Below, one piece after another: positions 1-64,000 of a stretch of 64,000 nt of DNA. The position numbers were made by a program, and so were the translations under genes. Within the stretch, counting starts at the first letter, position 1; every line of letters starts with the position of its first letter. The notes under the pieces were generated by a model that saw only the letters and a program-made list of their open reading frames with translations, ran no database searches and had not been told where the DNA came from. Source of the stretch: a virus; the IMG/VR virus record IMGVR_UViG_3300036861_000507, positions 1 through 64,000 of that record; one strand, written 5' to 3'.

Positions 1-1913
1 ATCAGCTTGGGATTGGCGATGCCGAGCCGGGTCTGGGCCTCGAGGCGCGCCTCGAGCAGCATCTCGCGCGCCGTGATCGGATCGGTTCTGAGCGTGGTGA
101 ACAGCTTGCCGTTGATGCCAGCCGGGATGCGTTGGCTCTCCTGCGCCCGCTTGATGAAGGCGGCCGCCTTGGCGATCTCCGGGGCGGGCTGGAGGCGCAG
201 ATCGTCGTCCTGGCGCACCGTGATGCTGCCGTCCTCTGCGACCGACATCTGCGGCCCGCTGCCGCGCTTGAGGTTGCCGCCCGAGATCGCCTTGACGGGA
301 TCGGACGTGCGCAACTCCTTGATCGTCTGCCAGTCCTTCGCGGCCTTGTCATAGACCTTGGCAGCCGAGGCGTAGCGTTCGCCCTGGGCCACACGCTCGG
401 AGGGGGCGAGGCTCGAGATGTGGGCGTAGGCCTCGTCCTCGGTCATGCTGGCGAGCGGCGCGGTGGCCTTGAAGCCCATCACGGCCTCGTCGAGCGCCCC
501 CTTGGCCTTGGACAGCTGGTTGGGAGTGAGGACGGTCCGGGCGCGGTCGAGCGCGGTCTGGCCGGCCTCGTCGGCCGGGACCACCCCGGTTCGGGCCGCC
601 TCCGCGGCGGCATCCTTCAGATCGCGCTGCGTGGTATCGGAGAGAGCGATGCGTGCCCTGGTGAGCAAGGCATGACGCCGCTTGGGGGAGAGGTGGAGGT
701 ACTTCCCGGAGGGCGGCTCTCCCGTCTCACTCGCTGGCTTGGAAGCGGGGAGTTGCGCGCCGTCGGCGTCGGTGGCGGGTTCGCCCTCTCCGGCTGGCTT
801 CATGCCGGCAAACGACGTGATCCCGCGTTGGGAGACGGGAAGCGGCTTGGCGTCTTTGGCCACCTCGAAGTGCATCGGGTCCGGCTTAGAGAAGTCCCCG
901 CCCCACTTGAGCCCCCACTTCGCGGCCACGCTGCGGGCGAGCTCCGGGTCGATGGCCCCCTTGGTGCCTTGCGCGTTCTCGGCCCAGTTGACGTCGATGG
1001 CGCGGCCGGAGGCATGCTCGGAGGGTGTATTGGTGCCGCGGATGTTGCGCGGATTGTAGCCGCCGGACTGGTCGCCCTTGATGTCGACGCCGGCCGCCTC
1101 CAGATCGCTGATCGCACCGGCGAAGCGCTCGGCATGATCGCCCGCCACCCGGAAGCCAGCCCCGGACCCGGTCCGGACCGTCGCCATGCCGTCGTTGTGG
1201 CGCTCGATCGGGAGCGTGCTCGATGGGGGTGGAAGGCCGGTGTCTTTGGTCCGCGCCGGCTGCTGCAGATCGCGGATGATCTGATCGAGCGCCTCGCCCC
1301 GGTTGATGCGCCAGTCGACGTTCTGCTCCTCGAGGTCATCCAGATGCTTTCTGCGCACCTCGTCCTTTTCGATCGGGGACAGGTATGGATTCTTGGAGAG
1401 CAGGCTGTCGTAGTCGGCCCTTGCAGAATCGAGGTCGCCAGACTGCGCCAGCCGGTTCTTGTGGTCCTCCAGCGCGTTGATGGAGGAGCGCGCCTGCTCC
1501 TTGCGGGCGAAGACCGAGCCCGTCCCGTACAGTTGGCGCTCGGTGCCGAACAGCTTGGCGTCATACTTCGGCTTGAGCTCGCTCGGGACGCCGGCAACGA
1601 ACTCCTTGGCGCGCTCCTTGTAGCCTTCGGCCCATTGGTCGGGGAAGCCTCCGGCTTGGCCGGGCTCGACCGCGCGCATCTGCTCGTCGAGGTCGCGCTC
1701 CTGCTGCCACTTGAACTCCTGGAACTTGGCCTCGGTCTCGAACTCCTTGGCGGCCATCTCGTGCTTGTAGAGCATGTCGCCGACGCCCGACACGGCACTG
1801 CCCAATTGCGCCATGCCCTGGCCGACGGCCGAGCCATCGGCGCGCGCGATGGCGCGCCCAGTGCGGGCGGAAGGCAAGCCGCCAAGATCATCGCGCGATG
1901 GCAACTTAGCCGT
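1..1913 (-). CDS. Internal virion protein with M15-type peptidase domain (3' end off window)
   Basis: The reading frame is open for 637 codons and runs off the left edge. The N-terminal ~200 residues are charged and helical, as in phage internal virion proteins. Residues ~245-350 resemble the M15 (VanY-like) peptidase fold: SEHASGRAID gives a zinc-ligand pattern at H300 and D307, and DPMHFE gives H348. A virion peptidase of this kind would cut peptidoglycan cross-bridges during DNA entry (inference). No ATG, GTG or TTG sits at the expected place. AAGGAG lies 7 nt before ACG at 1913, giving a MAKLPSRDDLG start typical of such proteins; the next in-frame option is TTG at 1904. It is the last virion gene seen in the late operon. 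Confidence 0.8.
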
Positions 1914-1926
1914 GACACAGCTCCTT
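1911..1926 (-). promoter_or_regulatory. Strong ribosome binding site with ACG initiator
   Basis: AAGGAG (1926-1921) is followed by a 7-nt spacer and then ACG GCT AAG. The frame upstream is closed by a TAA, and no usual start codon lies within normal distance. The site therefore argues for ACG initiation, or for an ATG changed to ACG by mutation or sequencing error. Confidence 0.6.
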
Positions 1927-1998
1927 GGTGATGTGGTCGTTTTGTGGGATTAACGCGAGCGCGCCGAATGTGATCAGACCACTGCGCATCAGGCGCAC

Positions 1999-2493
1999 CT
2001 AATAATAGTGGCCTGCAGACGCACGCCGCGGCGCATACTTGTCCGCGATCGAGGAAATCCCGCCGAGGATGGTCGCCCCCGCCTTGTAGTAGGAGCCCTG
2101 CTTGGCGGCCTGGCCCTCGAACCGGCGACCCTCGGCCTGCGCCTCCAGCCCGGCCCGGCGCGAGGCCCCGCCATAGCGCGCCATGCCCTCCTGCAACTCC
2201 CCGTACTCGGCGATGTCCTCGGAGAGGTTCAGAGAGGTGGGGTCGGTGGCGGAGAAGCCGGAGGCCGCGGCCCGGTTGGTCAGGGTCGACAGCGCGAGCT
2301 GCTTCTTGCGGCGGTACTGCTCGGCCTCCTGCTGGCCCTGCGCCATCTCCTCCTTGCCCTTGAGGTCGAGCTGGGCCGCCTCGTAGTTGGCGGCCTGCTG
2401 GGCCGACTTACCGGAGGCAAGCGTGCCCATGGTGCTGATGGCCGTTCCGGCCACCGTCGCCAACGTCGATGCGACCAATGCTAGTTCTGCCAT
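1999..2493 (-). CDS. Small internal virion protein (T7 gp14-like position)
   Basis: This 164-residue protein has an N-terminal hydrophobic/alanine-rich segment (~1-30), then a long helical stretch rich in Gln, Glu and Ala (~30-130). That is the usual shape of the small core protein ejected with the DNA in T7-like podoviruses. It sits between the GNAT-like gene and the large M15 virion gene, where gp14-type genes are expected. The role is inferred from position and shape; no catalytic motif is visible. Confidence 0.6.
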   Translation of the reverse strand: MAELALVASTLATVAGTAISTMGTLASGKSAQQAANYEAAQLDLKGKEEMAQGQQEAEQYRRKKQLALSTLTNRAAASGFSATDPTSLNLSEDIAEYGELQEGMARYGGASRRAGLEAQAEGRRFEGQAAKQGSYYKAGATILGGISSIADKYAPRRASAGHYY

Positions 2494-2496
2494 TCT

Positions 2497-2862
2497 TCAG
2501 GCGCTCCAGCGGTAGAAGTAGAGAGAGCGTTGATCCAGGGTGAAACCGAGGCTTCGAGCCCACGCCATGGCGCGCGGCTCGCTGGGATCGGCCTCCCAGT
2601 AAATGAAACGGATGCCGTCGCGGCGGGCCTCGGCGACAATGCGTTTGGCCGCACGCACGATGGCGACCTTGTGGTGAGCGCGGGCCTCCGGCGTCAGGTC
2701 GCAAAAAGCGAACCACCGCCCACGGCTCAGCGCCAGTCCGCCCATGCCGATGACGCGCCCGTCGACTTCGCCGACGATGCCCCGGATCGAGGGCTTGCTG
2801 GCGAGATCGGAGAAGCCGTCGATGTCGGCGCGCGTGGCGGCGCGCACGATCAGCCCGGCCAT
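2497..2862 (-). CDS. GNAT-fold acetyltransferase-like phage protein
   Basis: This 121-residue protein has the layout of a short GNAT domain: an N-terminal strand (GLIVRAATRADIDG), a central VDGRVIGMGGLAL strand pair, a helix starting near APIVRAAKR-like sequence, and a C-terminal SEPRAMAWARSLGF segment like the late GNAT helix. Small GNAT-like genes often lie beside tail tube B in podoviruses related to T7. The substrate is unknown, and a structural or assembly role is possible. It starts 1 nt upstream of the tail tube B stop and is co-transcribed. Confidence 0.6.
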   Translation of the reverse strand: MAGLIVRAATRADIDGFSDLASKPSIRGIVGEVDGRVIGMGGLALSRGRWFAFCDLTPEARAHHKVAIVRAAKRIVAEARRDGIRFIYWEADPSEPRAMAWARSLGFTLDQRSLYFYRWSA

Positions 2863-5800
2863 CTACCGCTCGGAAGTGACGACCGTTGGGACCATCGCCA
2901 GGATGGTTGCCGGCCGTGGCGATTTCCCACGCAGGACGATCCTGGAGTCCGGGCCCCACTGGTTCGGTATGGCCACCGCCGTCATGTCCAGCGCTCCCAG
3001 GATTTGATCGGGGTCGATGGTGGCGCCCTCGATCACGCGCGGAAGTGGATCGACGGTGCCCGTGTCGTCACCGTAGAAAACCCCGTTATTGTGAGTCTGG
3101 TAAAGGGCGAGCGCCAGCTGCGGTGTGCGCTTCTGCTGCGCCAGCGCCGTTCCCATCTCCGCGCCATAGGCCAGCTTCGCGCTCTTCCATGTCGGCTGGC
3201 GGAACGGCAGGCCGGCCACGGCATGGTGCACGCCGTCCGTCAGGCCCGTTAGCTGGACGTCCCCGCCCGTGTCGACGGTGTAGCGCGTCTGGACACCACT
3301 GACGTCCGGCGACAGGTCGACGTGTGGAGTGGAGCCCGTATCGAGGCTGCCCCATGCCACGACGGATTCGCCGATGAGATGCGGCGCCACCGCGTTGAGC
3401 AGCGTGGTGCGCCCCGTATCCGTGTATGACGCCGCACAATCCATCAGCCACGTGAGGCCACTATCGCCAACGCACTCAGATTGCGTCGCCCACTTCTCCA
3501 GGTAGCGCTTGGTCGCTCCGTTGATGGTGCGCCGGACGTGGTAGTAGACGGCGTCCTCGTCCTCTCCGGGCAGCACCATGGCCCGCTCGACCGCCGGATT
3601 GGTGCCGGTGTCCGAGACCCATGTGGTCCAGCACACCACTTCCTCTTTCGGCTCGTAGGTGAGAATGGCGACCGTGCCGTCGCCGAGCACCACATGCAGC
3701 CGTGTATCCGGCTGCCGCTGCACCGCCACCGAGACGATGCCGGCCGCCAGCAGGTCGGGCACCAGCAAGGTCAGGTCGGAGGATTCGTAATCCCCGAAGG
3801 CCGACTGCGTCGGCCCGATCAGGTGCACGCGCTTGTTGGAGCGCTGCACATGCAGCGCCTTGTCGTCGAGCGGCAGGGCGCGCAGGTTGCCGGAGCCCTG
3901 GGTGGAGAACGTCCGCGCCGCACTGTTGTCGGGCGTGACTGGCTCGTCGAGCGAGGAGGAGGTCAGCGCCAGTTCCGCACCGGCCGTGCCGATGATGAGG
4001 CGCAGCTTGGAGATCAGGAAGCGGATGGCGTCGACGGGGCCCGAGCCCAAGGTGCGGATGATGGGCCCGGCGTCGCCCTCGGCGGTGTCGTCGAAGTTCT
4101 CGTAGTCATCGGACACGGACAGGAACAGGCTACCGCCCTGGGCATGGGCCAGCCGTCCCCCGTGCAGGGCAATCGCGGTCGGGAAGCCCCGCGCGTCCGA
4201 CCAGTAGCCCTGCTGCCAGTTGTTGGTGGCGGCGCTGGTGCCGGTGTCGGAGAAGCGGCTGAGCACCTCGATGTCGACGCTGGTATTGGAATTGTAGCCG
4301 GTGATGCGCGCCACGCCGGTGACGCCGCCGCCGAGGTAGGTGATCGTGACCACTGCGACACCCGACGAATAACCCGTCAGCACGGCCCGGTACCAGACCG
4401 CGATGTTGCTATCCTTGTCGTCGATGGTTTCGGTGAACGTCCCGGTATCGGTGAAGCCGAGCGCGGGGCGGAAGCCGAGGTCGGGGCCATCGAACGACTT
4501 CTGGATTTCGATGTTGCCCGCCCATACTCCCGACCCGGAAACGACGATGCGGCGCTCGTTGGTGGTGTTGGGCGTCCCGGTGTCGCTCAGGCCAGTGACC
4601 TTGACGACCTCCGTGGCCGCCAGGAATGCACCGAGCCGCCATACCCCGGTCTGGCCATTGGTGAAGATGCGCAACAGCGCTCCCACGTGCCCCGCCCTGA
4701 AGAACGGGACCGTAGATCGCAGCGTCGTGTTGCCAAACCGCTGGTTGACATAGAGCGTCGCCGATGAGGAGGCAGACGACAGGAACGGGCCGTTGTCGGG
4801 AGCGTAGTCGACCACCGACCAGGACCGCCCGGTGCCCCGGCGCTCGATCTTGGAGGGCCGGACCCCGTCGCAGTCGACATAGACCACGTCGGCCGATTGA
4901 TCGTAGCGGACGTTGTCGAGGTCGTTGCGGTCCCAGGGTGCCGTGATCTCCACCGTTCCCGAATCGCCAATGGCGATCGACTGCACGATGCGGTCGATGA
5001 TGGCGTCGGTCTGAAGCGTGATGTGGAAGTTGCCGGTCGGGGTGAAGGCGAGGTTGTGGTAGCCGGTGCCGAGCGCGGCTTCCGAGATGTAATCATCATC
5101 CCCCGCAGTCGAGCCCACGCGCAGGATGACGGGGCCGCGCGAGACCGCGAGCGCGAGCGAATGCTCCGTGCCGGTGTCGCTGACGATCACGCGCTTGGTG
5201 GCCTTGGCCAAAGCGCCGATCGAGGACGCATTGAGCGTCATGATGCCGTTGGAGCGCTTCACCTGCTGCGCCACGTCGGCCGTGAACATCTCGATCTCGG
5301 CGACGATCAGCTCGGTGTCGCCGTCGACGGCCGTGAAATTGAGCCGCCAATAGCGGAAGGCTTCTATCGTGCCGGTATCGGCATCGGGCCGTGTGAAGCT
5401 GCGCTTCTCGCTGAGGGCCCATGCAGTCTGCGCCGAGCGGGAATCGACCGTGGTCCAGCCGGCACCCGTATCGACGTCGTTGTACTGCAGGGTCCAGGCG
5501 GTGGGCGCATTGTTGAGGTGCCCCGCAATAGAGCCTGCCCGCACCGAATAGGAACGGATCGCCTTGGTGTTGCCGGCCCCGAAGTTGACCTTCCACCAGG
5601 ATGGCAAGCGGCTGCCGCCGGCCCCGGTGTCCTGCCAGTTGGTGCCGACATTGTCGTCGGCGGCCTGATAGGCGGCCGCGCCACTGATCGTTGCGTCGGG
5701 ATCGGTCTCGCCACCGCCAGCGGCGCCAACGGTATTCTCCGAGGACGCCGATACGGTCACACCGTTGGTCGTCGCCGACGTCATCTGCGGAATCTGGTCG

Positions 5801-6192
5801 ACGGCCGCGGTGGCAAAGGCCCCGCCCGTGCTGGCGTTCGCCCAGCCGGTGTCGGAGACGCTGACGGTGGTGTCGACCTTCGGCCGTGAGAGCAGCGCCA
5901 GGGCATGCGCATCCGCACCCAGCCAGATGCGCATCTTCTGATGCGTCAGCTCGGGCAGTGCGACGTCGTCGGTGGAGGCGACGAACTCCAGGAATTCCGC
6001 TCCGGTATCGTTGAGCGAGGAGCCGAAGAACTTCGTGCCCGGCCGGATCGACATCGAACCTTGGGTCGCCGGCATCCAATTTTCGTAGCTTTCCGCCGAT
6101 AGCCGCGTGCGCTCCACGTCCACGCGCGCGAGCGCCTTGGGGGAGATGAGCCCGCGGTTAAACGACAAAAATGGAGGGTTGGTTCTCGCCAA
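2863..6192 (-). CDS. Tail tubular protein B-like, DTG-rich
   Basis: At 1109 residues this is the largest virion gene seen. The N-terminus (MARTNPPFLSFNRGLISP, then NWMPATQGSMSIRPGTKFFG) is typical of the T7 gp12-like nozzle protein. So are WSDARGFPTAIALHGGRLAHA, EGDAGPIIRTLGSGPVDAIR and DAVYYHVRRTING further on. It should form the tail tip below tail tube A. It carries 14 copies of Asp-Thr-Gly and two of Asp-Ser-Gly (the latter near residues ~405 and ~905), many of them at loop positions where remembered homologues look shorter. Codons for the tripeptide vary, so this is not a recent DNA repeat. Confidence 0.9.
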   Translation of the reverse strand: MARTNPPFLSFNRGLISPKALARVDVERTRLSAESYENWMPATQGSMSIRPGTKFFGSSLNDTGAEFLEFVASTDDVALPELTHQKMRIWLGADAHALALLSRPKVDTTVSVSDTGWANASTGGAFATAAVDQIPQMTSATTNGVTVSASSENTVGAAGGGETDPDATISGAAAYQAADDNVGTNWQDTGAGGSRLPSWWKVNFGAGNTKAIRSYSVRAGSIAGHLNNAPTAWTLQYNDVDTGAGWTTVDSRSAQTAWALSEKRSFTRPDADTGTIEAFRYWRLNFTAVDGDTELIVAEIEMFTADVAQQVKRSNGIMTLNASSIGALAKATKRVIVSDTGTEHSLALAVSRGPVILRVGSTAGDDDYISEAALGTGYHNLAFTPTGNFHITLQTDAIIDRIVQSIAIGDSGTVEITAPWDRNDLDNVRYDQSADVVYVDCDGVRPSKIERRGTGRSWSVVDYAPDNGPFLSSASSSATLYVNQRFGNTTLRSTVPFFRAGHVGALLRIFTNGQTGVWRLGAFLAATEVVKVTGLSDTGTPNTTNERRIVVSGSGVWAGNIEIQKSFDGPDLGFRPALGFTDTGTFTETIDDKDSNIAVWYRAVLTGYSSGVAVVTITYLGGGVTGVARITGYNSNTSVDIEVLSRFSDTGTSAATNNWQQGYWSDARGFPTAIALHGGRLAHAQGGSLFLSVSDDYENFDDTAEGDAGPIIRTLGSGPVDAIRFLISKLRLIIGTAGAELALTSSSLDEPVTPDNSAARTFSTQGSGNLRALPLDDKALHVQRSNKRVHLIGPTQSAFGDYESSDLTLLVPDLLAAGIVSVAVQRQPDTRLHVVLGDGTVAILTYEPKEEVVCWTTWVSDTGTNPAVERAMVLPGEDEDAVYYHVRRTINGATKRYLEKWATQSECVGDSGLTWLMDCAASYTDTGRTTLLNAVAPHLIGESVVAWGSLDTGSTPHVDLSPDVSGVQTRYTVDTGGDVQLTGLTDGVHHAVAGLPFRQPTWKSAKLAYGAEMGTALAQQKRTPQLALALYQTHNNGVFYGDDTGTVDPLPRVIEGATIDPDQILGALDMTAVAIPNQWGPDSRIVLRGKSPRPATILAMVPTVVTSER

Positions 6193-6198
6193 GGCTGG

Positions 6199-6843
6199 CT
6201 ATCCTATGAGGTTGCCGCGCGATCCGCGGTCGCGATTGCCGCCCGTTCCGCCCCAGCGCGCCCGAGTCCAGGACGATGGCGGCGGGAATTTCGGCTGCGG
6301 CTGATCCATCGCGTCGTAATTGAGCGCAGTGCGCCGCGCCTTGTCGCGATCCTTGGCGATGCGCTCCTTCAGCGACTCCTTCTGGGTCAGGCGCATGCAC
6401 ACGCGGTCCGCTAGGTGCAATTCCACGAAGCGCGAGAAGTGCGCCGTCCAGCGCTGCAGGTCGAGCCCGAGCCCCGTGTCGTTCGACACGTAGCGCACGT
6501 AGATCGGGGTGTTGTCGGCCGACCAGAAGTTGTCGTCGTCGTAGTAGTGCAGCAGGGGATAGGCGAAGTACTCGTCCTGCGAGACGCCGATGGTCCTGAC
6601 CCAATCCGACGGCTTGGCGAACACCTTGGGGAATCCGAACTCCGGCGTCACCCCGGTGTCGGCATCGGCCTTGATGGTCTCCATGGCGAAGTTCCAGGAG
6701 CCGGAGGCGATGGCCTCCGCCACCACCTGGTCGTAGACCGCCACGATCTCGCGCCCGGCCTCGACCGCCTCTCCCGTGTCGGAGAGGCGCCGATGCCCGA
6801 GCTCGCCGAGACAGTTGTTAAAAACAGCTAGCTTGGTTGTCAC
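6199..6843 (-). CDS. Tail tubular protein A-like
   Basis: This 214-residue protein matches the T7 gp11-like adaptor family. The N-terminus is FNNCLGELGHRRL, followed by SWNFAMETIKAD, EFGFPKVFAKPSDWVRT, YFAYPLLHYYDDD and PIYVRYVSN. It joins the portal to the nozzle. Three Asp-Thr-Gly tripeptides interrupt the pattern (after RRLS, after ADA, and after SN). It lies directly upstream of tail tube B, separated by 6 nt, the normal order for this module. Confidence 0.88.
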   Translation of the reverse strand: MTTKLAVFNNCLGELGHRRLSDTGEAVEAGREIVAVYDQVVAEAIASGSWNFAMETIKADADTGVTPEFGFPKVFAKPSDWVRTIGVSQDEYFAYPLLHYYDDDNFWSADNTPIYVRYVSNDTGLGLDLQRWTAHFSRFVELHLADRVCMRLTQKESLKERIAKDRDKARRTALNYDAMDQPQPKFPPPSSWTRARWGGTGGNRDRGSRGNLIG

Positions 6844-6844
6844 G

Positions 6845-7348
6845 TCAGTCCGCCTTCTGCGTCATGGGCTTGCGGCCCGTCCACGGCAGGCCGGTCTTGA
6901 CGTCGACGGGGCAGGCCTTGCCGGTCGCGGGATCGACACTGGGGCCGATGCAGGAGACGTAGAGCCCATCCGCCTGGCCATGCATGTTCTTGCGGATGTC
7001 CAAAACCATGATGTCCGCGCAGAAGGCGAGGTCGTCGGCCACGAGGCGAATTTCCGCCCCCGCCACCGTCGACTTGGCAGCAGCGTTGGCCTGCGCCTGC
7101 ATCCTGTGCGCCACGAACGCCCAGAAGTCGGGGTTGAGCGCATCCTCGAAGTCCCAGCCGAGCGGCATCTGGGCCCGCTGCGGCAGCGAGAAATGCCCCT
7201 CCGGCTGGAGCCGGTCGGGCGGCAGCTTGCGCACCTGCGACTCGCGCAGCTTCTGCGCCCTGACCGTGGAGATATTCTGGGCGGCTGCGGGGGCTGGCGT
7301 TGCGGAAGTCGGTTGAGGTGCCGCCTTGGCGGCCACAGGAGTCGACAT
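6845..7348 (-). CDS. Conserved-looking virion-module protein of unknown function
   Basis: This 167-residue protein has a Pro/Ala-rich N-terminus (1-30), a basic helix (RAQKLRESQVRKL), a middle segment with GWDFEDALNPDFWAFVA, and a C-terminus with repeated Cys-Pro-Val and DVKTGLPWTGRKP. I do not recognise the family. Its place between the capsid module and tail tube A suggests a head-tail or head decoration role. Its 3' end lies 1 nt from the tail tube A start, so the two are co-translated. Confidence 0.6.
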   Translation of the reverse strand: MSTPVAAKAAPQPTSATPAPAAAQNISTVRAQKLRESQVRKLPPDRLQPEGHFSLPQRAQMPLGWDFEDALNPDFWAFVAHRMQAQANAAAKSTVAGAEIRLVADDLAFCADIMVLDIRKNMHGQADGLYVSCIGPSVDPATGKACPVDVKTGLPWTGRKPMTQKAD

Positions 7349-7381
7349 GAGATGTGGTGTCCTTCAGTGGTTGGGACGAAC

Positions 7382-7411
7382 AAAAGGGGCCGGCACCGAA
7401 GCGCCGACCCC
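7382..7411 (-). terminator. Rho-independent terminator after the capsid module
   Basis: On the minus strand a GC-rich stem (GGGGTCGGC...GCCGGCCCC) with a TTCG-type loop is followed directly by TTTTG. It lies between the 91-residue virion gene and the next cistron. The position recalls the partial terminator downstream of the capsid gene in T7, which raises capsid transcript levels relative to tail genes. Confidence 0.8.
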
Positions 7412-7431
7412 GAGATTGTGACGAAGCGGGA

Positions 7432-7707
7432 TCAACCCGTATCGCCGATGAGCGTGCCGGGACCGGTGGTGCCCTGCGTCGCGCCAGTGTCCTGCACCGG
7501 AGCAAACGCAGCGGACCTGATGATCCTGGTCGTGCCAGCCAGTCCACCGGCGAGAATCAGGTCGCCGCTGTCCACACCCATATCGCCGGCATCAGCGAAG
7601 AACCCGGCAACATCCAGAACCGTCCCGGTGTCGGTATAGCTCCAGATCTTGCCGCCGGTGATGCCCTGCGAGATGAGCTTCAGCTTATCCTTGGAATAGG
7701 TAGCCAT
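7432..7707 (-). CDS. Small head/structural protein, DTG-rich
   Basis: This 91-residue protein starts MATYSKDKLKLISQGITGGKIW, followed by an AGFFADAGDMGVDSGDLI segment. This resembles the small proteins encoded just after the capsid gene in many podoviruses. It carries three Asp-Thr-Gly tripeptides, the last forming the C-terminus (IGDTG). It is probably a capsid-associated or decoration protein (inference from position). It is the last cistron before the terminator at 7382-7411. Confidence 0.65.
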   Translation of the reverse strand: MATYSKDKLKLISQGITGGKIWSYTDTGTVLDVAGFFADAGDMGVDSGDLILAGGLAGTTRIIRSAAFAPVQDTGATQGTTGPGTLIGDTG

Positions 7708-7721
7708 GTGGTTGCCCTCCC

Positions 7722-8816
7722 TTAGATCGCCGACGCGTCATGCAGGAACTGCACGATGCCCGACTGTTGCAGGAGCTTGGCGCCGGTGAACGAGGAGGCA
7801 CGCGCGAACGAATAGTCCTGCTCGTCGTCGTAGCCGATCTTGGTGTCGAGACCCTCTCCCGAGTCGAACGCGGAACCGACGGCATCGCGATGGTAGAAGT
7901 AGCACTTCTCGCTTGCCGTCCCGACGCCGGTGAGGTTGGGATGGAAGATCCAGTTGAAGCCTGCCCAGCGCATCATGCGCCGTGCCGGCCCCGCGAGGAA
8001 CTTCATCTCGACGTAGTCGATCTTGGTGGCCTCGGGGATTTGCATGATGTAGCCGCGCACCGCAGGGGTGGCGACGGCGAACATCTTGTCCTCCTCCTCG
8101 ACGGGCACCTCGTTCTCGCCGAGCGTCACCATCGCCTTCGCGGCAACTGACAGCGCGAAGGTCGCGGCCGCGCCGAGGTTCGAGGTCGCCGTGTCGAGCT
8201 GCGTGATGACGTCAGCATCGAGACGGCGGTTCAGAACCTTGCGCGTGGTCTCCTGCATCAACCTCTTCTGGTCGCCCTGCGACTGGAAGATGTTGAACCT
8301 CGTCTTTCGCACGAGGTCATGCCTGCTATGTTCGCTTGAGGTCGCTACTCTCAAACCGCGTCGGTATTGACGCTGCTTCGGATTGCTCCGAAGGCCAGAC
8401 CATATCATCACCCCTGTGGGGTGCTGGGCGCTTCGGGCCGCTTGGCCCTACTCCTCGAAAGGATGGTCGTTGCACCTTCCGATGTGGGAATTCCCACATC
8501 GGCTTGGCTCAGGATTGTCCCGATGGGAGGTTCCCTGAGTTCACCCAGTTTGCGACGTGCATTGCTGCACGAAGGAGCCGCATGACTCGACCAGCGTCGC
8601 GGTCGTCTGGGTCATTGAATCGGCGCGAGCCGGGATCAGACCGTTGATACCGCGGGTTACTGCAGCGGCACCGCCACTGCCGGCGACCAGGAACGTCGCC
8701 TGGTTGCCCTTGATCACGGCCTCGGTAACAGTCGTTTGCCGAAGCCACGACATACCCTCTTCAAAGGTCGCCACGATCTGCTGGCGATATTGAATTTGGG
8801 GTGCGCTTTCTGCCAT
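7722..8816 (-). CDS. Major capsid protein, two exons (8816-8585 and about 8323-7722)
   Basis: Exon 1 encodes MAESAPQIQYRQQIV to TATLVE, and exon 2 resumes at HDLVRKTRFNIFQSQGDQ and runs to the stop at 7722. Together they make a ~277-residue capsid protein of the T7/P22-sized podovirus type, a family in which TL-x-E-x-HD runs on without a break. The reading frames on either side of the gap do not join unless 8584-8324 is removed. The start is ATG at 8816, 9 nt after AGGAG; the ATG at 8825 touches the ribosome site and is less likely. Unspliced RNA would give only short truncated products. Confidence 0.85.
8324..8584 (-). ncRNA. Group I intron inside the capsid gene
   Basis: The interval holds the conserved core of a group I intron. 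AACUCAGGGAACCUCC is followed by GGACAAUCCUGAGCCAAGCC, with P4 formed by CTCAGG (8539-8534) and CCTGAG (8513-8508). A perfect P6 hairpin lies at 8502-8479. P7 is GACCAT (8468-8463) with ATGGTC (8403-8398), and a P9 hairpin lies at 8393-8376. At the 5' site, exon GAGT pairs with intron GCTC to give P1 with the expected U-G pair. Intron CATGC pairs with exon GCATG as P10. The frame requires exon 2 to begin at 8323, one base off the usual terminal G. No internal ORF is present. Confidence 0.88.
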
Positions 8817-9004
8817 TGTTGGCATCTCCTAGTTGGTTGAGATGCCGTCGTTCTGGTTGTCCTTTTCCGATGCGTTCACGGGTTGCCCCGCCGCGAGGAC
8901 GAGGGCCGCTTGCGCAGCCAAAGGCGCTTCACGAACGGTGGGTGGAAAATGACTGCCGTCCTGGCGCCGGCGAGCCGGGTTGGCCAGACGTTGGCAGTCT
9001 GGTA
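8817..9004. other. Capsid leader region with small inverted repeat
   Basis: This 188-nt stretch between scaffold stop and capsid start has no convincing gene. It contains the inverted repeat CCAGAC-N7-GTCTGG (8984-9002) and the capsid ribosome site AGGAG near 8826-8830. A promoter or processing site for strong capsid expression is possible, but I see no clear promoter. Confidence 0.4.
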
Positions 9005-10108
9005 TCAAGCCCGTTGCCGGGCCTGAATCTTGTCACGCGCGGTGATCAACTCGAGCTCGCGCTTCTGAACGGTGTCGCTCCAGTATTTGCGGGAATCCGT
9101 CTGCCGCAGCTTGTTGATCGCGGCCAACTCCGCCTCGATCCCCAGGCCGCCCTGAGCACCATCCTCCACCACGCTGGCGGCGGGGTTGACGTCCCTGGCC
9201 ACGGCCACCAGCATGCGGATGATTTCGGGGTCGTTGCCGTAGATCTGGCCATTGCCGCCGCGGCCGTTCAGCCATTCCTCGAAGCCCTCCTTCCCGCGTG
9301 GATGGAAGGCGTGGAGCGACTGGATCGAGTTCTTGTTGCGCTGGAAGGCCGGGCCCCATTCGTCTTTCAGGGCCTTCTCCGATTCGCGGCGGAAGGTGTC
9401 GTCGGCGGCGTCGATCTTGGCGGCGGCGTCCTCCTCCTGCTTGAAGTACCAGGACAGCGCCGCATTCATGACGGCGGGTGTGGCGCCGGCCTTGTGCACG
9501 GCCGCGGCAAAGCCGTCAGCTACCGGCTTGTCGGCCTCGCCGATGACGGCGCCGTTGTCGAGCTTGATGTCCTTGAAGTAGTCCTCGGGCTTCTCGGGGA
9601 CCCCCATCGCCTTGTGATAGGCCGCGATCTCCTCGGGCTTGGCGTCCTTGCCGGGGACCTTGACGAGCCCGCCGCCGGTGAACCTGCCCTCCAGCTCGCG
9701 GTACATGCCGTACATGCCGGCTGGGTCGATGATGCGCTTCAGCCGCGCCAGTTCCTTGGCGTAGACCTTCTTGTCGCCGCCGGCCAACTGCTCGGCGGCC
9801 TTCTCGCGCCAGTCCTCCGGCCAGTAGGGCTTGTGCGCCTTGTCGGCGGCGTCCTCTTTGGCCTTGTCGTCGGCCGCTACGTCGGCGCCAGCGGCAAGGG
9901 TCTTGCCCTTGCCCTCGCCAGCGGGCTTGCCGTCTCCGGCCGGTTTCCCGTCGCCGTCGGCTTTGGCAGCGTCAGCGACTTTGCCCGCCGCATCTCCTTC
10001 ATCGCCGGCGCCGTCTTGCGTCTCTCCGGCATCGCCCTTGACGTGGGACAGATCCTCTTCCGAGAACGACTCGGCCGCCTCAGCACCGCCTGCCTTTTCA
10101 TCCGCCAT
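9005..10108 (-). CDS. Scaffold / capsid assembly protein
   Basis: This 367-residue acidic protein has a long low-complexity N-terminus rich in Glu, Asp, Ala, Gly and Lys (~1-110). A folded middle follows (WREKAAEQLAGGDKKVY, then KRIIDPAGMYGMYRELEGRF and VPEKPEDYF), ending in a basic helical C-terminus (QKRELELITARDKIQARQRA). This is the layout of podovirus scaffold proteins, which bind the capsid through the C-terminal helix and leave before maturation. The gene lies immediately before the capsid gene, as expected. Confidence 0.85.
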   Translation of the reverse strand: MADEKAGGAEAAESFSEEDLSHVKGDAGETQDGAGDEGDAAGKVADAAKADGDGKPAGDGKPAGEGKGKTLAAGADVAADDKAKEDAADKAHKPYWPEDWREKAAEQLAGGDKKVYAKELARLKRIIDPAGMYGMYRELEGRFTGGGLVKVPGKDAKPEEIAAYHKAMGVPEKPEDYFKDIKLDNGAVIGEADKPVADGFAAAVHKAGATPAVMNAALSWYFKQEEDAAAKIDAADDTFRRESEKALKDEWGPAFQRNKNSIQSLHAFHPRGKEGFEEWLNGRGGNGQIYGNDPEIIRMLVAVARDVNPAASVVEDGAQGGLGIEAELAAINKLRQTDSRKYWSDTVQKRELELITARDKIQARQRA

Positions 10109-10111
10109 GGC

Positions 10112-10318
10112 CTAGTAAGTCTCCTTCTTGTCGCTCATCTTCATCGCGCCCTTGCCGCCCTTGACGGCGGCCAACGCCTTCATCTGCTCGGCGTGACACT
10201 TCATGGCCGCGCCGTAGCGGGCCTTGTCCTTCTTGATTTTCTCGGCCTCGATCAGGGTGCGGAGATCGCTCTCCGCCATGTACTTCTTCTGCTCTTTTTC
10301 CATCGCGGCTTTGTTCAT
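10112..10318 (-). CDS. Small basic helical phage protein
   Basis: This 68-residue protein is Lys/Ala/Met-rich (MNKAAMEKEQKKYMAE to GAMKMSDKKETY) and probably a single long helix. I chose the ATG at 10318 because AGGA lies 6 nt upstream; a longer version from 10363 would run into the preceding gene's end. It has no recognised family. It sits between scaffold and a 110-residue gene and stops 3 nt before the scaffold start. Confidence 0.5.
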   Translation of the reverse strand: MNKAAMEKEQKKYMAESDLRTLIEAEKIKKDKARYGAAMKCHAEQMKALAAVKGGKGAMKMSDKKETY

Positions 10319-10346
10319 GGCGCGTCCTGGGTCTGTGGTTGGAACG

Positions 10347-10679
10347 TCATGCATCGCGGGCACTCTTCTCGAACACCTTCGGGCTCAGCCGCATCAGCTT
10401 GACCAGCTGCTGTCCCACCGATTGCCGGCCATCGATGAAGGCGCCGATGCGCCCGTGCGGGTCCTCGGCCACGAATCCGTTGTCGTAGGACTGGGCCGCC
10501 CCGTGGATGATCCAGTCGAGCGCCCGCCTGACGTCGGCCGGGGACGGGGCCGGGGGCTCCTCGCCGGCCGGCCACGGCCGCTCGGCCCCCATGGCGTAGA
10601 GAGCGAGCGCCTGAACGGCCCTCACATCCTCAGGCTGCCACTCGGCTGGGTGCCACACTGCGCGCTCGGGTTTCGCCAT
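10347..10679 (-). CDS. Conserved-looking phage protein of unknown function
   Basis: This 110-residue protein starts just after the portal gene (3-nt gap). It contains WHPAEWQPEDVRAVQALALYAMG and ALDWIIHGAAQSYDNGF, which suggest two helical segments. Position between portal and scaffold fits a small head-assembly protein. I do not recognise the family. Confidence 0.55.
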   Translation of the reverse strand: MAKPERAVWHPAEWQPEDVRAVQALALYAMGAERPWPAGEEPPAPSPADVRRALDWIIHGAAQSYDNGFVAEDPHGRIGAFIDGRQSVGQQLVKLMRLSPKVFEKSARDA

Positions 10680-10682
10680 GCG

Positions 10683-12356
10683 CTACTGCCCCCGCCCGTT
10701 GACCGGCACGGGCTGCTGGGTGGTGCCCTTGACCAACGCCTCGAGCCCCTTGCCCGCCTGCTCGGCCACCTGCCCGCCGGCGGCGATCTCTTCCATGACC
10801 TGCTGGGTCTCAGCCTGCTCCGCCATCTGCGCCCGCTTGGCCGCGACGGCCTCCTTGGGCTTGAACCAGGTGGCCTTCCAGCCGTTGGAGCGCAGGGCGT
10901 CGCGGGTCGCCTCGTGCAAGTCCACGATCTCGGCCAGCGACTGGTCGACCTGCATCGCCGGCATCAGGATGCGGTCGCGGTTGTCGAGGTAGAGCTCGGC
11001 CTCGTTCTGCTCGGCCAATTCGTCGATGGGAGAGCGGAACTTGAACTTCAGATCGCTGCCGGCCAGCGAGTCCGGCATCCGCTCGGCGATGATCCGCTCC
11101 AGGCCGTTGTCGCGCAGCACCTGGAACAGCCCGTCGCAGAGCGGGTGATTGCTCTCCTTCTGGATCGGCTTGGAGATCGGCGAGGCGCTGCGGATGTGCT
11201 CCTGGATGCGGCGGCGCACCTCGGTCGCCGTCATCTTGGCGTTGGTCTCGGGCAGTTGAATCTTGTCGAGGAAGAAGCCAGAGCGGATATCGGCCTTGAT
11301 GGCCGCGGCCAGGTCCACGCCGATGGGAAAGCCGCTGTGCTGCTGGGTGACCGGGCGCAGCACGTCGCCGATCTTGTTGTCGTACTCGATGTCGGCGGTG
11401 GTGATGCCGCCCGGGTAGTAGGCGATGTCGCCGCGGATCGCGTCGCCGATCTGGATCATCGGCGGGTTGACGTACATCTCCCCCGCTTCCCTGAGCGTGC
11501 GCATCATGACCTGCAGGGTGCGCCCGTCGGGGAGCAACACGTCGGTGGCCATCGAGGTGCCGAACACTGAGCCCGCCACCCGCTGCCAGCGCGGGATCAC
11601 GTAGCCCAGATAGTTCTGCCCGACCTCCTCCAGGACGGTCTCGGACTCCTTCTCCACATACAGCGAGGCGAACGGGAACCGCTTGCCGCCCTTGGTCTTG
11701 TAGTCGTAGAGCCGGGTGGGCAGAACTACATGGCGGCACTCGAAGGTCTTCTCGGGGTCCTTCTCGCAGGCGCGTTTGACCTCGGCCGACACGGCGTCGC
11801 CGAACTGGTTCTTGAGCTGGCGGGCGGTGGGGTTCCATTTGCACCACACCGCATCGGTCTTGTGATCGGCGTTGTCGGCCCACACCACATCGCGCAGGTG
11901 CCGGCTGGACGTGAGGAGGGCGTCACGGCTGGTGTTGGTGCCGTACTTGACCACGGCGTTGCCGAAGGCCGCGAAGTCGTGATCGTGCTGGGCCATCGCC
12001 GTCACCAGGTCGGCGACCGGATCGGTCATCGCCCGCCACTGGATTTCGGTGAGGAACTCCAGGAAGGCGCGGTTGTAATCGTCCTTGTCGAGGTCCTCGT
12101 CGTCGACGTGGATGGAGAACCACTTGTCGGGCCTGAGGAACTCGGCCAGCATGTTGCCGAGCTCGCGCCGGGCCATGCTGGGGTAGGAGGAGAACAGGTG
12201 GTCGGAGTATTCCTCGCCCTGGTCCCGCTCGACGGTGAAGCTGGCCATCTTCGGGTAGAAGTTGAGCGCGATCTCCTGCCATAGGGCATCGACGGTGCGC
12301 TTCTTCTCGAAGAGGCCTTCGCCGATGCGGATGACCTCCCTGGCTCGACTGTCCAT
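10683..12356 (-). CDS. Portal (head-tail connector) protein
   Basis: This 557-residue protein matches the T7 gp8-like portal family in length and motifs. It has an N-terminal helix (EGLFEKKRTVDALWQEIALNFYP), then RELGNMLAEFLRPDKWFSI, WADNADHKTDAVWCKWNPTARQL and a C-terminal Gln-rich helix. It forms the dodecameric ring at the unique vertex through which DNA is packaged. Its place directly after the terminase block is typical. Confidence 0.9.
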   Translation of the reverse strand: MDSRAREVIRIGEGLFEKKRTVDALWQEIALNFYPKMASFTVERDQGEEYSDHLFSSYPSMARRELGNMLAEFLRPDKWFSIHVDDEDLDKDDYNRAFLEFLTEIQWRAMTDPVADLVTAMAQHDHDFAAFGNAVVKYGTNTSRDALLTSSRHLRDVVWADNADHKTDAVWCKWNPTARQLKNQFGDAVSAEVKRACEKDPEKTFECRHVVLPTRLYDYKTKGGKRFPFASLYVEKESETVLEEVGQNYLGYVIPRWQRVAGSVFGTSMATDVLLPDGRTLQVMMRTLREAGEMYVNPPMIQIGDAIRGDIAYYPGGITTADIEYDNKIGDVLRPVTQQHSGFPIGVDLAAAIKADIRSGFFLDKIQLPETNAKMTATEVRRRIQEHIRSASPISKPIQKESNHPLCDGLFQVLRDNGLERIIAERMPDSLAGSDLKFKFRSPIDELAEQNEAELYLDNRDRILMPAMQVDQSLAEIVDLHEATRDALRSNGWKATWFKPKEAVAAKRAQMAEQAETQQVMEEIAAGGQVAEQAGKGLEALVKGTTQQPVPVNGRGQ

Positions 12357-12363
12357 CAGATCG

Positions 12364-12582
12364 TTATCCCAGCGTGGCGCGGGTGTAGTCGGCGCCGACG
12401 GTGGCGCTGGTCTGGTCGGTCAGGATGGTCGACAGACGGCCCTTGCGCTTGAGCGCGGCCTCCCTGGTGCGCAGGCCCGCCGCCTGCACGTCCGGGTCGG
12501 CGATGGTGGGCATACGCGTGGGCGCCGGGGGGTCCGGCATCTTGGGGGCCTTGGGGGCGAACATCTTGCCGAGACCGGCCAT
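12364..12582 (-). CDS. Small virion-module protein
   Basis: This 72-residue protein runs MAGLGKMFAPKAPKMPDPP to SATVGADYTRATLG. The N-terminus is Pro/Lys-rich and the end is glycine-rich, a form common in small proteins coded beside podovirus portals. Function is unknown. It lies 7 nt before the portal start and abuts the next cistron upstream. Confidence 0.55.
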   Translation of the reverse strand: MAGLGKMFAPKAPKMPDPPAPTRMPTIADPDVQAAGLRTREAALKRKGRLSTILTDQTSATVGADYTRATLG

Positions 12583-12804
12583 TCAGCGTCTCCCTTTGGC
12601 GTTGTGGTATGCGAGGATCATCTGCGGCGGCGATCGGTGCGAGCGTTTGCCGGGCCGCGGCGGCTCCGGGGGGTACTCGTCCGGGCGGGCGCTCTCGGGC
12701 ACCCATTCGACCGGCGGCAGAGGTTGAGCGCGCGGCGAGCGATTGCGCGGCACGTGTTGTGGTTCCTGGGCCGGCCTGGTGGGCCGCCGAGCGGGATGAG
12801 CCAA
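12583..12804 (-). CDS. Small Pro/Arg-rich protein sharing the terminase C-terminal tail motif
   Basis: This 73-residue protein is rich in Pro and Arg. Its C-terminus (PPQMILAYHNAKGRR) resembles the C-terminal tail of the adjacent terminase large subunit (PPRVILAYAGAK then basic residues). The shared element suggests a local duplication or a common docking peptide. No enzymatic domain is visible. Composition is unusual, so coding status is moderate. Confidence 0.5.
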   Translation of the reverse strand: MAHPARRPTRPAQEPQHVPRNRSPRAQPLPPVEWVPESARPDEYPPEPPRPGKRSHRSPPQMILAYHNAKGRR

Positions 12805-12821
12805 GTGCGCTCCTTAAAGGA

Positions 12822-14291
12822 TCAGTGCCGGCGGCCGTGGTGGGACTTGGCGCCGGCGTAGGCCAGGATGACCCTGGGCGGCGGTCGTGCCTTGCCGCCG
12901 CGGGCCTCGCGGGCCATGGCCGGGAAGATCGCCGTGCAGCCCCAGATCATGGCATCGGCGCGGTCCGGCGACCGGTCGCCGAGATAGCCGCCGGTGGTCA
13001 TGGCGCAGAGTTGGTGCTCGAGTTCCTGGAAGCGTCCGACCATGGATAGCTTGCCCTGCTGGAACAGGGCGGCGATCGGCTCGGCGCGGACGATCTTGCC
13101 GCGCGAGGCATGCACCTCGCGGCAGGGGATCGGCAGGCCATCACTGGTGGCCGCGGTGCGGATCACCTCGCGCACCATGGCGCCGCCGAAGTTGACCTCG
13201 GCGATCACCGCGTCAGCCTGCCAGCGGTCATAGGCGGAAGCGACGATGGTCTTCCACTTGTCGGGACCGAACCGGCCGGATAGGTCCTCCAGCACGTAGC
13301 CGCGCCCATCGACCCCGAGTCCAACCACGAGGATGCCGACCTCGTCGGAACGCAGGTCCTCCGGGCCCGAGCAGCCCGAAGGGTCGACCGCCACCATGAT
13401 GCGCTGCATCTCGGGCGGGTCGTTGTCCAGGAGCCGCCCGTTGTCGAGCATCTCCGGCGTCCACAGGGCGGTGTCGTCGTCGTCGGAGAACACGCCCAGC
13501 AGGAAGCGCTGGCGTTTCCTTTCGTCGAGGTTCTCCAGCTCGTGGAGATATTCGTCCTTGAGGTTCGCCCGGTTGTGGCCGGGGTTGATCTGCAAAGAGA
13601 CGTAGTTGTCGGGGTCGGCCAGCGGCTGGTGGCGCGCGGGCGCGATCTTGTCGATGAAGTAGAGGTAGGTCCAGTGCCGCTTCGACGGTGGATTGCAGTC
13701 GTAGAACATTTTGAACGGCAGCGGCGTGTTCTGCGCCAGCCGCGTCACCGCCATGTCGCGCGAGGCGATGGGGATCTGGCTGCACTCGTTCAGGAAGATG
13801 GATGCGAACTCGGATCCGAGAATCTTCTCGGTGCGCTCCTTGTCGTCGAGTCCGCCGAACCAGACCTCCGAGCCATTGGGGAGCTGGTAGAACCAATCGG
13901 TCTTGTTGAGCTTGCTGTCGGCGATGGCGCCCGGAAAGCACAGCTTCATCACCTTGGGCAGGGTGTCGTAGATGATCGACCCCTTGAGGTGGTTGAAACG
14001 GAAGCGCAGGACCGCGTGCCGGCTCTCGTGCTTGAGGGCCCGGCGGATGATCTTGCGCATGATGAGGAACGTCTTGCCCGAGCGCGAGCCGCCGAACAGC
14101 ATGCAGTGGGTAGCTGTGGAGTCGAGCAGATCATCGGCTTCGATCTGGCGTTGCGTGAGGTCGCAGGTGGCGCCGATGCGGTACTTGATGTCGGGCATCG
14201 CCACGAGGGCGTTGCGCTTGTCCGCCGGCAGTGCGCTGATCCGACGCTCCAGCTCATCGAGGAGCGGGTCGGCGAGGGTGGCTGTGCTCAC
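12822..14291 (-). CDS. Terminase large subunit
   Basis: This 489-residue packaging motor has an N-terminal ATPase with Walker A GGSRSGKT (residues 67-74) and a Walker-B-like IFLNECS (164-170, Glu169). Its C-terminal RNase-H-like nuclease has AVDPSG (Asp303), AEVNFGG and PDRADAMIWG. It pumps DNA through the portal and cuts concatemers. Asn precedes the catalytic Glu where Asp is commoner; this occurs in some families. The small subunit is far away at 31983-32504. Confidence 0.93.
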   Translation of the reverse strand: MSTATLADPLLDELERRISALPADKRNALVAMPDIKYRIGATCDLTQRQIEADDLLDSTATHCMLFGGSRSGKTFLIMRKIIRRALKHESRHAVLRFRFNHLKGSIIYDTLPKVMKLCFPGAIADSKLNKTDWFYQLPNGSEVWFGGLDDKERTEKILGSEFASIFLNECSQIPIASRDMAVTRLAQNTPLPFKMFYDCNPPSKRHWTYLYFIDKIAPARHQPLADPDNYVSLQINPGHNRANLKDEYLHELENLDERKRQRFLLGVFSDDDDTALWTPEMLDNGRLLDNDPPEMQRIMVAVDPSGCSGPEDLRSDEVGILVVGLGVDGRGYVLEDLSGRFGPDKWKTIVASAYDRWQADAVIAEVNFGGAMVREVIRTAATSDGLPIPCREVHASRGKIVRAEPIAALFQQGKLSMVGRFQELEHQLCAMTTGGYLGDRSPDRADAMIWGCTAIFPAMAREARGGKARPPPRVILAYAGAKSHHGRRH

Positions 14292-14296
14292 TTGAA

Positions 14297-14479
14297 TTAG
14301 TCGAGAAGCCCGCCAAGCGTGCCGCCACTGCTGGCGATGGTCGGTGTGGGCGCAGGCTTCTTCTTGTCCTTGCCGCGGATGCGGTCATAGGCGAGTTGGG
14401 CAAAGCCCATCGGCTTCATCACATCTCCGAGCGGAAAGGGCTTGGTCATGCTCGACATGGTGTCTTTCAGTCCGGCCAT
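14297..14479 (-). CDS. Small phage protein beside terminase
   Basis: This 60-residue protein (MAGLKDTMSSMTKPFPLGD to GGTLGGLLD) has a central helix and a Gly-rich tail. It ends 5 nt before the terminase start and reads in the same direction. I do not recognise it; proteins of this size and tail are common in podovirus packaging modules. Confidence 0.5.
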   Translation of the reverse strand: MAGLKDTMSSMTKPFPLGDVMKPMGFAQLAYDRIRGKDKKKPAPTPTIASSGGTLGGLLD

Positions 14480-14533
14480 GCTTCGGTCTCCAGGAGCGTT
14501 GCGCGCGCCAGCGAAGCCCGGTAGAAGGCTTGC

Positions 14534-14785
14534 ATGCTGACGACGCGAAGAGGATTGATTACGGGGCTGGCGGCCTTCTTGGCCGCGCCGGCCATCGTGC
14601 GGATTTCAAGCTTGATGCCAGTGAAGGCGTTCGCGACTGCGGAAGAAGTGTTCTGGTCCGCGCCGTTGCAACTCCCGCCATCAGCGCTTCAGTACAGACA
14701 GGAGTTCATCCGCGTCTTTGAGGAGAGCGTGCAATGGCTGCGACACACAAGTAATGATCAGGCGGCCAGGCTCTTCCAATCCTGA
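14534..14785 (+). CDS. Tat-leader-like ORF ending in a capsid-N-arm-like segment
   Basis: This 83-residue plus-strand gene sits inside a minus-strand operon. Residues 1-30 (TTRRGLITGLAAFLAAPAIV) look like a twin-arginine signal. Residues ~52-74 (PSALQYRQEFIRVFEESVQW, LRHT) align with the first residues of this phage's own capsid protein (APQIQYRQQIVATFEEGMSW, LRQT), while the DNA differs. After that the similarity stops. It overlaps the 3' end of the ParB-like gene by 28 nt. It could be a chimeric remnant or a protein that engages the capsid or scaffold. Confidence 0.5.
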   Translation: MLTTRRGLITGLAAFLAAPAIVRISSLMPVKAFATAEEVFWSAPLQLPPSALQYRQEFIRVFEESVQWLRHTSNDQAARLFQS

Positions 14786-15207
14786 CGGATGCGGTCCAAA
14801 TCATCTGCCGGGCACCCGTTATCTACGAACCACGCCTCGCCCCACGGCGGCGCCCAGGCCTTGCGCGTTTCCCGGATCACCGACACCGCCTTGAGCTCCA
14901 GCGCCATTGCGCACGCGACCCGGTGGGAGCCGTCGAGCAGCTCGCCGTCGGGGTCGATGGGGATCGCTCCCTGAGGCAGGAACCCATGGCTCGCCATCGA
15001 GGCGCAGAGTTCCTTGGCGGCTTCCGTGTAGTCGACGAGGCTCGTCTTCCACTTGTCGGTGGCGAGGCCTGCCTTCATGCGGGCGCCGGAGCGCTTGTCG
15101 AGGTGCCAGCGATACAGTCGCTCGGCGTCGACGTCACCGCTTCCACCAGGGAGGAGGAACCGAAAGTAGCGGACCTTCAGGGCAATATCCCATCGCCGCG
15201 GCGTCAC
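14758..15207 (-). CDS. ParB-like domain protein
   Basis: The protein (~149 residues from GTG at 15207; the exact start is uncertain) contains IDPDGELLDGSHRVACAMAL, the DG-x-HR-x-A motif of ParB/sulfiredoxin-like domains. WGEAWFVDNGCPADDLDRI follows. Similar genes occur in bacterial surface-polysaccharide clusters beside small kinases. Its 5' part overlaps the kinase gene by about 74 nt. The substrate is unknown. Confidence 0.55.
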   Translation of the reverse strand: MTPRRWDIALKVRYFRFLLPGGSGDVDAERLYRWHLDKRSGARMKAGLATDKWKTSLVDYTEAAKELCASMASHGFLPQGAIPIDPDGELLDGSHRVACAMALELKAVSVIRETRKAWAPPWGEAWFVDNGCPADDLDRIRQDWKSLAA

Positions 15208-15796
15208 AAGCGCCCTGGTCGGAGAACTCGAGTAGCTGGGCTCGGGCTGCCTGGATGGACTGGTGCTGCACGTCAATTTCAATGACCGGGACACCGCGCT
15301 CACGAAGCACCTCTTTTGCCAAAGCAATCGACGGGATCATGAACGCGACCTGATGCGATCTGTTCTCGTGCCGAGTGGCCGGGTTCTTCTCTCGCTCGCG
15401 GTTGCGCGCCAGGATGGTTTCGAGGTCGGCCTCCAGGAACGCCACGCCCACCGATACCGGCATTCGCCACAGGGCGGGGCGGATCAGATTGATGTCGCGG
15501 CCCAGCTCCTGCAAGCGCCAGCCGAAGCCCAGAATGCGCTGCACCAGCCCGGTCTGCACGAAGGTCCTGTCGTCCTGCATCCGCTCGACAGTCGCCATCT
15601 TCTTGGCGGAGCGGTCGTTCATGCGCAGGACGGCCTCGAAGCTCGGGTGATCGCGAACGAGACCGCACAGGGTCGTGATCTCGTCCAAGAACATGCGCCA
15701 GTAGGCGGGTGGGAGCTTGCCGTCCCACGTGACGGATTTGTCGCCCCAGACGGGATAGCAGAGGGTGGACTTTCCGCAGCCTGGAGGGCCGGCCAC
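15134..15796 (-). CDS. P-loop kinase-like protein
   Basis: This 220-residue protein starts almost at its Walker A motif AGPPGCGKST, and later has VGVAFLEADLETILARNRERE, typical of small nucleoside or sugar kinase-like ATPases. In frame upstream, ILHVDV can be read before the GTG used here, so the true start was probably upstream and may have been disturbed by the HNH gene that ends 2 nt away. It is likely part of the glycan-related island (inference). Confidence 0.6.
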   Translation of the reverse strand: MAGPPGCGKSTLCYPVWGDKSVTWDGKLPPAYWRMFLDEITTLCGLVRDHPSFEAVLRMNDRSAKKMATVERMQDDRTFVQTGLVQRILGFGWRLQELGRDINLIRPALWRMPVSVGVAFLEADLETILARNREREKNPATRHENRSHQVAFMIPSIALAKEVLRERGVPVIEIDVQHQSIQAARAQLLEFSDQGACDAAAMGYCPEGPLLSVPPPWWKR

Positions 15797-15797
15797 A

Positions 15798-16658
15798 TCA
15801 ACGTGCAGGATCGCCGCCTCCCGCCCGCTTGATGGCTGCCTCTATGGATACGCCATCATTCACAAGTGCGTAGACGTAGTTGCGGCGGCCGCGGCGTTCA
15901 ATACCAGCGAGCTCTACCGCTTCCGCTATCGTCATCAGGCGCCCGCAGAAGGTCACCGTGTGGTTGCAGCGTCTGTTGCGTTGCTGCTCTTTGCAAGTGG
16001 CCCACCGACAGTTTGCTGCCGCGTAACCCTTGTCGTTGTCGATGCGGTCTATGGTCTTGCCGGGGGGCCGTTCTCCCATGTCGGCGAGGAAGTTTTCAAA
16101 TCTGCGCCAGTGGGCGCAAACAGTGATGCCACGTCCGCCGTAGTCAGCAAACTTTCCATTGTTCTCGTTGAGACACCGCTGCATCATCGCGTCCCACGCT
16201 TGGTACGTCGCTGACCGTCTGTGTGTCGCGTTGTGCCCATGCCTATATCTGCGCTCTGTCGCCCAGCACCCGCATGACTTCGTGTGACCGCTTGTCAGTC
16301 TGCGAGCGACTGTGACGACCTCATTCCCGCATTTGCATCGGCACCGCCACTGTCTTCGTGGCTTGCCGTTCGCACGAATGTATCGCGGCGCTTCATCAAT
16401 AATTGTCAACCGGCCGAACGTGCGCCCGATCAGGCGCGACGCTATCTGCTCGCCATCGTCCACCCGGTAGCAACCGCAATTGGTCGTGTTACCACGACGA
16501 AGCGCCGATTGCCTGATGACGCGTTCGGTTCCGCAATCGCAGCGACAATGCCATTGCTTCTCCGTGCGACCGCTTCGCGCAATGTGCATGGGCGCCTCGG
16601 CGACAAGCGTCCACTTGCCGAAGCGTTGACCGACATTCAGGATGACGATCTTTGGCAT
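15798..16658 (-). CDS. HNH homing endonuclease with two C4 modules
   Basis: This 286-residue protein has two N-terminal modules of the form G-x-x-FG...W-C-C-C-CG...CGC (residues ~10-65 and ~77-131). These are common at the front of phage homing nucleases. An HNH segment follows with YGGRGITVCAHW, then KTIDRIDNDKGYAAANCRWAT. A C-terminal helix-turn-helix-like tail (MTIAEAVELAGI) follows. Such enzymes cut homing sites and copy themselves into relatives. It sits between glycosyltransferase 1 and the kinase. Confidence 0.85.
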   Translation of the reverse strand: MPKIVILNVGQRFGKWTLVAEAPMHIARSGRTEKQWHCRCDCGTERVIRQSALRRGNTTNCGCYRVDDGEQIASRLIGRTFGRLTIIDEAPRYIRANGKPRRQWRCRCKCGNEVVTVARRLTSGHTKSCGCWATERRYRHGHNATHRRSATYQAWDAMMQRCLNENNGKFADYGGRGITVCAHWRRFENFLADMGERPPGKTIDRIDNDKGYAAANCRWATCKEQQRNRRCNHTVTFCGRLMTIAEAVELAGIERRGRRNYVYALVNDGVSIEAAIKRAGGGDPAR

Positions 16659-16717
16659 CGGCCATACACAGCACGCGCGGAGTCCGCAGGCAAATCAACT
16701 GCGCGCGGATTCCACAG

Positions 16718-17431
16718 TCATCGCAGGTGCTCACTTATCCAGCGGTTGCGCGCCAGCACCTCCGGTCGATCATGCTTGCCATGGCTACCGGGAAACGTGA
16801 CCACGCACGCGTTCGCCGGCAGCTCCCCATCGACCCCCGATCCCGGTGTATCGGCACGCGCAAGCCGGTAGACCCCGTCCCGAACCCCATCGAAGTACGG
16901 CACATACGGCCCAAGAGCATCGGAGAGATACCACTGGTCGTCCTTGGCCGGCACCTTCTTGCCGAGGTCGAGGAAGCACTGCCACAGCTCGGGCATGGAG
17001 CCGCACTTGTGCAGCAGCAGAGACGTATTGTAGAGGGCGCGTCCTGGCCTGGATGGGTGCCGGGCCGGGTTCCTCCACAGCACTAGGTCCTCGGTGCGGG
17101 TCACGAGGTGGTCCATGTTGCCGACGATGATGGTGTCCAGGTCCAGCTGCAGGACCCGATCGCCGATCATGGCGTAGGCCTCCATGCAGAAGGTGAACAG
17201 GCGCACGAAGCACGTGCCTGGCACGTGCGTCCGCTTGTCGATGTCGACAGCCCTGATGTGCTGGTCGCAGACGAACGCCTCTGGCTGATCCGTGATGACC
17301 ACGAACTCGTGCGGCACGGTCAGGTGGCGGGCGACCATCCTCTGCAGCAGGCGGACGTCGTCAGGCGTGTAGGGGGCGGCGAACTTGCTGCCTGGGTCTG
17401 GTTGCCAGAAGTACGTGCAGACAACTACCAT
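16718..17431 (-). CDS. Glycosyltransferase, paralogue 1
   Basis: This 237-residue GT-A-type protein starts MVVVCTYFW. The shared family signature follows: VRLLQRMVARHLTVPHEFVV, HVPGTCFVRLFTF, LQLDLDTIIVGNMD (a DxD motif for nucleotide-sugar/metal binding), WRNPARHPS, LLLHKCGSMPELW and VTFPGSHGKHDRPEV. It shares this layout with the genes at 19140 and 20269. The acceptor is unknown; cell-surface glycan or virion protein are both possible. It overlaps the upstream gene by 1 nt (TGATG). Confidence 0.78.
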   Translation of the reverse strand: MVVVCTYFWQPDPGSKFAAPYTPDDVRLLQRMVARHLTVPHEFVVITDQPEAFVCDQHIRAVDIDKRTHVPGTCFVRLFTFCMEAYAMIGDRVLQLDLDTIIVGNMDHLVTRTEDLVLWRNPARHPSRPGRALYNTSLLLHKCGSMPELWQCFLDLGKKVPAKDDQWYLSDALGPYVPYFDGVRDGVYRLARADTPGSGVDGELPANACVVTFPGSHGKHDRPEVLARNRWISEHLR

Positions 17432-17880
17432 CAGACCCCCAGACACTTATTGCGCTCAGCCCAGAGCGGGGCCATGCGACCGGGGATCAGGCCACTGATG
17501 GCGCTCGGTTCCGCACTGTGGAGCATGATGGCGTCCTGCTCCTCATCGTAGCGGACGACATAAGCACGGTGCGAGGACTTCGGCAAAAGCCCGTTGATTC
17601 CGCGCGTTGCGGTGGGGTCAAAGAACAGGACGATCGGATCGGACCAGATCACCACGACGTCGTTAGAGGGTGGCTCGCGCTTCGACAGATCGCAGGGCTT
17701 GCCGCTGGCCTTGATGAGCGTCTCGAACTCAGCGTAGGTCAGCGTCTTCGGCGTGATGTCGGGCTGCGAAGGGATGTGCCGCCCCACCACGGCTTCGAGC
17801 TCGGCAACAGTCGGCGAACGCGGCTGCGCATTGATGAGTTCGATAAGCGCGCTGGTTATCGCCGTCACGGGCTGGGTCAC
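17431..17880 (-). CDS. Island protein of unknown function
   Basis: This 149-residue protein is read from GTG at 17880, which overlaps the upstream methyltransferase stop (GTGA). It contains YAEFETLIKASGKPCDLSK, DVVVIWSDPIVLFFDP and TRGINGLLPKSSHR. The last segment recalls TRGINGLIPAR in this phage's capsid. No enzyme motif is seen. It is co-transcribed with the glycosyltransferase that follows. Confidence 0.5.
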   Translation of the reverse strand: MTQPVTAITSALIELINAQPRSPTVAELEAVVGRHIPSQPDITPKTLTYAEFETLIKASGKPCDLSKREPPSNDVVVIWSDPIVLFFDPTATRGINGLLPKSSHRAYVVRYDEEQDAIMLHSAEPSAISGLIPGRMAPLWAERNKCLGV

Positions 17881-18572
17881 GCCGCCCTCGCGAAGCGCAT
17901 GACGCGGTAGTCGAGGACGTATCCAGCCGCGCTCTCCGCCAGTTTCCAGTCCGGCGTCAGCACGCTCTCGAACAACTCCTGGCTCCTGGCCTCGCGATGA
18001 TTGGCGACGCGGGCTGTCAGGATGATCCGTCTGCGGGCCACCCGCTGCAGCTCCCGCATCATGACCTGATTGTCGGCCGGGGACAGCCAGCGCGAGATTC
18101 GGCAGGCAACCGCCGCGTCCACGCTCTTGTCCTCGAGCCCGCTCTGGCGCACGTCGCCGATGATGAGGGAGCCCTTGTCCTTGATCCGGAGCGGCAGGAT
18201 GGTGTTGCGCTGGTTGGAGGCGGCCACCCACTGCTCCACTTGGTGCTGCGGCATGACCTTGAGGGCCGACTGCACCAGCATGTCGCCGGAGATGTCGGCG
18301 CCTACGAAGTGGAACCCTTTTTCACCGTAGAAGGTGAGAAATCGCCCCGTCCCCACCGGGCAGTCCAGGACCACGGAGCCCGCCGGCAGGTCGGAGAGCA
18401 TGCCCTCGATGAGCCGCTGCTCGCATGTCCACTTCGGGGAGGACTCGCGCTTGGCGTCGTAGCCCTCGGCGATGGGGCCGTGGTACTTCTCCGCGCCGTT
18501 CGCTCCGGGTGCCTGCGGGTGCGGGCGCTGCTGCTGGACGGGCGGGAGGTATTCCATCAGGGGGTGGGTCAC
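17877..18572 (-). CDS. Class I SAM-dependent methyltransferase
   Basis: This 231-residue protein has motif I VVLDCPVGTGRF (~68-79), an acidic VGADISGDML at the end of strand 2, and IIGDVRQSGLEDKSVDAAVAC as motif IV region. The order matches Rossmann-fold small-molecule methyltransferases. Its target is unknown; the setting in a glycosyltransferase island suggests a sugar. The start overlaps the upstream stop (ATGA). Confidence 0.75.
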   Translation of the reverse strand: MTHPLMEYLPPVQQQRPHPQAPGANGAEKYHGPIAEGYDAKRESSPKWTCEQRLIEGMLSDLPAGSVVLDCPVGTGRFLTFYGEKGFHFVGADISGDMLVQSALKVMPQHQVEQWVAASNQRNTILPLRIKDKGSLIIGDVRQSGLEDKSVDAAVACRISRWLSPADNQVMMRELQRVARRRIILTARVANHREARSQELFESVLTPDWKLAESAAGYVLDYRVMRFARAA

Positions 18573-18823
18573 TGGGCGACCTCGCCTTGATGGCCGTATG
18601 CGATCATGAGTCGTTCGAACTCCTGATCACGCTGCGTTTCGGTTTCAAACACCCACTGCGCCGCCGTGCCCGCAAAGTGGATGGACGGCGCTTTGCCCGC
18701 ACGCGAGTAGTCGTCCCGACGCAGCTGCTCGCAACGGTAGATGTTGACGGGCTCGTTAGCCACAACCGCGCCATCGACTTTCGCGCTGGGCACTGAGCAT
18801 TGAATGAAGATGATCCGTGCCAT
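18569..18823 (-). CDS. Small unknown island protein
   Basis: This 84-residue protein begins MARIIFIQCSVPSAKVDGAV and ends ERLMIAYGHQGEVAQ. The ATG at 18823 is 6 nt after GGAG; another ATG at 18829 is too close to it. No family is recognised. It overlaps both neighbours, so it is translated as part of the island operon. Confidence 0.5.
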   Translation of the reverse strand: MARIIFIQCSVPSAKVDGAVVANEPVNIYRCEQLRRDDYSRAGKAPSIHFAGTAAQWVFETETQRDQEFERLMIAYGHQGEVAQ

Positions 18824-18825
18824 CG

Positions 18826-19143
18826 TCATCTCCAGAACTCCCGCTCCGTGTCTGCCTGGGCTTCTTTCTTCTTCCAAATCCACGGACGGCGGTTCAGCGC
18901 CCAACAGCGATAGGTCCGCGTCTTGCTTAGGCCGTGCGTCATGGCGTGGTTCTTCGCCCATTCGCGCCTGTGGCAGCCGCAGCTGGTAGTCACACCTTTG
19001 CGAAGCGTGTTTTGCAACACGAGCTTCTTGGTGCCGCACTCGCAGAGACACATCCACTGTGTGTGAGCGTGGCCGCGCGGAAACTTCCGCTTTGGCGCCG
19101 CTTCCAGGACTGTCCAACGTCCGAACCGCTGCCCGATCATCAT
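18826..19143 (-). pseudogene. Truncated HNH-family endonuclease remnant
   Basis: The ~106-residue product has the same N-terminal module as the intact endonucleases (IGQRFGRWTVLE, MCLCECGTKK, TTSCGCHRRE), then HGLSKTRTYRCW. That is where the HNH core begins in its relatives. It then ends within 25 residues without YGGRG, IDRIDNDKGY or CRWAT motifs. The catalytic core is therefore absent. The other two frames were checked and no displaced core was seen. Confidence 0.65.
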
Positions 19144-19922
19144 CGGTACCACTCGCGCACCCAAGGATGCTTCTCCTGCACTTCAGGTTGCGATGGGCTT
19201 CGATCACCTGGGAAGTAGATGATCCTCGCGTTCTCCGGCAGCTCCGACTGCACGCCCGCGCCCATCTTGCCGTTGAACAGCCGGCCGGCGCCGTAGATGC
19301 CATCTTCGGAAGTCCAGTGCGGGATGTTCCACTCCCAGCCAGCTTCGGGATAGGCCGCGTTCAGCCTCTCGCTGATCCAGCACTGCTCAGCGCCGCCGAA
19401 CCGGCGGTTGAGCGGCACCGAGCCGACCTTGGCGCCGTTGACACTCCCGGCCATGGCGCGCTCGTCGAAGTCCTCCCATAGGAAGGAGGTCGTCCCGACG
19501 GTGAACAATTGCATGCTGCCCTGCACGAACCCGCGCTTGCGCCCGTCCTCGGTGTTCGGATCGTGGTTCGGGTTGCGCCAAAAGCACATCGGCTCAGCGC
19601 GGGTCACGATCGGGTCCATGCTCCCCGTCACCACACAATCGATGTCCATCAGCAGGACGCGCTCGCCTTCCTTGGCGACCCCTCCGGGCTTGTGCGCCTG
19701 CAGCTTGACGAGACACGTCCCCGGCACATGCTTGGTCATGTCCAGCGGCACCGTATTCATGAAGTCGATAAGATCCGGCCGGTGGGTGACGCAGACCCGG
19801 CGGTGCGGGATGGTCAAATGGCGGGCGACCATCCGGTCCCAGATGCGCACGTCCTCGGGGGTGAGCGCGACCTGGCGGTTGCGGGCGGGATCGACCCAGA
19901 AGAAGGCACAGACGACCAGCAT
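19140..19922 (-). CDS. Glycosyltransferase, paralogue 2
   Basis: This 260-residue protein has the same layout as the genes at 16718 and 20269: MLVVCAFFW, VRIWDRMVARHLTIPHRRV, HVPGTCLVKLQ, LLMDIDCVVTGSMD (DxD), FWRNPNHDPN and IIYFPGDRSPSQPEV. It is longer in the middle and has an NRRFGGAEQCW insertion. This is GT-A fold; donor and acceptor are unknown. Its stop overlaps the truncated HNH gene start. Confidence 0.78.
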   Translation of the reverse strand: MLVVCAFFWVDPARNRQVALTPEDVRIWDRMVARHLTIPHRRVCVTHRPDLIDFMNTVPLDMTKHVPGTCLVKLQAHKPGGVAKEGERVLLMDIDCVVTGSMDPIVTRAEPMCFWRNPNHDPNTEDGRKRGFVQGSMQLFTVGTTSFLWEDFDERAMAGSVNGAKVGSVPLNRRFGGAEQCWISERLNAAYPEAGWEWNIPHWTSEDGIYGAGRLFNGKMGAGVQSELPENARIIYFPGDRSPSQPEVQEKHPWVREWYR

Positions 19923-19931
19923 CTGCGTCCT

Positions 19932-20264
19932 TTAGTGACGGAAGAAAAGTGCAAAGCTAGCCGAGCCACTGCCGCCACCAACGAACACCGGGCGGACGGC
20001 GCCAACGAAGCTCGCCCTGTCCGCAAGCCCAATCATGTCTTTCCCACCAGTCGAGTATATTTCACTGAAACTGGCTGGCGTTATCTCGTTGCTGCCGTCG
20101 ACGCGCACGGTTCCGGAGAAGCTGCCAAACGTCTGAAGAGACGCCAGCTCAAGCCCGGCGCTAGCAAATATTTGCCCATCATCGCCGGGGGCTAGACCTG
20201 CCCACTCCACCTTCGTGTAACCAGCCGGAATATTCTCACTGACGGTGTAGTTGATCGTCGCCAT
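19932..20264 (-). CDS. Small structural-type protein
   Basis: This 110-residue protein begins MATINYTVSENIPAGYTKVEW. It has a beta-rich body (SGTVRVDGSNEITPASF) and a C-terminal VRPVFVGGGSGSASFALFF. The pattern, with an NxxI tandem of strands and a glycine-rich end, matches small podovirus virion proteins encoded near decoration genes. It lies between two glycosyltransferases. ATG at 20264 is preferred to an upstream start at 20306. Confidence 0.55.
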   Translation of the reverse strand: MATINYTVSENIPAGYTKVEWAGLAPGDDGQIFASAGLELASLQTFGSFSGTVRVDGSNEITPASFSEIYSTGGKDMIGLADRASFVGAVRPVFVGGGSGSASFALFFRH

Positions 20265-20268
20265 GCCT

Positions 20269-21006
20269 TCAAACCCTGTGCTGATTGATCCACGGTGCAG
20301 ATTCAAGAACCTCCGGTAGCCAAGGCTTCTTGGCCCCAGGAAAGAATACGATGCGTGCGTTCTCTGGCAACGTGCCCACTACGCCAGATCCTTGCCAGCG
20401 AGGGTGTCCGTTTTCGAGGCGGTAAACGCCATCATCTTGATCCCAATACGGTACTTCGCGCCCCAGGACGAGGGATAAGTACTGGTCATCGTCAACCGCT
20501 GGCAGTGACTTTGGATCAAACTCGGACCATAGCTGCGTCATCGTTCCGCATCGATGCAGAAGCAATGACCCGTTCCAGAAGCCGTATGGGTGCTCTTTCC
20601 GGTGAGCGTAGTGGAGCTGCGTCTTCTCCATCCACCACCGCGCTGGGTTGCGCCAGAGAACAAGGTCGTCATGTCGATCGACAAGCCTATCTAGGCTACC
20701 CACCACCACCGTATCGAGATCGATACGCAGCACTCGTGCACCAAGGACATCTCGCGCTTGCGGCGTAAACGTGAAGAGACGGACGAAGCAAGTACCAGGC
20801 ACATGCGTCGTCCAGTCAATCGGAACCGCAGCAATATCTCTGTCGTCAGCGAAAAGCTCTGTCCTGTCCGTGACGACCAAGAACCGATGCGGAATCGACA
20901 GATGACGCGCGACCATGCGCTGCAGCAGCCTGACGTGGTCTGCTGCATAAGCAGTGTACTTGCTTTCCTGGTCCGGTGACCAAAGGTAAGCCACCACACT
21001 GAGCAA
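20269..21006 (-). CDS. Glycosyltransferase, paralogue 3
   Basis: This 245-residue protein is read from TTG at 21006. It repeats the family signatures: VRLLQRMVARHLSIPHRFLV, HVPGTCFVRLFTF, LRIDLDTVVVGSLD (DxD), WRNPARWW, LLLHRCGTMTQLW and IVFFPGAKKPWLPEV. It is closest in layout to paralogue 1. GC content looks lower than in its neighbours, hinting at separate acquisition. Confidence 0.76.
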   Translation of the reverse strand: MLSVVAYLWSPDQESKYTAYAADHVRLLQRMVARHLSIPHRFLVVTDRTELFADDRDIAAVPIDWTTHVPGTCFVRLFTFTPQARDVLGARVLRIDLDTVVVGSLDRLVDRHDDLVLWRNPARWWMEKTQLHYAHRKEHPYGFWNGSLLLHRCGTMTQLWSEFDPKSLPAVDDDQYLSLVLGREVPYWDQDDGVYRLENGHPRWQGSGVVGTLPENARIVFFPGAKKPWLPEVLESAPWINQHRV

Positions 21007-21008
21007 GA

Positions 21009-21599
21009 TCAGACGCCCCCGTTCATCCGGATCACCTGCCCCGTGATGTACCCCTGATCCGTGTACAGGAGGAAGTGGATTGTGCGCGCCACTTCTTCGG
21101 CGCGTAGGAACCGTTGCTTCGGCGACTCACGTCGACGCTTTTCCAGGTTCTCGGTGTCCTCCCGGCACAGCGTCATCGAGCAATCCTCGATGATCGACGG
21201 CGCCACGCACACCAGCTGCTGCTCGGGCTTCAGTCTCTTGGTCTCGACGTAGCGGTGCAGGGCTGCCTTGGCTCCGGCGTATGCCCCATCGTGGGACCAG
21301 GTGAACCCGGATTCGGAGCCCACCACGCAGATGCGGGCCCTGGCGTTGTTCTCAAAGATGTGGTCGCAAAGTTGGATAGGACGGATGCAGTTGACGTGCA
21401 GGCTCTCGGCGCTCTGAGCTGGCGTCTGGTCGAGGAGTGGGCGTGGTCGCAACAGGCCCGCGCAAAGAAGATAGCGTTCGCACCCAATGAGCGGCGGCGC
21501 GTAGGATGCGCGCTCAATCGGAACGACCTCTTCATCCTTCGGCAACAGTTGCCGCAACTCGGATACGATCTTGGAGCGGTAGCCGGTGACGGCGAGCAT
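21009..21599 (-). CDS. Short-chain dehydrogenase/reductase-like protein
   Basis: This 196-residue protein starts MLAVTGYRSKIVSEL. It has LLCAGL near the NNAG position, VGSESGFTWSHDGAYAGAKAAL with the YxxxK pair, and ends GYITGQVIRMNGGV, the usual SDR terminus. The N-terminal glycine motif is reduced to VTGYRS, so cofactor binding may differ. An NDP-sugar or small-molecule reduction is possible. ATG overlaps the HNH stop upstream (TGATG). Confidence 0.7.
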   Translation of the reverse strand: MLAVTGYRSKIVSELRQLLPKDEEVVPIERASYAPPLIGCERYLLCAGLLRPRPLLDQTPAQSAESLHVNCIRPIQLCDHIFENNARARICVVGSESGFTWSHDGAYAGAKAALHRYVETKRLKPEQQLVCVAPSIIEDCSMTLCREDTENLEKRRRESPKQRFLRAEEVARTIHFLLYTDQGYITGQVIRMNGGV

Positions 21600-22234
21600 C
21601 AGGCGCGTCGCGCACCAAGTGGTGCCGTGATGGCGCGCTCGACGGGCCATCCCCTGTCAAGTCGCGAGCGCAACGTATCGTAAGGCAGGCCCGTCCGCTC
21701 GCAGACCTCCGACAGCGTCATAACTTGATCCTGGAACGGTACGAGGCGGTTCTTGCGACTATTCCGCGCCTGCTCTTTCTTCGTCGCCCATCGGCAGTTG
21801 CCGGGTTCGTATCCTTTGTTGTTATCGATGCGGTCTAGGCTCAACCCATCGGGTCGATTGCCCATGTCGACAACGAACGCGTCAAACGTCTGCCAACGCT
21901 CGCACACGGTGATGCCGCGCGCACCATAGTCCTGCCATCTCTCGCCGATTTCACGCGTGCACCGCGTCCACATTGACGCCCACGATCTGTAGGTAGGCGT
22001 ACGCTTGTAGCCGGTTGTGTGTCCGTGGGTTCTGAGACGCGCGCTTGCCTTAACGCGAGCCACGCAACCGCAGCTCTTGGAGTTTCCGCTCTTCAGGCTA
22101 GGGTCGGCGATAGGTCTCTCGTTGCCACAATTACAGCGACACAGCCACCGTTTCTGCAGCCTACGTCTCTTGCCAACGAAGATCGGCGGCCCAAGACGAA
22201 TGACTGTAAGCTTTCCGAAGCGCTGCCCTATCAT
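21599..22234 (-). CDS. HNH homing endonuclease
   Basis: This 211-residue protein starts MIGQRFGKLTVIRL. It has one C4 module (LCRCNCGNER, SKSCGCVAR), an HNH core with YGARGITVCERW, LSLDRIDNNKGYEPGNCRWAT, and a C-terminal helix-turn-helix (MTLSEVCERTGLPYDTLRSRL). The start ATG overlaps the stop of the FAD oxidoreductase gene (ATGA). It is a full-length relative of the genes at 15798 and 18826. Confidence 0.85.
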   Translation of the reverse strand: MIGQRFGKLTVIRLGPPIFVGKRRRLQKRWLCRCNCGNERPIADPSLKSGNSKSCGCVARVKASARLRTHGHTTGYKRTPTYRSWASMWTRCTREIGERWQDYGARGITVCERWQTFDAFVVDMGNRPDGLSLDRIDNNKGYEPGNCRWATKKEQARNSRKNRLVPFQDQVMTLSEVCERTGLPYDTLRSRLDRGWPVERAITAPLGARRA

Positions 22235-23277
22235 GCCGCCACCACCGTTCGATCCTCTGCCAAGAGAAGATCGCACACGCGATTCGCGGCAGCAACGGCC
22301 GTCCCTAGCTTTCCACTTAGAACGGTGATGATCTGATCATCGATTTGGCGCGTAAGGGTGGGCCTCGCATCGGTTTTCTCTTGACCCGCGAGAACGCACC
22401 GAACGGTGTAGCTAGACCCGATGTGCCGAGCCTTCTCCACACCCGGCACGTATCGGTTAAGGTCCGCCACCACCTCACTGAAGCGCGTTACGGGCGGGTC
22501 GGCGATCAGGCCGCGATCGATCAGGCCCGCCAAGTGACCCGGCACCTCCGCTTCGAGCCCCGTGTTGCTGGCGTGAATCGTATGCACAACATGCCCCAGC
22601 ACGTGCAGATCGGTGGCGTCGAGCGGGTCGAGGCAGCCGAACGGCCCGTCGATCACCACGATGGACGTGTCACGGAAGGCCTCCGGCAGCTTGACCACGG
22701 GCCGCTCCACCATTTGGAAGCGGTAGGCCTCGGGTGGGCAGCCCAGATCGGCCAGCACCGCATTGAGCCGGGAGTAGGTGGCCACCACGATGCGGTCGAA
22801 CTGCCGGCGGATGGACCGCGGCGCCGTCGCGCCCAGATGCACCGCAACCCCGGCGTCGGCCACCTTCTGGCGAACGATGGCCTGCAGGACGCCCAGGTTG
22901 AGGCGCGGCTCGCTCACGCTGAAGACGTGGCCCTCTTCCGAGAATGGCAGGTCCTCGGTATCGAGGAACGCACGGTAGGCCTCGCCGCCGACCTGGCTGC
23001 CCACGGGCGGTACGATGTAGAACTGCTGGCCGGCGTCGATCACGGCGGCACCGTACTCCTTGCGGAAGGCGCGCTCGGCGAGCCGGCTCTCGCGGCCTGT
23101 GCGGCTGTCTCTGGGGTAATGAAAGCCGCGGTGCAGCCGGCTGTAGGTGCTGGCCGTCGCCCCCATCAGCAACCCGCGCTTGGCCTCGTAGAGATGCACC
23201 TCGTGCCCGGCGCGGGCGGCGAGGATGGCGGCGGTGGCGCCAAACAAGCCCCCGCCGATCACGCAAACCCGCATCAT
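22231..23277 (-). CDS. FAD-dependent oxidoreductase
   Basis: This 348-residue protein begins with the dinucleotide-binding motif CVIGGGLFGATAAILAARAG followed by an acidic YEAKRG turn. It then has SRLHRGFHYPRD, as in DAO-type oxidases. The substrate is unknown; related genes occur in glycan clusters. It lies between a conserved 133-residue gene (ATGATG overlap) and an HNH gene. Confidence 0.75.
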   Translation of the reverse strand: MMRVCVIGGGLFGATAAILAARAGHEVHLYEAKRGLLMGATASTYSRLHRGFHYPRDSRTGRESRLAERAFRKEYGAAVIDAGQQFYIVPPVGSQVGGEAYRAFLDTEDLPFSEEGHVFSVSEPRLNLGVLQAIVRQKVADAGVAVHLGATAPRSIRRQFDRIVVATYSRLNAVLADLGCPPEAYRFQMVERPVVKLPEAFRDTSIVVIDGPFGCLDPLDATDLHVLGHVVHTIHASNTGLEAEVPGHLAGLIDRGLIADPPVTRFSEVVADLNRYVPGVEKARHIGSSYTVRCVLAGQEKTDARPTLTRQIDDQIITVLSGKLGTAVAAANRVCDLLLAEDRTVVAA

Positions 23278-23675
23278 GCCGCGGAGACCGCTATATCGCC
23301 GGCATTGAGGAGGCCGGTGGAGTCGTCGGCCCAGATGATGGCGGCGGCATCCCCGTCCATGCCCCTGAGGTCGTAGAGGATGTCGGTGACGTCGGCGGCC
23401 AGGATGCGGTCGCCCGCCTTGTTCTTGGCGTAGCCCTCGGCGTCGATGAAGAAGGGATAGCTCGAGGCGGTGCGTTGGAACTTCTGGCGCGGCATGATCG
23501 GCGGGTCGACGCAACGTTCCGAGGCAACCTGCACAATCGGCGCCACACTGCCGTCCGTCTCCACCTTCAGGGCCAGCAGCTTCTCCTTGATGCGGCCCCA
23601 CTGCTTCTCGGTGGGCGCGGCCTCGATGTTCTCCGAGATGCCTTCGAACCAGTTGAGGAAGTCTCTGAGCGACAT
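23274..23675 (-). CDS. Conserved-looking phage protein of unknown function
   Basis: This 133-residue protein begins MSLRDFLNWFEGISENIEAAPTEKQW, a form I associate with small proteins in rhizobial podoviruses. The C-terminal half (FFIDAEGYAKNKAGDRILAA) looks beta-rich. No catalytic motif is visible. Its stop overlaps the start of the oxidoreductase. Confidence 0.6.
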   Translation of the reverse strand: MSLRDFLNWFEGISENIEAAPTEKQWGRIKEKLLALKVETDGSVAPIVQVASERCVDPPIMPRQKFQRTASSYPFFIDAEGYAKNKAGDRILAADVTDILYDLRGMDGDAAAIIWADDSTGLLNAGDIAVSAA

Positions 23676-23678
23676 TGG

Positions 23679-23837
23679 TCAATATCCCTCGGCGATGGTC
23701 TTCTTGCGCTTCTTGGCCATGTCGGCCTTCATGTACTCCTTGGCCACGGCGATGGGCGGCGCCTTCTTCTTGGTCGGCTTGAAGCCATGGGCAATGGCTT
23801 TCATGAAGCGCGCTTGCTTGGCGGATTTCGAAGGCAT
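23679..23837 (-). CDS. Small basic phage protein
   Basis: This 52-residue protein (MPSKSAKQARFMKAIAHGF to KRKKTIAEGY) is highly Lys/Ala-rich and probably binds nucleic acid or packages with DNA. Similar short KSxAQARF-type proteins are common in phage morphogenesis regions. It starts inside the stop of the FkbM gene (ATGA-like overlap). Confidence 0.55.
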   Translation of the reverse strand: MPSKSAKQARFMKAIAHGFKPTKKKAPPIAVAKEYMKADMAKKRKKTIAEGY

Positions 23838-24646
23838 CAGATGCTCCTGTTCTTCGCAATCAGCATGCAGAACCCCGTCTCCTCGCGGTGCAGGATGTCG
23901 AAGCCGGCACCCGTCAGGATGGCCTCGCAGGCCTCCAACGTGCGCTCACCGTTCCGCTCGGCGCTGGCGCAGACGCTGACGTACGCGGTGATCTTCAATG
24001 TCTCGTGCGCGCCCTCCAGCACCTCGGGCTCCGCCCCTTCCGCATCGCCGCAGATGAGGTGAACGCGGTCGATACCTTTCTCCGCAACCAGAGCGTCGAT
24101 GCGCCGCGCCGGCACCACGCTCTGACGGTCGGAGGCGTTGAACAGCGAGCTGTCGGCGCTCTCCGGCTTCAGATGCAGGATGAGGTTCGCGTCCTCATTC
24201 CAGGCCGCGACCGGAGCGACATCGATGGCCCGGCCTTGCGCATTCGCATCGAGCAGCGGGATCACGTGCGGGTCCGGCTCGATCGCCAGCACCCGCGCCC
24301 CGGCATCGGCCAGCGTGATGGCGACCTCGCCGATGTTGGCGCCGAAGTTGACGATCTGGGCGCCAGCGTGCATCGGGACCAGCTGCTCGTCGGCGTCGTG
24401 GCCGAAGACGTAGCGGGCGGCCACTCTGTTGCACCGCCTGGCAACTCCGTGGCGATAGAACCGGAAGGCCCGCTCTGGCCGGCAGGCGATACGTAGCTTG
24501 CCATCGAAGAGCCAGTGGATGCCGCCCGCATCGGTGGTGGTCCAATACTCCCCGCCGTCACCTGCCTTGTCGAGGTTCTCCCACACCAGGTGGGTCGACC
24601 CATCGGCTGCGGGCTCGGTGCGGTATTGCAGGCGCTCGCCCGCCAT
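23837..24646 (-). CDS. FkbM-family methyltransferase
   Basis: This 269-residue protein has IVNFGANIGEVAITLADAGARV (motif I), LAIEPDPHVIPLL, and ICGDAEGAEPEVLEGA, the signature of FkbM-type O-methyltransferases. Those often methylate sugar hydroxyls on glycans. It fits the glycosyltransferase island. The start is ATG at 24646, just after the downstream end of a 233-residue gene. Confidence 0.78.
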   Translation of the reverse strand: MAGERLQYRTEPAADGSTHLVWENLDKAGDGGEYWTTTDAGGIHWLFDGKLRIACRPERAFRFYRHGVARRCNRVAARYVFGHDADEQLVPMHAGAQIVNFGANIGEVAITLADAGARVLAIEPDPHVIPLLDANAQGRAIDVAPVAAWNEDANLILHLKPESADSSLFNASDRQSVVPARRIDALVAEKGIDRVHLICGDAEGAEPEVLEGAHETLKITAYVSVCASAERNGERTLEACEAILTGAGFDILHREETGFCMLIAKNRSI

Positions 24647-24649
24647 GCC

Positions 24650-25351
24650 TCAGAAGTCCTCCGGCGGCGGCTCCAGCAGCCCGCTCTCGGCCGCGACCTT
24701 GACCTTGATGCCGGCCTTGGTGGCGGCCCAGATCATGTTCTGCGTGCCTTGCCGCTGCTTGCTGTACTCGTCCTTGCCCATCTGCAGGATGCCGTAGAGC
24801 GGCATCTCCGGTGGACCGTCGCCTCCCATGATGCCCTTGGCGACCATCGCCTCGATGTCGAGAATCGCCTTGCCCATGATCAGCGAGATCGAGGATGTCC
24901 AGGTGAATGGGCCGAACCGATCCTTGACGGCTCGCTCGGGGTAGAGCGCCGCGTTGGGGAACAGCAGGTTCCCTTCGCGGGTACAGAGGTTCATCGCGAC
25001 CTGGTCGCGCATCCACAATCGCTTCTGCGTTTTGGCGATCCATTCGAGGTAGGCGTAGCGTCTGCTGCGGTCAAAGATGGGGTTGTGAATTTCGAAAAAT
25101 TCGTCGACCCGCGGCAGCGGCGAACAGAGCGGCTTGCCGTCTTTCCCGATGCTGCCCCTCGCTCCGAATGGACTATTGTCCGGAGAGCAAGCGTAAATCA
25201 AGAAACCGGGATCAGAGAACGGCGCGAGGTGTTTTGTATGTGGGTTTGAGCCGCAGATCGCGATACCCTTCAAGCGGGCCTGCGGCGCGATCGAAGTCTG
25301 AGCCGCTCCCGTCGGCACGTCGGCTGTGGTGTCATCTACCTGATCCAGCAT
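24650..25351 (-). CDS. Phage protein of unknown function
   Basis: This 233-residue protein from ATG at 25351 (3 nt after GAGGGG) contains GIAICGSNPHTKHLAPFSD, then IYACSPDN and FFEIHNPIFD, and ISLIMGKAILDIEAMVAKGI. The opening strand-turn looks Rossmann-like. The family is seen in podovirus genomes but has no function I can name. Possible upstream start at 25423 would cover the end of the HNH gene. Confidence 0.6.
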   Translation of the reverse strand: MLDQVDDTTADVPTGAAQTSIAPQARLKGIAICGSNPHTKHLAPFSDPGFLIYACSPDNSPFGARGSIGKDGKPLCSPLPRVDEFFEIHNPIFDRSRRYAYLEWIAKTQKRLWMRDQVAMNLCTREGNLLFPNAALYPERAVKDRFGPFTWTSSISLIMGKAILDIEAMVAKGIMGGDGPPEMPLYGILQMGKDEYSKQRQGTQNMIWAATKAGIKVKVAAESGLLEPPPEDF

Positions 25352-25947
25352 TGTCCCCTCATTCCAGCCAGGCCCATCTCTCTCGACGCCATATTTTGCT
25401 GATCGTTCCGAAACTGACGCCATACTGCGCAGCCAGCAACTTCCGCGGTGATCGTCCCCCGTGCGGCGCGGATCTCACGGATATCCGACTCGGTCAGCTT
25501 CGCCCAAGGGCTGCGTTCCCCACGATTGTCCGTCCCATGGATCACTTTATCGGCAAGGTTTTCTGACGGGGTTTTCCACACGATGTGACTTGGCGTGCAG
25601 CACCCCTCATGCCCCTTGCCACACAAGTGCGCAGCTTGATGTTTGGGGGACGGCGCAGCCCCGTGGATGATTTGACAGACGACCCTATGAACAGGCTGTT
25701 GGCGGCCTTCCCATTTCATTACGCCATAGCCGTTCTGCGTCAGGCGGGCATACGGCCACACGAGGCAATCATCGCCGCCGTACTGAAGAACAACTTGCCG
25801 GAGGTAGCGAATGCGGTCGCCGTTCGGCGCTCGGCCTTTGAGCGGGTCGCCATACAATTTCCAGCGTCGGTAATGGTTGCAGCAAAAGCCGTAACCAAAG
25901 CGCCGCTTGCCGCAGCCGTCGACAGAGCATATGCGTGGGGAAGCCAT
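25336..25947 (-). pseudogene. HNH endonuclease with C-terminal frameshift
   Basis: The 203-residue reading has an N-terminal zinc knuckle (CSVDGCGKRRFGYGFCCNHY), an HNH core (HRVVCQIIHG, HQAAHLCGKGHEGCCTPSHIVW) and KLTESDIREIRAARGTITAE. It then changes to unrelated sequence. In another frame the expected helix-turn-helix continues as LLAAQYGVSFGTISKIWRRE and ends in a stop at 25359. One extra G near 25438-25441 explains the shift. It may be a true mutation or an assembly error. Confidence 0.8.
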
Positions 25948-25977
25948 CTTCGAACCTCATCCGTTCGGGGCTGGTCA

Positions 25978-26011
25978 GAACGCGCTGAGTGCTCGAACAC
26001 TCAGCGCGTTC
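25978..26011. terminator. Long perfect hairpin, probable bidirectional terminator
   Basis: Fourteen base pairs (GAACGCGCTGAGTG with CACTCAGCGCGTTC) close a 6-nt CTCGAA loop. It lies between the DTG-rich 284-residue gene and the HNH gene. No long T-run follows on either side, so termination may need Rho, or the hairpin may stabilise the upstream mRNA. Confidence 0.55.
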
Positions 26012-26048
26012 GCTATTGGTACTATGCGGTCATGGAGCCTTCAAGAGG

Positions 26049-26903
26049 CTAGAGTCCGGTATCCCTGTTTGCGCTGACGTTGATGTAGTCGGTGTCGAAG
26101 GGGAGCGCGGCCGCATCCGATGCGAACGCGATGACGACCGGCACCAGCGCCGTGGCGGCATTGATCGGCTGACTGATGCGGCCTTCCTTCTTGCCGTTGA
26201 CGTAGAAGTCGGCAAACAGCTGGCCGCTGTCGCTGTCGAGCGCCACCTCCAGGGTGTCGTAGACGTTGGCGGTCGGGGACGACGTGAGGGTCGCAGTCTG
26301 ATCGCCGGAGTCGCCGGCCACTGATCGGGCAGCAATGCCACGCCACACCGTGGTGCCGGAGTTGCCGCCGTAGACGAAACCGATGCCGTCGGCCATGTTG
26401 GTGATGATGCCGCCTCCGGTGTCATACGCGGGCATTTCGGCCCCGCCGCTGTCGGAGAACCCGACAAACAGCTCGGAGCCCGCCAAGGTGCCGATCTTGA
26501 CGCGGGCGGCAAAGCGCAGGTTGCCTTGGTTGGCCTTCCACTGCTTCTGCAGGCCCTGGGTGAATCCGATCGCGGCCACCGGGGTCAGCACCGCATCGGC
26601 AGATGTGGTGATCCTGAGCACGCCGCCCACGCCCGTGACCTTGACGACCGAGCCGATGCCGGCGACGCCCGTGTCGCCGTTGACGCTGGTCCAGTCGAAG
26701 GCGCCGGTGTCGCCCAGGAAGTCGTCGAACAGGGCGATCGTGTCGTGGGATCCCGGCATGACGATGCGCGACTTGCCCTCGCCGCCGGTGCCGAAGGCGT
26801 TGCGCGAGACCAGCGTGTTGTTGGGGGCGATGTAGGCCTTGGGGCCCCACAGGGACTTCTGCTTGGTGAACGGATCGGTCTTGTCCTTGGTGTAGTCGGT
26901 CAT
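26049..26903 (-). CDS. DTG-rich virion protein (capsid/tail decoration)
   Basis: This 284-residue beta-rich protein opens MTDYTKDKTDPFTKQKSLWG, then has DTIALFDDFLGDTGAFDWTS, and ends FDTDYINVSANRDTGL. The shape matches phage minor head or tail proteins with a jelly-roll-like repeat. It has four Asp-Thr-Gly and three Asp-Ser-Gly tripeptides, one at the very C-terminus. It probably sits on the particle surface (inference). Confidence 0.65.
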   Translation of the reverse strand: MTDYTKDKTDPFTKQKSLWGPKAYIAPNNTLVSRNAFGTGGEGKSRIVMPGSHDTIALFDDFLGDTGAFDWTSVNGDTGVAGIGSVVKVTGVGGVLRITTSADAVLTPVAAIGFTQGLQKQWKANQGNLRFAARVKIGTLAGSELFVGFSDSGGAEMPAYDTGGGIITNMADGIGFVYGGNSGTTVWRGIAARSVAGDSGDQTATLTSSPTANVYDTLEVALDSDSGQLFADFYVNGKKEGRISQPINAATALVPVVIAFASDAAALPFDTDYINVSANRDTGL

Positions 26904-26907
26904 CTGC

Positions 26908-27561
26908 TCAGTCCTTTCCTTTGTCCTTATCCTTATTGAGGAACACGCCTACCGTCGGCCCGTAAGAGCCGAACTCTCTTTCGTGCTCAGGCCCGCACGG
27001 GCCGCTCGCCTCGATGACTTTCGCGTCCATCCAGGCCGACCGCGCCACGAGCCCTGGATGATCGGAGAACTTCGCATTGGGGAAGGCGGCGACGGCTGCG
27101 GCCCGGTGCGGGGAGGGCCCGCCGTGATCGAGCTTCCTCATGTCGTGGATGAAGCCCACCAGGACGTGGGGGAACTGATCGAAGCAGTGCCTGACGATGC
27201 GAACCGCGCCGGCGCCTTTGGGGCCGTCGCAGAGAATGGCGGTGCGCCTGGGTGCGACGAGCAGTGCCAGGCGCGGCACCTCGAAGGTGCCGTTGCCGCG
27301 ATGTAGCGTGACGTTGGCGAGGCCCGCGCAACGCTGGCGGCCGAACTCCGCATCCACGTCCGCGCGCATCTCGATGGAGTGGATTTCCACGTCCGGCAGG
27401 TACTTGGAGAGCAGGGCGGTGGACTGCCCCCGCGCCCGCCCCGACTCGATGACCACCTCGATCCCCAACCTGCGTGCGGTGTGGATGATGAGGACCATCT
27501 CGGAGTGGATGATGCCGCGCCGCTCGTAGGGCTCGGCGGCGATGGCATCCAGGTCCATCAT
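26908..27561 (-). CDS. SAM methyltransferase-like protein
   Basis: This 217-residue protein has VVIESGRARGQSTALLSKYL (motif I-like), IHSIEMRADVDAEF (acidic end of strand 2) and TAILCDGPKGAGA (motif IV region), as in class I methyltransferases of the Methyltransf_24 type. The C-terminus is a charged KDKDKGKD tail. Start ATG overlaps the upstream stop (ATGATG). It is adjacent to virion genes and may modify the same glycan or particle. Confidence 0.6.
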   Translation of the reverse strand: MMDLDAIAAEPYERRGIIHSEMVLIIHTARRLGIEVVIESGRARGQSTALLSKYLPDVEIHSIEMRADVDAEFGRQRCAGLANVTLHRGNGTFEVPRLALLVAPRRTAILCDGPKGAGAVRIVRHCFDQFPHVLVGFIHDMRKLDHGGPSPHRAAAVAAFPNAKFSDHPGLVARSAWMDAKVIEASGPCGPEHEREFGSYGPTVGVFLNKDKDKGKD

Positions 27562-28085
27562 TGCAGAGCCGCCTTGTCGGGCGCCGGCGCCGATGTGAAC
27601 CGCACCTCCTCCGCCAGGCCCCAGCCCTCGCCCTCCATGATGGCGGCCATCTGCGCCAGCGTGGCGAACGGGATCGGGTTGGCGTCGAGCTTCAGCGCAT
27701 CCTCGGACAGCAGGACGAGGTCGACCTCGTGCTTCTCGTCCATGAACATCTGGTTGATGCGGGTGAATTCGGTGATCTGCTCGGTGAAGGTGTCGACGCG
27801 CGACTGGTAGTCGGGCTTGTCCTTCTCCACGACCGGTGGCGGCTGGATGTCGGACTTGCCGCCCGACACCTGCACGATCAGCCCGGCCCGCACCTTCTGG
27901 TAGGCATCGCTCACGGCCTGGCACTTGGCGAGGTTCTTGGCGATGGCCAGCCGGGTCATGGGGGCGAAGCTATAGGGCCTCTGCACGGTCGCATGCTTCT
28001 CGCCCTCCTTGACCACCTCCGGGTGGCTGTTGAGCGAGGCGAGCGCGTTGGCGAGGTTGATGATGGTCTGGGTCGAGAGTTTCAT
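27558..28085 (-). CDS. Conserved-looking phage protein of unknown function
   Basis: This 175-residue protein starts at ATG 28085, 4 nt after AGGAG: MKLSTQTIINLANALASLN, then RPYSFAPMTRLAIAKNLAKC. It is mostly helical with a linker around residues 90-100 (QPPPVVEKDKPDY). It is the first cistron downstream of the tail fibre region in this direction. Function unknown. Confidence 0.55.
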   Translation of the reverse strand: MKLSTQTIINLANALASLNSHPEVVKEGEKHATVQRPYSFAPMTRLAIAKNLAKCQAVSDAYQKVRAGLIVQVSGGKSDIQPPPVVEKDKPDYQSRVDTFTEQITEFTRINQMFMDEKHEVDLVLLSEDALKLDANPIPFATLAQMAAIMEGEGWGLAEEVRFTSAPAPDKAALQ

Positions 28086-28174
28086 GGGGCTCCTGTGGCC
28101 AAGGGCATTTTGGGCTTGCGCTGGGGCGGGTAATTTGCATCCATTCGGGGCGTAGGCGAGGGAGGGTATTGCCA

Positions 28175-29173
28175 ATGTCCGATGCGTTCGTGGTCGCCGC
28201 CGTCATTCCGCTTTACAACGGACATAGGTTCATCTTCGAGGCGATCGCCTCCGTTCTCAATCAGACCCGTATTCCCGACGAAATCATTGTCGTTGATGAC
28301 GGGTCTACCAATCCGCTCGGAGCGCAAATCGTCGAAGCATTCATCCCCAGAGACAAGCGCGTTCGCCTTCTACGCAAACCCAACGGGGGGCAATCCTCGG
28401 CACGCAACTTTGGCGTGGCTCACTTCACCGCCACCCACATCGCCTTCCTGGATCAGGATGACCGCTGGTATCCTGGGCATGTCGAAGCGCTGCTGCGGCC
28501 GTTCAAGAAGAAACGGGACGGTGCGCCGCTTGGGTGGGTCCACAGCAATGTGGACGAGATCGACGAGGGCGGCAATCTCGTCTGCAAATCCATTCTTTCT
28601 GTGCACGGCAAGGATCGCGCGAAACCGCACTTGTTCGATTGCTTGAGCGACGATCTGTTCATCACGCCATCAGCCACGCTGATATCGCGCGCCTCCTTCG
28701 ATGCAGTCGGAGGCTTCGATGAACGCCTCTGCGGCTACGAGGACGACGATTTGTTCCTGAGATTGTTTCGGGCTGGATACGATAGCGCATATCTGAACGC
28801 ATCGCTGTCGCAATGGCGCATTTATGGGTCGTCGACATCGTTCACGCCGCGCATGCGACAATCGCGCGACATCTACGCCAGGAAATTGATGGCCGCTTTC
28901 CCTGACAATCCAGCGCGCAATCTTTACATCACCCGCGACCTGATCGGTCCTCGCTTTGCCCGTTTGAACTATTCCGACCTGCTGCACGGCCTGGCAACAC
29001 ATGACATCGCCAGAGTGGATGGCGCTCTTAGCAGCCTGCGCCCGTTCTCCAAATGGCTGCGACAGAGGCAACGTATCGTGGTGATGTTGGCGTCGATCTT
29101 GCTGCGCGCACGATTGTTGCGACTGCCCTATACGTGGCACATGATTGACGCCTATCGCACGGTGCGCCGCTAG
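28175..29173 (+). CDS. GT2-type glycosyltransferase, opposite-strand moron
   Basis: This 332-residue protein starts at ATG 28175, 8 nt after GGAGGG. It has VAAVIPLYNGHRFI, IIVVDDGST, NGGQSSARNFGV, FLDQDDRW (DxD-like) and GGFDERLCGYEDDDLFLR, all hallmarks of family 2 GT-A enzymes. A basic/hydrophobic C-terminus may contact the membrane. It is the only large plus-strand gene in the left half and has lower GC than its neighbours, so it probably arrived as a moron with its own promoter. Confidence 0.85.
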   Translation: MSDAFVVAAVIPLYNGHRFIFEAIASVLNQTRIPDEIIVVDDGSTNPLGAQIVEAFIPRDKRVRLLRKPNGGQSSARNFGVAHFTATHIAFLDQDDRWYPGHVEALLRPFKKKRDGAPLGWVHSNVDEIDEGGNLVCKSILSVHGKDRAKPHLFDCLSDDLFITPSATLISRASFDAVGGFDERLCGYEDDDLFLRLFRAGYDSAYLNASLSQWRIYGSSTSFTPRMRQSRDIYARKLMAAFPDNPARNLYITRDLIGPRFARLNYSDLLHGLATHDIARVDGALSSLRPFSKWLRQRQRIVVMLASILLRARLLRLPYTWHMIDAYRTVRR

Positions 29174-30990
29174 GTCGGGGCCACGGTTCCGCACGGCACG
29201 TAGACAGTCGTGCCGTTAAGGTCGAAGATGAAATACTTACCGAAGTTGGTGGAACTGTCTGCGGCGTTCGAAATCGTCTTGACCCCGGTGCCGATGGTGC
29301 TGACTGCTTGATCGATCCGCAGCGAGTCCGTTTGGAATAGGCCCACATGATCCGTGCCGCCGCCAGCCGCGATGGTCATGCGCGGGGTGTTGCTGGTCTT
29401 GAATACGAACGCTCCGGCGCCTTCCTGGGTGAACGAGAAATCGCCCGTCCCGGTATTGGCAAACGAAGCCGCGCCATTTACCCCGCCAAGTCTCAGAAAG
29501 CGGCATTCGTAATCGGTCGAAGCGACGGCGTGAAAGTCTATGTAGACATTGCCGTCACCTGTGCGGCTACCGCCGAGTTCAATCTTTGCATCCCCGGTCG
29601 ACACGCCCACGCCAGTAGTGATTTGCGGCCCGAAGCTTGGACTCGACGTGGTCTTTACATCTTGGTCGAACCAATCATTGAGAGTCGGATTGCCATTAAG
29701 CGTTACGGTCCTAGCTGCGTCGCCTGTCGTAATTGTCAGATTGCGATCAACCGTCAGATCTGAGCCAGGCACGATGATCAGATCGTGCGAGGCGTTCGTG
29801 TCCAGAAGATGCAGGCCAGTATTTGGCAGCGTCAGCGTGCCACCGGCAAGTGCAAGATCACCGGCCGAATGCGTGAGTGTGATATTGCCGCTGTTGAAAT
29901 TAATCACCGCGCCTGAGGCTAGGAAGACATCAGACCACTTGAGCGATGTACTTCCCAGTGCCCCGATATCGTTCTGAGCTGGTAACAGCGCGCTGTTGAC
30001 AAAGAGGCCGCCCGCGCTGCCCCACATCGTTGTATCAGTCGTTGCGCCACTATTGACCCATCGCACCTCCTGATTACGCGCCAATTCGATTGCCACGCCA
30101 CCGGCGCTGACGCCGACCGACGTGTCGAGATCGTCAAAAACAATGATCCCCTTGCGAAATGTTGCCGTAACAGAAGTGCCGATGATCAGGCCGGCCGAGC
30201 AATTGGCGGTATAGCCGCTGTAGCCCGCCGAAATATTGATGCCGAGGGTGCTGCCGGGCAACACTCCGGAATACGGAGTCAGATCAACGATTGATCCAGC
30301 ATTTGCGACGGTGAATTCGTTCTCGGTAGCGCCGCCAACACCGATATTGCGGATCGCGAGACCGTAAACGCCAACCGCAATGGGGAATACGCCGCTCGTG
30401 TCGTCATTCAAGCCGAAACCGCTGACACCTTGCGATCCTCCAGACGCCGAACCTGCCCACGAGAAGAAATCGCACGTGCGCGCCCCCCCGACCACGCCAA
30501 GCGTCCCGATTGCGCTGACGGCCGACAACTGCGCATTTTGAGTCGATGCTGGGAATGTAGTCTCCAACCAATCTGGGGTCGACATCGGAGCGTCAGAGCT
30601 GCCGAGCGCAGCCGTGCCCACAAACAGTCGATTGAGCCGATGGACCTTGGCTGTTCCAGGGTTTGTAAAGTATGTCGGATTCCAGAACGTAGCTGGACTG
30701 CCGATGACGGCGGAACTATCATTGAGGCGGCCAGCGGCACCAAACGTAACCGAAGCCGGCACCATCAGGTTGTCGCTGTCGTCGATGGTGACGCCGGAGC
30801 CCTGCAGGAGCCCGGTGCTGGCGTCGTAGCGGATGACGGCATTGTCCGTGGTCGCGCTCGGAATGCCGACGCCGACGATCAGGTCGGCGACCGTGATCCG
30901 ACGCGAGTTACCGCTCAGGACCCCGTAGAGGTAGTCCGTGGAGAGGATCGAGACGCCAGGTGGCAGGGACGAGAGGGCCTTGTCGCTCAT
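29170..30990 (-). CDS. Tail fibre / receptor-binding protein
   Basis: This 606-residue protein begins MSDKALSSLPPGVSILSTDY. Long glycine- and serine-rich beta-repeat regions follow (TLTLPNTGLHLLDTNASHDL, VTLNGNPTLNDWFDQDVKTT) and a short conserved-looking C-terminus. This is the usual form of phage side-tail fibres, which bind the host surface. GC is lower than in the morphogenesis genes, typical of exchanged fibres. No Asp-Thr-Gly is present, unlike other virion proteins. Confidence 0.75.
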   Translation of the reverse strand: MSDKALSSLPPGVSILSTDYLYGVLSGNSRRITVADLIVGVGIPSATTDNAVIRYDASTGLLQGSGVTIDDSDNLMVPASVTFGAAGRLNDSSAVIGSPATFWNPTYFTNPGTAKVHRLNRLFVGTAALGSSDAPMSTPDWLETTFPASTQNAQLSAVSAIGTLGVVGGARTCDFFSWAGSASGGSQGVSGFGLNDDTSGVFPIAVGVYGLAIRNIGVGGATENEFTVANAGSIVDLTPYSGVLPGSTLGINISAGYSGYTANCSAGLIIGTSVTATFRKGIIVFDDLDTSVGVSAGGVAIELARNQEVRWVNSGATTDTTMWGSAGGLFVNSALLPAQNDIGALGSTSLKWSDVFLASGAVINFNSGNITLTHSAGDLALAGGTLTLPNTGLHLLDTNASHDLIIVPGSDLTVDRNLTITTGDAARTVTLNGNPTLNDWFDQDVKTTSSPSFGPQITTGVGVSTGDAKIELGGSRTGDGNVYIDFHAVASTDYECRFLRLGGVNGAASFANTGTGDFSFTQEGAGAFVFKTSNTPRMTIAAGGGTDHVGLFQTDSLRIDQAVSTIGTGVKTISNAADSSTNFGKYFIFDLNGTTVYVPCGTVAPT

Positions 30991-31241
30991 ACGACGGGCT
31001 CCGTGACCCGCTTGGTGATGGTCGCGCCGATGGCGGTAACGTCTCCCTCCAATTTCAGGGCATCGGTGCCGATGTCCTGCATGTCACCTTCCAGCAGCAG
31101 CACGCCCTCCTGATCACCCTCCAAGGCCAACAGGAAGGAGATGCGCGAGGTGTTGAAGGCTCCCGTCGGGGCCTCCGACACGCGCACGGTCTTCCCGCCG
31201 GATGCAGCGCCGCTGATCCGCTTGGTGACGGTCGTGGGCAT
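30987..31241 (-). CDS. Small virion-region protein
   Basis: This 84-residue protein (MPTTVTKRISGAASGGKTVR to ATITKRVTEPVV) has short similar ends (TKRISG, TKRVTE), suggesting a small beta-sandwich built from two related halves. The stop overlaps the tail fibre start (ATGA). Possible fibre-connector; not recognised. Confidence 0.55.
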   Translation of the reverse strand: MPTTVTKRISGAASGGKTVRVSEAPTGAFNTSRISFLLALEGDQEGVLLLEGDMQDIGTDALKLEGDVTAIGATITKRVTEPVV

Positions 31242-31247
31242 AGGGTG

Positions 31248-31574
31248 CTAGCGGTTCTCGCTGGACCAGACGTAGAGCCGGCCAGCGCCAGTGGCGCCGG
31301 CCTTCGTGACGCGCAGGCGCTCACCGTGGGCATGGACCACGACGCCAGTGTCTGTGGGGTCGAAGGAGGCGCGCAGTTGAGGTGAAAGCCCAGTCGACAC
31401 AATCAGCCAGCCATCGCCCGTATCGCCAGCCCGCGGATAGAGCCCGATCTCGAGCGAGCCGCCGGTGTCGCCGGATATGTTGACCCAGCGCCACTGCTCG
31501 ACCCGACCCGAGAGATTGGGGCCCGTGTCGGTCTGCGTGCCGGTGTCGTTGAGCTCGAAAAGATGGCGCTGCAT
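31248..31574 (-). CDS. Small DTG-rich virion protein
   Basis: This 108-residue protein begins MQRHLFELNDTGTQTDTGPN and contains QWRWVNISGDTGGSLEIGLY, RAGDTGDGWLIV and PTDTGVVVH. Five Asp-Thr-Gly in 108 residues is the highest density in the window. Related beta-rich proteins in marine and soil podoviruses also carry GDTG turns as far as I recall. A particle-surface role is likely (inference). Confidence 0.65.
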   Translation of the reverse strand: MQRHLFELNDTGTQTDTGPNLSGRVEQWRWVNISGDTGGSLEIGLYPRAGDTGDGWLIVSTGLSPQLRASFDPTDTGVVVHAHGERLRVTKAGATGAGRLYVWSSENR

Positions 31575-31588
31575 GGCGCTGGCCCTCT

Positions 31589-31993
31589 TCAGTGCGCGCG
31601 AATGGATTTGCCGGTGGTCGCAACGAGTGCATCCAGCACGGGCTTGGGCAGGTCGTAGTAGCTGCGCGAGTAGTACACGACCCCGGCGATGGAGCGCTGG
31701 AAGACGATCGCCAGCTTCAGGTCGTGGGGGTAGACCTGGACCAGGACGTCGTCCTCGTCGAAGCGGATCGGCCTGAGCGCGCCCTTGGCCGCGAATGCCT
31801 CGATGGCATTGGCCACCGCGTCGTCGAACACGGGACGCTGGAGCTTCTTCTGGCTTGCCGTGACGAACTTGCGCTTGGGCGCGTACTGGGTCCGATAGTT
31901 GGTCAGGTTGGCCACGACGCGCGGGTGGATCACGACGTGGCCGGAGGCCTTGAGGCCACCGAGGTGCTCACCGTTCACGCGGTCAAGGGGCAT
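31589..31993 (-). CDS. Virion-region protein of unknown function
   Basis: This 134-residue protein uses ATG at 31993, 8 nt after AAGGA: MPLDRVNGEHLGGLKASGHV, then KKLQRPVFDDAVANAIEAF and LVQVYPHDLKLAIVFQRS. It overlaps the terminase small subunit end by 11 nt. The family is not recognised; its place suggests a packaging or head role. Confidence 0.5.
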   Translation of the reverse strand: MPLDRVNGEHLGGLKASGHVVIHPRVVANLTNYRTQYAPKRKFVTASQKKLQRPVFDDAVANAIEAFAAKGALRPIRFDEDDVLVQVYPHDLKLAIVFQRSIAGVVYYSRSYYDLPKPVLDALVATTGKSIRAH

Positions 31994-32504
31994 CCGGCTC
32001 ATCCTTCTTGTCGACCTGGGCCTCGCGCAGGATGTCGAGCACGGCCCTGGCGACGTCGCGGGAGGAGGCATCCGGGATCAATGGGGCGCCGTCCTTGCCG
32101 GTCACCTCGTTGGACACCCGCTCGCGCCACTTCTCCGGCTGCCTGTTGGTCAGCCAGAACTTGGCGGCGCTGACGTCGGGAGGCACATGCTCCTTGTGGG
32201 GCACGATCACCGGGACGCCCTCGTACTGCATGATCTTCACGGCGTCGTAGGTGTAGCCGACGGCGCGCTCGTAGACCGAGAAGCCGACGCGCTCGTCCGC
32301 GACCTCCTTGCCTACCCTCACTGCGTCTGAAAATTCCTGATGCGCTGCAAGCCATTGGTAGATGGTTGAACGCACAACGCCGAACTTGTCGGCGAGCTCG
32401 GCCATGGTGGCGCCGCGGGCGCACATCTGGACGGCGATGTCTGCAAATTCAGGGCGGTAATCGGTCGGTCGACCCGGGCCGCTGTCGGTGCTGGCGTCGC
32501 TCAT
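31983..32504 (-). CDS. Terminase small subunit
   Basis: This 173-residue protein has an N-terminal helix-turn-helix (GATMAELADKFGVVRSTIYQ, WLAAHQEFSDAV), then GYTYDAVKIMQYEGVPV and FWLTNRQPEKWRERV. This is the usual form of phage DNA-recognition terminase subunits. It binds the packaging site and loads the large subunit. Its start overlaps the HiPIP-like gene stop (ATGA). It is about 18 kb from the large subunit. Confidence 0.85.
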   Translation of the reverse strand: MSDASTDSGPGRPTDYRPEFADIAVQMCARGATMAELADKFGVVRSTIYQWLAAHQEFSDAVRVGKEVADERVGFSVYERAVGYTYDAVKIMQYEGVPVIVPHKEHVPPDVSAAKFWLTNRQPEKWRERVSNEVTGKDGAPLIPDASSRDVARAVLDILREAQVDKKDEPDAP

Positions 32505-32704
32505 GTCTCGGCGATGGTCTTCTTGCGGGCGGGCTTGTGCTTGTAGAGCTCGCACCAGCCATCCGGGCTGATGGTGCCGGCGACGGCCGTGCAGGCGTGC
32601 GGCGGCCGGAACATCGTGCACTTGGCGCACTGCCGGTCACCCCGGGGGCGATCCTGGTAGCGGACGATGCCCTTGCTGCTCTTCTTGTCGGCGTACGTTG
32701 CCAT
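32501..32704 (-). CDS. HiPIP-like small iron-sulfur protein
   Basis: This 67-residue protein has four cysteines in the order QCAKCTMFRPP, ACTAV, GWCELY (C-x2-C-x8-C-x12-C), the spacing of short HiPIP-like proteins that hold a 4Fe-4S cluster. Such genes occur in several podoviruses near terminase. Whether it binds a cluster here is inference. It is translationally coupled to the terminase small subunit. Confidence 0.6.
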   Translation of the reverse strand: MATYADKKSSKGIVRYQDRPRGDRQCAKCTMFRPPHACTAVAGTISPDGWCELYKHKPARKKTIAET

Positions 32705-33081
32705 GCTCGATTGCTCGATTGAACCTCGCACGCTTCGGCTGGGCACCCGGTATTTCATCAGCCGCTCGAGCCCGTTCCTCCGCCTTGGATCCTGAGATCG
32801 TTTGGTGCGCGGGGCGTACGGGTATCTCGGTAACGGCGAGTGAAACTGGGTACTCCGCTGGAAGCGGGTAGCTGATTTGCGCTTGAGCGCGAAGGGGTCA
32901 TGTCGCCGAAATACCAAAGCATCGACATGAGGGGATGGATGTGTCGGCGCCGACGACATGCGCGGGGCCAGAAATGCGAAGCCCCAGCGCTTGGGCCGGG
33001 GCTTGTGCTCACCTGATTCGGGAGCGTGCCTACATTGGCTGACACAGACCCGGCCGCCCGTCCAATCACGTCTTCGTGATA
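32705..33081. terminator. Intergenic stretch with terminator-like hairpin at 32978-33003
   Basis: No convincing gene lies in these ~377 nt; a 103-codon minus-strand frame has biased, shadow-like composition. AAGCCCC at 32978-32984 pairs with GGGGCTT at 32997-33003 across a 12-nt loop. The minus-strand transcript would then read CGCATTTCT. The hairpin is well placed to separate the int/early region from the late terminase operon, whose promoter should lie in this stretch. Confidence 0.5.
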
Positions 33082-33276
33082 TTAGTTAACCGAAGTTCGC
33101 GCCCACTCCATCGCCTGCTTGCAATCGGTCATCTTGGTGTGACCGAACATGCAGGCGCCGCCGTGCGGAACCTTGTCGGTCCACAGCAGATAGACGCACT
33201 GCCAGCACACCTTGCAGTAGGCCGAGAACGGCTCATCGGGGAAGGCGAGAGCGCGGCGGTCGGGCAGATTGTCCAT
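33082..33276 (-). CDS. Small cysteine-rich protein
   Basis: This 64-residue protein has five cysteines (YCKVCWQCVY, GACMFGH, TDC), which suggests metal binding. It reads MDNLPDRRALAFPDEPF to EWARTSVN. It starts 3 nt after the gene upstream and lies just before the attachment site region. Function unknown. Confidence 0.5.
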   Translation of the reverse strand: MDNLPDRRALAFPDEPFSAYCKVCWQCVYLLWTDKVPHGGACMFGHTKMTDCKQAMEWARTSVN

Positions 33277-33279
33277 GGC

Positions 33280-33492
33280 TCACCCCTTCCCTCCCGGCAC
33301 CTTGCCGTCCAACTCCCTGCTCACCCGCATCGCCCAGGCAACCGCCTTGCCGATGGCGCGAGCTCGCCGAAGCCTCGAGGCGTAGTCGTCCCGGTGCGAG
33401 GTAGCGGGCTCGACCATGGTCGCCTTCTTCCAACCGAAGCGGCGAGCAGGAGGCCAGTCGGCGGCGATTCTCTGCTTGTCGATGTCGGTCAT
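33280..33492 (-). CDS. Small basic protein near attP
   Basis: This 70-residue protein from ATG at 33492 reads MTDIDKQRIAADWPPARRFG to SRELDGKVPGGKG and is helical and basic. TTAGGA lies just upstream. A longer start at 33567 has no better signal. It is not recognised. Confidence 0.45.
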   Translation of the reverse strand: MTDIDKQRIAADWPPARRFGWKKATMVEPATSHRDDYASRLRRARAIGKAVAWAMRVSRELDGKVPGGKG

Positions 33493-33650
33493 GGTCCTAA
33501 CCTCGTGTGACGGGATTCGTGCGGGCTGGTTTTCGCTGTTTTCGCTCTGTTCGCATGTTTTGGCCACCTTGGACAGTGCCGAGATTCGCGCTTATCATTC
33601 TAATTCCATGACATTTTCCGGGTTGAAGGCGCAATACGCGTACTTAGCCT

Positions 33651-33701
33651 GCTGAATTTGTAAACCGTTGGTCGGGGGTTCAAATCCCTCAGCCGGCACC
33701 A
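33651..33701 (+). other. Phage attachment site (attP), 3' part of tRNA-Thr (UGU)
   Basis: The sequence runs from an anticodon-loop-like TTTGTAA through a T-arm (GGTCGGGGGTTCAAATCCC) to an acceptor end TCAGCCGGCACCA, including CCA. It matches the 3' half of bacterial tRNA-Thr with anticodon TGT, but no D-arm or 5' acceptor lies upstream, so no whole tRNA is present. It lies 30 nt from the integrase stop. This is the classic core for integration into a host tRNA gene whose 3' end the phage restores. Confidence 0.75.
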
Positions 33702-33731
33702 TGAAATCATTAGCTTTTTGCCATTCCACCG

Positions 33732-35096
33732 TTACTCAAGCTCATCGATTGTGACGGCCTTTGTGCGGCCCGCTGTCGCGGATTGCGCCGGACCCGGCAA
33801 GGCGGTGTGACGGCTCCCCTCCTCGAACGCACGACCGCGATCAAGCGCGGCATGCAAATGCTTCACCTCGAGGAAGGCGTAGGCGCGCTCGGTCTGCTCG
33901 ATCGAGGCGTGTCCCAGCCACTTCGAAACTTCCTCCATGGAGAGCCGCAGGTCCTGCAAGAGCCGGCACCCGCACGTGCGTCTCAGGTCATGCCAGCGCA
34001 GATCGGGGATGACGTCGGCCCAGGCCTGCTTCTCCTGGAGGGCGGCGATCTCAGTCCGGCGTGCCGGGGTCAGCTTCAGTCCCTTCTGCGCGAGCTTGGT
34101 CACCTCGCGGCGAAAGATGTAGGTGCGCCCGCCTGTGGCAATGTCCTTGAGCATGGGCAGCAGGTCAAAATAGCGGCTGCGGGTCTCGCCATCCTGGTGC
34201 CATAGCACGAACGGAGCCTTCTCACGCCCGCGCGGGTCGTTCTTGCCGGCCAACACATCGGCGGCCCGCGGCAGGGCTTTCAAGATCTTGACGCTGCGCT
34301 GAGGGATCGGAATAGTGCGGCCCTTGCCCGTCTTGCGACCAGTCTTGGCGAGCTCTCTTGGGACGTGCCACTCCGGCGTAGCCTTATCCAGATCGATCAT
34401 GGTCCAGTCAGCAGCGAGCAACTCCTCCTTGCGCAAGCCTATGTCGATCGTCAGCACGATACCGGCGAACAGCATGATGTGGTCCTCCTGCCGCATCGCC
34501 TCGCCATCCCAGCGCGTGAGCTTACCCCGGCAACGCCTGATCAGTTCGTCCTCCTCCTGGTGGCTCAGATAGCGGGTGCGGGTCGGCGCTGGCAACAGCA
34601 GGCCGCGCTTGGCGCGATTGCGCACGTAAGCTGCCACGCGGTTGCCCTCCACCCACTCCCACTCCATGGCGCAGGTGAACATGGCGGATAGGCAGGTGAG
34701 GTCGTTCAGGATCGTGCCGCTGGTGACGCCATCGCGTCGGCGCTTCTGCTCGAACTCCGACAACGTCGACGAGGTGATCTCGTCCAGCATCTTGCCCTTG
34801 AATTGCGCGGTGAGCACCTTGAGGGACTGCAGATAGCGCTGCGCTCCACGCGGCTTCAACCGCGGCAGATGTTCGTCTATGAACTTGTTAGCTGCCTCCG
34901 TGTAGGAGCGCGCAGGCTTTTCTCCCCAGCCTTGACCCTCGAGCTCTGCGAGCCACTTCTTGACCCGCTCTCGAGCAACCTTTGGATCCTTTGTTCCAAG
35001 AGGGTCTCGGAATGGCTTTCCATTCTTTTCCTTGCGCCCCCACGCCCACTCCCCGCGCCACCAGACGTTGTCGATTTTCGGCTTCTTGCTTGCCAT
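33732..35096 (-). CDS. int: Tyrosine recombinase integrase
   Basis: This 454-residue protein has the catalytic set: Arg222 in DIGLRKEELLAADW, His369 and Arg372 in WHDLRRTCGC, His396 in WLGHASIEQTERAYAFL, and the nucleophile Tyr406. The N-terminal ~110 residues bind arm-type sites and the middle ~60 form a SAM-like core-binding domain. It should recombine the adjacent attP with a tRNA-Thr gene. The start at 35096 lies well inside the upstream excisionase-like gene. Confidence 0.92.
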   Translation of the reverse strand: MASKKPKIDNVWWRGEWAWGRKEKNGKPFRDPLGTKDPKVARERVKKWLAELEGQGWGEKPARSYTEAANKFIDEHLPRLKPRGAQRYLQSLKVLTAQFKGKMLDEITSSTLSEFEQKRRRDGVTSGTILNDLTCLSAMFTCAMEWEWVEGNRVAAYVRNRAKRGLLLPAPTRTRYLSHQEEDELIRRCRGKLTRWDGEAMRQEDHIMLFAGIVLTIDIGLRKEELLAADWTMIDLDKATPEWHVPRELAKTGRKTGKGRTIPIPQRSVKILKALPRAADVLAGKNDPRGREKAPFVLWHQDGETRSRYFDLLPMLKDIATGGRTYIFRREVTKLAQKGLKLTPARRTEIAALQEKQAWADVIPDLRWHDLRRTCGCRLLQDLRLSMEEVSKWLGHASIEQTERAYAFLEVKHLHAALDRGRAFEEGSRHTALPGPAQSATAGRTKAVTIDELE

Positions 35097-35299
35097 GCGG
35101 TCTTCCTCTTGGCGCCGGCCGCGAGCCAGCGCTCGAAGGCCTGCAGGTCGAATAGATAGGAGGTGTGAGCGCCAGCGGGCTGGGTGGCGAAGTCGATCTT
35201 CTCCTCCGACGCCATGCGCTGCCAGTAGCGCGCGGTTTTGCCGGTGCGCTCGGCAAGATACTTGGCACTGACGAGAGGGGGGCGCTCATGGATGATCAT
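34877..35299 (-). CDS. Excisionase-like small DNA-binding protein, 220-nt overlap with int
   Basis: The first ~65 residues (MIIHERPPLVSAKYLAERTG, KTARYWQRMASEEKIDF, YLFDLQAFERWLAAG) have the winged-helix form of Xis/MerR-like directionality factors. The rest of the 140-residue frame is Ser/Arg-rich and lies over the integrase N-terminus in another frame. It may be real overlap or a lost stop codon. The position before int is standard for xis. Confidence 0.6.
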   Translation of the reverse strand: MIIHERPPLVSAKYLAERTGKTARYWQRMASEEKIDFATQPAGAHTSYLFDLQAFERWLAAGAKRKTAWQARSRKSTTSGGAGSGRGGARKRMESHSETLLEQRIQRLLESGSRSGSQSSRVKAGEKSLRAPTRRQLTSS

Positions 35300-35703
35300 T
35301 CGTAAATCTCCCCGCTATGCTCACGCACCCATACCCGCAGTGCATCCAGATCATCCGGGCACATGCGGAACCACTCGCAGTGCATGCGCTGGGCGCGGAA
35401 TTGCTTGTGTAAGGCGCGCTCGTCGCGGCCCTGTCCCTTCGCGACAGCCCACAGCTTGAGTTGGAAGGGGCAGCCAGGCTGCAGATTGGCCATCCGGGCC
35501 CCTGCGCTGTCTTCGGTGTATCCGAGCTTGATGCAGCCACAGCATTCGATGAAGTACACGCGACCGCGGTTAAGGCGATCAATCTCGCGTCGCGCAGCTC
35601 GACGCTCCTTGACGCTCTTCGAAGTGATCTTGGCGGTCAGCGCCAATGCCTCGGCCACCTCGTCGCTTGCGACCATCACGGACGGGTGCAGGCGTCTACC
35701 CAT
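35296..35703 (-). CDS. T5orf172 / GIY-YIG-like domain protein
   Basis: This 135-residue protein has RVYFIECCGCIKLGYTEDSA, followed by RMANLQPGCPFQLKLWAVAKG, LHKQFRAQRMHCEWFRM and a C-terminal helix. This pattern belongs to the T5orf172/MUG113 branch of the GIY-YIG superfamily, which may cut or bind DNA. The start at 35703 overlaps the upstream stop by 8 nt. A related domain occurs at 49725-50390. Confidence 0.65.
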   Translation of the reverse strand: MGRRLHPSVMVASDEVAEALALTAKITSKSVKERRAARREIDRLNRGRVYFIECCGCIKLGYTEDSAGARMANLQPGCPFQLKLWAVAKGQGRDERALHKQFRAQRMHCEWFRMCPDDLDALRVWVREHSGEIYE

Positions 35704-36382
35704 GTCTCTCCCCTTCCCCCGCCGCCGTGAGCGCCCCGTCCGGTGCACGAGAGCCGGGCCTTGTCTCGAGGTCATCGTCCTCGGGCCCGTCGTGGCAGAC
35801 GCAGTCGCATGGCTCGTCGGTGTCGTCGCCGTAGCGCTCCCTTGCACAGTCGAGGGCGTCGTCGTGTAGGCATGCGCAGTGGCGCCTCATGACGCTTCCT
35901 CCGGCTTCGCCGCCTTGCACCACTCCGCGCACTTCTTGAACGAACGAGGCCGTGAGCCAGCGTGCGGCGAAGCCGGGCCGCTCCTGGATACCCACCGGCA
36001 TGCGCTGCTCGCCGTCCTTGACCACGCCGGCGACGTTGCTCAAGAGCTCGTGCGCCCTGGCGACCTGGTCTCTCAGCTTGAAGGCTTCGTCCGGGCTGGC
36101 CCAGCCGCTTTCGATGAGGCGCTCGATGACCTCCTGGGCGTGCGGGTCGCAGCCGCAGTGGGGCCAGTCGCAGTCCTGGGGCGGGTCGGCTGTGGGCTGG
36201 GCTTTGCACTTCCAACTGACGAGCGCATGCCACTCGCGGATCGGCTTGACGACGACATGGCCGCCCACATCCATGCCGATGCCGCCGCCTTGGGTGACGT
36301 GCAGGCTGGGCGCGTAGTAGTCGCCTTCGCGCTCGCGCCAGAGCTCGCGGTCGGTGTTCTGCTTGCCGACTTGATCGGTCAT
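35696..36382 (-). CDS. Phage early-operon protein of unknown function
   Basis: The N-terminal ~50 residues (RELWREREGDYYAPSLHVTQ, GGGIGMDVGGHVVVKPI, REWHAL) match a common phage accessory-protein pattern. The middle is helical and the C-terminus is Cys/Asp-rich (DDALDCARERYGDDTDEPCD), possibly metal-binding. No function can be assigned. It overlaps both neighbours by a few nt. Confidence 0.6.
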   Translation of the reverse strand: MTDQVGKQNTDRELWREREGDYYAPSLHVTQGGGIGMDVGGHVVVKPIREWHALVSWKCKAQPTADPPQDCDWPHCGCDPHAQEVIERLIESGWASPDEAFKLRDQVARAHELLSNVAGVVKDGEQRMPVGIQERPGFAARWLTASFVQEVRGVVQGGEAGGSVMRRHCACLHDDALDCARERYGDDTDEPCDCVCHDGPEDDDLETRPGSRAPDGALTAAGEGERHG

Positions 36383-36543
36383 GATCTGCCCCGATCGTGA
36401 GAGCCGTCGTGGTGACCGGCGATGTAGCCGGCGATGCTCACGAAGGCGATGGCGATGGCCGACGCCGCGTTGTGGTGCGCGACCCAGGCGATGATCACGA
36501 GCGTCGAGACCGCAATGCTGACTGCGAGGGTGGTGCGGGTCAT
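36379..36543 (-). CDS. Small double-spanning membrane protein
   Basis: This 54-residue ORF reads MTRTTLAVSIAVSTLVIIAW, then VAHHNAASAIAIAFVSIAGY, with a polar HHDGSHDRGRS tail. Two hydrophobic segments are joined by a short polar turn, the layout of a small holin or membrane accessory protein. Its start overlaps the upstream methyltransferase stop, and its stop overlaps the next start (ATGA), so coding is likely. Confidence 0.5.
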   Translation of the reverse strand: MTRTTLAVSIAVSTLVIIAWVAHHNAASAIAIAFVSIAGYIAGHHDGSHDRGRS

Positions 36544-37235
36544 GCCGCCTCTCCGCTCTTCTGCTGCTCGGGAAGGTTGAGGGCGCGCTTCACGGCCGCT
36601 TCCGCCGCGATGATGGCTTTGAGGATCGCCGTCCCGACCTGCGGGACAATCGCATCCCCGAAGGCGCTTCTGCAGTCGGCAGCCAGTGTGGAGGAAATCC
36701 CATCACCCACTCGTAGATGGCGAGCAAGACTTGCGGGTCCGTCACGCCAGCCGCTGTGAGCTTGTCGGAGGTGCGGAGCCCCCGCATGGATAGCGCCCAC
36801 CACCAGTGGCCAGCAGGCGTAACCGCAGGCTTCCAGCTTCCCAAGTACTCGGTCGACGCCGCGAGTTCTGAGGCGAGGGCTGTTCTCAAGACATGCCCAA
36901 TGAGGCCGTACCTCGTCGATGATCCGGACCGCTTCGAAGACGAGTCTCGTCTCGGCGCCGTCGATCCCGCGGCCGCGATGATTGGCAGCGCTGGCGTCCT
37001 GGCAGGGAGGACTTCCGAGAACAAGATCAACTGCTCCGCATCCATCCTTGTCGAGCCTCTTGGCTGTCAGCTTGGTCACGTCGCGATAGAGCCGCACGCC
37101 AGGAAAATGAGCCGCGTAGTGGGCGCGCTTCCAGGCGTCGATCTCACAAGCGGCCACGGTCTCGATGCCGCAGGCATGTGCTGCGAGCGTCCAGCCGCCG
37201 ATGCCGGAGAAGAGATCGAGCACGCGCAGCATCAC
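36540..37235 (-). CDS. C5-cytosine DNA methyltransferase
   Basis: This 231-residue protein has motif I DLFSGIGGW, motif IV SPPCQDAS with the catalytic Cys, motif VI ENSPRLRT (N in place of the usual V), GAPHLRQ (motif VIII region) and a C-terminal GDAIVPQVGTAIL (motif X-like). It methylates cytosine in DNA. It is short for the family, so the target-recognition domain is minimal. It may protect phage DNA from host restriction. Confidence 0.85.
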   Translation of the reverse strand: MMLRVLDLFSGIGGWTLAAHACGIETVAACEIDAWKRAHYAAHFPGVRLYRDVTKLTAKRLDKDGCGAVDLVLGSPPCQDASAANHRGRGIDGAETRLVFEAVRIIDEVRPHWACLENSPRLRTRGVDRVLGKLEACGYACWPLVVGAIHAGAPHLRQAHSGWRDGPASLARHLRVGDGISSTLAADCRSAFGDAIVPQVGTAILKAIIAAEAAVKRALNLPEQQKSGEAA

Positions 37236-37441
37236 TCCACCCCCATCCTCGCCAATGCCAACTCGATCTTGCGGATCACGTCGTCGAGCGTCTGGGCCAA
37301 TGCCTTCTGCTCTTCCCGTGCCGTGTAGGTGCCGAGCTTCTCGGCCAGCATGTGGCCGACGAGCGCGAGCTTCTTGAGCGCGACCAGCTCGATGCCGCGC
37401 ACTTCGATGGTGACGGAGGCGGTGTCGACGATGTTGAGCAT
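37232..37441 (-). CDS. Small early-operon protein
   Basis: This 69-residue protein (MLNIVDTASVTIEVRGIELV to KIELALARMGVE) is helical and charged, with no recognised domain. ATG at 37441 overlaps the zinc-finger gene stop, and its own stop overlaps the methyltransferase start. Confidence 0.5.
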   Translation of the reverse strand: MLNIVDTASVTIEVRGIELVALKKLALVGHMLAEKLGTYTAREEQKALAQTLDDVIRKIELALARMGVE

Positions 37442-37647
37442 CACGTGGTCTCCACCTTCGCCAACCTCTTCCGGTGATAGTCGCCCCGATGCTGCTGCAG
37501 TGCCCTCTCGGTCTTGAACCGCCTTGAACACAGATCGCACTTGATCCTGGTGAGCCGTGCGGCCTTGTCGGCCTGCTCGTGGGCGTGCTGGGACTCGCGC
37601 TCTGAGGTGAGGGTTGGGGAATGGGCGATGGATTGGGTGCTCGGCAT
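37441..37647 (-). CDS. C2H2 zinc-finger protein
   Basis: This 68-residue protein has one finger KCDLCSRRFKTERALQQHRG, DYHRKR (C-x2-C-x12-H-x4-H) in its C-terminal half and a polar helix before it. Single C2H2 fingers occur in phage proteins and in Ros/MucR regulators, but this one lacks the Ros extension. It may bind DNA or a protein partner. It is coupled to both neighbours. Confidence 0.65.
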   Translation of the reverse strand: MPSTQSIAHSPTLTSERESQHAHEQADKAARLTRIKCDLCSRRFKTERALQQHRGDYHRKRLAKVETT

Positions 37648-38399
37648 CAGGCGGCCTCCGCTCTAGCCGCACTCACTGGGAATTGCCGGACCATGAGATC
37701 GTCCGGGATCGGTTTCTTGCCGGTCATCTGCTTGAAGAAGAAGGCGACGCCAGCCGTGGCGCATTCGTCGCGAAGATCACGCGCCCATTGCGGGTCCATC
37801 ATGCGGGCCCCGGTGCCGCTCTCTCCGCCGCAGATGATCCAGTCGGGCACTGGGTAGACATCCCGGAGCGAGAGCGGTCCGAGCGCGGGCTCGTAGCTGA
37901 TGAAGTGCACGGCGGCTGACACGCTCGCGAGGTGCCGGTAGCGCTGCTCAAGATGGTTCTGATCTTCCGCCGTCGTGCCAAGCCACACGTTCGGAAAATG
38001 CCCGGCCTGCACCCACAGGCTCGGCAGCATCTTGCGGATGTTCTGCGGCCGCTTCGTCAGCAGCAGCCAGTCAAGCTCTGGCGTCTTCAGGATCAGGCTC
38101 CACAGATCAACTCGCCACTCGACCGGCACCTGGTTGTCGAACACATCGGCGAGCGAGGCGCAGAACACGCGCGGGCGCTCACCCGATGCACGCGCCGCCT
38201 TCGCCCATTGCAGAGGCTTTTTCCAGGTCTCGGGCGACGTGCGCTTGCGCTCGCCGTGCGGACCCCAGCCCTGGACCCAACCCCAGCGCTCGTTCATGAC
38301 GCGCGCGTAGCAATGATCGCAGGCTGGCGACATCTCCTGGCAGCCAATCCATGGGTTCAGCGTATGCGTGGCCCACTCGATCTTGGTGTTCTCGGCCAT
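37647..38399 (-). CDS. Phage Gp37/Gp68 family protein (DUF5131)
   Basis: This 250-residue protein begins MAENTKIEWATHTLNPWIGC, then CDHCYARVM, giving C-x6-C-x2-C, followed by FCASLADVFDNQVP, WLLLTKRPQNI and IICGGESGTGARMM. The family has radical-SAM-like cysteine spacing and is widespread in mycobacterial and rhizobial phages, with no settled function. Start at 38399 overlaps the next gene's stop. Confidence 0.75.
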   Translation of the reverse strand: MAENTKIEWATHTLNPWIGCQEMSPACDHCYARVMNERWGWVQGWGPHGERKRTSPETWKKPLQWAKAARASGERPRVFCASLADVFDNQVPVEWRVDLWSLILKTPELDWLLLTKRPQNIRKMLPSLWVQAGHFPNVWLGTTAEDQNHLEQRYRHLASVSAAVHFISYEPALGPLSLRDVYPVPDWIICGGESGTGARMMDPQWARDLRDECATAGVAFFFKQMTGKKPIPDDLMVRQFPVSAARAEAA

Positions 38400-38770
38400 C
38401 ACTCCACCGCCCCCTCGTACTTCCTGAACCGCCAGGACTCGACCGTGCATTCGCCCCACTTGCCGGCGATCTCCATCAGCAGGACGATGTCGTCGCGGTC
38501 CCACTGCGACGTCTTGCTGCGCGAAGGCTCCTGGTTGATCAACGCCGAGACGATGGCGAGCTTGCCGGCTGACGGCTCGGAGTAGACGGAGAACTCCGGG
38601 ATCTGCTCGACCAGATCGCCGATCTGGAACGGATTGGTGCGCTGCACCGCGGGCAAGAGGTCGCGCAGGACGCGCGCCTGCATCGCAAGCGACGGCGGCG
38701 ATGGCGGCTTGCCATGGTTCCGATCGAAGAGGCGCTGCAGGTCGGCGGCGCTGAGCATGACTTTTTCCAT
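38399..38770 (-). CDS. Early-operon protein of unknown function
   Basis: This 123-residue protein begins MEKVMLSAADLQRLFDRNHG and contains VQRTNPFQIGDLVEQIPEFS and KTSQWDRDDIVLLMEIAGKW. It looks globular and mixed alpha/beta. ATG at 38770 is preferred over upstream codons because of spacing. Not recognised. Confidence 0.5.
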   Translation of the reverse strand: MEKVMLSAADLQRLFDRNHGKPPSPPSLAMQARVLRDLLPAVQRTNPFQIGDLVEQIPEFSVYSEPSAGKLAIVSALINQEPSRSKTSQWDRDDIVLLMEIAGKWGECTVESWRFRKYEGAVE

Positions 38771-38872
38771 CTCTCTCTTTCCTTCAGGTGAGGCGGCGGC
38801 TCCGGGGCGACTGCTCATGGGCAACAAGCCGATCGCTCACTCTTGCCGGGGCCGCCGCCCCATTCGTGAAAC

Positions 38873-39151
38873 TCACGCTGCTTTCGCCTCCTGCATCATG
38901 CCTCGCATCTCCAAGGCCGCGACGCGCAACGCGAGGACGTCGAACTCCGCCCGCGATACGCTCTTGGCAACGGGGTACATGAAGTGCTCCCGCTTGTAGG
39001 CCTTGACCCACTTCGGCATTCTTCCCCGTCCGAACCATCTCTGTCCGGTGTCGGGGTCCTCGCAGACGAAGGGCGGGACCTGGGCACGCTGGCGGCGCTC
39101 CCGCTGGAGGGGAAGGGAGAGCTGGGCCGGGGTCTGGGTCGGGCGGATCAT
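38873..39151 (-). CDS. Small early-operon protein
   Basis: This 92-residue protein reads MIRPTQTPAQLSLPLQRERR, then FVCEDPDTGQRWFGRGRMPK and WVKAYKREHF, and ends in a helix. The FxGRGxxPxW element recalls H-NS-type DNA-binding motifs (GRGxxPxW), so a small nucleoid-type protein is possible. Start overlaps the upstream stop (ATGA). Confidence 0.5.
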   Translation of the reverse strand: MIRPTQTPAQLSLPLQRERRQRAQVPPFVCEDPDTGQRWFGRGRMPKWVKAYKREHFMYPVAKSVSRAEFDVLALRVAALEMRGMMQEAKAA

Positions 39152-39423
39152 GCTGCGCTCTCGTCCTCGACCCGCTCCACCTTGATCAGGCTGTCCCCCA
39201 GCAGCTCCTCGAACATCTCCATCACCTCGGCCATGACGACGTCGTAGACCCGGTGCCGGTTGGTGCTCGACAATTCCTCCGCCTCTCGCAACTGCGAGGC
39301 CAGATCCTTGCCGCGCCGGAAGCGGGCGAGGTTGGACCTGGGCTGGGCGGGCCGGCGGATGATGCGCTCCGGCCCCGTCTGCTGGACCTTGACGATGCCG
39401 AGGTTGAGGGGTTGAGCGGTCAC
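39148..39423 (-). CDS. Small early-operon protein
   Basis: This 91-residue protein from GTG at 39423 (overlapping the upstream stop) contains RPAQPRSNLARFRRGKDLAS and RHRVYDVVMAEVMEMFEELL, a basic region followed by an acidic helix. Not recognised. Confidence 0.45.
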   Translation of the reverse strand: MTAQPLNLGIVKVQQTGPERIIRRPAQPRSNLARFRRGKDLASQLREAEELSSTNRHRVYDVVMAEVMEMFEELLGDSLIKVERVEDESAA

Positions 39424-39638
39424 GCTGCGACCTCCGGCTTCCTGTGTCTCGCCAGCCAGTCGATCGCCGCCGCCCGCGAGGGGAACTTGGCATCGAGCCA
39501 CGGCATGCCGCGCTTCCGCTCGCGCAGGAATATCTTGGCGTGCACGACGCCTTTCTCTTTGTGCAGCACGAACCGGTAGGGACCTTCGGTGGCCACATCC
39601 ATCTTGCCGGTGGTGCGGACGAAGTGGAGCTCCTTCAC
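39420..39638 (-). CDS. Small early-operon protein
   Basis: This 72-residue protein from GTG at 39638 reads MKELHFVRTTGKMDVATEGP, YRFVLHKEKGVVHAKIFLRE, ending in a basic helix (AAAIDWLARHRKPEVAA). It may be a small DNA-binding protein. Start overlaps the upstream stop (GTGA). Confidence 0.5.
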   Translation of the reverse strand: MKELHFVRTTGKMDVATEGPYRFVLHKEKGVVHAKIFLRERKRGMPWLDAKFPSRAAAIDWLARHRKPEVAA

Positions 39639-40105
39639 GCCGCCTCCTCCCGGAACATGTCGCCCTGCGCGCGCTTGCCGTTGAGGTAGGCGAGCGCTTC
39701 GGCCTTCACTTTCTCCAGTGCCTCCTGCGCATCCTCCGGCATCAGCGGAGATTTGCCGGTGGCGCTGTATTGGGCGTAGGGCAGATGCGGTGTGTTGAGG
39801 ACCAGCGGGGAATTGGCCGTGCCCAGATGCACGAACGCGGTGATGGTCGCGCCCTCCACGTCCTCGTCGGACTTGGAGAACGACACGCCGCCGATGGTGA
39901 TGGCGCCGTTCCACTGCTCCAACTTCAGTTCGAGGATGCCGCGTAGATGCTTGACGAGAACGTCGAACGCCTTGGTGAAAGACGGGGACGGCTCATCCGA
40001 GCACTTGAGCAGCGTCGTCTTGACGTTCTCGGCGAGGTTGCCGATCGGCTCCTCGGCCGTGATCTCGACCTTGCCGTCCTTGTATTTGACCTTGGTGATG
40101 TCCAT
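39635..40105 (-). CDS. Conserved-looking phage protein of unknown function
   Basis: This 156-residue protein begins MDITKVKYKDGKVEITAEEP and has GAITIGGVSFSKSDEDVEGA, then ITAFVHLGTANSPLVLNTPH. Similar proteins are common in rhizobial and burkholderial phages. A helical C-terminus follows (DAQEALEKVKAEALAYL). Function unknown. It overlaps the next gene by the start ATG. Confidence 0.55.
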   Translation of the reverse strand: MDITKVKYKDGKVEITAEEPIGNLAENVKTTLLKCSDEPSPSFTKAFDVLVKHLRGILELKLEQWNGAITIGGVSFSKSDEDVEGATITAFVHLGTANSPLVLNTPHLPYAQYSATGKSPLMPEDAQEALEKVKAEALAYLNGKRAQGDMFREEAA

Positions 40106-40329
40106 CACACCAATCCTTTCTCGGTCGCCACACGCTCTGGCATCGTTACGGTGCCGTCGTCGTTCACCTCGCACTGGCTCTTCGGAATCCAGAACCACTT
40201 GTCCCGTTGTGTAATCTCACCCGTCCTCGGGTCGGCGTGTTCCTCCGTGGTCCCATCGGTGATGGCGATGGCTTTCTCGGTCTCGCGCACGACCTTGCAG
40301 GCGATGTCCACCAGCGTTGCGTCGCTCAT
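40105..40329 (-). CDS. Small early-operon protein
   Basis: This 74-residue protein (MSDATLVDIACKVVRETEKA, then DKWFWIPKSQCEVND and TVTMPERVATEKGLV) has a beta-hairpin layout seen in many small phage proteins of the KVVRETEKA type. Function unknown. Confidence 0.5.
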   Translation of the reverse strand: MSDATLVDIACKVVRETEKAIAITDGTTEEHADPRTGEITQRDKWFWIPKSQCEVNDDGTVTMPERVATEKGLV

Positions 40330-40568
40330 CCCTTCCTCCTGCACAGTTCCCGATACGCCGGCACGCTCACCCGCCTCCACTCCAGGCCAGCCGCCTGGTC
40401 GGCCCTGACCTGCTCCAGGTAGTCCGCGCGCCGCTTGGCCCTGCCAGTAGAGAGCGTTTCGCCGTTGGCGTGCTTCCTCTCCGCCGCGAGCTTGCGCTTG
40501 CGTGCCGTGCGCTTGGCGAGACGCTTGGCCTGCCGCAGCCCGCACATTCTCTCCGCCATCATCCGCAT
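40326..40568 (-). CDS. Small highly basic protein
   Basis: This 80-residue protein is Arg/Lys-rich (LRQAKRLAKRTARKRKLAAE, then RKHANGETLSTGRAKRRADY) and ends PAYRELCRRKG. It probably binds nucleic acid. Start ATG at 40568 overlaps the upstream gene end. Not recognised. Confidence 0.45.
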   Translation of the reverse strand: MRMMAERMCGLRQAKRLAKRTARKRKLAAERKHANGETLSTGRAKRRADYLEQVRADQAAGLEWRRVSVPAYRELCRRKG

Positions 40569-40867
40569 CGCGCGCTCCCGTTGACCGGCCGGCCCCCGGC
40601 AGGAACCAGTGCGGCTCTTTCGTGTGCAAGGCTGTCGAGGTCCAGTACCAATGCCTTGGTGGCGTCCGACTCGGCGCCGCGATAGGCGAGCGCATTCGCC
40701 AGGCGCATCGCATCCCATGGCGTTCGGCTGCGACGGAAGCCCTCGATCTCCAATCGGACGGCGTAGGAATCCGGACTGGCAGCGACGGCGCGGTCGCACA
40801 GATTGTCGACCAGCTCGGACTCCATCGGGCGCAGATGCGCGAGGCCTTCGCCGGGCGTATCGCTCAT
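40559..40867 (-). CDS. Early-operon protein of unknown function
   Basis: This 102-residue protein is helical (MESELVDNLCDRAVAASPDS, RLEIEGFRRSRTPWDAMRLA) and has no recognised motif. It overlaps both neighbours, which fits a tightly packed operon. Confidence 0.45.
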   Translation of the reverse strand: MSDTPGEGLAHLRPMESELVDNLCDRAVAASPDSYAVRLEIEGFRRSRTPWDAMRLANALAYRGAESDATKALVLDLDSLAHERAALVPAGGRPVNGSARCG

Positions 40868-41145
40868 GGCCCCGCCCCCTGCATGGAATTGTAAGCACCC
40901 GCCCCGCCCTGCTGGACCGTCTCTGCCTGCGGCGGCAGGAGGTCGATGTGGGAGAGCGGCTTGTAACCGGAGAGCCCCTTGAGCTTGACGACCGGCTTGC
41001 CGCCGCTGAGATGGAAGACGCGGCCTGCGGTCTCGGTGTCGAAGTAGGGCGGGACGGCTTGGGCGTGCGACAGTTGCGGCGTCTTGCCCATCGGCCAGAA
41101 GCGCACGCGGATGCCGGCGCTGGGTAAATCGGATACGGTCGTCAT
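40864..41145 (-). CDS. Early-operon protein of unknown function
   Basis: This 93-residue protein reads MTTVSDLPSAGIRVRFWPMG, VFHLSGGKPVVKLKGLSGYK. It is rich in Gly and Pro with a beta-type core. Start at 41145 overlaps the upstream stop (ATGA-type). Confidence 0.45.
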   Translation of the reverse strand: MTTVSDLPSAGIRVRFWPMGKTPQLSHAQAVPPYFDTETAGRVFHLSGGKPVVKLKGLSGYKPLSHIDLLPPQAETVQQGGAGAYNSMQGAGP

Positions 41146-41588
41146 GCGGAGTCTCCAGCTTGCATCACGCTCGCACGCGCATCGGATTTCTTGCGGCTGC
41201 CGACCCGGCTGCAAATCTCGACTGCCCGCTGGCACAATTCCTCGTCGAACATCCCGACGTGGCACTGCTCGAATGCGATCCCCAGCTCACGTGCCAGCCA
41301 GGCGTAGGCCTTGCGCCGCGCGATGCCCTTGCCGCACTTGTCCCTGGCCTGCTTGGCCTGCCACAGCGGATCGAAGACGGCGTGGACGCCCTGCTTCGCA
41401 CGGCGGAGCTCGGCGTTGGCGAGGATGCCGAGCGGCTTGGTGGTGCCGGGATGACATCCAACCCATGCTCCGCAAGGCGCGCAGTGCCAGAAGCGCTTCG
41501 CAGCCAGGTCCTCCCGGTGCGGATAGATGGCGGAGCCGGGGACGAGGGTGGCTGGGTTGCGGCAGTAGGTGCAGAGGATGTCGGTCAT
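41142..41588 (-). CDS. Zinc-finger phage protein (DUF3268-like)
   Basis: This 148-residue protein has CTYCRNPATLVPGSAIYPHR at its N-terminus and WHCAPCGAWVGCHPGTTKPL, two zinc-knuckle-like pairs. KAYAWLARELGIAFEQCHVG then looks like a helix-turn-helix segment. Proteins of this DUF3268 kind are common in phage early regions and are thought to bind nucleic acid. Start overlaps the upstream stop. Confidence 0.6.
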   Translation of the reverse strand: MTDILCTYCRNPATLVPGSAIYPHREDLAAKRFWHCAPCGAWVGCHPGTTKPLGILANAELRRAKQGVHAVFDPLWQAKQARDKCGKGIARRKAYAWLARELGIAFEQCHVGMFDEELCQRAVEICSRVGSRKKSDARASVMQAGDSA

Positions 41589-41947
41589 GCCGCGATCTCC
41601 CGCGCATGGCTCTGCGCCACCAGCCACGCCTCGAACTTGGCTTTCCAGTAGTCGAACTCACCCCGCGCCTTGTTGGCCTCGTAGCGCGCTCGCGCGATCT
41701 CGCCGACGTGGTCGTGCCAGGATTGCGTGGCCTTCACCTCGCGCTCTGCAGCGGCAACGGAAAGCTCTCCGCCCAGCGCCTTGCAGCGCCTCGCCAGCTC
41801 GGCGGTCTTCTTCTCCTCCAGCTCGTAGGCCTTGGCGTCGGCCTCCGCCCAGGCGAGCGCGAACACCCTCAGTTGCTCGGGGATGTCCATGCCGGCGATC
41901 TGGGCGAGGCGCACGGCGCTGTCGAGGGCTCTATGCAGCTGCGGCAT
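41585..41947 (-). CDS. Early-operon protein of unknown function
   Basis: This 120-residue protein is helical and probably coiled-coil (EADAKAYELEEKKTAELARR, EREVKATQSWHDHVGEIARA). It overlaps the YqaJ exonuclease gene start by 17 nt. A role in recombination is possible from position only. Confidence 0.5.
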   Translation of the reverse strand: MPQLHRALDSAVRLAQIAGMDIPEQLRVFALAWAEADAKAYELEEKKTAELARRCKALGGELSVAAAEREVKATQSWHDHVGEIARARYEANKARGEFDYWKAKFEAWLVAQSHAREIAA

Positions 41948-42557
41948 GCTTGTACCCCCTGATCTGATCGACGGTCCTGGCTAGCTCGGCGTTGAAGAGC
42001 TCGACGGCGTCCGCCAAACCGCGGATATAGGCCTCGTCGCGATAGGCCCGCTTCACGAACAGCGGCATCTTCGGCCAATAGACGCACAGATCTATGTGGT
42101 CGCGCTCGGCAATCCAGAGCGCCCCTTGGCACTGAGCACGATGCGCCGGCGGGAACTCGTCCTTGAGCAGCGTCTCGATCAGCAGATCGCCGCGCTGGGT
42201 CTTGATCTCGAGCATTCCGTTCTCGCCGATCAGAGAGTCCGGCGAGCACCCCTTGGGACCGTTGCGGATGAACCCCACGCGCTTCGGCTCGGCGTCGTGC
42301 ATGAAGGCGTAAAGGTCGCGAGCCTCCGCTTCCATAGCCTGCCCTCTGGCCATATCGGGGCTGCAATACGTCTCGACCGGCGCGCCCGTGAGAACTTCGG
42401 CCGCCAGGCGCAACATGTAGCTGCGCCGCATCTTGCTCTCACCGCCGCCGCGGCCATTGGCCAGGAGGCAGTGGAACTCGGAGGCCGTAACGAGCCCGCG
42501 GCGCAACTCTCGCCATTGGTCCGTTCCCTGTTCGACATCGGCAATGATTTGCAGCAT
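41931..42557 (-). CDS. YqaJ-family exonuclease (phage recombination)
   Basis: This 208-residue protein begins MLQIIADVEQGTDQWRELRR. It has GLVTASEF, DMARGQAMEAEARDLYAF, CSPDSLIGENGMLEIKTQ (the D...ExK catalytic core) and QCQGALWIAERDHIDLCVY. This is the lambda-exonuclease/YqaJ fold, which resects double-strand ends for annealing by the downstream-coded ERF protein. The two form a phage recombination pair. Confidence 0.82.
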   Translation of the reverse strand: MLQIIADVEQGTDQWRELRRGLVTASEFHCLLANGRGGGESKMRRSYMLRLAAEVLTGAPVETYCSPDMARGQAMEAEARDLYAFMHDAEPKRVGFIRNGPKGCSPDSLIGENGMLEIKTQRGDLLIETLLKDEFPPAHRAQCQGALWIAERDHIDLCVYWPKMPLFVKRAYRDEAYIRGLADAVELFNAELARTVDQIRGYKHAAAA

Positions 42558-42566
42558 GGCGCGACC

Positions 42567-43691
42567 CTAGTAGCTCACAGTGATGTGGGGGATTTCCCCG
42601 CGCGCGATGGCGGCGATGACGATGTGCGCCGTCTTGGTATCGAGGCCGGCACAGTCCCCCAGCGCATCGGCAATCGCCTTGTTGATCTTGGCGACGTGCT
42701 TGGCGTTAGCCTCGCGCTTGGCGGCGGCCGCGTCCTCTGCGGCCTTGGAGTCGGCGACGCGCTTGCGTTCGGCCTCGATGGCGGCGAGTTGGTCGCGCGC
42801 GGCCTTCTCCTCGGCCTCCTTGCGGGCGCGCTCGGCCCTTTCGGCTGCGGCATTCTTGTCGGCTTCGGCGCGCTCGGCGCGGGCGATGGCGTCGGCCTTC
42901 TCGCGCTCGGCACGCAGCCGCTCCTGCTCGATGCGCTCACGCTCAAGGGCGGCGCGACGCTCTGCCGCGCGGGCCTCGGCTTGGGCCTTCTCCTCGGCTT
43001 GCTGGCGGGCGCGCTCGGCTGCCGCGGCAGCGATCCTTTCCTCGCGCTCACGTTGCTCGCGAGCGGCGGCTTCCTGTCTCAACCGCTCCAGCTCGGCGCG
43101 CTCGGCCTCGCGCTTGACCGCCGCCTCGCGCAATGCCGTCAGCTTTTTGCGTACTCCCTCTGCGGCCTCGGCAGCCCGCACCGTGAACTCCTGCCAATCG
43201 CGCTGCGGGGCGGCGTCCAGTTCGGCGAGATGGGCGTCGATCTCCCGGACGGAGGGCTCGAGGTGGAACGTGCCGCCGATGGCGATCAGCTGTGCCAGCG
43301 CCTGCTCGTGCGCATCGACGCGCGCCTGCTCGGCGTTCTCCCAATCGGTCAGGGGCTTGCGGACCTCGTCCCGCAGCGCGTCCAGCGCCTTCTCGATGAG
43401 GGTGCGTTCATTCGAGATGGCCTTCCAGGCGTCATAGTGGGTGCGGCCCAACTCCTGACCCCACTTGTCGAGCAGCGTCTTGGAGCGGGCGACCTTGTAG
43501 GCGAACGAGGCGATGTCCTTCCTGCCGATGGCCGTGGACATGTCACCCTTGAAGGCGCGCACCTCGGCCGTGATGCGGGCGAGCACGGCGTCGACCCCGC
43601 CCTCGGTGCTGAACACTTGCGCCGGGGTGAGGACCTTGGGGTCGATCAGCTCGGTGGAGGGCATGCGCTCCAGGGTGACGGCGTCGTTCAT
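42567..43691 (-). CDS. Long coiled-coil phage protein
   Basis: This 374-residue protein has a globular N-terminus (~1-125, with FAYKVARSKTLLDKWGQELG), then a long Glu/Ala/Arg/Lys-rich coiled coil (~150-330, repeats of AERAERARKEAEEKA type) and a short globular end. It lies between the exonuclease and annealase genes, so a recombination scaffold is possible. No enzymatic motif is visible. Confidence 0.65.
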   Translation of the reverse strand: MNDAVTLERMPSTELIDPKVLTPAQVFSTEGGVDAVLARITAEVRAFKGDMSTAIGRKDIASFAYKVARSKTLLDKWGQELGRTHYDAWKAISNERTLIEKALDALRDEVRKPLTDWENAEQARVDAHEQALAQLIAIGGTFHLEPSVREIDAHLAELDAAPQRDWQEFTVRAAEAAEGVRKKLTALREAAVKREAERAELERLRQEAAAREQREREERIAAAAAERARQQAEEKAQAEARAAERRAALERERIEQERLRAEREKADAIARAERAEADKNAAAERAERARKEAEEKAARDQLAAIEAERKRVADSKAAEDAAAAKREANAKHVAKINKAIADALGDCAGLDTKTAHIVIAAIARGEIPHITVSY

Positions 43692-44473
43692 TGGCTCTTC
43701 TCCCGGCGCTGATCGAGTCGGGTCATGGCTTCGTCGAAACGCGTGGCGGGCAGATCATCCACCTTCGCGATCTTGAAGTACTTGTTGAACTTCACGAGGT
43801 CGACGTTGGTGTCGACGATGGCCAATTGCAGCTTGGAGAGTTGCTCTTCGGAGATGGCTGCCGACGCGCCGGCCCCGTTGCCGTCGTCGTTCGCGTTGCC
43901 CTCTTCCGACGCGATGCCGGTCACCGCCTCGTAGGTCGCGAGCTTGAGATAGGTGGTGGTCGACTTGATCTGTTGGATCGGGTTCTTGGAGCCCGACACG
44001 TCGGGTGGACCTGACAGTGACACGCGCTCCGAGTGCCCTCTGGCATGGGTCAGAACGCACGTGACCTTGATGCTCTTCTCGCCCTGATCGAACTCCCAAC
44101 TGGCATCGAGCCCGTGCTTGCTCAGAGCCTCGTTGGTGGCGCCGACCACGTTGCCGATCGACGAATAGCTGGAATCGTACTGCTTGTTCTTCATGTCCTT
44201 GATGATGGTCGGGGCATTCGCCTTGAAGGCGGCCTTTGCCTCGGTGAACGCCTTCTTCGCCTGCGCCTGATCCATGCGCTGATAGAAGTCGAACGCCTGA
44301 TTGATGCGCTCGATGGGCAGGTTGGTGTCCGTCATGATCCGCTCGAGGATCGCGAACATCGCTCCGCTGCTCTGAGGGAGCGCCGCGATCTGGGTGTTCG
44401 TAGCGGGAGCCCGATGGGCGACCGCCGTCGTTTCCCCCTCGGCTTCCATCAGTGCTGCGTTGGCGTCGGCCAT
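43688..44473 (-). CDS. ERF-family single-strand annealing protein
   Basis: This 261-residue protein has the ERF core: FKANAPTIIKDMKNKQYDSS, YSSIGNVVGATNEALSKHGL, CVLTHARGHSERVSLSG, SKNPIQQIKSTTTYLKLATY and EAVTGIAS. It binds single-strand DNA and pairs complementary ends made by the YqaJ exonuclease. Start ATG at 44473; a longer GTG-type extension is less likely. Confidence 0.85.
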   Translation of the reverse strand: MADANAALMEAEGETTAVAHRAPATNTQIAALPQSSGAMFAILERIMTDTNLPIERINQAFDFYQRMDQAQAKKAFTEAKAAFKANAPTIIKDMKNKQYDSSYSSIGNVVGATNEALSKHGLDASWEFDQGEKSIKVTCVLTHARGHSERVSLSGPPDVSGSKNPIQQIKSTTTYLKLATYEAVTGIASEEGNANDDGNGAGASAAISEEQLSKLQLAIVDTNVDLVKFNKYFKIAKVDDLPATRFDEAMTRLDQRREKSQ

Positions 44474-44486
44474 GTCACGTCCTCCT

Positions 44487-44840
44487 TCACACTTCCACCG
44501 CACGCGTATAGAGCCGCTTGATCCAACTGCTTTCCGGGTCGGAGTAGGCCTGCCTGATGGCTCGGTCGACCACGTCCTGCACGCGGTGGTTCCACGGATC
44601 GGACAGCAGTCGCAGCTCGATGCGCTGGGCGATGTCCTTGGGCGGAGCGATCTTCTCGATGATGGCCACGTTGGTCCCGGCCCTGATCTCGACCCGGCCC
44701 AGTTCGATCTCGATGCTCATCACCCGCCACAGGCCGTCCTTGCCGAAGTCGATGGCGGCTGTGCCGTCGGCCAGGAGGCCGATCGAGCCACGGTCGTTGG
44801 AGAGGATGGGCAGGTCCTCGAAGTGGTATTCGCAGAGCAT
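44487..44840 (-). CDS. Early-operon protein of unknown function
   Basis: This 117-residue protein begins MLCEYHFEDLPILSNDRGSI and contains DIAQRIELRLLSDPWNHRVQ and WIKRLYTRAVEV. Mixed alpha/beta; not recognised. It is the cistron before ERF. Confidence 0.5.
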   Translation of the reverse strand: MLCEYHFEDLPILSNDRGSIGLLADGTAAIDFGKDGLWRVMSIEIELGRVEIRAGTNVAIIEKIAPPKDIAQRIELRLLSDPWNHRVQDVVDRAIRQAYSDPESSWIKRLYTRAVEV

Positions 44841-44906
44841 GGGGTCGTCCGTGGTGAGAGTGTGGGGCTCAGGAGTGGGTTGGGCGCGGGGTTGCGGGCG
44901 GGGCGA

Positions 44907-45206
44907 TCATGTCCGCACCCTCAGATGCATGTATTCCTCGGGGGTCATCTGTGGTGGTGCGAACTCGCCAAACAGTTCTTTCTGTGCTTGCTCGGCCCAG
45001 GCGGCGTCCCAGGCGGCTGCGAGCGCGTGCTTGTAGCCCGCCGCCGCATCCGGCACCCAGACGATGGGCCGTTCCGCGAGCCCGAGCGCAGCGATGTGGG
45101 CTCGCATCGCGGTCTCGACGCCAGCGCGGTCAAGCGTCGGCCGCCGCACATCGAACCGATGCAACCGCGCAATCGCTGCGCTCGCTTCCTTGCCGATGGT
45201 CGCCAT
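44907..45206 (-). CDS. Early-operon protein of unknown function
   Basis: This 99-residue protein reads MATIGKEASAAIARLHRFDV, then VPDAAAGYKHALAAAWDAAW and a C-terminal YMHLRVRT. The AAAWDAAW segment is a repeat-like helix. ATG at 45206 is preferred over an upstream TTG. Function unknown. Confidence 0.45.
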   Translation of the reverse strand: MATIGKEASAAIARLHRFDVRRPTLDRAGVETAMRAHIAALGLAERPIVWVPDAAAGYKHALAAAWDAAWAEQAQKELFGEFAPPQMTPEEYMHLRVRT

Positions 45207-45208
45207 GG

Positions 45209-45556
45209 TCAATCCGCCACCACCCGCATCTCGCCAGCATCAAACTCCCGTTGACGACGCACCCGATAGGTGCCCTGCGGCAACGCGATCGCGTCATGCT
45301 CCTCATGCTTGAGCGTGGCGCCACCCTTGTTGGCGATCTTGATGTGGCCGAGATAGAGTTGGGACGGGAGGTCGCGCGCGAGCGCGTCGTCGCGGAACAT
45401 CACGGCGCCGCCGTAGAAGGCATGCCGGTGTCCCGTGACCTCGCCGCGCGCCAGCACGACGGCGCCGTCTGGGTCTACGTTGATGGGCTCCGAAGGCGCC
45501 GCGTCGGCGACGCGCTCCAGGATGATGTCGCCCTGGGCAAAAAATTCACGATGCAT
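45209..45556 (-). CDS. Conserved-looking phage protein of unknown function
   Basis: This 115-residue protein starts at ATG 45556: MHREFFAQGDIILERVADAA, then VVLARGEVTGHRHAFYGGAV, KHEEHDAIALPQGTYRVRRQ. The GEVTGHxH and HEEH...LPxGxYxVxRQRE pattern is typical of a common phage protein found near early genes. It may bind metal; the role is unknown. Confidence 0.6.
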   Translation of the reverse strand: MHREFFAQGDIILERVADAAPSEPINVDPDGAVVLARGEVTGHRHAFYGGAVMFRDDALARDLPSQLYLGHIKIANKGGATLKHEEHDAIALPQGTYRVRRQREFDAGEMRVVAD

Positions 45557-45773
45557 ATTCGTTCTCCGGTTCTCGAAACGCGCACGCGTCTGTCTCAACC
45601 AATCGGGACGGCGAGCCCCTCCAAGATCAGCGATGCCCCGCATCGCGCGACCCCGTACGCACCACCACTGACTCGCCGAACTCGCCGTCCCTCGGCCTTG
45701 CCTTGCGCTCACCCCGCACGGGCCGGGCCCTCACGCGGCCCACTTACGCAAGACTTCCCGCACCGGCCGATCT

Positions 45774-45845
45774 CTAAAAATTCGCCATTGCCGCGAACAG
45801 CACGATCCAGGCGATGGCCAAAACGCCGTACCAATCATCCAGCAT
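45774..45845 (-). CDS. Very small membrane peptide
   Basis: A 23-residue ORF (MLDDWYGVLAIAWIVLFAAM, then ANF) is almost all a single hydrophobic segment after a short charged start. It lies in the 400-nt gap between the 115-residue gene and tnpB. Coding status is uncertain; the gap otherwise holds the omega-RNA region and a short fragment ending KHTFAEIADVVAGWFAEAPH. Confidence 0.35.
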   Translation of the reverse strand: MLDDWYGVLAIAWIVLFAAMANF

Positions 45846-45903
45846 GGGGCGCCTCCGCGAACCAGCCCGCGACCACGTCGGCGATCTCGGCGAAGGTGTG
45901 CTT

Positions 45904-46050
45904 GTGACATGCTCCCCGGCCTTCAGACCGGAGCTTCCCAGTGGGGTTCTCCTGGCTCACAGCGGGGCTCCTTCTGCAAGCGTGCCCAGTCCGGCACGGG
46001 CGATGTTGAGTGCGGCGTTAACGTCGCGATCGTGGACCGCTCCGCACTCG
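45904..46050 (-). ncRNA. Candidate omega-RNA and IS605-type right end
   Basis: Immediately after the tnpB stop, the minus strand reads through a hairpin GCTCCGG...CCGGGGAGC and ends ATGTCAC at 45908-45904. This is the usual right-end form of IS605/TnpB elements, where the scaffold of the guide RNA overlaps the 3' end of tnpB. The next ~20 nt (45903-45884) would be the guide. The 5' limit given is an estimate. Confidence 0.65.
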
Positions 46051-47078
46051 CTGCACTCCCATCGCCTTACTCCAAGGTCTGCGATACCTTTCGGCCTCCC
46101 TTCCGGCAGTGCGCCGCAAGCGGAACAGACTTGGGAAGTGAAGCGCTCATCCACTTCCACCATCCTGCCCCCATGCCTCATGGCCTTGTAGGACAGCTGC
46201 GTGCGAAGCGTGGACCAGCCGGCATCGAGCACGCTCTTTGCCATCCTGGTCCGAGACAATCTGCTGCTCGACACGTTGCCCACGGCGATCAGGCCGTGGG
46301 CCAAGGCGATGCGAGCACTCGCCTTGTGAAGGTGATCCTTGCGTGCGTTGGCGATCTTCGTCGCAATGCTGCAGGCGAGCCGCTTCTTGTTGGCGCGCTG
46401 CGCCTTGCCGAGCTTCTCTTGCAGCCGACGATAGTGTTGCGGCGCGGCGATCTTCTCGCCCGTCGAGAGCGTGGCCAGCTCCTTCAGGCCGAGATCGATG
46501 CCAACCGCCGCTGCGCCCGATTTGGCGAACGCTTCGGCTGGGAACTCGACCGGCACGTTGATGTACCAGTGGCCCTTGGTATCGGCATTGAAGCTGCCCG
46601 CGTGGATCACGGAGCCCGCGGGAATGTCGCGCAGGTGCATCGGCTGATACTTGATGCCGCGGAACTTGAACGCTACACCATCGAACGTGACGTGCCCCTG
46701 ATTGAACGGCACCCAGCCCAGGGACTTGCGGCCGCGAAACCGTAGCCACGCCTTCTTGTGCTGTTTCCGCGAGCGGTCGTACTGCTGGCACACCTTCTGA
46801 ATCGTGTGGGCATGCAGGTCGAGCCACTTGCCGGCGCCAGCAGTGAGGCGCTGGAGGTCGACGGCCGTTAGCCACCTGCGCCCCGACTTGGCTGCCTTCT
46901 GCTGGGTCTCGTTGGCGTAGTTCCAGACATAGTGGACGGAGCGTGCCTGCCGGTTCAATTCGCGCGCATGCTTGTCGCGCAGCCTGAACTTGAGCACCAA
47001 CAGGATGGGCTCGCTATCCCCGCCCTGAAGGACGGGTCTTGCGCTCGCGAGTTCGTGGCTTGGTTCAAACAGGGTCAT
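45957..47078 (-). CDS. tnpB: TnpB (IS605 OrfB) RNA-guided nuclease, atypical active site
   Basis: This 373-residue protein has the TnpB N-terminal fold (VWNYANETQQ), RuvC-I GIDLGLK (Asp195), a zinc ribbon (TSQVCSACG, WECSECGA) and RuvC-III HDRDVNAA (Asp350). At the usual RuvC-II Glu position it has AVGNV (Gly267). A Glu lies at 311 (EVDERFTSQ), where the commoner sequence has Pro. This resembles TnpB groups with a relocated Glu. No tnpA is present; the start overlaps the upstream gene (ATGA), so the gene is embedded in the phage operon. Confidence 0.85.
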   Translation of the reverse strand: MTLFEPSHELASARPVLQGGDSEPILLVLKFRLRDKHARELNRQARSVHYVWNYANETQQKAAKSGRRWLTAVDLQRLTAGAGKWLDLHAHTIQKVCQQYDRSRKQHKKAWLRFRGRKSLGWVPFNQGHVTFDGVAFKFRGIKYQPMHLRDIPAGSVIHAGSFNADTKGHWYINVPVEFPAEAFAKSGAAAVGIDLGLKELATLSTGEKIAAPQHYRRLQEKLGKAQRANKKRLACSIATKIANARKDHLHKASARIALAHGLIAVGNVSSSRLSRTRMAKSVLDAGWSTLRTQLSYKAMRHGGRMVEVDERFTSQVCSACGALPEGRPKGIADLGVRRWECSECGAVHDRDVNAALNIARAGLGTLAEGAPL

Positions 47079-47290
47079 GTGCTGCCTCCCTTTCGCGCCT
47101 CGTACGCTTCCCTCGACACGCACTCGATCCCGCGCGCCACCGGAACCCTCAAGCCGTCGGCGAGGATGACGGTGCGCAAGATGCCGGCGTGCACCTGCTG
47201 CAGATCGGCAAGGCACTGGGCCTGGCTCGGCTGCGGCAGCGCGATCCGCTGGCCGGTGGTGAGGACCTGGATGATGAGGAACCACTTCAC
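47075..47290 (-). CDS. Small membrane-anchored or secreted protein
   Basis: This 71-residue protein starts MKWFLIIQVLTTGQRIALPQ, a hydrophobic N-terminus like a signal or anchor, and ends SREAYEARKGGST. Its stop overlaps the tnpB start. Not recognised. Confidence 0.45.
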   Translation of the reverse strand: MKWFLIIQVLTTGQRIALPQPSQAQCLADLQQVHAGILRTVILADGLRVPVARGIECVSREAYEARKGGST

Positions 47291-47817
47291 GACGGCCGCC
47301 TCCCATCGTTACGTGAATGGACGATCTGTCGCCGCTTCTCGGCCAAATCGCGGATGGCACCGAGCGCGAACCGCTCGCGCACCTCGCGCATCAGCTCGAC
47401 GCAATGGTCGGGATCGTGCCGGTGGCGCAGCCATAGCGCGAACAGCTCCCGGCGCAGCGCATAGGGATCGATGGCCCGTACCCACCACCAGGACTCCTCC
47501 CCGTCGGGATGGTGGTGGAGGCTGTCATGGCAGTGCCAGCAGAGTGGGACGACGAACCAGTCGGGAGGCTGGCGCCCGAGCCCCGCCATGCGCCCCGCTT
47601 CTCCGAAGCGGATGTGGTGCGCGTGCATGGCGCGATTTTCGGGGCAGGTGCAGCACGACACCTGATTGATGATGGCGACGTAGCGGGGCATGCGCCAGCC
47701 GGGCGGGACGGACACGCCCTTGCGCGCTTGGAAGCGCTCGGCGGGGCTGGGTCTGAAGTTGGCTAGCACGTGCGGTGTCTCAATCTCGTAGGCTCTATCC
47801 CGTCGACGCATGGTCAT
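47287..47817 (-). CDS. HNH nuclease-like phage protein (DUF968-like)
   Basis: This 176-residue protein from ATG at 47817 (8 nt after GGAGG) contains CCTCPENRAMHAHHIRFGEA, then LCWHCHDSLHHHPDGEESWW. This His/Cys-rich HNH form is typical of DUF968-like phage nucleases in recombination regions. It is the first gene of the leftward operon after the promoter at about 47.93 kb. Confidence 0.7.
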   Translation of the reverse strand: MTMRRRDRAYEIETPHVLANFRPSPAERFQARKGVSVPPGWRMPRYVAIINQVSCCTCPENRAMHAHHIRFGEAGRMAGLGRQPPDWFVVPLCWHCHDSLHHHPDGEESWWWVRAIDPYALRRELFALWLRHRHDPDHCVELMREVRERFALGAIRDLAEKRRQIVHSRNDGRRPS

Positions 47818-48139
47818 GAACGCAACCTCCGCAAATGAACTCGTTGTCGCCGGACGCCCTGTCCGTGGGATGTGGGGCCCGCGGTACCAATGGGGGTTGG
47901 GGCGGGCCGGAGCATCCGGCGACAAACATCACTCTACCAACTCGGTAGAGAATTGCAAGGCCTATTTTCTCAAATTCGGTAGAGGCTGTTCCACAGGTGT
48001 GCCGCCGCTGCAACAAAGTTCCATAATTTGTGAAGCTCGCGCATAGACCCGATTGCAACTGCTGCTAGAGTGCGACGTCTACGTACGTTAGTGACGACAC
48101 AGCAAAAAACGGGAACACACCTGTTGGGGGGGTGGAGGT
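47818..48139. promoter_or_regulatory. Divergent control region of the lysogeny switch, leftward promoter
   Basis: The gap holds a leftward promoter. On the minus strand TTGCAA (47958-47953) lies 16 nt from TAGAGT (47936-47931). The operator CTCTACC-N5-GGTAGAG (47932-47950) overlaps the spacer and -10. A second half-site GGTAGAG lies at 47978-47984. The distal part (48000-48139) leads to the rightward membrane-protein gene, with GGAGG before its ATG. Confidence 0.7.
47932..47950. promoter_or_regulatory. Operator OL
   Basis: A perfect 7-bp inverted repeat, CTCTACC (47932-47938) and GGTAGAG (47944-47950), is separated by 5 nt. It is identical in arm sequence and spacing to the operator at 49461-49479. 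It covers the -10 of the leftward promoter. Confidence 0.75.
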
Positions 48140-48856
48140 ATGCGTGCGGCTATATTGACCTTGCGTGTGGAGTGGGATCGGAGGTGGCAATTCAACGGGC
48201 GGCCGAGAAACCTGTTGATCGCTGCGGCGAGCATGGCGGCGGCGACGGGCGTCGGCCTCGCTGCGGGGCGCTACGGCATTCTGTGGTATGGCTCGCCCTA
48301 CGTCGCCATCGTGGCGGTAATCGCCAACCGTCTCGGACTCCGTGCGGCACTGCTGGCGGCGGCCATGGGCATCGCCGCTCTGCATTTTCTGTTCATGGAT
48401 GCGGACTACACGTGGCCCACCCGCTGCGTGGCCTACCTATCGATCATTGCGGTTGCGGTGTTCGTGGCCCGGCCGAGGCCGCCGGCGACGACCACGGTCT
48501 ATGACCGCGGGCCGGACCTGCCATTCACCGGACGCAACGGCGGCAGTAGCGCCGAAGAGAACCAGCAAGGCGACCGCAGCCTGCATTCGGCAGGCTGGGT
48601 TTACTGGGACGTGCGCCCGTCAGGCAAATGGGCCGAGGATTGCCGAGTCGGCAGCGAGTACTGCCGCATCTGGATCAACCGCGCTCTCCATGCCGAGCGC
48701 GTCCCTCTACTATCTTGGATCGTCCATGACATGGTGCGCGCAGGTCGCTGGTCGGGCGTAGAGGCGGGCTTCACCAGTGCCTTGGAAAAGCTGGCACTTA
48801 GGCCGACCCCACGGGCACCGGGTTCCGCAGAACCACCCCCACAATCGTCGGGTTGA
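48140..48856 (+). CDS. Membrane protein with DUF4118-like segment
   Basis: This 238-residue protein has three or four hydrophobic segments between ~25 and ~110 (LLIAAASMAAATGVGLAAGR, SPYVAIVAVIANRLGLRAAL, CVAYLSIIAVAVFVA). A soluble C-terminus with EENQQGDRSLHSAG follows. The N-terminal fold resembles the DUF4118 sensor-type membrane domain. It converges with the repressor gene and overlaps it by 59 nt. Superinfection or membrane immunity is possible (inference). Confidence 0.6.
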   Translation: MRAAILTLRVEWDRRWQFNGRPRNLLIAAASMAAATGVGLAAGRYGILWYGSPYVAIVAVIANRLGLRAALLAAAMGIAALHFLFMDADYTWPTRCVAYLSIIAVAVFVARPRPPATTTVYDRGPDLPFTGRNGGSSAEENQQGDRSLHSAGWVYWDVRPSGKWAEDCRVGSEYCRIWINRALHAERVPLLSWIVHDMVRAGRWSGVEAGFTSALEKLALRPTPRAPGSAEPPPQSSG

Positions 48857-49352
48857 CGGTCGGGTCGCTCAGGTCGATCGCCAGATTGGCGCCGCCGCGA
48901 TTGGTGACTAGCATGGATGGCGGCACGAACTGCCGCAGGGCCCGCTTGCGTTCCGGCCCGATCTCCACCAGCACTACGTCGAGACCCTTGGGATTGGCCA
49001 CGGCCTCGGGCGATTCGTCAACGGTGATGACGTCTCCGGGACCGATTCCCAGGTTGACCACGGACCGCTCGGTGACGCGGTAGACCCGCAAGCCCCGGCT
49101 GGCGATGGCCGCCACCACGGGGCTCGATTCCATCGGCTCGACCTCGACCGCGACCTCTGCCGCCACGACATTGGCGATCAGATCGGCCGGGTGGCAGTTC
49201 AGAACCTCGGATAGCCGTTCCATCCATTCCTGCGTCAGCTTCGTGGCGCCGCTCTCGAGGCGCCAGATGTGATTGGCCGTGGTCCCGACGAGGTCGGCCA
49301 GGGCTTCCTGGGTGAGCGTGGCTCGTTCGCGCAGTTCTTTGATGCGGTTCAT
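48798..49352 (-). CDS. CI-type repressor
   Basis: This 184-residue protein has an N-terminal helix-turn-helix (LTQEALADLVGTTANHIWRL, ESGATKL). After a linker, the C-terminal domain (LGIGPGDVITVDESPEAVAN, VVLVEIGPERKRALR) has a LexA/CI-like beta fold. The usual Ser of the autocleavage site is not evident, so induction may not use RecA-stimulated cleavage. ATG at 49352 is chosen because it starts the helix-turn-helix cleanly. It should bind the two operators. Confidence 0.78.
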   Translation of the reverse strand: MNRIKELRERATLTQEALADLVGTTANHIWRLESGATKLTQEWMERLSEVLNCHPADLIANVVAAEVAVEVEPMESSPVVAAIASRGLRVYRVTERSVVNLGIGPGDVITVDESPEAVANPKGLDVVLVEIGPERKRALRQFVPPSMLVTNRGGANLAIDLSDPTVNPTIVGVVLRNPVPVGSA

Positions 49353-49451
49353 GGCGGGTTCTGCATAGCCACGCCACTTTTCGCATTCATCTACGAAGCT
49401 AGTCGGTTGTACTGGCATGACGCAAACCCGTAACTGAGATACTCCACAGCA

Positions 49452-49488
49452 TTGACGTAACTCTACCCATCCGGTAGAGTGCTTCGCC
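49452..49488 (+). promoter_or_regulatory. Rightward promoter PR with operator OR
   Basis: TTGACG (49452-49457), 17-nt spacer and TAGAGT (49475-49480) form a strong sigma70-type promoter. The operator CTCTACC-N5-GGTAGAG lies at 49461-49479, across the spacer and -10. The cro ATG at 49489 is only 8 nt after the -10, so the transcript would be leaderless or almost so. Confidence 0.78.
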
Positions 49489-49692
49489 ATGAAGCTAACC
49501 GACTACCTGAAGAAGCACAAGATTTCGGTCGCCGACTTCGCCAAGAGCGTCGGCGTCGATCAGGACAGCGTCTACCGCTACTGCAACGGCACGCGGCGGC
49601 CGAGTTGGCGCGTGCTCCCCAAGATCATGTCGGTGACGGGCGGAAAGGTGAAGGCCGAGAGTTTTTTGCCTCGGCCCAGCCGCGCCGCGTGA
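49489..49692 (+). CDS. Cro-like helix-turn-helix protein
   Basis: This 67-residue protein reads MKLTDYLKKHKISVADFAKS, VGVDQDSVYRYCNGTRRPSW, a canonical Cro/CI-type helix-turn-helix. It is the first gene from PR, is divergent from the repressor gene, and has almost no leader. It should compete with CI for the CTCTACC-type operators. Confidence 0.78.
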   Translation: MKLTDYLKKHKISVADFAKSVGVDQDSVYRYCNGTRRPSWRVLPKIMSVTGGKVKAESFLPRPSRAA

Positions 49693-49724
49693 AGCGAGTG
49701 AACCGAGGCTCTGGATAAAAAACG

Positions 49725-50390
49725 ATGACCCGGCGGTCGATAGCATCACTGGCACCCGAGGAGGTGATCGGCGACGGCTCGCAGGCGGTCTACCTGTACT
49801 TTGCCGAAACGGAGCGCCGGCTCGCATGCCTTGAAGGACGCTACCGCTGGCCCTGCAAGATCGGCCGCACGGGCGGCGATGTCGCCCAGCGCATCTATCA
49901 GCAAGGAACCACGGCCTGCATGGCTAGGGCCCCGATCGTCGGGCTCTCGATCCAAACCGATGACGCCATTCAGTTGGAGCGCAGCATCCATCTTCATCTG
50001 CGCCTGAAGGGCGCCGCGCTCCCGGGTGCGATCGGCCGGGAATGGTTCGAGACCTCGCCCGGTGAGGTGCGTGATCTCTTCCTCTCGGGCGTAGCGAGCA
50101 CCATCCCAATACTGCCCCGCCGGGCCGCGTCGTTGAAGGCGAAACGACCGAAGGCAGAGAGGGATCAGGCTCTGCTTGAGGCCTTTGCACGCATGCGCCC
50201 AAGCGCAATCGCAACCAAGCTCGGGCTGACGGCGGCCGCCGTATGCGCATGGAGGACGATCCCGGCAAAGCATGTGCGTGTGGTCCAGCAATTGACCGGG
50301 ATAGGCGCTCATTTGCTGAGACCTGATCTGTTTCGTCCAGAGCACAGCCGGAGTTTCGCAGCAATGGCGCTGACGAGTTCCCCTCCGTAG
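49725..50390 (+). CDS. T5orf172 domain fused to YdaS-like helix-turn-helix
   Basis: This 221-residue protein has an N-terminal GIY-YIG-like segment (VYLYFAETERR, YRWPCKIGRTGGDVAQRIYQ, QLERSIHLHLRLKG, REWFETSP). The C-terminal helix-turn-helix (PSAIATKLGLTAAAVCAWRT, IPAKHVRVVQQLTG, LLRPDLF) is like YdaS antitoxin/Cro proteins. The two domains are normally separate. It follows the Cro-like gene and may combine DNA binding with nuclease-like function (inference). Confidence 0.65.
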   Translation: MTRRSIASLAPEEVIGDGSQAVYLYFAETERRLACLEGRYRWPCKIGRTGGDVAQRIYQQGTTACMARAPIVGLSIQTDDAIQLERSIHLHLRLKGAALPGAIGREWFETSPGEVRDLFLSGVASTIPILPRRAASLKAKRPKAERDQALLEAFARMRPSAIATKLGLTAAAVCAWRTIPAKHVRVVQQLTGIGAHLLRPDLFRPEHSRSFAAMALTSSPP

Positions 50391-50792
50391 CGTTCCCCGT
50401 TCCGTTGCGTCCCTGCGCGTCGCCTTCGGCTCGTCCATCACGGTTGGTTGGGAGAGCCCAAGTCGATCACGTCGCGTTTCCCGTGCGTGGATCATAGGAG
50501 GGCGCTGTAGGTGGCCGCCCTAGCACACTAAGACCCCCTGCGCGCCCGCCGCGCACCGGCCTTCGACATTGGGCCGCAGACACGGGCAAGGAGGTCGAGC
50601 CGCCGGCGTGAGGTTGCGTCTCCTGCGTCAAGAGAAATCCGGTTCAGGCTGGCGTCGGCGTGCGTGCTCGCTTCCGTCAGTCATCGTTTCGCCAGTGCTG
50701 CGGTGAGGCCTCACGCGGCGCGGGAACGATGACTGCTCCACCGGAGGCAGCGCGTGGCGCGGCCGGCCTGAACCAGAACACCGGAGCCGCAC
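50391..50792. other. Non-coding stretch in the rightward operon
   Basis: This ~400-nt gap has no convincing gene on either strand; the open frames are Arg/Pro-rich shadows. It contains GC-rich inverted repeats around 50500-50560 and ends in a good ribosome site (CGGAG) for the lipoprotein gene. A promoter or terminator could lie here, but I see no clear elements. Confidence 0.4.
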
Positions 50793-50948
50793 ATGCTCGT
50801 CTCTCCCAAATCGATGCTCCAACTGCTGGGGCTGGTCCTGCTGATGGCCGTGGCCGTCAACCTCGCCGCCTGCTCGCAGGCGCGATTCCTCGGCACCGAG
50901 GACTTCTACGCGACCCAGGCCCGTCAATCGGGCGGGTCAGCGGAATGA
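50793..50948 (+). CDS. Small lipoprotein
   Basis: This 51-residue protein (MLVSPKSMLQLLGLVLLMAV, then AVNLAACSQARFLG) has a signal peptide and lipobox LAAC with the lipidated Cys near residue 27. The start has CGGAG 6 nt upstream. Short phage lipoproteins act as superinfection blockers or as outer spanins; nothing here decides which. Confidence 0.6.
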   Translation: MLVSPKSMLQLLGLVLLMAVAVNLAACSQARFLGTEDFYATQARQSGGSAE

Positions 50949-50960
50949 CAGGGGCGTGCC

Positions 50961-51518
50961 GTGAGCGGCTGGACTGACGAAAGGGTCGAGCTTTTAAAGC
51001 AGCTGGTGGCCGACGGCCTGAGCGCTGCGCAATGCGCCGCTCGGCTCGGCGGCTTCAAGCATTGCGCCGATGGTGGGCGCTCCGCCGTGATCGGCAAGAC
51101 GCATCGGCTCGGCATCGCCCAGAGCCGCTCCAGTTATGTGTCCAAGCCACGACGCGGAGCAGGCAAGACCAAGCCGCGCAAGCTGCACCGGCTCTCTCCA
51201 GATCACGCCGCCCTGGCGCAGATGCGGCGGGAGGCGTTCCGGGCCGAGCCGGACCTCGTCGTGCCCGAGAACGAGCGGCGCGGCCTGCTCGATCTGCAGC
51301 CTGGAACTTGTAAATGGCCGATTGGGGATCCCAAGGCACCCGACTTCCACTTCTGCAATCGGATGCAGATCGGCACCGACTCGCACGCCCGCCGCGGCAT
51401 GCACGTCTACTGTGAATTCCACGCAGCCCGTTCGAGCGATGGCCCGGCCGTTCGCAGCCGGAGACCTTCTGCCGCTCCGGCTCCGGCTCGCCAGCGCGAA
51501 GACATGGAGACCGCATGA
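50961..51518 (+). CDS. gcrA: GcrA-family transcription regulator
   Basis: This 185-residue protein starts MSGWTDERVELLKQLVADGL, SAAQCAARLGG, the GcrA N-terminal helix-turn-helix, and has the C-terminal CKWPIGDPKAPDFHFC, then YCEFH. In Caulobacter and relatives Gcr A binds promoters with GAnTC sites methylated by CcrM and contacts sigma70 RNA polymerase. A phage copy could redirect host transcription. It reads from GTG at 50961. Confidence 0.85.
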   Translation: MSGWTDERVELLKQLVADGLSAAQCAARLGGFKHCADGGRSAVIGKTHRLGIAQSRSSYVSKPRRGAGKTKPRKLHRLSPDHAALAQMRREAFRAEPDLVVPENERRGLLDLQPGTCKWPIGDPKAPDFHFCNRMQIGTDSHARRGMHVYCEFHAARSSDGPAVRSRRPSAAPAPARQREDMETA

Positions 51519-51778
51519 CTCCCGAACAAGCGCGCGCCGACATCTCCGTCATCCTCGCCACCAGGGCCGAGTTCTGGGAGCGCATCTGGGGCATGGCCTC
51601 GGCCGGCTACAAGCCGCCGGGCGTGGCCGGACCGCCCCTCCTGTCACAGCACCAGCGGGCCATGCTCGGCCACTCGCTCGGGGAGCGGAAGGCGCGACAC
51701 ATCCAGCAGGAGATGCGCGAGGGGCGGAGTGTGCGCGAGCGGGCGCGCGGCAGTGGGTGGGTGGTCAGGAATTCATAA
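51515..51778 (+). CDS. Small phage protein
   Basis: This 87-residue protein (MTPEQARADISVILATRAEF to SGWVVRNS) is helical and charged, with RAMLGHSLGERKARHIQQEM. Its start overlaps the GcrA stop (ATGA). Not recognised. Confidence 0.5.
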   Translation: MTPEQARADISVILATRAEFWERIWGMASAGYKPPGVAGPPLLSQHQRAMLGHSLGERKARHIQQEMREGRSVRERARGSGWVVRNS

Positions 51779-51796
51779 GGGGACGGAGAGGGACAG

Positions 51797-53476
51797 ATGC
51801 ACGTGAAATCGGACGGAGCCTTTCAGCGCTACACGCTCGGGCCGCTTGGATTGGCAGCGTCGCTGATCATTCTGGCCGTCAGCGCGAGCATGAACTATCG
51901 CTTCGGCTACAGCCTCGGCAAGTCGCCACTCGACTCGCTGATCTACGGCTGGGCCTCGGTCGGCGCCGACATCTTGAAGGCGATCGCGCCGTTCCTGTTC
52001 TTCGCCGCCGTCACCAGCCGGCGCAAGGCGGTGGCGGTGGCGGCAGGGCTCGTATGGGTGGTAACGACCTGTTACGGCCTCACCAGCGCCGCCGGCCATG
52101 CCGCGCTCAACCGGCTCGACACCACCGGACAGCGCGCCGTGGCTGCGGATAGCTACAAGGACACCCGCTCCGATCTGTCCGAGGCCCGCAAGGCGCTCGG
52201 TTTCATCCCGGCGCACCGCGGCGAGTCGGCGGTGCGCGCCGAGCTCGAGAAGCTCAAGACCAACCGGGCATGGTCGCAGACCAACGAATGCGGCGAGGTC
52301 GGCGGCAAGGCAGAGCGAACCTTCTGCGCGCAGTACCAGACGCTCAAGGGCGAGCTGGGCAACGCCGAGAACGCCACCAAGCTGACGGCGCGCATCGATG
52401 TCCTGACCGCCAAGCTCGACAAGGTTTCCGAAGGCGGCGGCGCCGTTCTCTCCGAGGCCGATCCGCAGGCCTCGATCCTGGCCCGGCTGTCGCGCCAGGA
52501 CGTGCCGACCGTGCAGTTGGGGTTGGCCCTCCTGATCGTCTTGATGCTGGAGATCGGCGGCGGGCTCGGTCCCTACGCCTCGCTCTGGTACATGACGGGT
52601 GGCGTCAGGGTCGTCGATCTGAAGCCGGAAAGCGCGCCCGATGCCGTGGCTGCAGCGGCACCGACAGTTGCATTGGCATCGCCGCTAGCTGTTCTGGCCT
52701 TGGCGGGCGTTCCCTCGGGTTCACCCGCGGGCCCCGCGTTGCCGGCCCAACCGGCGATAATCGGGGAATCCGCGATCGCAGAGGCCAAACCCGAGCCCGT
52801 TCCGGCGACCGCCGGGTTGCCGAAGCCCACGCCCAAGGCCGCCGACAACCGGCCCATCAACATCTTCCTGGGCCGGCCGATCCCCGGTTCCGAACCGGAG
52901 CTGCGTTCCTTCGGCTTCCCGGTCGACGGCCGGCCGCCGGGACCGGCGCGCTCCAAGCTCCCCGTCAAGGACGAGGCCGATCAGTTCTGCCGGGCACTGA
53001 GGGCCTACGGCATGGCCGATACCCCGATCTGGCGGAACGAGGTGCCCAAGCTCTACCGCCAATACTCGATCGCCAACCACCGCGAGATGGTGGAGGAGGC
53101 GGCGCTCCTCGATGTGATGCAGAGGATGCGCTCCAAGGGCGTCGAGTACGGCAACATGCGCTACGACGGCGACAACAAGCGCCTGTCCTACCGCATTGCC
53201 GGCAAGCAGTACCCAAAGCCGAAAGTCTCCAACGACAACACCGCCCCCAAGGAGGTGGGCGGACCGAAGTCTTTCCCTACCGTATCGTCGGCGGAGCCGG
53301 CGAATGACGCTCCGCCGCAGAAGCCCGCCCTCCGCATCGTTCCCCGCGCTCCCGCCTTCCTCAGCGAGCACGAGCGCTGGGACATCGCCGAGGCGCGCAA
53401 GGTGAAGTGGGAAGCCACGGCTCGCTCGAGGAAACAGCGTGGATCACGTGTGCATAAGCTGGGGAGAGCGGCCTAG
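51797..53476 (+). CDS. Large membrane protein with coiled coil
   Basis: This 559-residue protein has N-terminal membrane segments (~10-90 with LGLAASLIILAVSASMNY, LKAIAPFLFFAAVTSRR, AVAVAAGLVWVVTTCYG). A periplasmic or cytosolic coiled coil follows (~105-220), then another membrane segment near 235-260 (LGLALLIVLMLEIGGGLG), a Pro/Ala-rich linker and a small C-terminal domain (~395-500). Similar genes occur in rhizobial phages. The role is unknown; early membrane or replication-anchor function is possible. Confidence 0.65.
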   Translation: MHVKSDGAFQRYTLGPLGLAASLIILAVSASMNYRFGYSLGKSPLDSLIYGWASVGADILKAIAPFLFFAAVTSRRKAVAVAAGLVWVVTTCYGLTSAAGHAALNRLDTTGQRAVAADSYKDTRSDLSEARKALGFIPAHRGESAVRAELEKLKTNRAWSQTNECGEVGGKAERTFCAQYQTLKGELGNAENATKLTARIDVLTAKLDKVSEGGGAVLSEADPQASILARLSRQDVPTVQLGLALLIVLMLEIGGGLGPYASLWYMTGGVRVVDLKPESAPDAVAAAAPTVALASPLAVLALAGVPSGSPAGPALPAQPAIIGESAIAEAKPEPVPATAGLPKPTPKAADNRPINIFLGRPIPGSEPELRSFGFPVDGRPPGPARSKLPVKDEADQFCRALRAYGMADTPIWRNEVPKLYRQYSIANHREMVEEAALLDVMQRMRSKGVEYGNMRYDGDNKRLSYRIAGKQYPKPKVSNDNTAPKEVGGPKSFPTVSSAEPANDAPPQKPALRIVPRAPAFLSEHERWDIAEARKVKWEATARSRKQRGSRVHKLGRAA

Positions 53477-53608
53477 ATGAAGCGTTACGAGCCCACCACG
53501 CCGATCATCCGACGCACCCGCCTCATCAGGGTCGAGAGGGTCGTGCGCGTGTCGAGGGTGGCGGCACGCAGGAAGAGGTTGGCGTTGCTCGATAGGAGGG
53601 CGGCCTAG
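53477..53608 (+). CDS. Small Arg-rich protein
   Basis: A 43-residue ORF, MKRYEPTTPIIRRTRLIRVE to DRRAA, begins right after the membrane-protein stop and ends overlapping the next start. It is very basic and may bind nucleic acid. Coding status is moderate. Confidence 0.4.
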   Translation: MKRYEPTTPIIRRTRLIRVERVVRVSRVAARRKRLALLDRRAA

Positions 53609-53676
53609 TGACTGATCTGATCCGCGACTACCTGCCATGGCTGCTCTCCGCCATCACTGGGGGCGCACATGGCTGA
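53608..53676 (+). pseudogene. Severed 5' end of the small membrane-protein gene
   Basis: GTG at 53608 opens a 22-codon frame (MTDLIRDYLPWLLSAITGGA, HG). Its DYLPWLLSAxT segment repeats the start of the gene at 54202 (AYLPWLLSALT). The frame is cut by the HNH-AP2 gene that begins at 53669. It looks like the original 5' end separated from the body of the gene. Confidence 0.5.
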
Positions 53677-54205
53677 ACTGACGGTCGAGCGTCTGCGCGC
53701 TCTATTGGATTACAATCCCCTAAGTGGCGTGTTCACTTGGAAAACGAGAACCGTGTTCACGAAGTGGGACAAGGTGTGGAACACGCGTTTCGCTGGCAAG
53801 ACGGCTGGCGGCAAATCTCAACTGAAGCACCGTAAGAGTCCACAATGGACGATCGCGATTGATAACCGCAAATACCTAGCTCACCGCCTTGCGTGGCTCC
53901 ATCACTACGGCGTCTGGCCGACTCTGGACGTCGACCATCGCGACACCGACAGCTGCAACAACAGGATTGCTAATCTGCGCGAGGCAACGGGCGCGCAGAA
54001 CCAGGCGAACGGCGGCTCTCACTCTCACAGCCACTGTGGGATCAAGGGCGTGTCATTCCATAAGCTGACCGGCAGGTGGATGGCGCGCATCGCAGCCAAC
54101 GGCAAGCAGCACTATCTTGGTCTGTTCGACAGCGCGGACGCAGCACGCGCCGCCTATGCCGCCGCCGCACCAATCCATCACGGCGAATTCGCGAGGCTCC
54201 GATGA
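53669..54205 (+). CDS. HNH-AP2 homing endonuclease
   Basis: This 178-residue protein has an HNH core (YLAHRLAWLHHYGVWPTLDV, DHRDTDSCNNRIANLREAT) and an AP2-type DNA-binding end (GIKGVSFHKLTGRWMARIAA, NGKQHYLGLFDSADAARAAY). The combination is typical of stand-alone phage homing endonucleases. It lies between two copies of the DYLPWLLSA-type sequence. Confidence 0.88.
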   Translation: MAELTVERLRALLDYNPLSGVFTWKTRTVFTKWDKVWNTRFAGKTAGGKSQLKHRKSPQWTIAIDNRKYLAHRLAWLHHYGVWPTLDVDHRDTDSCNNRIANLREATGAQNQANGGSHSHSHCGIKGVSFHKLTGRWMARIAANGKQHYLGLFDSADAARAAYAAAAPIHHGEFARLR

Positions 54206-54504
54206 CGTGGCGCGACATCATCATCGCTTATCTGCCGTGGCTGTTGTCGGCACTGACGGTTTACATGACCCTTCTTGCCGGCAACAAGCACCCGTCAGCG
54301 TGGGCCGTCGGCCTCGTCAATCAGGCGCTGTGGCTCGGCTGGATCGTCACGGTCGGCGCCTGGGGATTGCTGCCGATGAACGCGGCGCTGTGGGTCGTCT
54401 ACGCGCGCAATCACTTCAAGTGGAGGATGCCCAATGACGTGATCCCGAAAAGCGAGAAGGCCCCGGAGGGCGAACCCCGGGGCCTTCGAATTCCAACCGC
54501 GTAA
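54202..54504 (+). CDS. Small membrane protein
   Basis: This 100-residue protein starts MTWRDIIIAYLPWLLSALTV and contains YMTLLAGNKHPSAWAVGLVN and ALWLGWIVTVGAWGLLPMNA, with three likely membrane segments and a polar end. It overlaps the HNH-AP2 gene end (ATGA). Position just before the replication gene suggests a small phage membrane protein; not recognised. Confidence 0.6.
   Translation: MTWRDIIIAYLPWLLSALTVYMTLLAGNKHPSAWAVGLVNQALWLGWIVTVGAWGLLPMNAALWVVYARNHFKWRMPNDVIPKSEKAPEGEPRGLRIPTA
54456..54487 (+). terminator. Terminator-like hairpin inside a gene 3' end
   Basis: GAAGGCCCC (54456-54464) pairs with GGGGCCTTC (54479-54487), extended by further GC pairs. It lies in the last codons of the small membrane-protein gene and just before the DUF1376 gene. 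No T-run follows, so it may attenuate instead of stopping transcription. Confidence 0.5.
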
Positions 54505-54566
54505 GCGTCCACCCGACCAAAGGAGACACTCACAATGTCACAGCGAAACCAGAGGAGATTTCAACC

Positions 54567-55472
54567 GTGAACGCACAGAATGTACACGACAAAGGCAGCA
54601 AAAGCAAGGCGCCAATGCCGTGGTTCAAGATGTATCCAGAGGCATATCTGGAGGGCACACGAAAGCTAACACCAGAGCAGCGCGGTATTTATTCCGACTG
54701 CCTGATGCTGCTCTACAAGCACGACAAGCCGCTTCCGAAAAATGATGCCTGGATGGCGTGCGAGCTGCATGTGAACGTCAAGGTCTGGCGACGGGTGCGG
54801 GATCTTCTGCTCTCGCTCGGGAAGCTGATCGAAATGCCAGATGGGTACATCAACAACCGCGCCGCAATCGAGTGTGAAGAGCGGTTGAAACGCCGTTCCA
54901 ACAAGGTTGCAAGCCAGTTGCAACTTGGTTTGCAACTCGGTTCCAAACCAACTGCAACCGAGTTGCAAACCGTTTCCGACCCAGGATTGCCCAGCGATAA
55001 CAACGACCGGCCTCCGAAGTTGCATGTTATTGCGGGCGCGACTTCGGCACCAAATGGCCCGAGACACGCGTGCGCGCGCGCGCGCGCCTCAGATCATCAG
55101 ATCATAGAAGAAGAGAAAGATAGTTCTTCTTCTGATGCTCCGCTGATTGATGATGATCCCCTCAAGCGCAGGCGGACGTTGCCGTCACATTTGGTGATGG
55201 CGCTGGCTAACCACGTCGGGACCGAACGCGCGCAGGAGATCGCCGACGAGTACATGGGCAGTGAGTTCGGCAGAGGCGCCAAGGTCTTTGAGCGCGCCTT
55301 CCCGGCATGGGTGCTGAAAGTTCACAAGATCAACATCGACGCAGCGCATGCGCCGACGTTAGCCGCAGAGATCATCGCTCTGTGTGGAACCGATGCGAGC
55401 GGCAAGCTGGACTTGTCGTTACCGAAGCGTGTGAGCCAAGCACCCCCGCCGAACAAGGGGAGGGCTGCGTAA
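54567..55472 (+). CDS. DUF1376-family replication-type protein
   Basis: This 301-residue protein has PWFKMYPEAYLEGTRKLTPE, QRGIYSDCLMLLYKHDKPLP and VNVKVWRRVRDLLLSLGKLI, EMPDGYINNRAA, the DUF1376 N-terminal winged-helix signature of phage replication initiators. The middle (~115-210) is low-complexity and carries the iteron array, the GC-alternating tract and an AT-rich tract at DNA level. The C-terminus (~210-301) is helical. This layout recalls lambda O, whose gene holds the origin. Confidence 0.75.
   Translation: MNAQNVHDKGSKSKAPMPWFKMYPEAYLEGTRKLTPEQRGIYSDCLMLLYKHDKPLPKNDAWMACELHVNVKVWRRVRDLLLSLGKLIEMPDGYINNRAAIECEERLKRRSNKVASQLQLGLQLGSKPTATELQTVSDPGLPSDNNDRPPKLHVIAGATSAPNGPRHACARARASDHQIIEEEKDSSSSDAPLIDDDPLKRRRTLPSHLVMALANHVGTERAQEIADEYMGSEFGRGAKVFERAFPAWVLKVHKINIDAAHAPTLAAEIIALCGTDASGKLDLSLPKRVSQAPPPNKGRAA
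54907..54968. other. Candidate replication origin: phased TTGCAA iterons
   Basis: TTGCAA occurs at 54907, 54918, 54930 and 54963, with near copies TTCCAA at 54941 and CTGCAA at 54952. Successive starts are 11, 12, 11, 11 and 11 nt apart, close to one helical turn. The 11-nt period is not a multiple of three, so protein repetition does not explain it. The array lies inside the replication gene, as in lambda. Confidence 0.6.
55064..55160. repeat. Alternating purine-pyrimidine tract followed by AT-rich tract
   Basis: Positions 55064-55087 alternate purine and pyrimidine, mostly GCGC, a form that can adopt Z-DNA. The next ~70 nt (AGATCATCAGATCAT, then purine-rich GAAGAAGAG and TTCTTCTTC) are markedly AT-rich for this genome and can form a small hairpin. 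Downstream of the iterons this may act as a DNA unwinding element. Confidence 0.5.
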
Positions 55473-56098
55473 TGGATAACGCTCCTTTCGGCTCACCGAT
55501 TGAGATCGAGCTGGCGGCCGGCATCGTCGAACATGGCGGAATGCAATTCGTGCCCAAGTTCGGCTTGCCTTACGAGGAGATCCGCAACGAAGCAGCGAAG
55601 GCCATTGGCCGAAGAGACCAGGCGCGCCTCAAGAAGGCGGTCGTTTTTCCGCAAGTGAAGATCGCCAAGTATGTCGTCGATTTCCTGGCTCTGTTTTGGG
55701 ACGACCGCGATTTCATCATGCCGATCGCCGTCGAGTGCGACGGGCATGATTTTCACGAACGCACGCCCCGACAGGCCCAATACGACAAGCTGCGCGACCG
55801 TTTCTTCGCAACCAACTCGATTTTCGTCATGCGGTTCACGGGCCGCGAAATCAAGCGCGATCCCGTCGACTGTGCGCGCCAAGTCTATCGAGCGACGGAG
55901 TTCACCGCACGCGGTCCATCCGCCAGCTTGGTGGGCGTGCAGTGGATCCTCTCCGAAGCTGAACTCGATGTGCTGCTTGAAGCGCAAGAGCACGAAGCCG
56001 AGCAAGAGTATTTCCGCGAGCAGCAGATCGAGGACTTCAAGCGCAAGCTGAGCATCGATGAGATCATGTCGGGTACCTACGAGGGCCTCTACCCATGA
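55472..56098 (+). CDS. DUF559-like endonuclease-fold protein
   Basis: This 208-residue protein contains KIAKYVVDFLALFWD, PIAVECDGHDFHERTPRQAQ, YDKLRDRFFATNSIFVMRFT, GREIKRDP. The pattern matches DUF559/Vsr-like nuclease folds with the D...E-x-D-G core. It follows the replication gene with a TAATG overlap. A role in repair or replication is likely. Confidence 0.7.
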   Translation: MDNAPFGSPIEIELAAGIVEHGGMQFVPKFGLPYEEIRNEAAKAIGRRDQARLKKAVVFPQVKIAKYVVDFLALFWDDRDFIMPIAVECDGHDFHERTPRQAQYDKLRDRFFATNSIFVMRFTGREIKRDPVDCARQVYRATEFTARGPSASLVGVQWILSEAELDVLLEAQEHEAEQEYFREQQIEDFKRKLSIDEIMSGTYEGLYP

Positions 56099-56292
56099 CC
56101 CTCTACCACCTCACCACCGGCCACTACCCTTCCAAGGCCTACGCCGTCCGCGCTGGCACGCACCAGGACGAGCCCGTCATCGCCTGGGTCCAGCGCAAGG
56201 GTGCGGCCGCCCTGTTCAAGAAATCCGATGCGCTGAAGTTGGCGCGCAGAATGCGCAAGGTGGTGCGGGTGAAATTGGAGGTGGCCGCATGA
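56095..56292 (+). CDS. Small basic protein
   Basis: This 65-residue protein reads MTLYHLTTGHYPSKAYAVRA, then AWVQRKGAAALFKKSDALKL and a basic end. Start overlaps the upstream stop (ATGA). Not recognised. Confidence 0.5.
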   Translation: MTLYHLTTGHYPSKAYAVRAGTHQDEPVIAWVQRKGAAALFKKSDALKLARRMRKVVRVKLEVAA

Positions 56293-56525
56293 CGCCCTGC
56301 ACCTACTGCTCCCACCCCCTCAAACCCACCGACTCCCACCTGACCGTCAACGCCATGGACGGGGTCTCCGGGATGTTCTGCTCGACGCTGTGCTTCGACG
56401 GGGCGCGCATGCGGGGAGCGGTGGTGGAGACGGGGTTGCTGCTGGCCGATCTCGATGGAGCACGCGGCTGGTACGAGTTGATGCTGGAAACGGTTGCACC
56501 GCGGATGATCGGGAGGTGTGCGTGA
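56289..56525 (+). CDS. Small zinc-ribbon-like protein
   Basis: This 78-residue protein (MTPCTYCSHPLKPTDSHLTV, then MFCSTLCFDGARMRGAVVET) has two CxxC-type pairs, as in small zinc ribbons. Start overlaps the upstream stop (ATGA). Confidence 0.5.
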   Translation: MTPCTYCSHPLKPTDSHLTVNAMDGVSGMFCSTLCFDGARMRGAVVETGLLLADLDGARGWYELMLETVAPRMIGRCA

Positions 56526-56614
56526 TGAGGGATTCGGGATCAGTTCGGCGGTGTGCCGGTACGGCGGCTGGAGAAAGTCATCGGACCGTTGGAGCAACGG
56601 AGGGTAAGCCATGA
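56525..56614 (+). CDS. Possible very small peptide
   Basis: A 29-codon frame (MRDSGSVRRCAGTAAGESHR, TVGATEGKP) fills the gap between two overlapping genes, with start and stop overlaps on both sides. It may be translated but could be only a leader for the methyltransferase gene. Confidence 0.3.
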   Translation: MRDSGSVRRCAGTAAGESHRTVGATEGKP

Positions 56615-57312
56615 CCATCTCGACCTCGACGATCGCTCGACCGAAGGGTCACTCCGCCGTCATGGCGGGGCGTGTCGAGCCGCCCAGCAGCTTGGACTTT
56701 TTCCCGACCCCGCCGTGGGCGACGCGCGCGCTCTGCGAGTGCGTGCTGACCGAGTCCGATTGGCATGGCCGCAGCGTGTGGGAGCCGGCCGCCGGCGAAG
56801 GGCACATGGCCGACGTGCTGCTGGAGTATTTCGCATTTGTCCTCGCGTCCGACGTGCACGACTACGGCCGTGGTCATGCGATCGGATCATTCACGGGCAG
56901 CGGCCCGGACGTGATCGAGTGGGACGGCGAGCATCGTGAGCCGGATTGGACGATTACGAACCCACCGTTCAACGCTGCAGTCGACTTTGCCGAGCGGGCG
57001 CTGCAGGAAGCAACGCATGGGGTCGCGCTGCTGTTGCGCTCGGCCTGGATCGAGGGAGCGGAGCGCTACAACCGACTGTTCTCCCGGTGTCCTCCGAGCG
57101 TCGTCGCGTTCTTCGTCGAGCGCGTGCCGATGGTCAAAGGCCGCTGGGACCCAAATGCATCGACGGCAACGTCCTACGCGTGGTTCGTTTGGCGCATCAC
57201 CGAAGGCTCACAGCCGACGCAGATGATTTGGATACCGCCGGGCCAGCGCAAAGCCCTGGAGCATCCCGACGATCGCCGTCGCTTCGGACCGCAAGAGGTT
57301 GCCGTGTCATGA
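56611..57312 (+). CDS. Phage DNA adenine-type methyltransferase
   Basis: This 233-residue protein has EPAAGEGHMADVLLEYFAFV, LASDVHDYGRG (SAM-binding region) and TNPPFNAAVDFAERAL (NPPF catalytic motif), followed by LLLRSAWIEGAERYN. The family occurs in many phages and modifies adenine or acts in anti-restriction. It is encoded from ATG at 56611. Confidence 0.8.
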   Translation: MTISTSTIARPKGHSAVMAGRVEPPSSLDFFPTPPWATRALCECVLTESDWHGRSVWEPAAGEGHMADVLLEYFAFVLASDVHDYGRGHAIGSFTGSGPDVIEWDGEHREPDWTITNPPFNAAVDFAERALQEATHGVALLLRSAWIEGAERYNRLFSRCPPSVVAFFVERVPMVKGRWDPNASTATSYAWFVWRITEGSQPTQMIWIPPGQRKALEHPDDRRRFGPQEVAVS

Positions 57313-58190
57313 CCTGCCGACACCACCGCAAGTTCCGCCACCCCAGCGCCTGCAAATTGTGCCGCGCGGACACGAGTGACACCATACCGCTCGCACCGTC
57401 TGAGCGCGCGAAGATGGAACTCTCCAAGCGTGGACGGATTGCATCGCAATTGCGCTTGGCGCTCGGCGACGAAAAGCCGGCGACTCGTGTCACCGCCGAG
57501 CCGCCGCCCCAGCCAGCCCATCGCCGGGCCCGGCCGCGGCACCTGGCCCTGGTGCTCGCCCTGCTGCTCCTGGGCGTGCTGCTGGGCCTGCCGACGCCAG
57601 CCTGGGCACAGGTCGAATCCCACCCCGACTGGAAGGCCATCCGGGCACGCCAGGTCGGCAAGTGGGTGTGGCAGTGCCGGGAATGGCCGGTCGGTTGCGC
57701 CTGGGAGTATCGGCGGCGCTGGGTGCGGCGCTACCGGCCTCCGGTCTACAGCTACGTGCGCCGCGATCGCGACGAGGACGACGTGCCGGAGCGCGCCAAC
57801 TGCCTGTGGCACCATCCGCTCGTGCGCGCCACGGGCGACGACAAGCTGACCGACAACGACGCCAAGATCAGCGCCCAGGATCGATGGTCGATCGAGGTCG
57901 AGACGCGCTATGGCACGCGCTACTCGGGCATCGACAATGCCGAGCGCTTGACGACCGCGTGCGTGAAGAAGGTGCCGACCAGCACGATCGAGAAGGGTCA
58001 GGCGGGTTTGGGCATCCGGCATTTCGTGTGCACTGTCGAAGCCGTGCCGTGCCCGCCCGACAAAATCCACGAGGATGTAACGAAGCGCCGCTCCGAGAAG
58101 ATCAGCGAGGATGTGGGGCGGCGCAACGATCCGCGCTGGGACGAGGAGCCGCCGAGGAAGCGCTGGTACCAGCGCTACAGGAGGCAGTGA
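57309..58190 (+). CDS. Secreted or membrane-anchored protein of unknown function
   Basis: This 293-residue protein has a Cys-containing N-terminus (TCRHHRKFRHPSACKLCRAD), a hydrophobic segment ~78-95 (LALVLALLLLGVLLGL) ending PAWAQ like a cleavage site, and a large soluble C-terminal domain with KWVWQCREWPVGCAWEYRRR. The start context is GTGTC-ATG. Not recognised. Confidence 0.55.
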   Translation: MTCRHHRKFRHPSACKLCRADTSDTIPLAPSERAKMELSKRGRIASQLRLALGDEKPATRVTAEPPPQPAHRRARPRHLALVLALLLLGVLLGLPTPAWAQVESHPDWKAIRARQVGKWVWQCREWPVGCAWEYRRRWVRRYRPPVYSYVRRDRDEDDVPERANCLWHHPLVRATGDDKLTDNDAKISAQDRWSIEVETRYGTRYSGIDNAERLTTACVKKVPTSTIEKGQAGLGIRHFVCTVEAVPCPPDKIHEDVTKRRSEKISEDVGRRNDPRWDEEPPRKRWYQRYRRQ

Positions 58191-58579
58191 TGAAACCGCT
58201 CTCCGCCTACGCCGCCAAGCGCGACGAAGCGCTCTGGCTGCGGGTCTACCGCAGCGATGCCCATGGCAAGCAAGGCGGGCGCTGCGCCTACTGCCGCTCG
58301 CCGATGCGCAAGCCACAGACGACGGCGGATCACGACCGGCCGCGCTCCGGCGGCGGCCTCACCAAGGCGGAAAACATCAAGGCAGCGTGCGAGCCCTGCA
58401 ACAACGCCAAGCGCTCGCGCACCGGCAAGGACTTCCGCAAGGCCATCTCGGGCCCACGACCAGATGGACCGTACTACGGGATCTGGCGCGCGTGGATGCG
58501 GCTGCGGCTCAGCAAGCGCATCGAGCAGGCCGAGCGGCGCATCTTGGGCGTCGTGGGGCTGAAGGAGGCCAACCCATGA
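58190..58579 (+). CDS. HNH endonuclease
   Basis: This 129-residue protein has GGRCAYCRSPMRKPQTTADH, DRPRSGGGLTKAENIKAACE, PCNNAKRSR, a compact HNH motif with a zinc pair. Such small HNH genes occur in phage DNA-packaging or homing roles; it lies in the rightward operon between unrelated genes. ATG overlaps the upstream stop. Confidence 0.75.
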   Translation: MKPLSAYAAKRDEALWLRVYRSDAHGKQGGRCAYCRSPMRKPQTTADHDRPRSGGGLTKAENIKAACEPCNNAKRSRTGKDFRKAISGPRPDGPYYGIWRAWMRLRLSKRIEQAERRILGVVGLKEANP

Positions 58580-58845
58580 GCGATGTAGCACCGAGACCGG
58601 CAATGTTCGTTGATGGAGAGCCGTGGTGGCATTTCCTCTACAGCTACGATTGGGAAGGCAAGACCTACGTCTTCGCAATCTGTGCGCGCTCCAGCGAAGA
58701 GGCGAATGCGCGATTGAAGCGGCTTCCGCTCGCCCGCTTCGATGGGCAGGCAGACGGCAATCCCATCCCCGCAAACGCTGCCACCGGCATCTACGTTCGT
58801 GCGCTCATCTGGTGGAGAAATTGGCGGAATGGGGGCGGGGTGTGA
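58576..58845 (+). CDS. Small phage protein
   Basis: This 89-residue protein begins MSDVAPRPAMFVDGEPWWHF, then LYSYDWEGKTYVFAICARSS and a helical C-terminus (ANARLKRLPLARFDG). Start overlaps the upstream stop (ATGA). Not recognised. Confidence 0.5.
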   Translation: MSDVAPRPAMFVDGEPWWHFLYSYDWEGKTYVFAICARSSEEANARLKRLPLARFDGQADGNPIPANAATGIYVRALIWWRNWRNGGGV

Positions 58846-59057
58846 TGTACGTCGAGCCGTCGCCGCATATGAAGCGCCGCGCACTGGAGCAAGTTCGCAC
58901 TGCCGGCCGCGACGGTCTGCTCGTCGATATAGGCTGGGAGAGCCGAACGCAGATGCACCTCGTCGCGGACGGTTTGCTGTGGCAGTCGGTGGCGCGCGGC
59001 GGCAAGTACAAGTTCGAGCTTACACCGCTAGGTCGGCGTGCATTGGAGCAAAACTGA
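58845..59057 (+). CDS. Small phage protein
   Basis: This 70-residue protein reads MYVEPSPHMKRRALEQVRTA, then GRDGLLVDIGWESRTQMHLV and GGKYKFELTPLGRRALEQN. The layout resembles a winged-helix DNA-binding fold. Its start overlaps the upstream stop. Confidence 0.5.
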   Translation: MYVEPSPHMKRRALEQVRTAGRDGLLVDIGWESRTQMHLVADGLLWQSVARGGKYKFELTPLGRRALEQN

Positions 59058-59187
59058 TGGGAGTGTGACTCGCCCGTCCTTGCACTGAGAGAGTCCGCCG
59101 AGTAAACGCTTACGGTTTGTAACCAGTTGCGTCGCCCGAGTTGAAACGGTCCGCGCTGTTCAGCGCATCACCTTGGAGACGCATCGC
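59058..59187 (+). promoter_or_regulatory. Regulatory region of the outer-membrane protein gene
   Basis: This 130-nt gap contains two GANTC sites, GACTC (59067-59071) and GAGTC (59091-59095), with a weak TTGCAC -35 between them. GANTC is the CcrM methylation site read by GcrA, which this phage also encodes. An AT-rich inverted-repeat-like stretch (GTAAACGCTTACGGTTTGTAAC) follows near 59102-59124. Confidence 0.5.
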
Positions 59188-59898
59188 ATGAAACTCAAAC
59201 ACCTCTTCGCTCCCATCCTGGCGCTCGGTCTGTGCGCGGGGATCACCTCGGTTCAGGCCGAAACCATCCGCAACCGTACGCCCGCCACTGCCAACGTGTT
59301 CGCCGACGCGCCTGTCGCCAAGGTCAGTTGGACCGGAGTCTACGTGGGCCTGCACGGCGGCTACGGCGCCGCCAACGGCGAACTGAGCTTTGGGCCCGCC
59401 ACCATCGACGGCTTCTCCGCCACCGGTCCGGCCGGCGGCATCCATGTCGGCGCCGACGTGCAGATTCCCGGCTCCATGCTGGTCCTGGGCGCGCGCGGCG
59501 GCTACACCTGGGAGAACACCGAGTTCACCATCACCGCGCCCGGCGGCGCCTTCAAGGCCGGCATCGATCGCGGCTGGAACGCGGACGGCCGCATGGGTCT
59601 CGCGATGGGGACTGCCCTGCCCTACATTTTTGGGGGCTACACCAAGGTCGAGACCTCGGCCTCGCTGACGGGAGCGCCGGCCATCAGCACGCCAGACCTC
59701 AAGGGCTGGCGCGCCGGCGGCGGCGTCGAGTTCCGCCTGCCCAAGGTGGCCTCCGGCCCGGTCACGCCGACGCTCGCCCTCGAGTACATCTGGACCGATT
59801 TCAGCGACGTGACGCTGGGCACGGGTCCGTTTGCGCCCAACCTCAACGTCACCGAGCAGGTCGGCATGGTCAGGCTAAACCTGCGGTTCGGGCAGTAA
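59188..59898 (+). CDS. Outer-membrane beta-barrel protein (moron)
   Basis: This 236-residue protein has a signal peptide (MKLKHLFAPILALGLCAGIT, then SVQA) and an eight-strand barrel pattern (VSWTGVYVGLHGGYGAANGE, FKAGIDRGWNADGRMGLAMG, YIFGGYTKVETSASL, PTLALEYIWTDFSDVTLG) ending in Phe-Gly-Gln after VRLNLRFG, as in Omp31-type porins. It probably changes the host surface in the lysogen, blocking receptor access. The start is ATG at 59188. Confidence 0.75.
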   Translation: MKLKHLFAPILALGLCAGITSVQAETIRNRTPATANVFADAPVAKVSWTGVYVGLHGGYGAANGELSFGPATIDGFSATGPAGGIHVGADVQIPGSMLVLGARGGYTWENTEFTITAPGGAFKAGIDRGWNADGRMGLAMGTALPYIFGGYTKVETSASLTGAPAISTPDLKGWRAGGGVEFRLPKVASGPVTPTLALEYIWTDFSDVTLGTGPFAPNLNVTEQVGMVRLNLRFGQ

Positions 59899-59908
59899 GC
59901 AATCCCCC

Positions 59909-59947
59909 CTCACCCCAGCCCTCTCCCCCTCGAGGGGGAGAGGGGGA
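59909..59947. repeat. REP-type palindrome
   Basis: A 26-nt palindrome (CCCTCTCCCCCT-CG-AGGGGGAGAGGG, 59919-59944), preceded by CCCTCACCCC, matches the consensus of repetitive extragenic palindromes common in proteobacterial chromosomes. It sits between the barrel protein and a 192-residue gene, and suggests recent import of the moron together with host flank. Confidence 0.6.
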
Positions 59948-59967
59948 ACGCAACAGGAGACGCACGC

Positions 59968-60546
59968 ATGCTGGAACATCTAACGCCTGAGCAGAAGCTC
60001 CGAATGCACTGCCTCGCCATGGCCGTGCACTGCAACGAGGAGGTGACCGGCGAGATGCCGTTCATCATCGGCGACGCGGCAAGCGCCTACGATTTTGTCA
60101 TGCAAGGCGCAACGAAGCCCGCCAGCGAGGTCGCGCCCATCGGGGACACGATGGCCAAGATCGCCGACGCGGTGCTGCCGGCGGGGATCGCGCCGCTCAG
60201 CGACCCGTACACCGCGCGCGATCTGGCGCTGCCCAAGAGCAACGTCTTCAGGATGGCCGACCCCGGTGAGAGCCAGTTCTTGGGCGACCCCAAACCCAGC
60301 CCCGCCACCGACCCGGAGCCGACCCCAGAGCGCAAGCCGCGCGGACCCAGCAAGGCCGCACTGGCGAAGGCTGCCAAGGAAGCCAAGAAGGCCGAGCGTG
60401 CCAAGCGCAAGGCCGAGAAGGCGGCAACCAAGGACAGCGATACGGCAACGGTTTCCGAAGGGGAAAAAGACGCCCCCGTTGCCAACGGAGCCGGGGAGCA
60501 CACGTCGCCCATGCCGGTGGACGAACCGCAGCCGGTCGCGGCGTAA
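59968..60546 (+). CDS. Phage protein with charged linker
   Basis: This 192-residue protein has a globular N-terminus (MLEHLTPEQKLRMHCLAMAV, then FIIGDAASAYDFVMQGA), a middle segment, and a Lys/Ala/Glu-rich C-terminus (KAALAKAAKEAKKAERAKRK). It may bind nucleic acid. Not recognised. Confidence 0.5.
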   Translation: MLEHLTPEQKLRMHCLAMAVHCNEEVTGEMPFIIGDAASAYDFVMQGATKPASEVAPIGDTMAKIADAVLPAGIAPLSDPYTARDLALPKSNVFRMADPGESQFLGDPKPSPATDPEPTPERKPRGPSKAALAKAAKEAKKAERAKRKAEKAATKDSDTATVSEGEKDAPVANGAGEHTSPMPVDEPQPVAA

Positions 60547-60558
60547 CGGGAGCACCAC

Positions 60559-61089
60559 GTGCAGAACAAGCGACAAGGCGAGCAGATGAAGCGGGCACGG
60601 TATCCGCGGCTGCTCGCCTTGCGTGCTGCTCGAGCGCAGCGGGAGGCGGTCATTCGCGAACCGCTGGAGCGGGAACTGCAAACCGCCGCGAGCATGATCC
60701 GCGAGCTCGGACACCAGTTGGATCAGTTGCGACGGTTCTTGGGGACCGAGATCAGCAAGCACGTCACGAAGCCGATCGGGCACGCGACCGGCAATGCGCT
60801 CCGGCGGGAGATCGTGCGAGCACTCTCCGCCGCAGGACGCAAAGTCGAGGGTGACGACTTGGTGCGGATGGAGTTCTCGGCTGCCGAACTGCGGTGGGCT
60901 GACCCGGATTCGGTGGAGCGCCGCGTCCTCGAGGATTGGAAGGCGCGCAGCGCCCCACATCTGCGGGTCACGTTCCCGAAAACCGGAGAACTCATGAAGG
61001 CATCCGACGTGACGGCGGTGCTCGACGTGCGCGTCCCCGAACTTGGCTATCGCCAGTACATCAACAACCACGCACTGGAGCGGGTGTGA
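60559..61089 (+). CDS. Phage protein of unknown function
   Basis: This 176-residue protein from GTG at 60559 is basic at the N-terminus (RYPRLLALRAARAQREAVIR) and contains ALRREIVRALSAAGRKVEGD and PHLRVTFPKTGELMK. It overlaps nothing and precedes a small membrane protein. Not recognised. Confidence 0.5.
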   Translation: MQNKRQGEQMKRARYPRLLALRAARAQREAVIREPLERELQTAASMIRELGHQLDQLRRFLGTEISKHVTKPIGHATGNALRREIVRALSAAGRKVEGDDLVRMEFSAAELRWADPDSVERRVLEDWKARSAPHLRVTFPKTGELMKASDVTAVLDVRVPELGYRQYINNHALERV

Positions 61090-61090
61090 C

Positions 61091-61270
61091 ATGGCGGACC
61101 ATCAAATGATCGACGACGCCTTCAGGGTCCGCCCTCCCTACGGAGCGATGCTCGCCGTCACCCTCGGTCTCGTATTGGGGCTGAGCACGGCCTGGCTGGT
61201 CTACGACTTCGTATCGGGCGGAGTAGTCGACTGGGGGCGGCAGATGGCGCAAGTCGCGAAGGTGAGGTGA
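61091..61270 (+). CDS. Small single-span membrane protein
   Basis: This 59-residue protein has a hydrophobic segment (GAMLAVTLGLVLGLSTAWLV) after a short N-terminus and a short polar C-terminus. It starts right after the upstream stop. A holin-like or membrane accessory role is possible. Confidence 0.5.
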   Translation: MADHQMIDDAFRVRPPYGAMLAVTLGLVLGLSTAWLVYDFVSGGVVDWGRQMAQVAKVR

Positions 61271-61277
61271 GGCCACG

Positions 61278-61595
61278 ATGACGACCCCCGCCACCTGCTG
61301 CCAGGACTGCGACCGCCCCTACGGGGCCGAGCACGGGTTCCCTGATCTCATCATCCCGTTCGACGTGTGGAAGCGCATCTCGCCGAGCGGCGACGAAGGT
61401 GGCCTGCTCTGCCCGTCGTGCATCTGCGCACGCCTACACAAGGCTGGCATCCGCTGCGAGGGCGCCTTCATGTCGGGGCCGATTGAGAGCGTGTCCTACC
61501 ACACCATGGATGCGCTACGCCGCATCGAGAACATCGAGCTTGCCATCAAGGGCCGGAACAACGCGTGGGGCGGAGTGAGGGAGATGGTGGAATGA
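61278..61595 (+). CDS. Small zinc-binding protein
   Basis: This 105-residue protein has CCQDCDRPYG and LLCPSCICARLHKAGIRC, two zinc-knuckle pairs, followed by a helical C-terminus. Similar small zinc proteins occur near phage early operons. Function unknown. Confidence 0.5.
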   Translation: MTTPATCCQDCDRPYGAEHGFPDLIIPFDVWKRISPSGDEGGLLCPSCICARLHKAGIRCEGAFMSGPIESVSYHTMDALRRIENIELAIKGRNNAWGGVREMVE

Positions 61596-61948
61596 GCCGG
61601 CTAGACAAGGTCACCCGCGTCGAGGTCATTGAGAAGGGCAGCGGCCGGGTGTACGTGCGCTACGGGGTGGAGAAATTGGAGTTGAGCGAGCAGGACGAGG
61701 GGCGGACGCTGAAGGTGTTCGTGGAGGCGCGGCTGGCAAGGCGGGCGAAGACGCACATGGTGAAGGGCATGACCCCGGGCGACAGAGCGGCACGCCGGGC
61801 AGCTTCGCAGATCGGGAAGCCCATCACCGGCACCTGGACCAAGCGGGACGACAAGACGGCCAAGTTCATGGACGTGAAGGCGGACCCCAAGCCGTTCAGG
61901 GGCGTGCGCAAGGGGAAGGGAGTCGTGTCACGACCACGATCGCGGTGA
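61592..61948 (+). CDS. Small basic protein
   Basis: This 118-residue protein reads MSRLDKVTRVEVIEKGSGRV, then YVRYGVEKLELSEQDEGRTL and a Lys/Arg-rich C-terminus (GVRKGKGVVSRPRSR). It may bind nucleic acid. The stop overlaps the HslV-like gene start region. Confidence 0.5.
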   Translation: MSRLDKVTRVEVIEKGSGRVYVRYGVEKLELSEQDEGRTLKVFVEARLARRAKTHMVKGMTPGDRAARRAASQIGKPITGTWTKRDDKTAKFMDVKADPKPFRGVRKGKGVVSRPRSR

Positions 61949-62472
61949 CCAAGCACGAGATCGCAGCCGATGGGCTGGTCCAGGAGGACGGCATCGTCAT
62001 GGAGCGCAACGGGCGCAAGATCATCGTCGAGGATCGGGTGATCTATGCGCTCGCCGGCACGACCGCCTGCCTTGCGCCGCTGATCGCCTGGCACAAAGCC
62101 GGCGCCGATGCGGACAAGCTGCCGAAGTTCGGCGACTGCCACTGGGCTCTGCTCGTCATCAAAGGGGGCCAAGCGCCCGTCGTCTACAGCCACCAGCTCC
62201 CCCATCCGGAGGAGCAGCGCTATCCGTTCGCGATGGGCAGCGGAAGGCTTCTGGCACGCTCTGCCATGCTGCTCGGCAAGACGGCGCGGCAGGCCGTAGA
62301 GTTCGCATGCGCCAATGATGTGCACTCGGGAGGTGACATCCTGGAGGTGAACATCCCCAAGGCGCTCGGCCTCTCGCAGCCCGGCGACGTGCCGGCGCAG
62401 AGCTATGTCCCGCATCCGGAAAAGCCCGGCAAATTCATCGTGCGGCAGACGAAGCGGGAGCGGGCGGCGTGA
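61930..62472 (+). CDS. HslV-like Ntn-hydrolase protein, ACG start
   Basis: This 180-residue protein, read from ACG at 61930, begins MTTIAVTKHEIAADGLVQED, the proteasome-like opening of phage HslV relatives, with AAG GGAG 7 nt before it. The body follows the family: KIIVEDRVIYALAGTTACLA, HWALLVIKGGQ, YPFAMGSGRLLARSAMLLGK and TARQAVEFACANDVHSGGDI. The conventional GTG at 61945 would remove the catalytic N-terminal Thr. It may be a regulatory protease or a remnant. Confidence 0.72.
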   Translation, partial: TTTIAVTKHEIAADGLVQEDGIVMERNGRKIIVEDRVIYALAGTTACLAPLIAWHKAGADADKLPKFGDCHWALLVIKGGQAPVVYSHQLPHPEEQRYPFAMGSGRLLARSAMLLGKTARQAVEFACANDVHSGGDILEVNIPKALGLSQPGDVPAQSYVPHPEKPGKFIVRQTKRERAA

Positions 62473-62705
62473 TCGTCGACACGGCCACGGAGGCGGGCCA
62501 CATGCGCGGACTGAGCATTACATTGGCGGGAGCCGCAGCGGCGATCGCGATCGTCGGACGCACGTATCACATCGTCTGGCATCCAGAGTGGACAGAGCCT
62601 CAAGCACTGACGGAGCTGTGGATGGTGTGGACGCTCACGGTGTCGTGTGCTATCGCCGCGGTCGCCGCGTCGGCGATTGGTGGCCAGCGCTCGCACCTCT
62701 CCTGA
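62469..62705 (+). CDS. Small membrane protein
   Basis: This 78-residue protein, from GTG at 62469 overlapping the upstream stop, has two hydrophobic segments (LSITLAGAAAAIAIVGRTY and LWMVWTLTVSCAIAAVAASA) in a polar frame. Two-span small membrane proteins are common holin candidates, but nothing else supports lysis here. Confidence 0.45.
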   Translation: MIVDTATEAGHMRGLSITLAGAAAAIAIVGRTYHIVWHPEWTEPQALTELWMVWTLTVSCAIAAVAASAIGGQRSHLS

Positions 62706-62726
62706 ACCCCTCCACCTTAGGACTGC

Positions 62727-63542
62727 ATGCCCTCCCCGCCCGATTCCCGACCCAAGCTCGCGGCCCCTCCCAAGGCCCAGCAGGTGCATGCCAAGAAGAA
62801 GAGCGGCGGCCTGCTCGGGTCGCTCCCGGGGTTGATGGGGGGGCGCAAGAAGAAGGGCAAGCGGGAAGCCTCCCCGCCGGTCCGCACCGCCACCACATCG
62901 GCAACCCCGACCACCGAGCGCAAGTACAAGGAGCCCTACGGGTGGCTGACGCAAGAGCACGTCGGCGGCCAGGTTGGATACCGGCCCAAGGTGTTCGTGG
63001 ACGTGTTCGATCATCACTTCGACGACGAGGACCGGGAATCGATCGCACTGCTGTTGGCGGCCTGGGAACTCGCCACGCGGGTCCGGGTGACCTCGGATCG
63101 GGCCTACACCGGCAAGCCGTTCACGGGCGGTGTCATCGATGTCGAGAGCGCGAAGGGGCCGACGCGCATCGGCCAGCGCCTGCTCACGGAGAAGAACCAG
63201 CAGGACCTGGAGATCTTCGCGCATGCCTACCAGCTGCTGGTCGCGGACTCCGCCGAATTCTGGGAGCCACTGAAGGCGCACGTGCTGCGCATCCCCGACG
63301 AGCGTACCGGCCGCCTCCCGACGATCGCCGATCTGGGGGCCGCGGTGACCGACTACAAGCTCGGGACCGACAACGCGACGGCCTCGGGGTTGGGCTTCAT
63401 GAAGGCCTGCATCAAGAGATGGCGGGAGTGCGTGCAGGGCGCGCACCGCATCGTCGGCTACAAGCGACGCCAACGACAAGAGCAGATGGCCAAGGCTGTC
63501 ACACAGCACGCCATGCGTGAGCAGGCGAAGCGGAGAGCTTGA
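62727..63542 (+). CDS. Phage protein of unknown function
   Basis: This 271-residue protein has a Lys/Pro-rich, disordered N-terminus (~1-70) and a helical body (EPYGWLTQEHVGGQVGYRPK, ESIALLLAAWELATRVRVTS, IGQRLLTEKNQQDLEIFAHA). The last part is basic. It is the last rightward gene. Not recognised. Confidence 0.55.
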   Translation: MPSPPDSRPKLAAPPKAQQVHAKKKSGGLLGSLPGLMGGRKKKGKREASPPVRTATTSATPTTERKYKEPYGWLTQEHVGGQVGYRPKVFVDVFDHHFDDEDRESIALLLAAWELATRVRVTSDRAYTGKPFTGGVIDVESAKGPTRIGQRLLTEKNQQDLEIFAHAYQLLVADSAEFWEPLKAHVLRIPDERTGRLPTIADLGAAVTDYKLGTDNATASGLGFMKACIKRWRECVQGAHRIVGYKRRQRQEQMAKAVTQHAMREQAKRRA

Positions 63543-63547
63543 CGCTC

Positions 63548-63772
63548 CTATCTTGCTGCTTTCTCACGGCGCCAAACCGCGACCGTGACCCAGATTGCGA
63601 CTGATGCCGTTCCGATAATCATGCTCGCCGCCCCGACGTAGTGTATGAGCGTTGCCGGCACGTCGATCGGGTCAACCAGGAACCAAAACGCGGCACCGAC
63701 CACGACGAGAAACAAGCCAGACAATCCGACGCGGATCGGTCCTATCTGTTCGCTGAAGGGCTCGCGCTCCAT
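63548..63772 (-). CDS. Small membrane protein, leftward
   Basis: This 74-residue protein has two hydrophobic segments (LSGLFLVVVGAAFWFLVDPI and SMIIGTASVAIWVTVAVWRR) and converges with the rightward operon, 6 nt from its last stop. It marks the start of another leftward block. Not recognised. Confidence 0.55.
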   Translation of the reverse strand: MEREPFSEQIGPIRVGLSGLFLVVVGAAFWFLVDPIDVPATLIHYVGAASMIIGTASVAIWVTVAVWRREKAAR

Positions 63773-63779
63773 GATGCTC

Positions 63780-63980
63780 CTATCGTTCTGTCGATTTGCG
63801 CAAATCTTCCACCGAAGCCATGTCCCGCAAGTGGTCCTCGATGAGTGCTGCTATCCTGCGGTAGCCAGTCATCCAGTGCTGGCACGCGACGCCGCCAACC
63901 GCATACGGGCACGCGGTCTCCACCTCGCCGAGCTCGGCGGCTCGTTCGCCCATCTTCTGCCACTTGATGACCGAGCCCAC
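63780..63980 (-). CDS. Small leftward protein near the window edge
   Basis: This 66-residue protein from GTG at 63980 (5 nt after AGGGAGG) has VETACPYAVGGVACQHWMTG, YRRIAALIEDHLRDMASVED, a helical charged body. It may continue an operon outside the window. Not recognised. Confidence 0.45.
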   Translation of the reverse strand: MGSVIKWQKMGERAAELGEVETACPYAVGGVACQHWMTGYRRIAALIEDHLRDMASVEDLRKSTER

Positions 63981-64000
63981 GCGCACCTCCCTATCGGAAT

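Follow-up and report, generated by a model that had tools for sequence, protein, structure and literature searches.

The proteins of phage particles are generally regarded as unmodified, and their synthesis and assembly take place in the cytoplasm. In the mycobacteriophages Che8 and Rita, phage glycosyltransferases decorate structural proteins of the virion and a glycan shield has been proposed (Freeman et al. 2023, as presented in PMC11256854); the account in PMC11256854 describes this glycosylation for the major capsid protein. Bacterial O-glycosylation at a defined sequence has so far been described for the Bacteroidota alone, where a bacterial pathway acts on non-cytoplasmic proteins at the motif D-(S/T)-(L/I/V/T/A/S/M), where Gly takes the third position in ~2% of cases and an engineered Gly abolished glycosylation in B. 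fragilis (PMC12871550). As far as that account of the mycobacteriophages goes, the phage studied here resembles them in encoding glycosyltransferases whose putative targets are particle proteins, but differs in that a three-residue candidate acceptor sequence, Asp-Thr-Gly (DTG), is visible, in that the tail is tagged while the capsid protein carries no tag, and in its podovirus-like virion with T7-type tail proteins. With the Bacteroidota it shares the Asp directly before the putative acceptor Thr and the enrichment of the motif in the presumed target proteins. The third residue, Gly, departs from the Bacteroidota motif, however, the phage supplies the enzymes, and the presumed targets are virion proteins made in the cytoplasm, so that the analogy with Bacteroidetes O-glycosylation drawn in a preliminary description of this DNA does not carry over.

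The window analysed, a single stretch of 64,000 bases, comprises bases 1-64000 of a 93,968-base IMG/VR virus record, and its genes were called with a custom script instead of a standard annotation tool. An exact recount gave 30 DTG across six window proteins, reproducing the total and the per-protein counts of the preliminary description. Five of these proteins, which hold 29 copies, are patterned, with shuffle means of 0.84, 0.11, 0.31, 0.09 and 0.24 DTG per protein (P <= 0.001 each). The sixth, the M15 protein (3-1814, minus strand), has one DTG and no DSG, a count at chance level (shuffle mean 0.19, P 0.17, not significant), and DTG is missing from its homologues; we rejected this copy as a member of the pattern, and the spread through six proteins claimed earlier thus stands for five. 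Across the whole record DTG is the top over-represented tripeptide by z-score (32 seen vs 7.0 expected), the two extra copies being a single one in a 92-residue ORF at 38873-39151 and another at position 67956, outside the window. TerL, the portal and the 606-residue fibre contain no DTG, as had been noted before, and the same is true of the major capsid protein, the scaffold and the 4406-residue giant protein. The 29 copies in the patterned proteins use 13 different nine-base words, in line with the earlier statement that the codons vary and that selection acts on the peptide, and Markov word counts in the window placed no GACACNGG-type word among the over-represented words. On these grounds we rejected a DNA-level motif serving in restriction, packaging or recombination; since the codons are mixed and no DNA word stands out, the signal resides in the peptide.

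The patterned proteins are all encoded on the minus strand. Tail tube B (2863-6192, 1109 residues), with 14 DTG and 2 DSG, matches phrog_376 over its full length (E 3e-122), and its fold matches (Foldseek) the nozzle proteins of Carin1 (8ck1, E 2e-37) and T7 (gp12, 7boy, E 6e-15), which places it among the T7-like nozzle proteins by both fold and family, although it differs from T7 gp12 in its greater length, a discoidin-like insert and the DTG sites. Tail tube A (6199-6843), the adaptor resembling T7 gp11, belongs to its tail family by PHROGs similarity (phrog_394, E 1.6e-31) and has three DTG, at residues 22, 62 and 122, and no DSG. Between tube A and the intron-interrupted gene of the DTG-free major capsid protein (7722-8825, minus strand) lies a 91-residue protein (7432-7707; phrog_18004, E 5e-6) with three DTG and one DSG. 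A 284-residue probable structural protein at the end of the glycosyltransferase island (26049-26903) has four DTG, three DSG and a C-terminal RDTG, and a 108-residue protein (31248-31574) has five DTG and no DSG. In some relatives, fibre proteins carry 8-32 DTG, partly within 11-residue repeats of the type DTGLRxxIxDL.

We gathered 37 relatives with a tail tube A search of IMG/VR and obtained 80 outgroup loci with a capsid-protein profile search. The DTG phages form one clade (100/100 support), and most contigs are fragments; DTG stands at 4.6-10 times the composition expectation in six large contigs, and the larger contigs differ widely in the number of sites per phage, from about 30 to about 60. 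Some 80 relatives that fall outside the clade have its head and tail genes, but no DTG in their tube A proteins and between none and two in each tube B. Per protein, DTG averages 2.87 in the clade (23 sequences) vs 0.00 outside it (75 sequences) for tube A, 14.9 vs 0.23 for tube B, 2.8 vs 0.06 for the 7432-7707 family (80 outgroup homologues) and 5.9 vs 0.17 for the 26049-26903 family (outgroup range 0-1). An outgroup contig of 52,006 bases (G019), reached with a profile of the 26049-26903 protein, is syntenic, with the same capsid, scaffold, portal, tube A (42%), tube B (33%), 7432-like and 26049-like genes. The glycosyltransferase, methyltransferase, P-loop, 24650, SDR and FAD genes of the island are all missing from this contig, and tube A, tube B and the 7432-like protein have 0 DTG; its 26049-like and capsid proteins have a single DTG each, away from the clade's tagged sites. 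The earlier proposal that the island acts at DTG survived this comparison, since relatives without the island are also without the motif. Because all DTG phages fall in one clade, the gain of the motif and the gain of the island are a single coincident phylogenetic event, however many contigs share them. Among 50,697 phage records we found no close cultured relative for tube A, the 108-residue protein or a DTG-rich fibre, and a Synechococcus phage whose TerL is 50% identical was rejected as a relative, being of a different lineage. One scan of bacterial genomes with the tube A profile found no relatives and hence gave no host assignment.

Although tube A proteins are only 56-77% identical within the clade, the three DTG sites are kept throughout the 37 relatives, except for one site lost in one contig (L036) and one truncated contig; in a 22-sequence alignment all three persist, save for one lost copy, while their flanks vary. 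Full-length tube B homologues have 11-22 DTG each (n=18), and the units are gained or lost whole, along with loop insertions; where a unit is replaced conservatively, it is mainly by DSG. Across columns 433-438 of the tube B alignment, the DTG unit occupies either of two neighbouring positions, and where it sits three columns upstream a leftover D-x-G without the Thr is seen (DLG, DYG, DAG or DRG). Homologues of the 7432-7707 protein have 2-4 DTG each, and all five members of the 108-residue family aligned from the first contig set have five, at shifting positions. The preliminary description placed several copies in loops where the family pattern has no such residues and proposed checking whether they are insertions. 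Many tube B copies are indeed true insertions, but the tube A copy between RRLS and EAVE, its example, replaces residues (RRLSDTGEAVE vs RRLSTVTDNVE in the outgroup). In the predicted structure of tube B (mean pLDDT 81), 10 of the 14 DTG triplets lie wholly in coil (base rate 0.29, P 0.001), bearing out their placement in loops, and those at residues 188, 241 and 272 fall within the insert, which matches phrog_17517. The tube A model is poor (mean pLDDT 61); its DTG sites lie at helix or strand ends and may be exposed. DTG occurs in different backbones, the coil of the nozzle and the 11-residue repeats of fibres, as would be expected of a tag rather than of an element of the fold.

The island encodes four glycosyltransferases, as had been described, three of the phrog_1962 type and one of the GT2 type; of the three methyltransferase-like genes reported with them, two could be confirmed. 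The phrog_1962-type enzymes of the DTG phages form two branches, here called RFGG (19140-19922, minus strand; E 4e-7, with an intact DxD, DID) and DDQ (16718-17431 and 20269-21006, both minus strand; E 1.4e-10 and 1.2e-9, each with DLD). Their assignment as glycosyltransferases rests on PHROGs similarity (profile E 1e-10 to 4e-7) and the DxD motif, which is DLD, DID or DVD in all aligned members, with D97 and D99 invariant; a Pfam search gave no significant match, and the best match in a PDB profile search, a galactosyltransferase around the DxD region, reached only E 0.83. The GT2-family enzyme (28175-29173, plus strand; PF00535, E 3e-28) is present in 2/19 contigs and lies outside the conserved set. 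The other island genes of interest, all on the minus strand, are a class I methyltransferase found in all large DTG contigs (17877-18557; PF13649, E 5e-7), a P-loop protein (15134-15796; GPPGCGKST) of the same cassette, for which there was no NCBIfam match, a clade-universal 233-residue protein of unassigned fold adjoining the 26049-26903 protein (24650-25351), and three variable genes, for a short-chain dehydrogenase-like (SDR) protein (21009-21599; PF13561, E 4e-13), an FAD/NAD-binding oxidoreductase-like protein (22231-23262; PF01266, E 1.6e-6) and an FkbM-family methyltransferase (23837-24646; TIGR01444, 77 bits, cut-off 37.7).

The island glycosyltransferase is encoded in 14/14 searched DTG-clade contigs that reach the island, and its profile matched 0/28 outgroup contigs; these 14 contigs, with 3 from siphophages that it also matched, served as the positive control for the profile. 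The glycosyltransferases are thus conserved with the putatively modified particle. The methyltransferase (17877-18557) and P-loop families are each present in 6/6 large and 5/5 further DTG contigs and in 0/81 outgroup loci, and together with the glycosyltransferase they are the only families found in all 11 of these contigs and in none of the 81 loci. The 24650-25351 family is also in 6/6 and 5/5 DTG contigs, but distant homologues occur in 4/81 outgroup loci without tagged tails, and we rejected this protein as the sole determinant of DTG for that reason. The DTG-carrying 26049-26903 gene stands at the island end in the same orientation in 6/6 large contigs. Within the phrog_1962 type, the RFGG enzyme is found only in DTG phages, is monophyletic (99% local support) and occurs exactly once per complete island, being the single phrog_1962-family glycosyltransferase in four islands (G002, G005, G023 and G024), while the copy number of the DDQ branch varies among islands. 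Because it is present once per complete island and only in DTG phages, the RFGG enzyme is the strongest candidate for recognizing DTG specifically. Those of the DDQ branch may extend the glycan, and the two methyltransferases could methylate it.

The same glycosyltransferase family occurs in unrelated IMG/VR siphophages (L085-L099), which carry the glycosyltransferase-methyltransferase-P-loop cassette among their head and tail genes, and in Tetraselmis viridis virus S20, which has glycosyltransferase, sialyltransferase-like and methyltransferase genes in its structural gene block. The enzymes of the IMG/VR siphophages form a branch separate from both RFGG and DDQ. In the cassette-bearing siphophages we found no DTG enrichment, an observation that speaks against a glycosylation role for DTG; an alternative acceptor tripeptide was looked for in them and none stood out, and DTG was weakly depleted (6 seen vs 13.6 expected, P 0.02), other tripeptides being as low. 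Since these phages have the cassette without DTG enrichment, the cassette alone is not sufficient to predict DTG, and the RFGG enzyme remains the discriminating gene.

Outside the tagged proteins, the clade avoids DTG. In its other proteins (about 223,000 residues), DTG was seen 16 times against 53.2 expected from dipeptides (P 2e-9) and ranks third for depletion among 3,722 tripeptides tested, whereas DSG and the majority of the other DT-x and x-TG tripeptides occur about as often as expected; in outgroup phages DTG was seen 75 times vs 91 expected. Clade proteins are either nearly DTG-free (0-1) or rich (3 or more), so the exclusion cut-off does not create the depletion. The capsid protein has DTG in 0/26 clade members vs 53/81 outside, nearly always in a T-x-T-x-DTG-A/T loop, and has lost its DTG in the clade. 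An enzyme acting on exposed DTG within that cytoplasm would lead to such avoidance, and so would a binding protein. Ser barely replaces Thr and DSG is undepleted elsewhere, a preference stricter than that of many O-glycosyltransferases, which counts against glycosylation.

In summary, DTG has accumulated in the nozzle and adaptor, along with another three or four proteins of virion type, while the remaining phage proteins are depleted of it, and the clade carries a conserved glycosyltransferase, methyltransferase and P-loop cassette that none of the tested relatives has. That DTG functions as a tag is strongly supported, and we infer that the modification it receives is a sugar. Probably DTG is where a cytoplasmic O-glycosylation encoded by the phage attaches to the tail. 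The RFGG enzyme, presumably of GT-A type, would link a sugar to the DTG Thr of tail proteins soon after their synthesis in the host cytoplasm, either ahead of assembly or in the course of it. The remaining glycosyltransferases would lengthen the glycan, which the methyltransferases and the variable SDR and FAD proteins would cap or alter, and the tail would end up covered in numerous short, methylated glycans. DTG would be avoided elsewhere because the enzymes would also modify any exposed copy that shares this cytoplasm. The coat might mask the tail from host enzymes or other ligands, stabilize it or serve in adhesion.

Conservation, loop placement and avoidance would be explained equally well if DTG were a docking epitope for a clade-specific virion or assembly protein (for example a fibre, a decoration protein or a chaperone) that binds each exposed copy, with avoidance elsewhere guarding against mis-docking, and the island were coincidental; the clade's other shared genes include that of the functionally unassigned 24650-25351 protein. 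We consider this unlikely: docking predicts a clade-specific gene for a non-enzyme, but those in all 11 contigs encode the three cassette proteins, the 24650-25351 protein has homologues in untagged outgroup loci, and the widely differing numbers of sites per phage agree poorly with stoichiometric docking. The P-loop protein and the methyltransferase are conserved as strongly as the glycosyltransferase, and this, with the near-strict Thr, would suit another covalent modification by the same cassette, such as a phosphate added by the P-loop protein, whether or not the sugar enzymes take part. Small P-loop proteins of such size, however, usually act on small molecules, this one matched no kinase family, and the single specific subfamily in each DTG phage is a glycosyltransferase, leaving such a modification quite improbable.

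It is very improbable that DTG is an unmodified structural or calcium-binding turn of the virion family, a reading that the preliminary description had offered. Asp and Gly favour turns, in keeping with the coil at the tube B sites, but about 75 relatives have the homologous loops without DTG, the motif also lies within the fibre repeats, the D-x-G remnants lose the Thr when the unit shifts, and a turn would not be avoided in cytoplasmic proteins. Finally, the island might serve another purpose, such as changing host surface glycans or modifying DNA, with DTG arising on the same branch by unrelated drift or mutation bias. The restriction to one clade and the siphophages that carry the cassette without DTG allow for this, but the mixed codons, the invariance, the gain and loss of whole units and the avoidance show selection at the level of the peptide, and a DTG-carrying gene keeps its place and orientation at the island end in six large contigs, so that we find it scarcely credible.

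We thus return to glycosylation at DTG as the preferred reading. A full-text literature search found no paper joining a DTG motif, phage and glycosylation, and a phage-encoded, tail-directed glycosylation with a DTG sequon would be new if the inferred sugar step holds. It would be the second sequence-defined O-glycosylation, and a virus-owned one, beside that of the Bacteroidota (PMC12871550). A tag that can be read from the genome would make virion glycosylation predictable from sequence, the RFGG-type glycosyltransferase is named as the enzyme to test, and DTG would offer a short motif for glyco-engineering in the bacterial cytoplasm. For the phages themselves, it seems on balance that the lineage evolved its own sequon, recognized by a dedicated phage glycosyltransferase, and that selection gave the tail tens of new sites while removing them from the capsid and from most cytoplasmic proteins; such enrichment in the tail with avoidance elsewhere would be selection across a whole proteome, apparently driven by one viral enzyme system.

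The Asp-Thr-Gly (DTG) tripeptide, our candidate acceptor tag, is abundant in three fibre-like proteins (contigs G021, positions 17674-19716; G020, 24429-26168; and G004, 18128-19300), which carry 18-32 copies each. Part of these copies follow each other at intervals of exactly 11 residues, which suggests coiled coils made of hendecad repeats that each bear a single tag. Outside the DTG clade (L195-L274), most capsid proteins have a T-x-T-x-DTG-A/T loop; those inside the clade lack it.

The same glycosyltransferase family is also encoded by siphophage-like contigs unrelated to the DTG clade (L085-L091, L093, L097, and L099), where the gene sits amid head and tail genes that lack DTG; most of these contigs also have the methyltransferase gene and the P-loop gene alongside it.

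In the window, a Group I catalytic intron (8376-8594, minus strand; Rfam RF00028, 72.9 bits, E 1e-16) splits the gene for the major capsid protein. A comparable insertion is suggested for contigs G007, G010, and G018, where a gap of ~1 kb separates the capsid coding parts. Past the window end, the whole record (G000) contains a single open frame of 4406 aa without any DTG (80030-93250, minus strand), and clade relatives encode proteins of 3446-4977 aa; all of these are probably large internal virion proteins.

What the first reader, a model, noticed from the sequence alone, without database searches (positions are those of the whole stretch)
45884..47078. Phage-embedded TnpB with relocated active-site Glu and a guide at its right end
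TnpB here has no transposase partner, its ATG overlaps an upstream phage gene, and its right-end hairpin plus ATGTCAC is followed by a phage-derived sequence that would serve as guide. The RuvC-II Glu is replaced by Gly in AVGNV, and a Glu appears before TSQ. TnpB groups with relocated Glu have been described, while dead TnpB-like proteins (TldR) act as repressors. Which applies cannot be told from sequence.
Basis: partly seen in the sequence, partly recalled or inferred. Interest (0 to 1): 0.7.

Follow-up and report, generated by a model that had tools for sequence, protein, structure and literature searches.

The report
Phage TnpB that restarts interrupted genes
A phage carries a small RNA-guided DNA-cutting gene that has slipped into one of its operons with both of its ends written as protein-coding sequence, so that the interrupted neighbour gets a new start signal; the cutter's odd active site looks like a known working arrangement, not a dead one.

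Summary
The finding is real. window:45957-47078 (-) encodes a 373-aa TnpB; ATGA overlap, right-end hairpin, TCAC and flank-derived guide are where stated. The 'missing' Glu is no lesion: Gly267 and the relocated Glu311 are invariant in 42 of 42 aligned relatives, with Asp195, Asp352 and four zinc Cys. This is the published 'Ealt' configuration, so a dead TldR repressor is unlikely. New here: the window belongs to a supported clade of 27 TnpBs (26 in virus records, 1 in a Nitratireductor genome) whose ends are threaded into phage operons. In 21 of 28 loci, window included, a start codon at the TnpB stop, behind a Shine-Dalgarno, opens a frame through the right-end/omega-RNA hairpin into the flank. 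TGAN lies exactly 16 nt before the left-end core in 9 of 13 loci, including a complete element with TnpA; often it is the phage gene's start (ATGAN). TAM plus guide rejoin in frame at 10 of 11 start-codon sites; the window is the exception. Best reading: a TnpA-less IS200/IS605-type element acting as an RNA-guided retention/homing nuclease, adapted to phage gene starts. Cleavage and homing are inferred; no empty site was found for the window.

The parts
45957..47078 (-). TnpB, 373 aa, Ealt RuvC (Asp195, Glu311, Asp352) with zinc ribbon
47074..47078 (-). ATGAC: TnpB ATG overlapping the stop of the upstream phage ORF; candidate TAM 1 (31 nt from the left-end core)
47064..47068 (-). TTGAA: candidate TAM 2 (21 nt from the left-end core); the one that gives an in-frame rejoined gene (post hoc)
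   Evidence: for the distance; frame read from sequence
47018..47050 (-). left-end core TCGCGAGCGCAAG and hairpin CCCGTCCTTCAGGGCGGG, translated as part of the TnpB N-terminal extension (residues 1-21 disordered in the model)
45904..46103 (-). putative omega-RNA scaffold: 3' end of TnpB ORF plus right end; MFE z -3.41
   Evidence: sub-threshold Rfam HgcC match 45892-46042
45968..45975 (-). AGAAGGAG, Shine-Dalgarno-like, 7 nt before GTG 45960
45835..45960 (-). GTG-started 41-codon ORF overlapping the TnpB stop and reading through the right end into the flank
45904..45939 (-). right-end hairpin and terminal TCAC
45884..45903 (-). predicted 20-nt guide (phage flank)
47075..47290 (-). upstream phage ORF (71 aa, no Pfam match) whose stop overlaps the TnpB start

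Best explanation
A TnpB-only IS200/IS605-type element of a phage-enriched Ealt clade. TnpB is predicted to be a working RNA-guided nuclease; its omega-RNA comes from the 3' end of its own mRNA plus the right end, and the guide is the adjoining phage sequence, so it should cut the uninserted site (TGAN + guide) of related phages or copies and thereby keep or spread the element (retention/homing gene drive). The element is built so as not to break the operon: TnpB uses the start codon and stop-start coupling of the phage gene, and the right end carries a Shine-Dalgarno and a start codon overlapping the TnpB stop that re-start translation through the right-end hairpin into the interrupted gene. 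Shown by computation: triad conservation, clade, end anatomy, TGAN spacing, frame restoration in relatives, RNA-level constraint. Inferred: cleavage, omega-RNA, translation of the chimera, homing.
For: Triad, Gly267 and zinc Cys invariant in 42 of 42; fold match to ISDra2 TnpB 8h1j E 5.7e-21 and mimivirus Fanzor2 9b0l E 3.8e-15. Clade of 27 with support 99/96. Start codon at the TnpB stop in 26 of 28 clade loci; 21 of 28 read through the right end, all 21 with a Shine-Dalgarno; more distant cousins 5 of 12, 3 of 12, and 0 of those 3 with one. TGAN 16 nt before the left-end core: 7 rows, L014 and the complete TnpA-TnpB element L049 = 9 of 13. TAM+guide in frame in 10 of 11 start-codon sites, the window being the miss. 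GP46-like and GcrA-like homologues without the insertion start compatibly. Synonymous excess identity 0.227 in the 3' half against 0.085 in the 5' half of the last 600 nt, 0 of 10,000 permutations; fold z -3.41. Insertion-site recording and gene drive by TnpB are reported for plasmids (PMC11870625, abstract).
Against: No empty site of the window was found: 0 exact matches to 21 nt of guide flank in IMG/VR, so homing is untested. In the window ATGAC + guide is out of frame; TTGAA + guide is in frame but was chosen after the fact, and neither lies at the 16-nt spacing. The window's restarted frame ends after 22 flank codons while both other frames stay open longer (42 and 44 codons). No transcript or cleavage data. 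Right-end fold z-scores are modest (mean -1.28 in 27 loci). 2 of 29 records carry a Y1 transposase, so TnpA-driven movement is not excluded.
Confidence: 0.62

Rival explanations
1. An ordinary TnpB-only IS200/IS605-type passenger moved in trans by a host or co-resident TnpA; the operon-friendly ends are only the result of purifying selection against harmful insertions, without any homing role.
For: The clade member L049 is a complete TnpA-TnpB element with the same TAM and spacing; right ends keep a terminal TCAC, cousins TCAA; a Y1 transposase lies elsewhere in the L002 record.
Against: 27 of 29 records have no Y1 transposase, though many are fragments; start codon plus Shine-Dalgarno is a standing feature of the right end, not of one site; nuclease residues stay invariant.
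Confidence: 0.22
2. An exapted phage weapon: TnpB is kept for cutting competitor phages or host DNA, not for its own spread.
For: Clade enriched in virus records; the window phage has Erf-like and RecE-like genes near it.
Against: Guides differ between loci and equal the flank, as expected for a recorded insertion site; no second match of the window's guide in its record.
Confidence: 0.08
3. A nuclease-dead TldR-like repressor.
For: The canonical RuvC-II Glu is Gly; TldRs are known in prophages (PMC13418256, passages).
Against: Ealt, both Asp and the zinc ribbon invariant in 42 of 42; the guide is the flank.
Confidence: 0.04
4. A decaying remnant with no present activity in this phage.
For: The window's left-end spacing is off (31 or 21 nt) and its rejoined frame is uncertain.
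Against: Full-length ORF with all invariant residues; 3' RNA structure z -3.41.
Confidence: 0.04

Closest known systems
Ealt TnpBs with D-Phi-G RuvC-I (Yoon et al. 2023, PMC10711439; section 23 and passages read)
   Same: Glu six residues before the first CxxC, GIDLG RuvC-I, zinc ribbon
   Different: operon-threaded ends are not in what I read there; the gap between the two CxxC is 20 residues here (my count), their search pattern allowed 12-18
IS200/IS605 elements such as ISDra2, and TnpB-only forms (structures 8h1j, 8exa)
   Same: fold, terminal hairpins, TGA-containing TAM (ISDra2 TTGAT, recalled), guide from the right flank
   Different: Glu relocated; no TnpA in the record; right end carries Shine-Dalgarno and start codon; left end translated
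TnpB gene drive of insertion sequences in plasmids (PMC11870625, abstract)
   Same: guide would record the insertion site and cut uninserted copies
   Different: phage setting; TnpA not found; activity not tested here
TldR phage repressors (PMC13418256, passages)
   Same: TnpB family, in phage
   Different: TldR has an inactivated RuvC; here the Ealt triad is intact

Membership tests
TnpB (IS200/IS605 accessory nuclease family) | OrfB_IS605 and TNB/zinc-ribbon domains | tested here: met
TnpB (IS200/IS605 accessory nuclease family) | TnpB fold | tested here: met
   model pLDDT 84.1, pTM 0.62; 8h1j TM 0.70 by query length
TnpB (IS200/IS605 accessory nuclease family) | RNA-guided DNA cleavage | not testable with these tools
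   none
Ealt TnpB group | Glu six residues before first CxxC, none at the canonical place | tested here: met
   42 of 42; definition in PMC10711439
Ealt TnpB group | placement in the published Ealt tree | not tested
   the published sequences were not at hand
IS200/IS605 element with TnpA | adjacent Y1 transposase | tested here: not met
   0 in the window record; 2 of 29 records, adjacent only in L049
IS200/IS605-type ends | terminal hairpins, TAM at fixed spacing, guide from the right flank | tested here: inconclusive
   met in the clade (9 of 13 at 16 nt), but in the window the spacing is 31 or 21 nt
TldR | inactivated RuvC | tested here: not met
   by sequence
Fanzor / pro-Fanzor | DPG RuvC-I motif with Ealt | tested here: not met
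   RuvC-I reads GIDLG

The most novel reading that the evidence does not exclude
One stretch of RNA does four jobs: transposon end, omega-RNA scaffold, ribosome-binding site plus start codon, and coding sequence for a new N-terminus of the interrupted phage protein. TnpB bound to this part of its own mRNA, or cutting it, would then also set the translation of the next phage gene: an RNA-guided nuclease that doubles as a translational switch of the gene it sits in.
Probability: 0.18. Interest if true: 0.82.

Novelty: new variant of a known kind. Interest (0 to 1): 0.6.

Why it matters
It would show how an insertion sequence can enter phage operons at little cost, by using the start codon as its target motif and supplying a new one. 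It also offers a large family of phage-borne Ealt nucleases (501 relatives, of which 80 were kept) to test whether TnpB works as a homing nuclease without transposase, and what the moved RuvC glutamate does.

Tried and rejected
TldR reading: rejected on residue conservation. Boundary directly at GCGAGC: disfavoured because TGAN sits at a fixed 16 nt in 9 of 13 loci, including two where it is not a start codon (L024, L026) and the complete element L049; frame alone cannot separate the two boundaries. Empty site of the window: neighbours gave one distant relative and none, the guide flank none. Empty sites of relatives: only distant homologues, so no nucleotide-level empty site was seen. Flank protein of L008 in 199 genomes of its family: found only in its own genome. 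Rfam: HgcC matches lie at the right end in the window, L041, L069 and L026 (L013's lies on the other strand at its left end), all below the gathering score. The window against GenBank phages at DNA level: no match.

Rows dropped. Before A5, 58 sequences were tried and 42 kept: L038, L040 and L078 gave stop codons, and 13 others (L047, L052, L059, L066, L074, L076, L077, L080, L081, L085-L088) I left out to shorten the list, untested. L016 and L017 were left out of counts as copies of L015. L038 is counted among the 28 clade loci by identity but is not in the tree. L031's left-end match I read as chance (no hairpin). In one search no right end was recognised in two cousins (L063, L065). The labels 'embedded' and 'classical' were mine.

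Literature: five searches for this coding design showed no paper describing it, judged from the listings; Altae-Tran et al. 2023 on TnpB diversity is not held and is recalled only.

Full report
What is there. The minus strand of 45957-47078 encodes a 373-aa TnpB with both expected Pfam domains over cut-off. Its ATG overlaps the stop of a 71-aa phage ORF (ATGA). The right end carries a hairpin and ends in TCAC at 45904, followed by 20 nt of phage sequence that would be the guide. The record is a 93,968-base virus contig without a Y1 transposase. Of ten window proteins scanned, matches to an integrase, a tail protein, an Erf-like annealing protein, a RecE-like exonuclease, an HNH protein and a repressor-like protein suggest a temperate phage.

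The active site is not broken. Against the ISDra2 sequence, Gly267 stands at the canonical Glu. Across the window and 41 relatives, Asp195, Gly267, Glu311, Asp352 and the four zinc cysteines are invariant (alignment A5; rows dropped are listed under Tried and rejected). Glu311 lies six residues before the first CxxC, which is the published Ealt definition; that paper separates Ealt TnpBs with D-Phi-G from the DPG pro-Fanzors and Fanzors (PMC10711439, section 23 and passages). The model (pLDDT 84.1) matches ISDra2 TnpB, ISFba1 TnpB and mimivirus Fanzor2. Two GenBank phage relatives at about 40% identity, Salmonella phage LPSTLL and Acinetobacter phage HFM1, have the same residues. A dead repressor is thus unlikely; that the enzyme cuts is inference.

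A phage-enriched clade. With the same six peptide patterns, 6 relatives were found in viral contigs and 1 in the genome collection. An alignment search gave 501 relatives in viral contigs, best 80 kept. In bacterial genomes 1 of 385 of one class and 4 of 398 of the phylum had a match at E <= 1e-60; three of those four are 47% identical to the window, in the range of the cousins. The genome samples are small and the viral search cannot see bacterial copies, so 'phage-enriched' is fair and 'phage-only' is not shown. In a tree of 42, 27 rows including the window form one side of a branch with support 99/96; 26 come from virus records and one, L008, from a Nitratireductor genome.

Ends that are read by ribosomes. 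Of 28 clade loci (the 27 plus L038), 26 have a start codon within a few bases of the TnpB stop; in 21 the frame reads through the right end, each time behind a Shine-Dalgarno. In 12 more distant cousins the numbers are 5, 3 and 0; there the stop mostly lies in the right-end hairpin. In relatives the new frame runs on into a phage gene, for example a GP46-like baseplate protein (L003), a GcrA-like protein (L013) and a DNA methyltransferase (L026); these names are mine from the sequences. In L019, L028, L031 and L032 TnpB itself reads past the right end to an ATGA; L025 and L035 have no start codon at the stop, L036 has one beyond the right end, and in L039 the restarted frame runs only 8 codons past it. 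On the left, in several loci (window, L002, L003, L004, L008, L013, L020, L024, L027) the TnpB frame runs upstream through the left-end region to a start codon; in others (L023, L026, L031, L068) it starts later. In the window model, residues 1-21 are disordered.

TAM. The left-end core GCGAGCGCAA or a near form is recognisable in 13 loci: 11 rows without L031, plus L015 and L049. TGAN lies exactly 16 nt upstream in L004, L008, L013, L020, L024, L026 and L027, L014 and L049: 9 of 13. L015 has 12, L022 11, L034 none, the window 31 and 21. The offset was picked after seeing the data; a TGA at one given place is a 1-in-64 event, so chance does not explain it even so. L049 is a complete TnpA-TnpB element with TTGAC. 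In most sites the TGAN is the start of the phage gene, ATGAC or ATGAG. Rejoining ATGAN/GTGAN with the right flank is in frame with the restarted ORF in 10 of 11 loci whose start codon is in the motif (L002, L003, L004, L008, L013, L014, L015, L020, L027, L068; the window is the miss), or 12 of 13 if L024 and L026 with motifs of my choice are counted. One third is expected by chance. Homologues without an insertion begin MTTGPFTDV or MQNFTDL against the rejoined MTYTDL, and a GcrA-like homologue begins at an ATGACC that overlaps a preceding TGA.

The window itself is the less tidy case. ATGAC plus guide gives MTSTPSP..., out of frame with the restarted ORF; TTGAA, 10 nt further in, gives MTLFE-KHTFAEIADVVAGWFAEAPHAG in frame, but I chose it because it fits. 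The restarted frame ends after 22 flank codons, overlapping the start of a further small ORF; the other two frames stay open longer. Which frame is the phage gene is not settled.

RNA. In the last 600 nt of 14 clade ORFs, identity of synonymous codons exceeds expectation by 0.227 in the 3' half against 0.085 in the 5' half (60 and 59 codon columns; 0 of 10,000 permutations). The 200 nt up to the right end fold with z -3.41 in the window; the right-end pieces alone have mean z -1.28 in 27 loci. Rfam HgcC matches sit at this place in the window and in 3 of 8 relatives searched, below the gathering score. This fits an omega-RNA made from the 3' end of the mRNA, as published for TnpB (PMC10278001, title and start of abstract seen in listings).

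How it most likely works. TnpB is translated by stop-start coupling from the upstream gene, binds the 3' end of its mRNA as omega-RNA, and cuts TGAN-plus-guide sites in copies without the element; repair from the inserted copy keeps or spreads it. A gene drive of this kind is reported for plasmids (PMC11870625, abstract). The right end re-starts the interrupted gene, so the phage pays little. The end anatomy is shown for the clade; the cutting, the omega-RNA, the chimeric protein and the homing are inferred.

Novelty. Ealt TnpBs, TnpB in phages, guides that record the insertion site, and TldR are known. A right end that is at once transposon end, guide scaffold and restart signal, with a TAM that coincides with start codons, I did not find described in the listings of five searches. 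I file it as a new variant of a known kind.

Noticed in passing
L049:2590-4110: A complete TnpA-TnpB element of the same clade in a virus contig, with TTGAC exactly 16 nt before the left-end core; it anchors the TAM.
   Followed up: partly
L102 (record of L002, 6801-7154): A Y1 transposase about 5 kb from the TnpB of L002, on the opposite strand.
   Followed up: no
L005 and L068: One 97,657-base virus contig carries two clade TnpBs at different sites.
   Followed up: no
window:45892-46042 (-); L041, L069, L026: Sub-threshold Rfam HgcC matches at TnpB right ends suggest that HgcC may be related to omega-RNAs.
   Followed up: partly
L014:2818-2890: Here the left end encodes a small ORF of its own that ends over the TnpB start region: a chain of overlapping frames.
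   Followed up: no
L009:2983-4074 (MN737551.1): TnpB of Salmonella phage LPSTLL is annotated as a putative head morphogenesis protein.
   Followed up: no
window:41931-44503 (-): RecE-like exonuclease and Erf-like annealing protein close to TnpB, possible recombination partners for homing.
   Followed up: no

Follow-up and report, generated by a model that had tools for sequence, protein, structure and literature searches.

The question raised by this locus is whether a run of helically spaced TTGCAA-type sites inside a viral DUF1376 gene marks an origin of DNA replication. The window, the 64,000-nt (64-kb) stretch of DNA that was analyzed, belongs to a viral record of 93,968 bases, and the DUF1376 gene sits in the early region of that record, surrounded by genes for repressor-like, Cro-like, GcrA, HNH, and methyltransferase proteins. 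Our analysis indicates that positions 54881–55158 are likely to form the replication origin of the phage, lying inside the very gene that encodes its proposed initiator, with binding, melting, and initiation being inferred.

Exact copies of TTGCAA were located at 54907, 54918, 54930, and 54963, together with TTCCAA at 54941 and CTGCAA at 54952, at a spacing of 11–12 nt. Weaker units flank these six sites on both sides and in phase, and the complete array (Table 1) consists of eight units of 11 nt and one of 12 nt. It occupies nt 315–414 of the 906-nt gene, directly 3′ of the DUF1376 domain and within the linker to the C-terminal part. TTGCAA is not over-represented across the window (10 found, 9.4 expected), so the unusual feature is the phasing. 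When a chain was defined as 6-mers with at most one mismatch at steps of 11 ± 1 nt, the six-copy chain was the only one of its kind in the 64 kb. The longest chain in dinucleotide shuffles of 53501–56500 (n = 200) had four copies, and synonymous-codon shuffles of the gene (n = 2000) gave five copies in 10 cases and six copies in none; the array and its significance are shown by these counts. The units begin in all three codon frames, and therefore no peptide repeat lies beneath the array. A 7-mer chain search of the whole 93,968-base record also returned one other 11-nt chain, at position 81950 outside the window (L326), composed of five copies of GGCGCCG in a GC-rich stretch.

Table 1. Positions of the features discussed, in window coordinates unless another record is named.
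Feature	Position	Strand	Basis or remark
DUF1376 gene, 301 aa, proposed initiator; domain at residues 18–102	54567..55472	+	PF07120, PHROG, predicted winged helix
Array of nine ~11-nt units	54881..54980	+	Consensus NNGGTTGCAAC, dyad core GTTGCAAC
Starts of the array units	54881, 54892, 54903, 54914, 54925 (12 nt), 54937, 54948, 54959, 54970
Alternating purine-pyrimidine tract, 24 nt, mostly CG, possible Z-DNA	55064..55087		Read from sequence
CAGATCAT twice in tandem, leading into the AT-rich tract	55090..55105	+	Read from sequence
Putative DNA unwinding element	55099..55158		Lowest duplex stability over 60 bp in the 64 kb
Candidate position of Rac oriJ (prediction)	NC_000913 1421479-1421640 (L320)		ydaU 11-nt and short-repeat signals, melting minimum

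Beyond the array, the linker continues into an alternating purine-pyrimidine run and an AT-rich tract (Table 1). The easily melted character of this tract is shown by its rank within the window, and the short-repeat test of the gene gave p 0.01. The tract lies 119 nt from the array, and the least stable 60 bp of the gene start at +184 from the domain end, farther than in most relatives. GC skew over the window showed no switch attributable to an origin. An inverted repeat (AGAAGAA ... TTCTTCT) at 55106–55133, within the AT-rich tract, is capable of forming a hairpin. The first-pass annotation had described six TTGCAA-type sites (four exact, two one-base variants) 11–12 nt apart, a period of 11 that could not come from codon repetition, and Z-forming and AT-rich tracts beyond the array. 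Each of these claims held, the second through the use of all three frames and the Z-forming tract as an alternating purine-pyrimidine run; only the extent of the array had been set too short, at six sites instead of nine units.

The window protein meets the requirement for family membership, with a match to the PF07120 (DUF1376) profile of 48.6 bits against a curated cut-off of 30.1; DUF1376 was the only Pfam domain found in it at E ≤ 0.001, and its PHROG match is described as "primosomal protein." For residues 1–126, AlphaFold2 predicts a winged helix and a long helix (mean pLDDT 91). Comparison of this model by VIA-align gave matches to the ORC2 winged helix 7jgs_B (Z 8.1, rmsd 3.2, 77 aligned), the initiator domain 4pql_B (Z 7.0, rmsd 2.6, 77 aligned), and DnaD 2vn2_A (Z 6.7, rmsd 4.7, 86 aligned). 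These matches to initiators stand among many ordinary winged helices, so that an initiator function is possible on the basis of the predicted fold, which is compatible with it and not diagnostic of it. Foldseek gave no match in the PDB at E ≤ 0.001 and 26 matches in BFVD at that threshold, many of them annotated as DUF1376. A sequence search of the PDB with the family profile returned one weak match (Glr2806 protein, E 1.9e-4) and two weaker ones (E 0.31 and 0.42). Lambda O was absent from the listed structural matches (PDB, VIA-align, and BFVD), an absence that excludes nothing.

The gene next to DUF1376 in the window is DUF559-like; no helicase or loader gene adjoins DUF1376 there, and the DnaB_C profile had no match anywhere in the window's record. 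A single-protein search of viral contigs found no close relative of the window protein, and the nearest relatives obtained by alignment-based searches were 38% identical over about 110 residues. Conservation of the window's own array was therefore untestable, and the linker repeats were tested across the DUF1376 family instead.

Family loci were found via the protein, mostly its N-terminal domain, and the search was thus blind to the DNA of the linker. The sample is not an even one: it was drawn from phage records, viral contigs (with a maximum of 80 per scan), 8 genome contigs, and 19 whole-genome loci. From 319 sequences (318 loci plus the window stretch), 308 contained the domain, 290 were usable (untruncated, with 150 nt or more beyond the domain), and these formed 108 clusters, including that of the window; duplicates of one record, such as L015 and L076, shared one cluster. 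An early motif-chain score, computed for the window and 48 relatives, proved noisy: roughly half of its rows were near the shuffles. The lag test took its place. Within the linker, from -45 to +210 nt relative to the domain end, this test counts 7-mer pairs that differ by no more than one base and compares them with codon shuffles.

Across the 108 clusters, the lag test gave 641 pairs at lag 11 against 142 expected (z 24.7) and 488 against 120 at lag 22 (z 22.7). The corresponding values for short repeats were 616 against 117 at lag 7 (z 26.2) and 460 against 92 at lag 14 (z 24.2). The 180 control ORFs from the same loci carried no signal at lags 11 and 22 (57/64 and 79/76, observed/expected), and gave 87/66 and 101/65 at lags 7 and 14. 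Because lag 12 in the first set brought period 6 in with period 11, a strict set of lags 11, 22, and 33 was added. Examined gene by gene at p ≤ 0.05, this strict set was significant in 55 of 108 family genes compared with 6 of 180 controls, and lags 7 and 14 in 42 of 108 compared with 9 of 180. Both signals occurred together in 42 of the 108 family genes and in a single one of the 180 controls; 28 of the 108 had neither. We judge it very likely, and close to certain, that a conserved DNA element is present in DUF1376 genes. The first-pass annotation had proposed checking whether the array is conserved at the DNA level where the protein differs; the outcome is positive for the family, no close relative of the window gene having been found in which its own array could be compared.

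A period of 11 nt could also arise from the protein, since an amphipathic helix of 3.6 residues per turn corresponds to about 11 nt. The domain does end in a long predicted helix, and some rhizobial relatives have only 21/22-nt chains that barely exceed the codon shuffles. However, codon shuffles preserve the protein and abolish the signal, which contradicts this explanation for the strong arrays, and an identical 11-mer encodes different peptides in the three frames in which it occurs. We therefore consider protein-level periodicity very unlikely. All three codon frames are used in 35 of 48 arrays.

The sites themselves differ between DUF1376 lineages, the motif types including CGTTCAACG, GCAATGC, TGCGAACGCA, CGAAAAC, and the GTTGCAAC of the window. 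Dyad symmetry is common among them: arms of at least 3 were found in 29 of 37 consensus units (expected fraction 0.34) and arms of at least 4 in 17 of 37 (expected fraction 0.06). The similarity of the motifs showed a weak positive relation to the identity of the domains (rho 0.23), a value reached in none of 2000 permutations.

The two kinds of repeats follow a fixed order, which is shown family-wide. The 11-nt repeats peak between -10 and +50 nt from the domain end, and AT-rich 6/7-nt repeats peak between +40 and +120; at +60 to +100, the family linkers are up to 11 points richer in AT and are depleted in G. The least stable 60 bp of the gene start at +20 to +110 in 69 of the 108 genes, compared with 28.5 expected from codon shuffles and 13.6 from a uniform distribution. 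Alternating CG of at least 8 nt was present in 12 of 108 family linkers versus 2.3 expected. A smaller 11/22-nt excess was also seen within the DUF1376 domain, at -210 to -150 and -90 to -30 (coverage 0.11–0.17), for which there was no shuffle control.

Synonymous constraint at the same place is likewise shown. Within clusters, the codon identity of positions with the same amino acid was 0.88, 0.94, and 0.95 in bins 0, +30, and +60, up from a level of about 0.68, and about 0.6–0.7 in most other bins, while amino-acid identity was 0.71–0.76 in the array bins, 0.77–0.86 in the domain, and 0.45–0.6 in the C-terminal part. The profile was based on 24 clusters and the per-cluster contrast on 21, pairs with more than 93% synonymous identity being excluded; the array bins exceeded the domain bins in synonymous identity in 18 of these 21 clusters. 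The high synonymous identity probably reflects selection on the DNA letters, with local gene conversion between relatives as an alternative source. These data also bear on neutral slippage, in which short tandem repeats would simply be tolerated by a flexible linker. The 6/7-nt tandem repeats are prone to slippage and linkers do tolerate repeats, yet slippage predicts no excess of synonymous conservation, and conservation peaks exactly at the repeats. In addition, the 11-nt units are diverged and dyad-cored, and their position and order are fixed. Slippage is accordingly regarded as very unlikely.

The presence of replication genes beside DUF1376 genes in relatives is shown by the adjoining ORFs, counted for representatives with a callable ORF (92 downstream and 89 upstream). 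The 92 downstream ORFs contained DnaB_C (9), lambda P (4), IstB/DnaC-like (4), and DnaA C-terminal (2) domains, and DnaB was found in 6 of the 89 upstream ORFs. The dnaB gene stands immediately upstream of the DUF1376 gene in phiLM21 and Pkon1; in Pseudomonas phage AH02, the gene after DUF1376 encodes a helicase loader. Among other upstream genes, GcrA was encoded by 4 of the 89 ORFs; the window encodes a homologue of this cell-cycle regulator at 50961–51515 (E 4.3e-30).

A binding array without origin function was considered as an alternative, namely, an operator or silencer for the early operon, bound by the DUF1376 protein or another phage regulator, or else a target of some nucleoid or packaging protein. 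Phased short sites also serve regulation, the binding partner has not been identified, and the motif tracks the protein only weakly, all of which would suit such an array. It leaves unexplained, however, the AT-rich, G-poor, easily melted tract of 6/7-nt repeats at a fixed place after the array, as well as the helicase and loader neighbors, and we regard it as unlikely.

TTGCAA arrays also exist outside DUF1376 genes. In viral contigs, at least 120 stretches with three TTGCAA at 10–12-nt steps were found, and the spacing was exactly 11,11 in 74 of 140 TTGCAA matches. None of the 120 stretches lay in a DUF1376 ORF, and 12 of the 120 had a tRNA within 300 bp. Profiles were run on 10 of the 21 array-bearing ORFs and on only 10 flanking ORFs. 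Two of the 10 flanking ORFs were integrases with Arm-DNA-bind_1, and the 10 array-bearing ORFs included one integrase (L402) and one member of "replication initiation protein" families (L340). Because of the nearby tRNAs and the flanking integrases with an arm-binding domain, some of these arrays are probably integrase arm sites. Proteins of different kinds thus use TTGCAA at helical spacing, and an origin could not be recognized from this motif by itself.

Several of these loci are described here as separate observations. Exact 11-nt TTGCAA arrays lie between tRNA-Val and an ORF of ~1134 nt in five loci (L365:421-1743, L398:1468-2791, L400, L361, and L401); the ORF of L365, the only one of the five scanned, is an integrase with an arm-binding domain, and the five arrays, spaced like that of the window, are likely to be arm-type att sites. 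In L340:2381-3877, the array lies within the ORF matching "replication initiation protein" families, which is fused to HNH. In-ORF TTGCAA arrays in L395:4782-5789 and L373:9893-10669 are adjoined by 6-nt AT-rich repeats, as in the layout of the window, and the array-bearing proteins of these two loci had no family match.

The window array could likewise be presumed to be an attP, in which a tyrosine integrase would occupy the 11-nt TTGCAA repeats through its arm domain. The existence of such arrays, the tRNAs within 300 bp, and the flanking integrases described above favor this explanation. Nevertheless, the only integrase match of the record lies at 33876–34466, 20 kb away, so the array does not stand beside an integrase and the explanation fails for the window. 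The array also occupies the position at which other DUF1376 genes have 11-nt arrays of other motifs. An attP in the window is thus very unlikely.

The origin remains the best-supported reading, and the origin-like interpretation of the first-pass annotation is supported at the level of the family. In the proposed mechanism, the predicted winged helix of the DUF1376 protein would contact the 11-nt sites, with one protein or dimer per helical turn and all on one face of the DNA. The resulting complex would strain the duplex so that the nearby AT-rich tract opens, and DnaB helicase would be loaded at the opened tract. Host DnaB is proposed for this phage because no DnaB profile match was present in the record. 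The DUF1376 protein as the binder of the sites, the opening of DNA by its binding, and the start of replication at this position are all inferred, and there are no binding or replication data. Some points stand against an origin: 28 of the 108 family genes lack both signals, the easily melted stretch of the window gene begins only at +184, no helicase or loader is adjacent and the record has no DnaB_C match, the window gene has no close relative in which its array could be followed, TTGCAA arrays occur elsewhere, and the link between motif and protein is weak.

A bolder reading is that DUF1376/YdaU proteins are a separate and widespread initiator family of phages and prophages whose genes double as origins. 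Dense, dyad-cored sites placed once per helical turn would then support a continuous helical filament of the initiator, which may go on to contact the AT-rich strand, once melted, at its 6/7-nt repeats, comparable to DnaA with its boxes and trios; the oriJ of the Rac prophage would be the ydaU linker. Taken with all of these parts (the filament, the second array, and oriJ), we hold this reading only tentatively and lean slightly against it. Although it has a name, the DUF1376 domain, which occurs across prophages including Rac of E. coli K-12, has no known function. If the origin inferred for the window and the family is real, the function of the domain (initiator), its DNA target (the gene itself), and the origin position become predictable from sequence in many temperate phages. 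This would also give Rac oriJ a testable address, and the natural initiator-motif pairs could be used to ask how specificity shifts where a binding site must encode its binder as well.

The Rac prophage provides the first known system for comparison, since YdaU of E. coli K-12 is a member of the DUF1376 family and Rac has an active origin, oriJ (PMC3945230). The K-12 ydaU gene gave p 0.002 for the 11-nt signal and p 0.022 for the short repeats, and its linker holds the least stable 60 bp of the gene (record position 1421568); its motif is of the GTTCAA type, unlike the GTTGCAAC of the window. The location of oriJ within ydaU (Table 1) is a possibility inferred from sequence alone, and no source placing oriJ there was found. 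The open-access literature searched (including PMC11014345, PMC3945230, PMC5043065, and PMC7466680) reported no origin inside a DUF1376 gene; subscription papers were mostly not covered.

Origins of the RepA_N type and several of the DnaD type lie within the initiator gene. The winged-helix matches of the window protein to RepA_N (4pql, 4pt7, and 5kbj) and DnaD-type initiators were at the level of ordinary winged helices (Z 6.5–7.0), and the protein has no Pfam match to these initiators, only to DUF1376. Plasmid origins contain direct repeats in helical phase (PMC5043065), a feature shared by plasmid iteron origins and the window array, and the inferred origin would work like them in this respect. 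Plasmid iterons differ from the units of the window in being about 20 bp long.

A strict lambda O-type origin was tried as a candidate and rejected, since the DUF1376 protein has no detectable homology to lambda O (hhalign probability 4.7%) and the spacing differs: the sites of the window are 11–12 nt apart, whereas the lambda type has 18–19-bp iterons at 20–24 nt. The repeat detector applied to the DUF1376 genes also recovered the iterons annotated in lambda O and in phi80 gene 15, with a spacing of 20–23 nt overall and 21–23 nt for lambda. The window also lacks the adjacent loader gene that is a lambda O-type feature, its next gene being DUF559-like, and the DUF1376 family has an additional array of 6/7-nt repeats, unlike lambda ori. 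On the other hand, the sites in lambda ori (gene O) and phi80 gene 15 lie within the initiator gene, just past the N-terminal DNA-binding part, and the window array lies at a like place in its putative initiator gene; the lambda iterons are at nt 349–433 of the 900-nt O gene, compared with nt 315–414 of 906 in the window. In lambda ori, the iterons are followed by an A+T-rich tract, which opens (PMC5043065), and the window too has an A+T-rich, easily melted tract near its array, though 119 nt away. The first-pass claim that the locus is laid out like lambda-type origins is therefore partly upheld: the window gene falls outside the lambda O family in the tests applied, and the origin that we infer within it would work like lambda ori.
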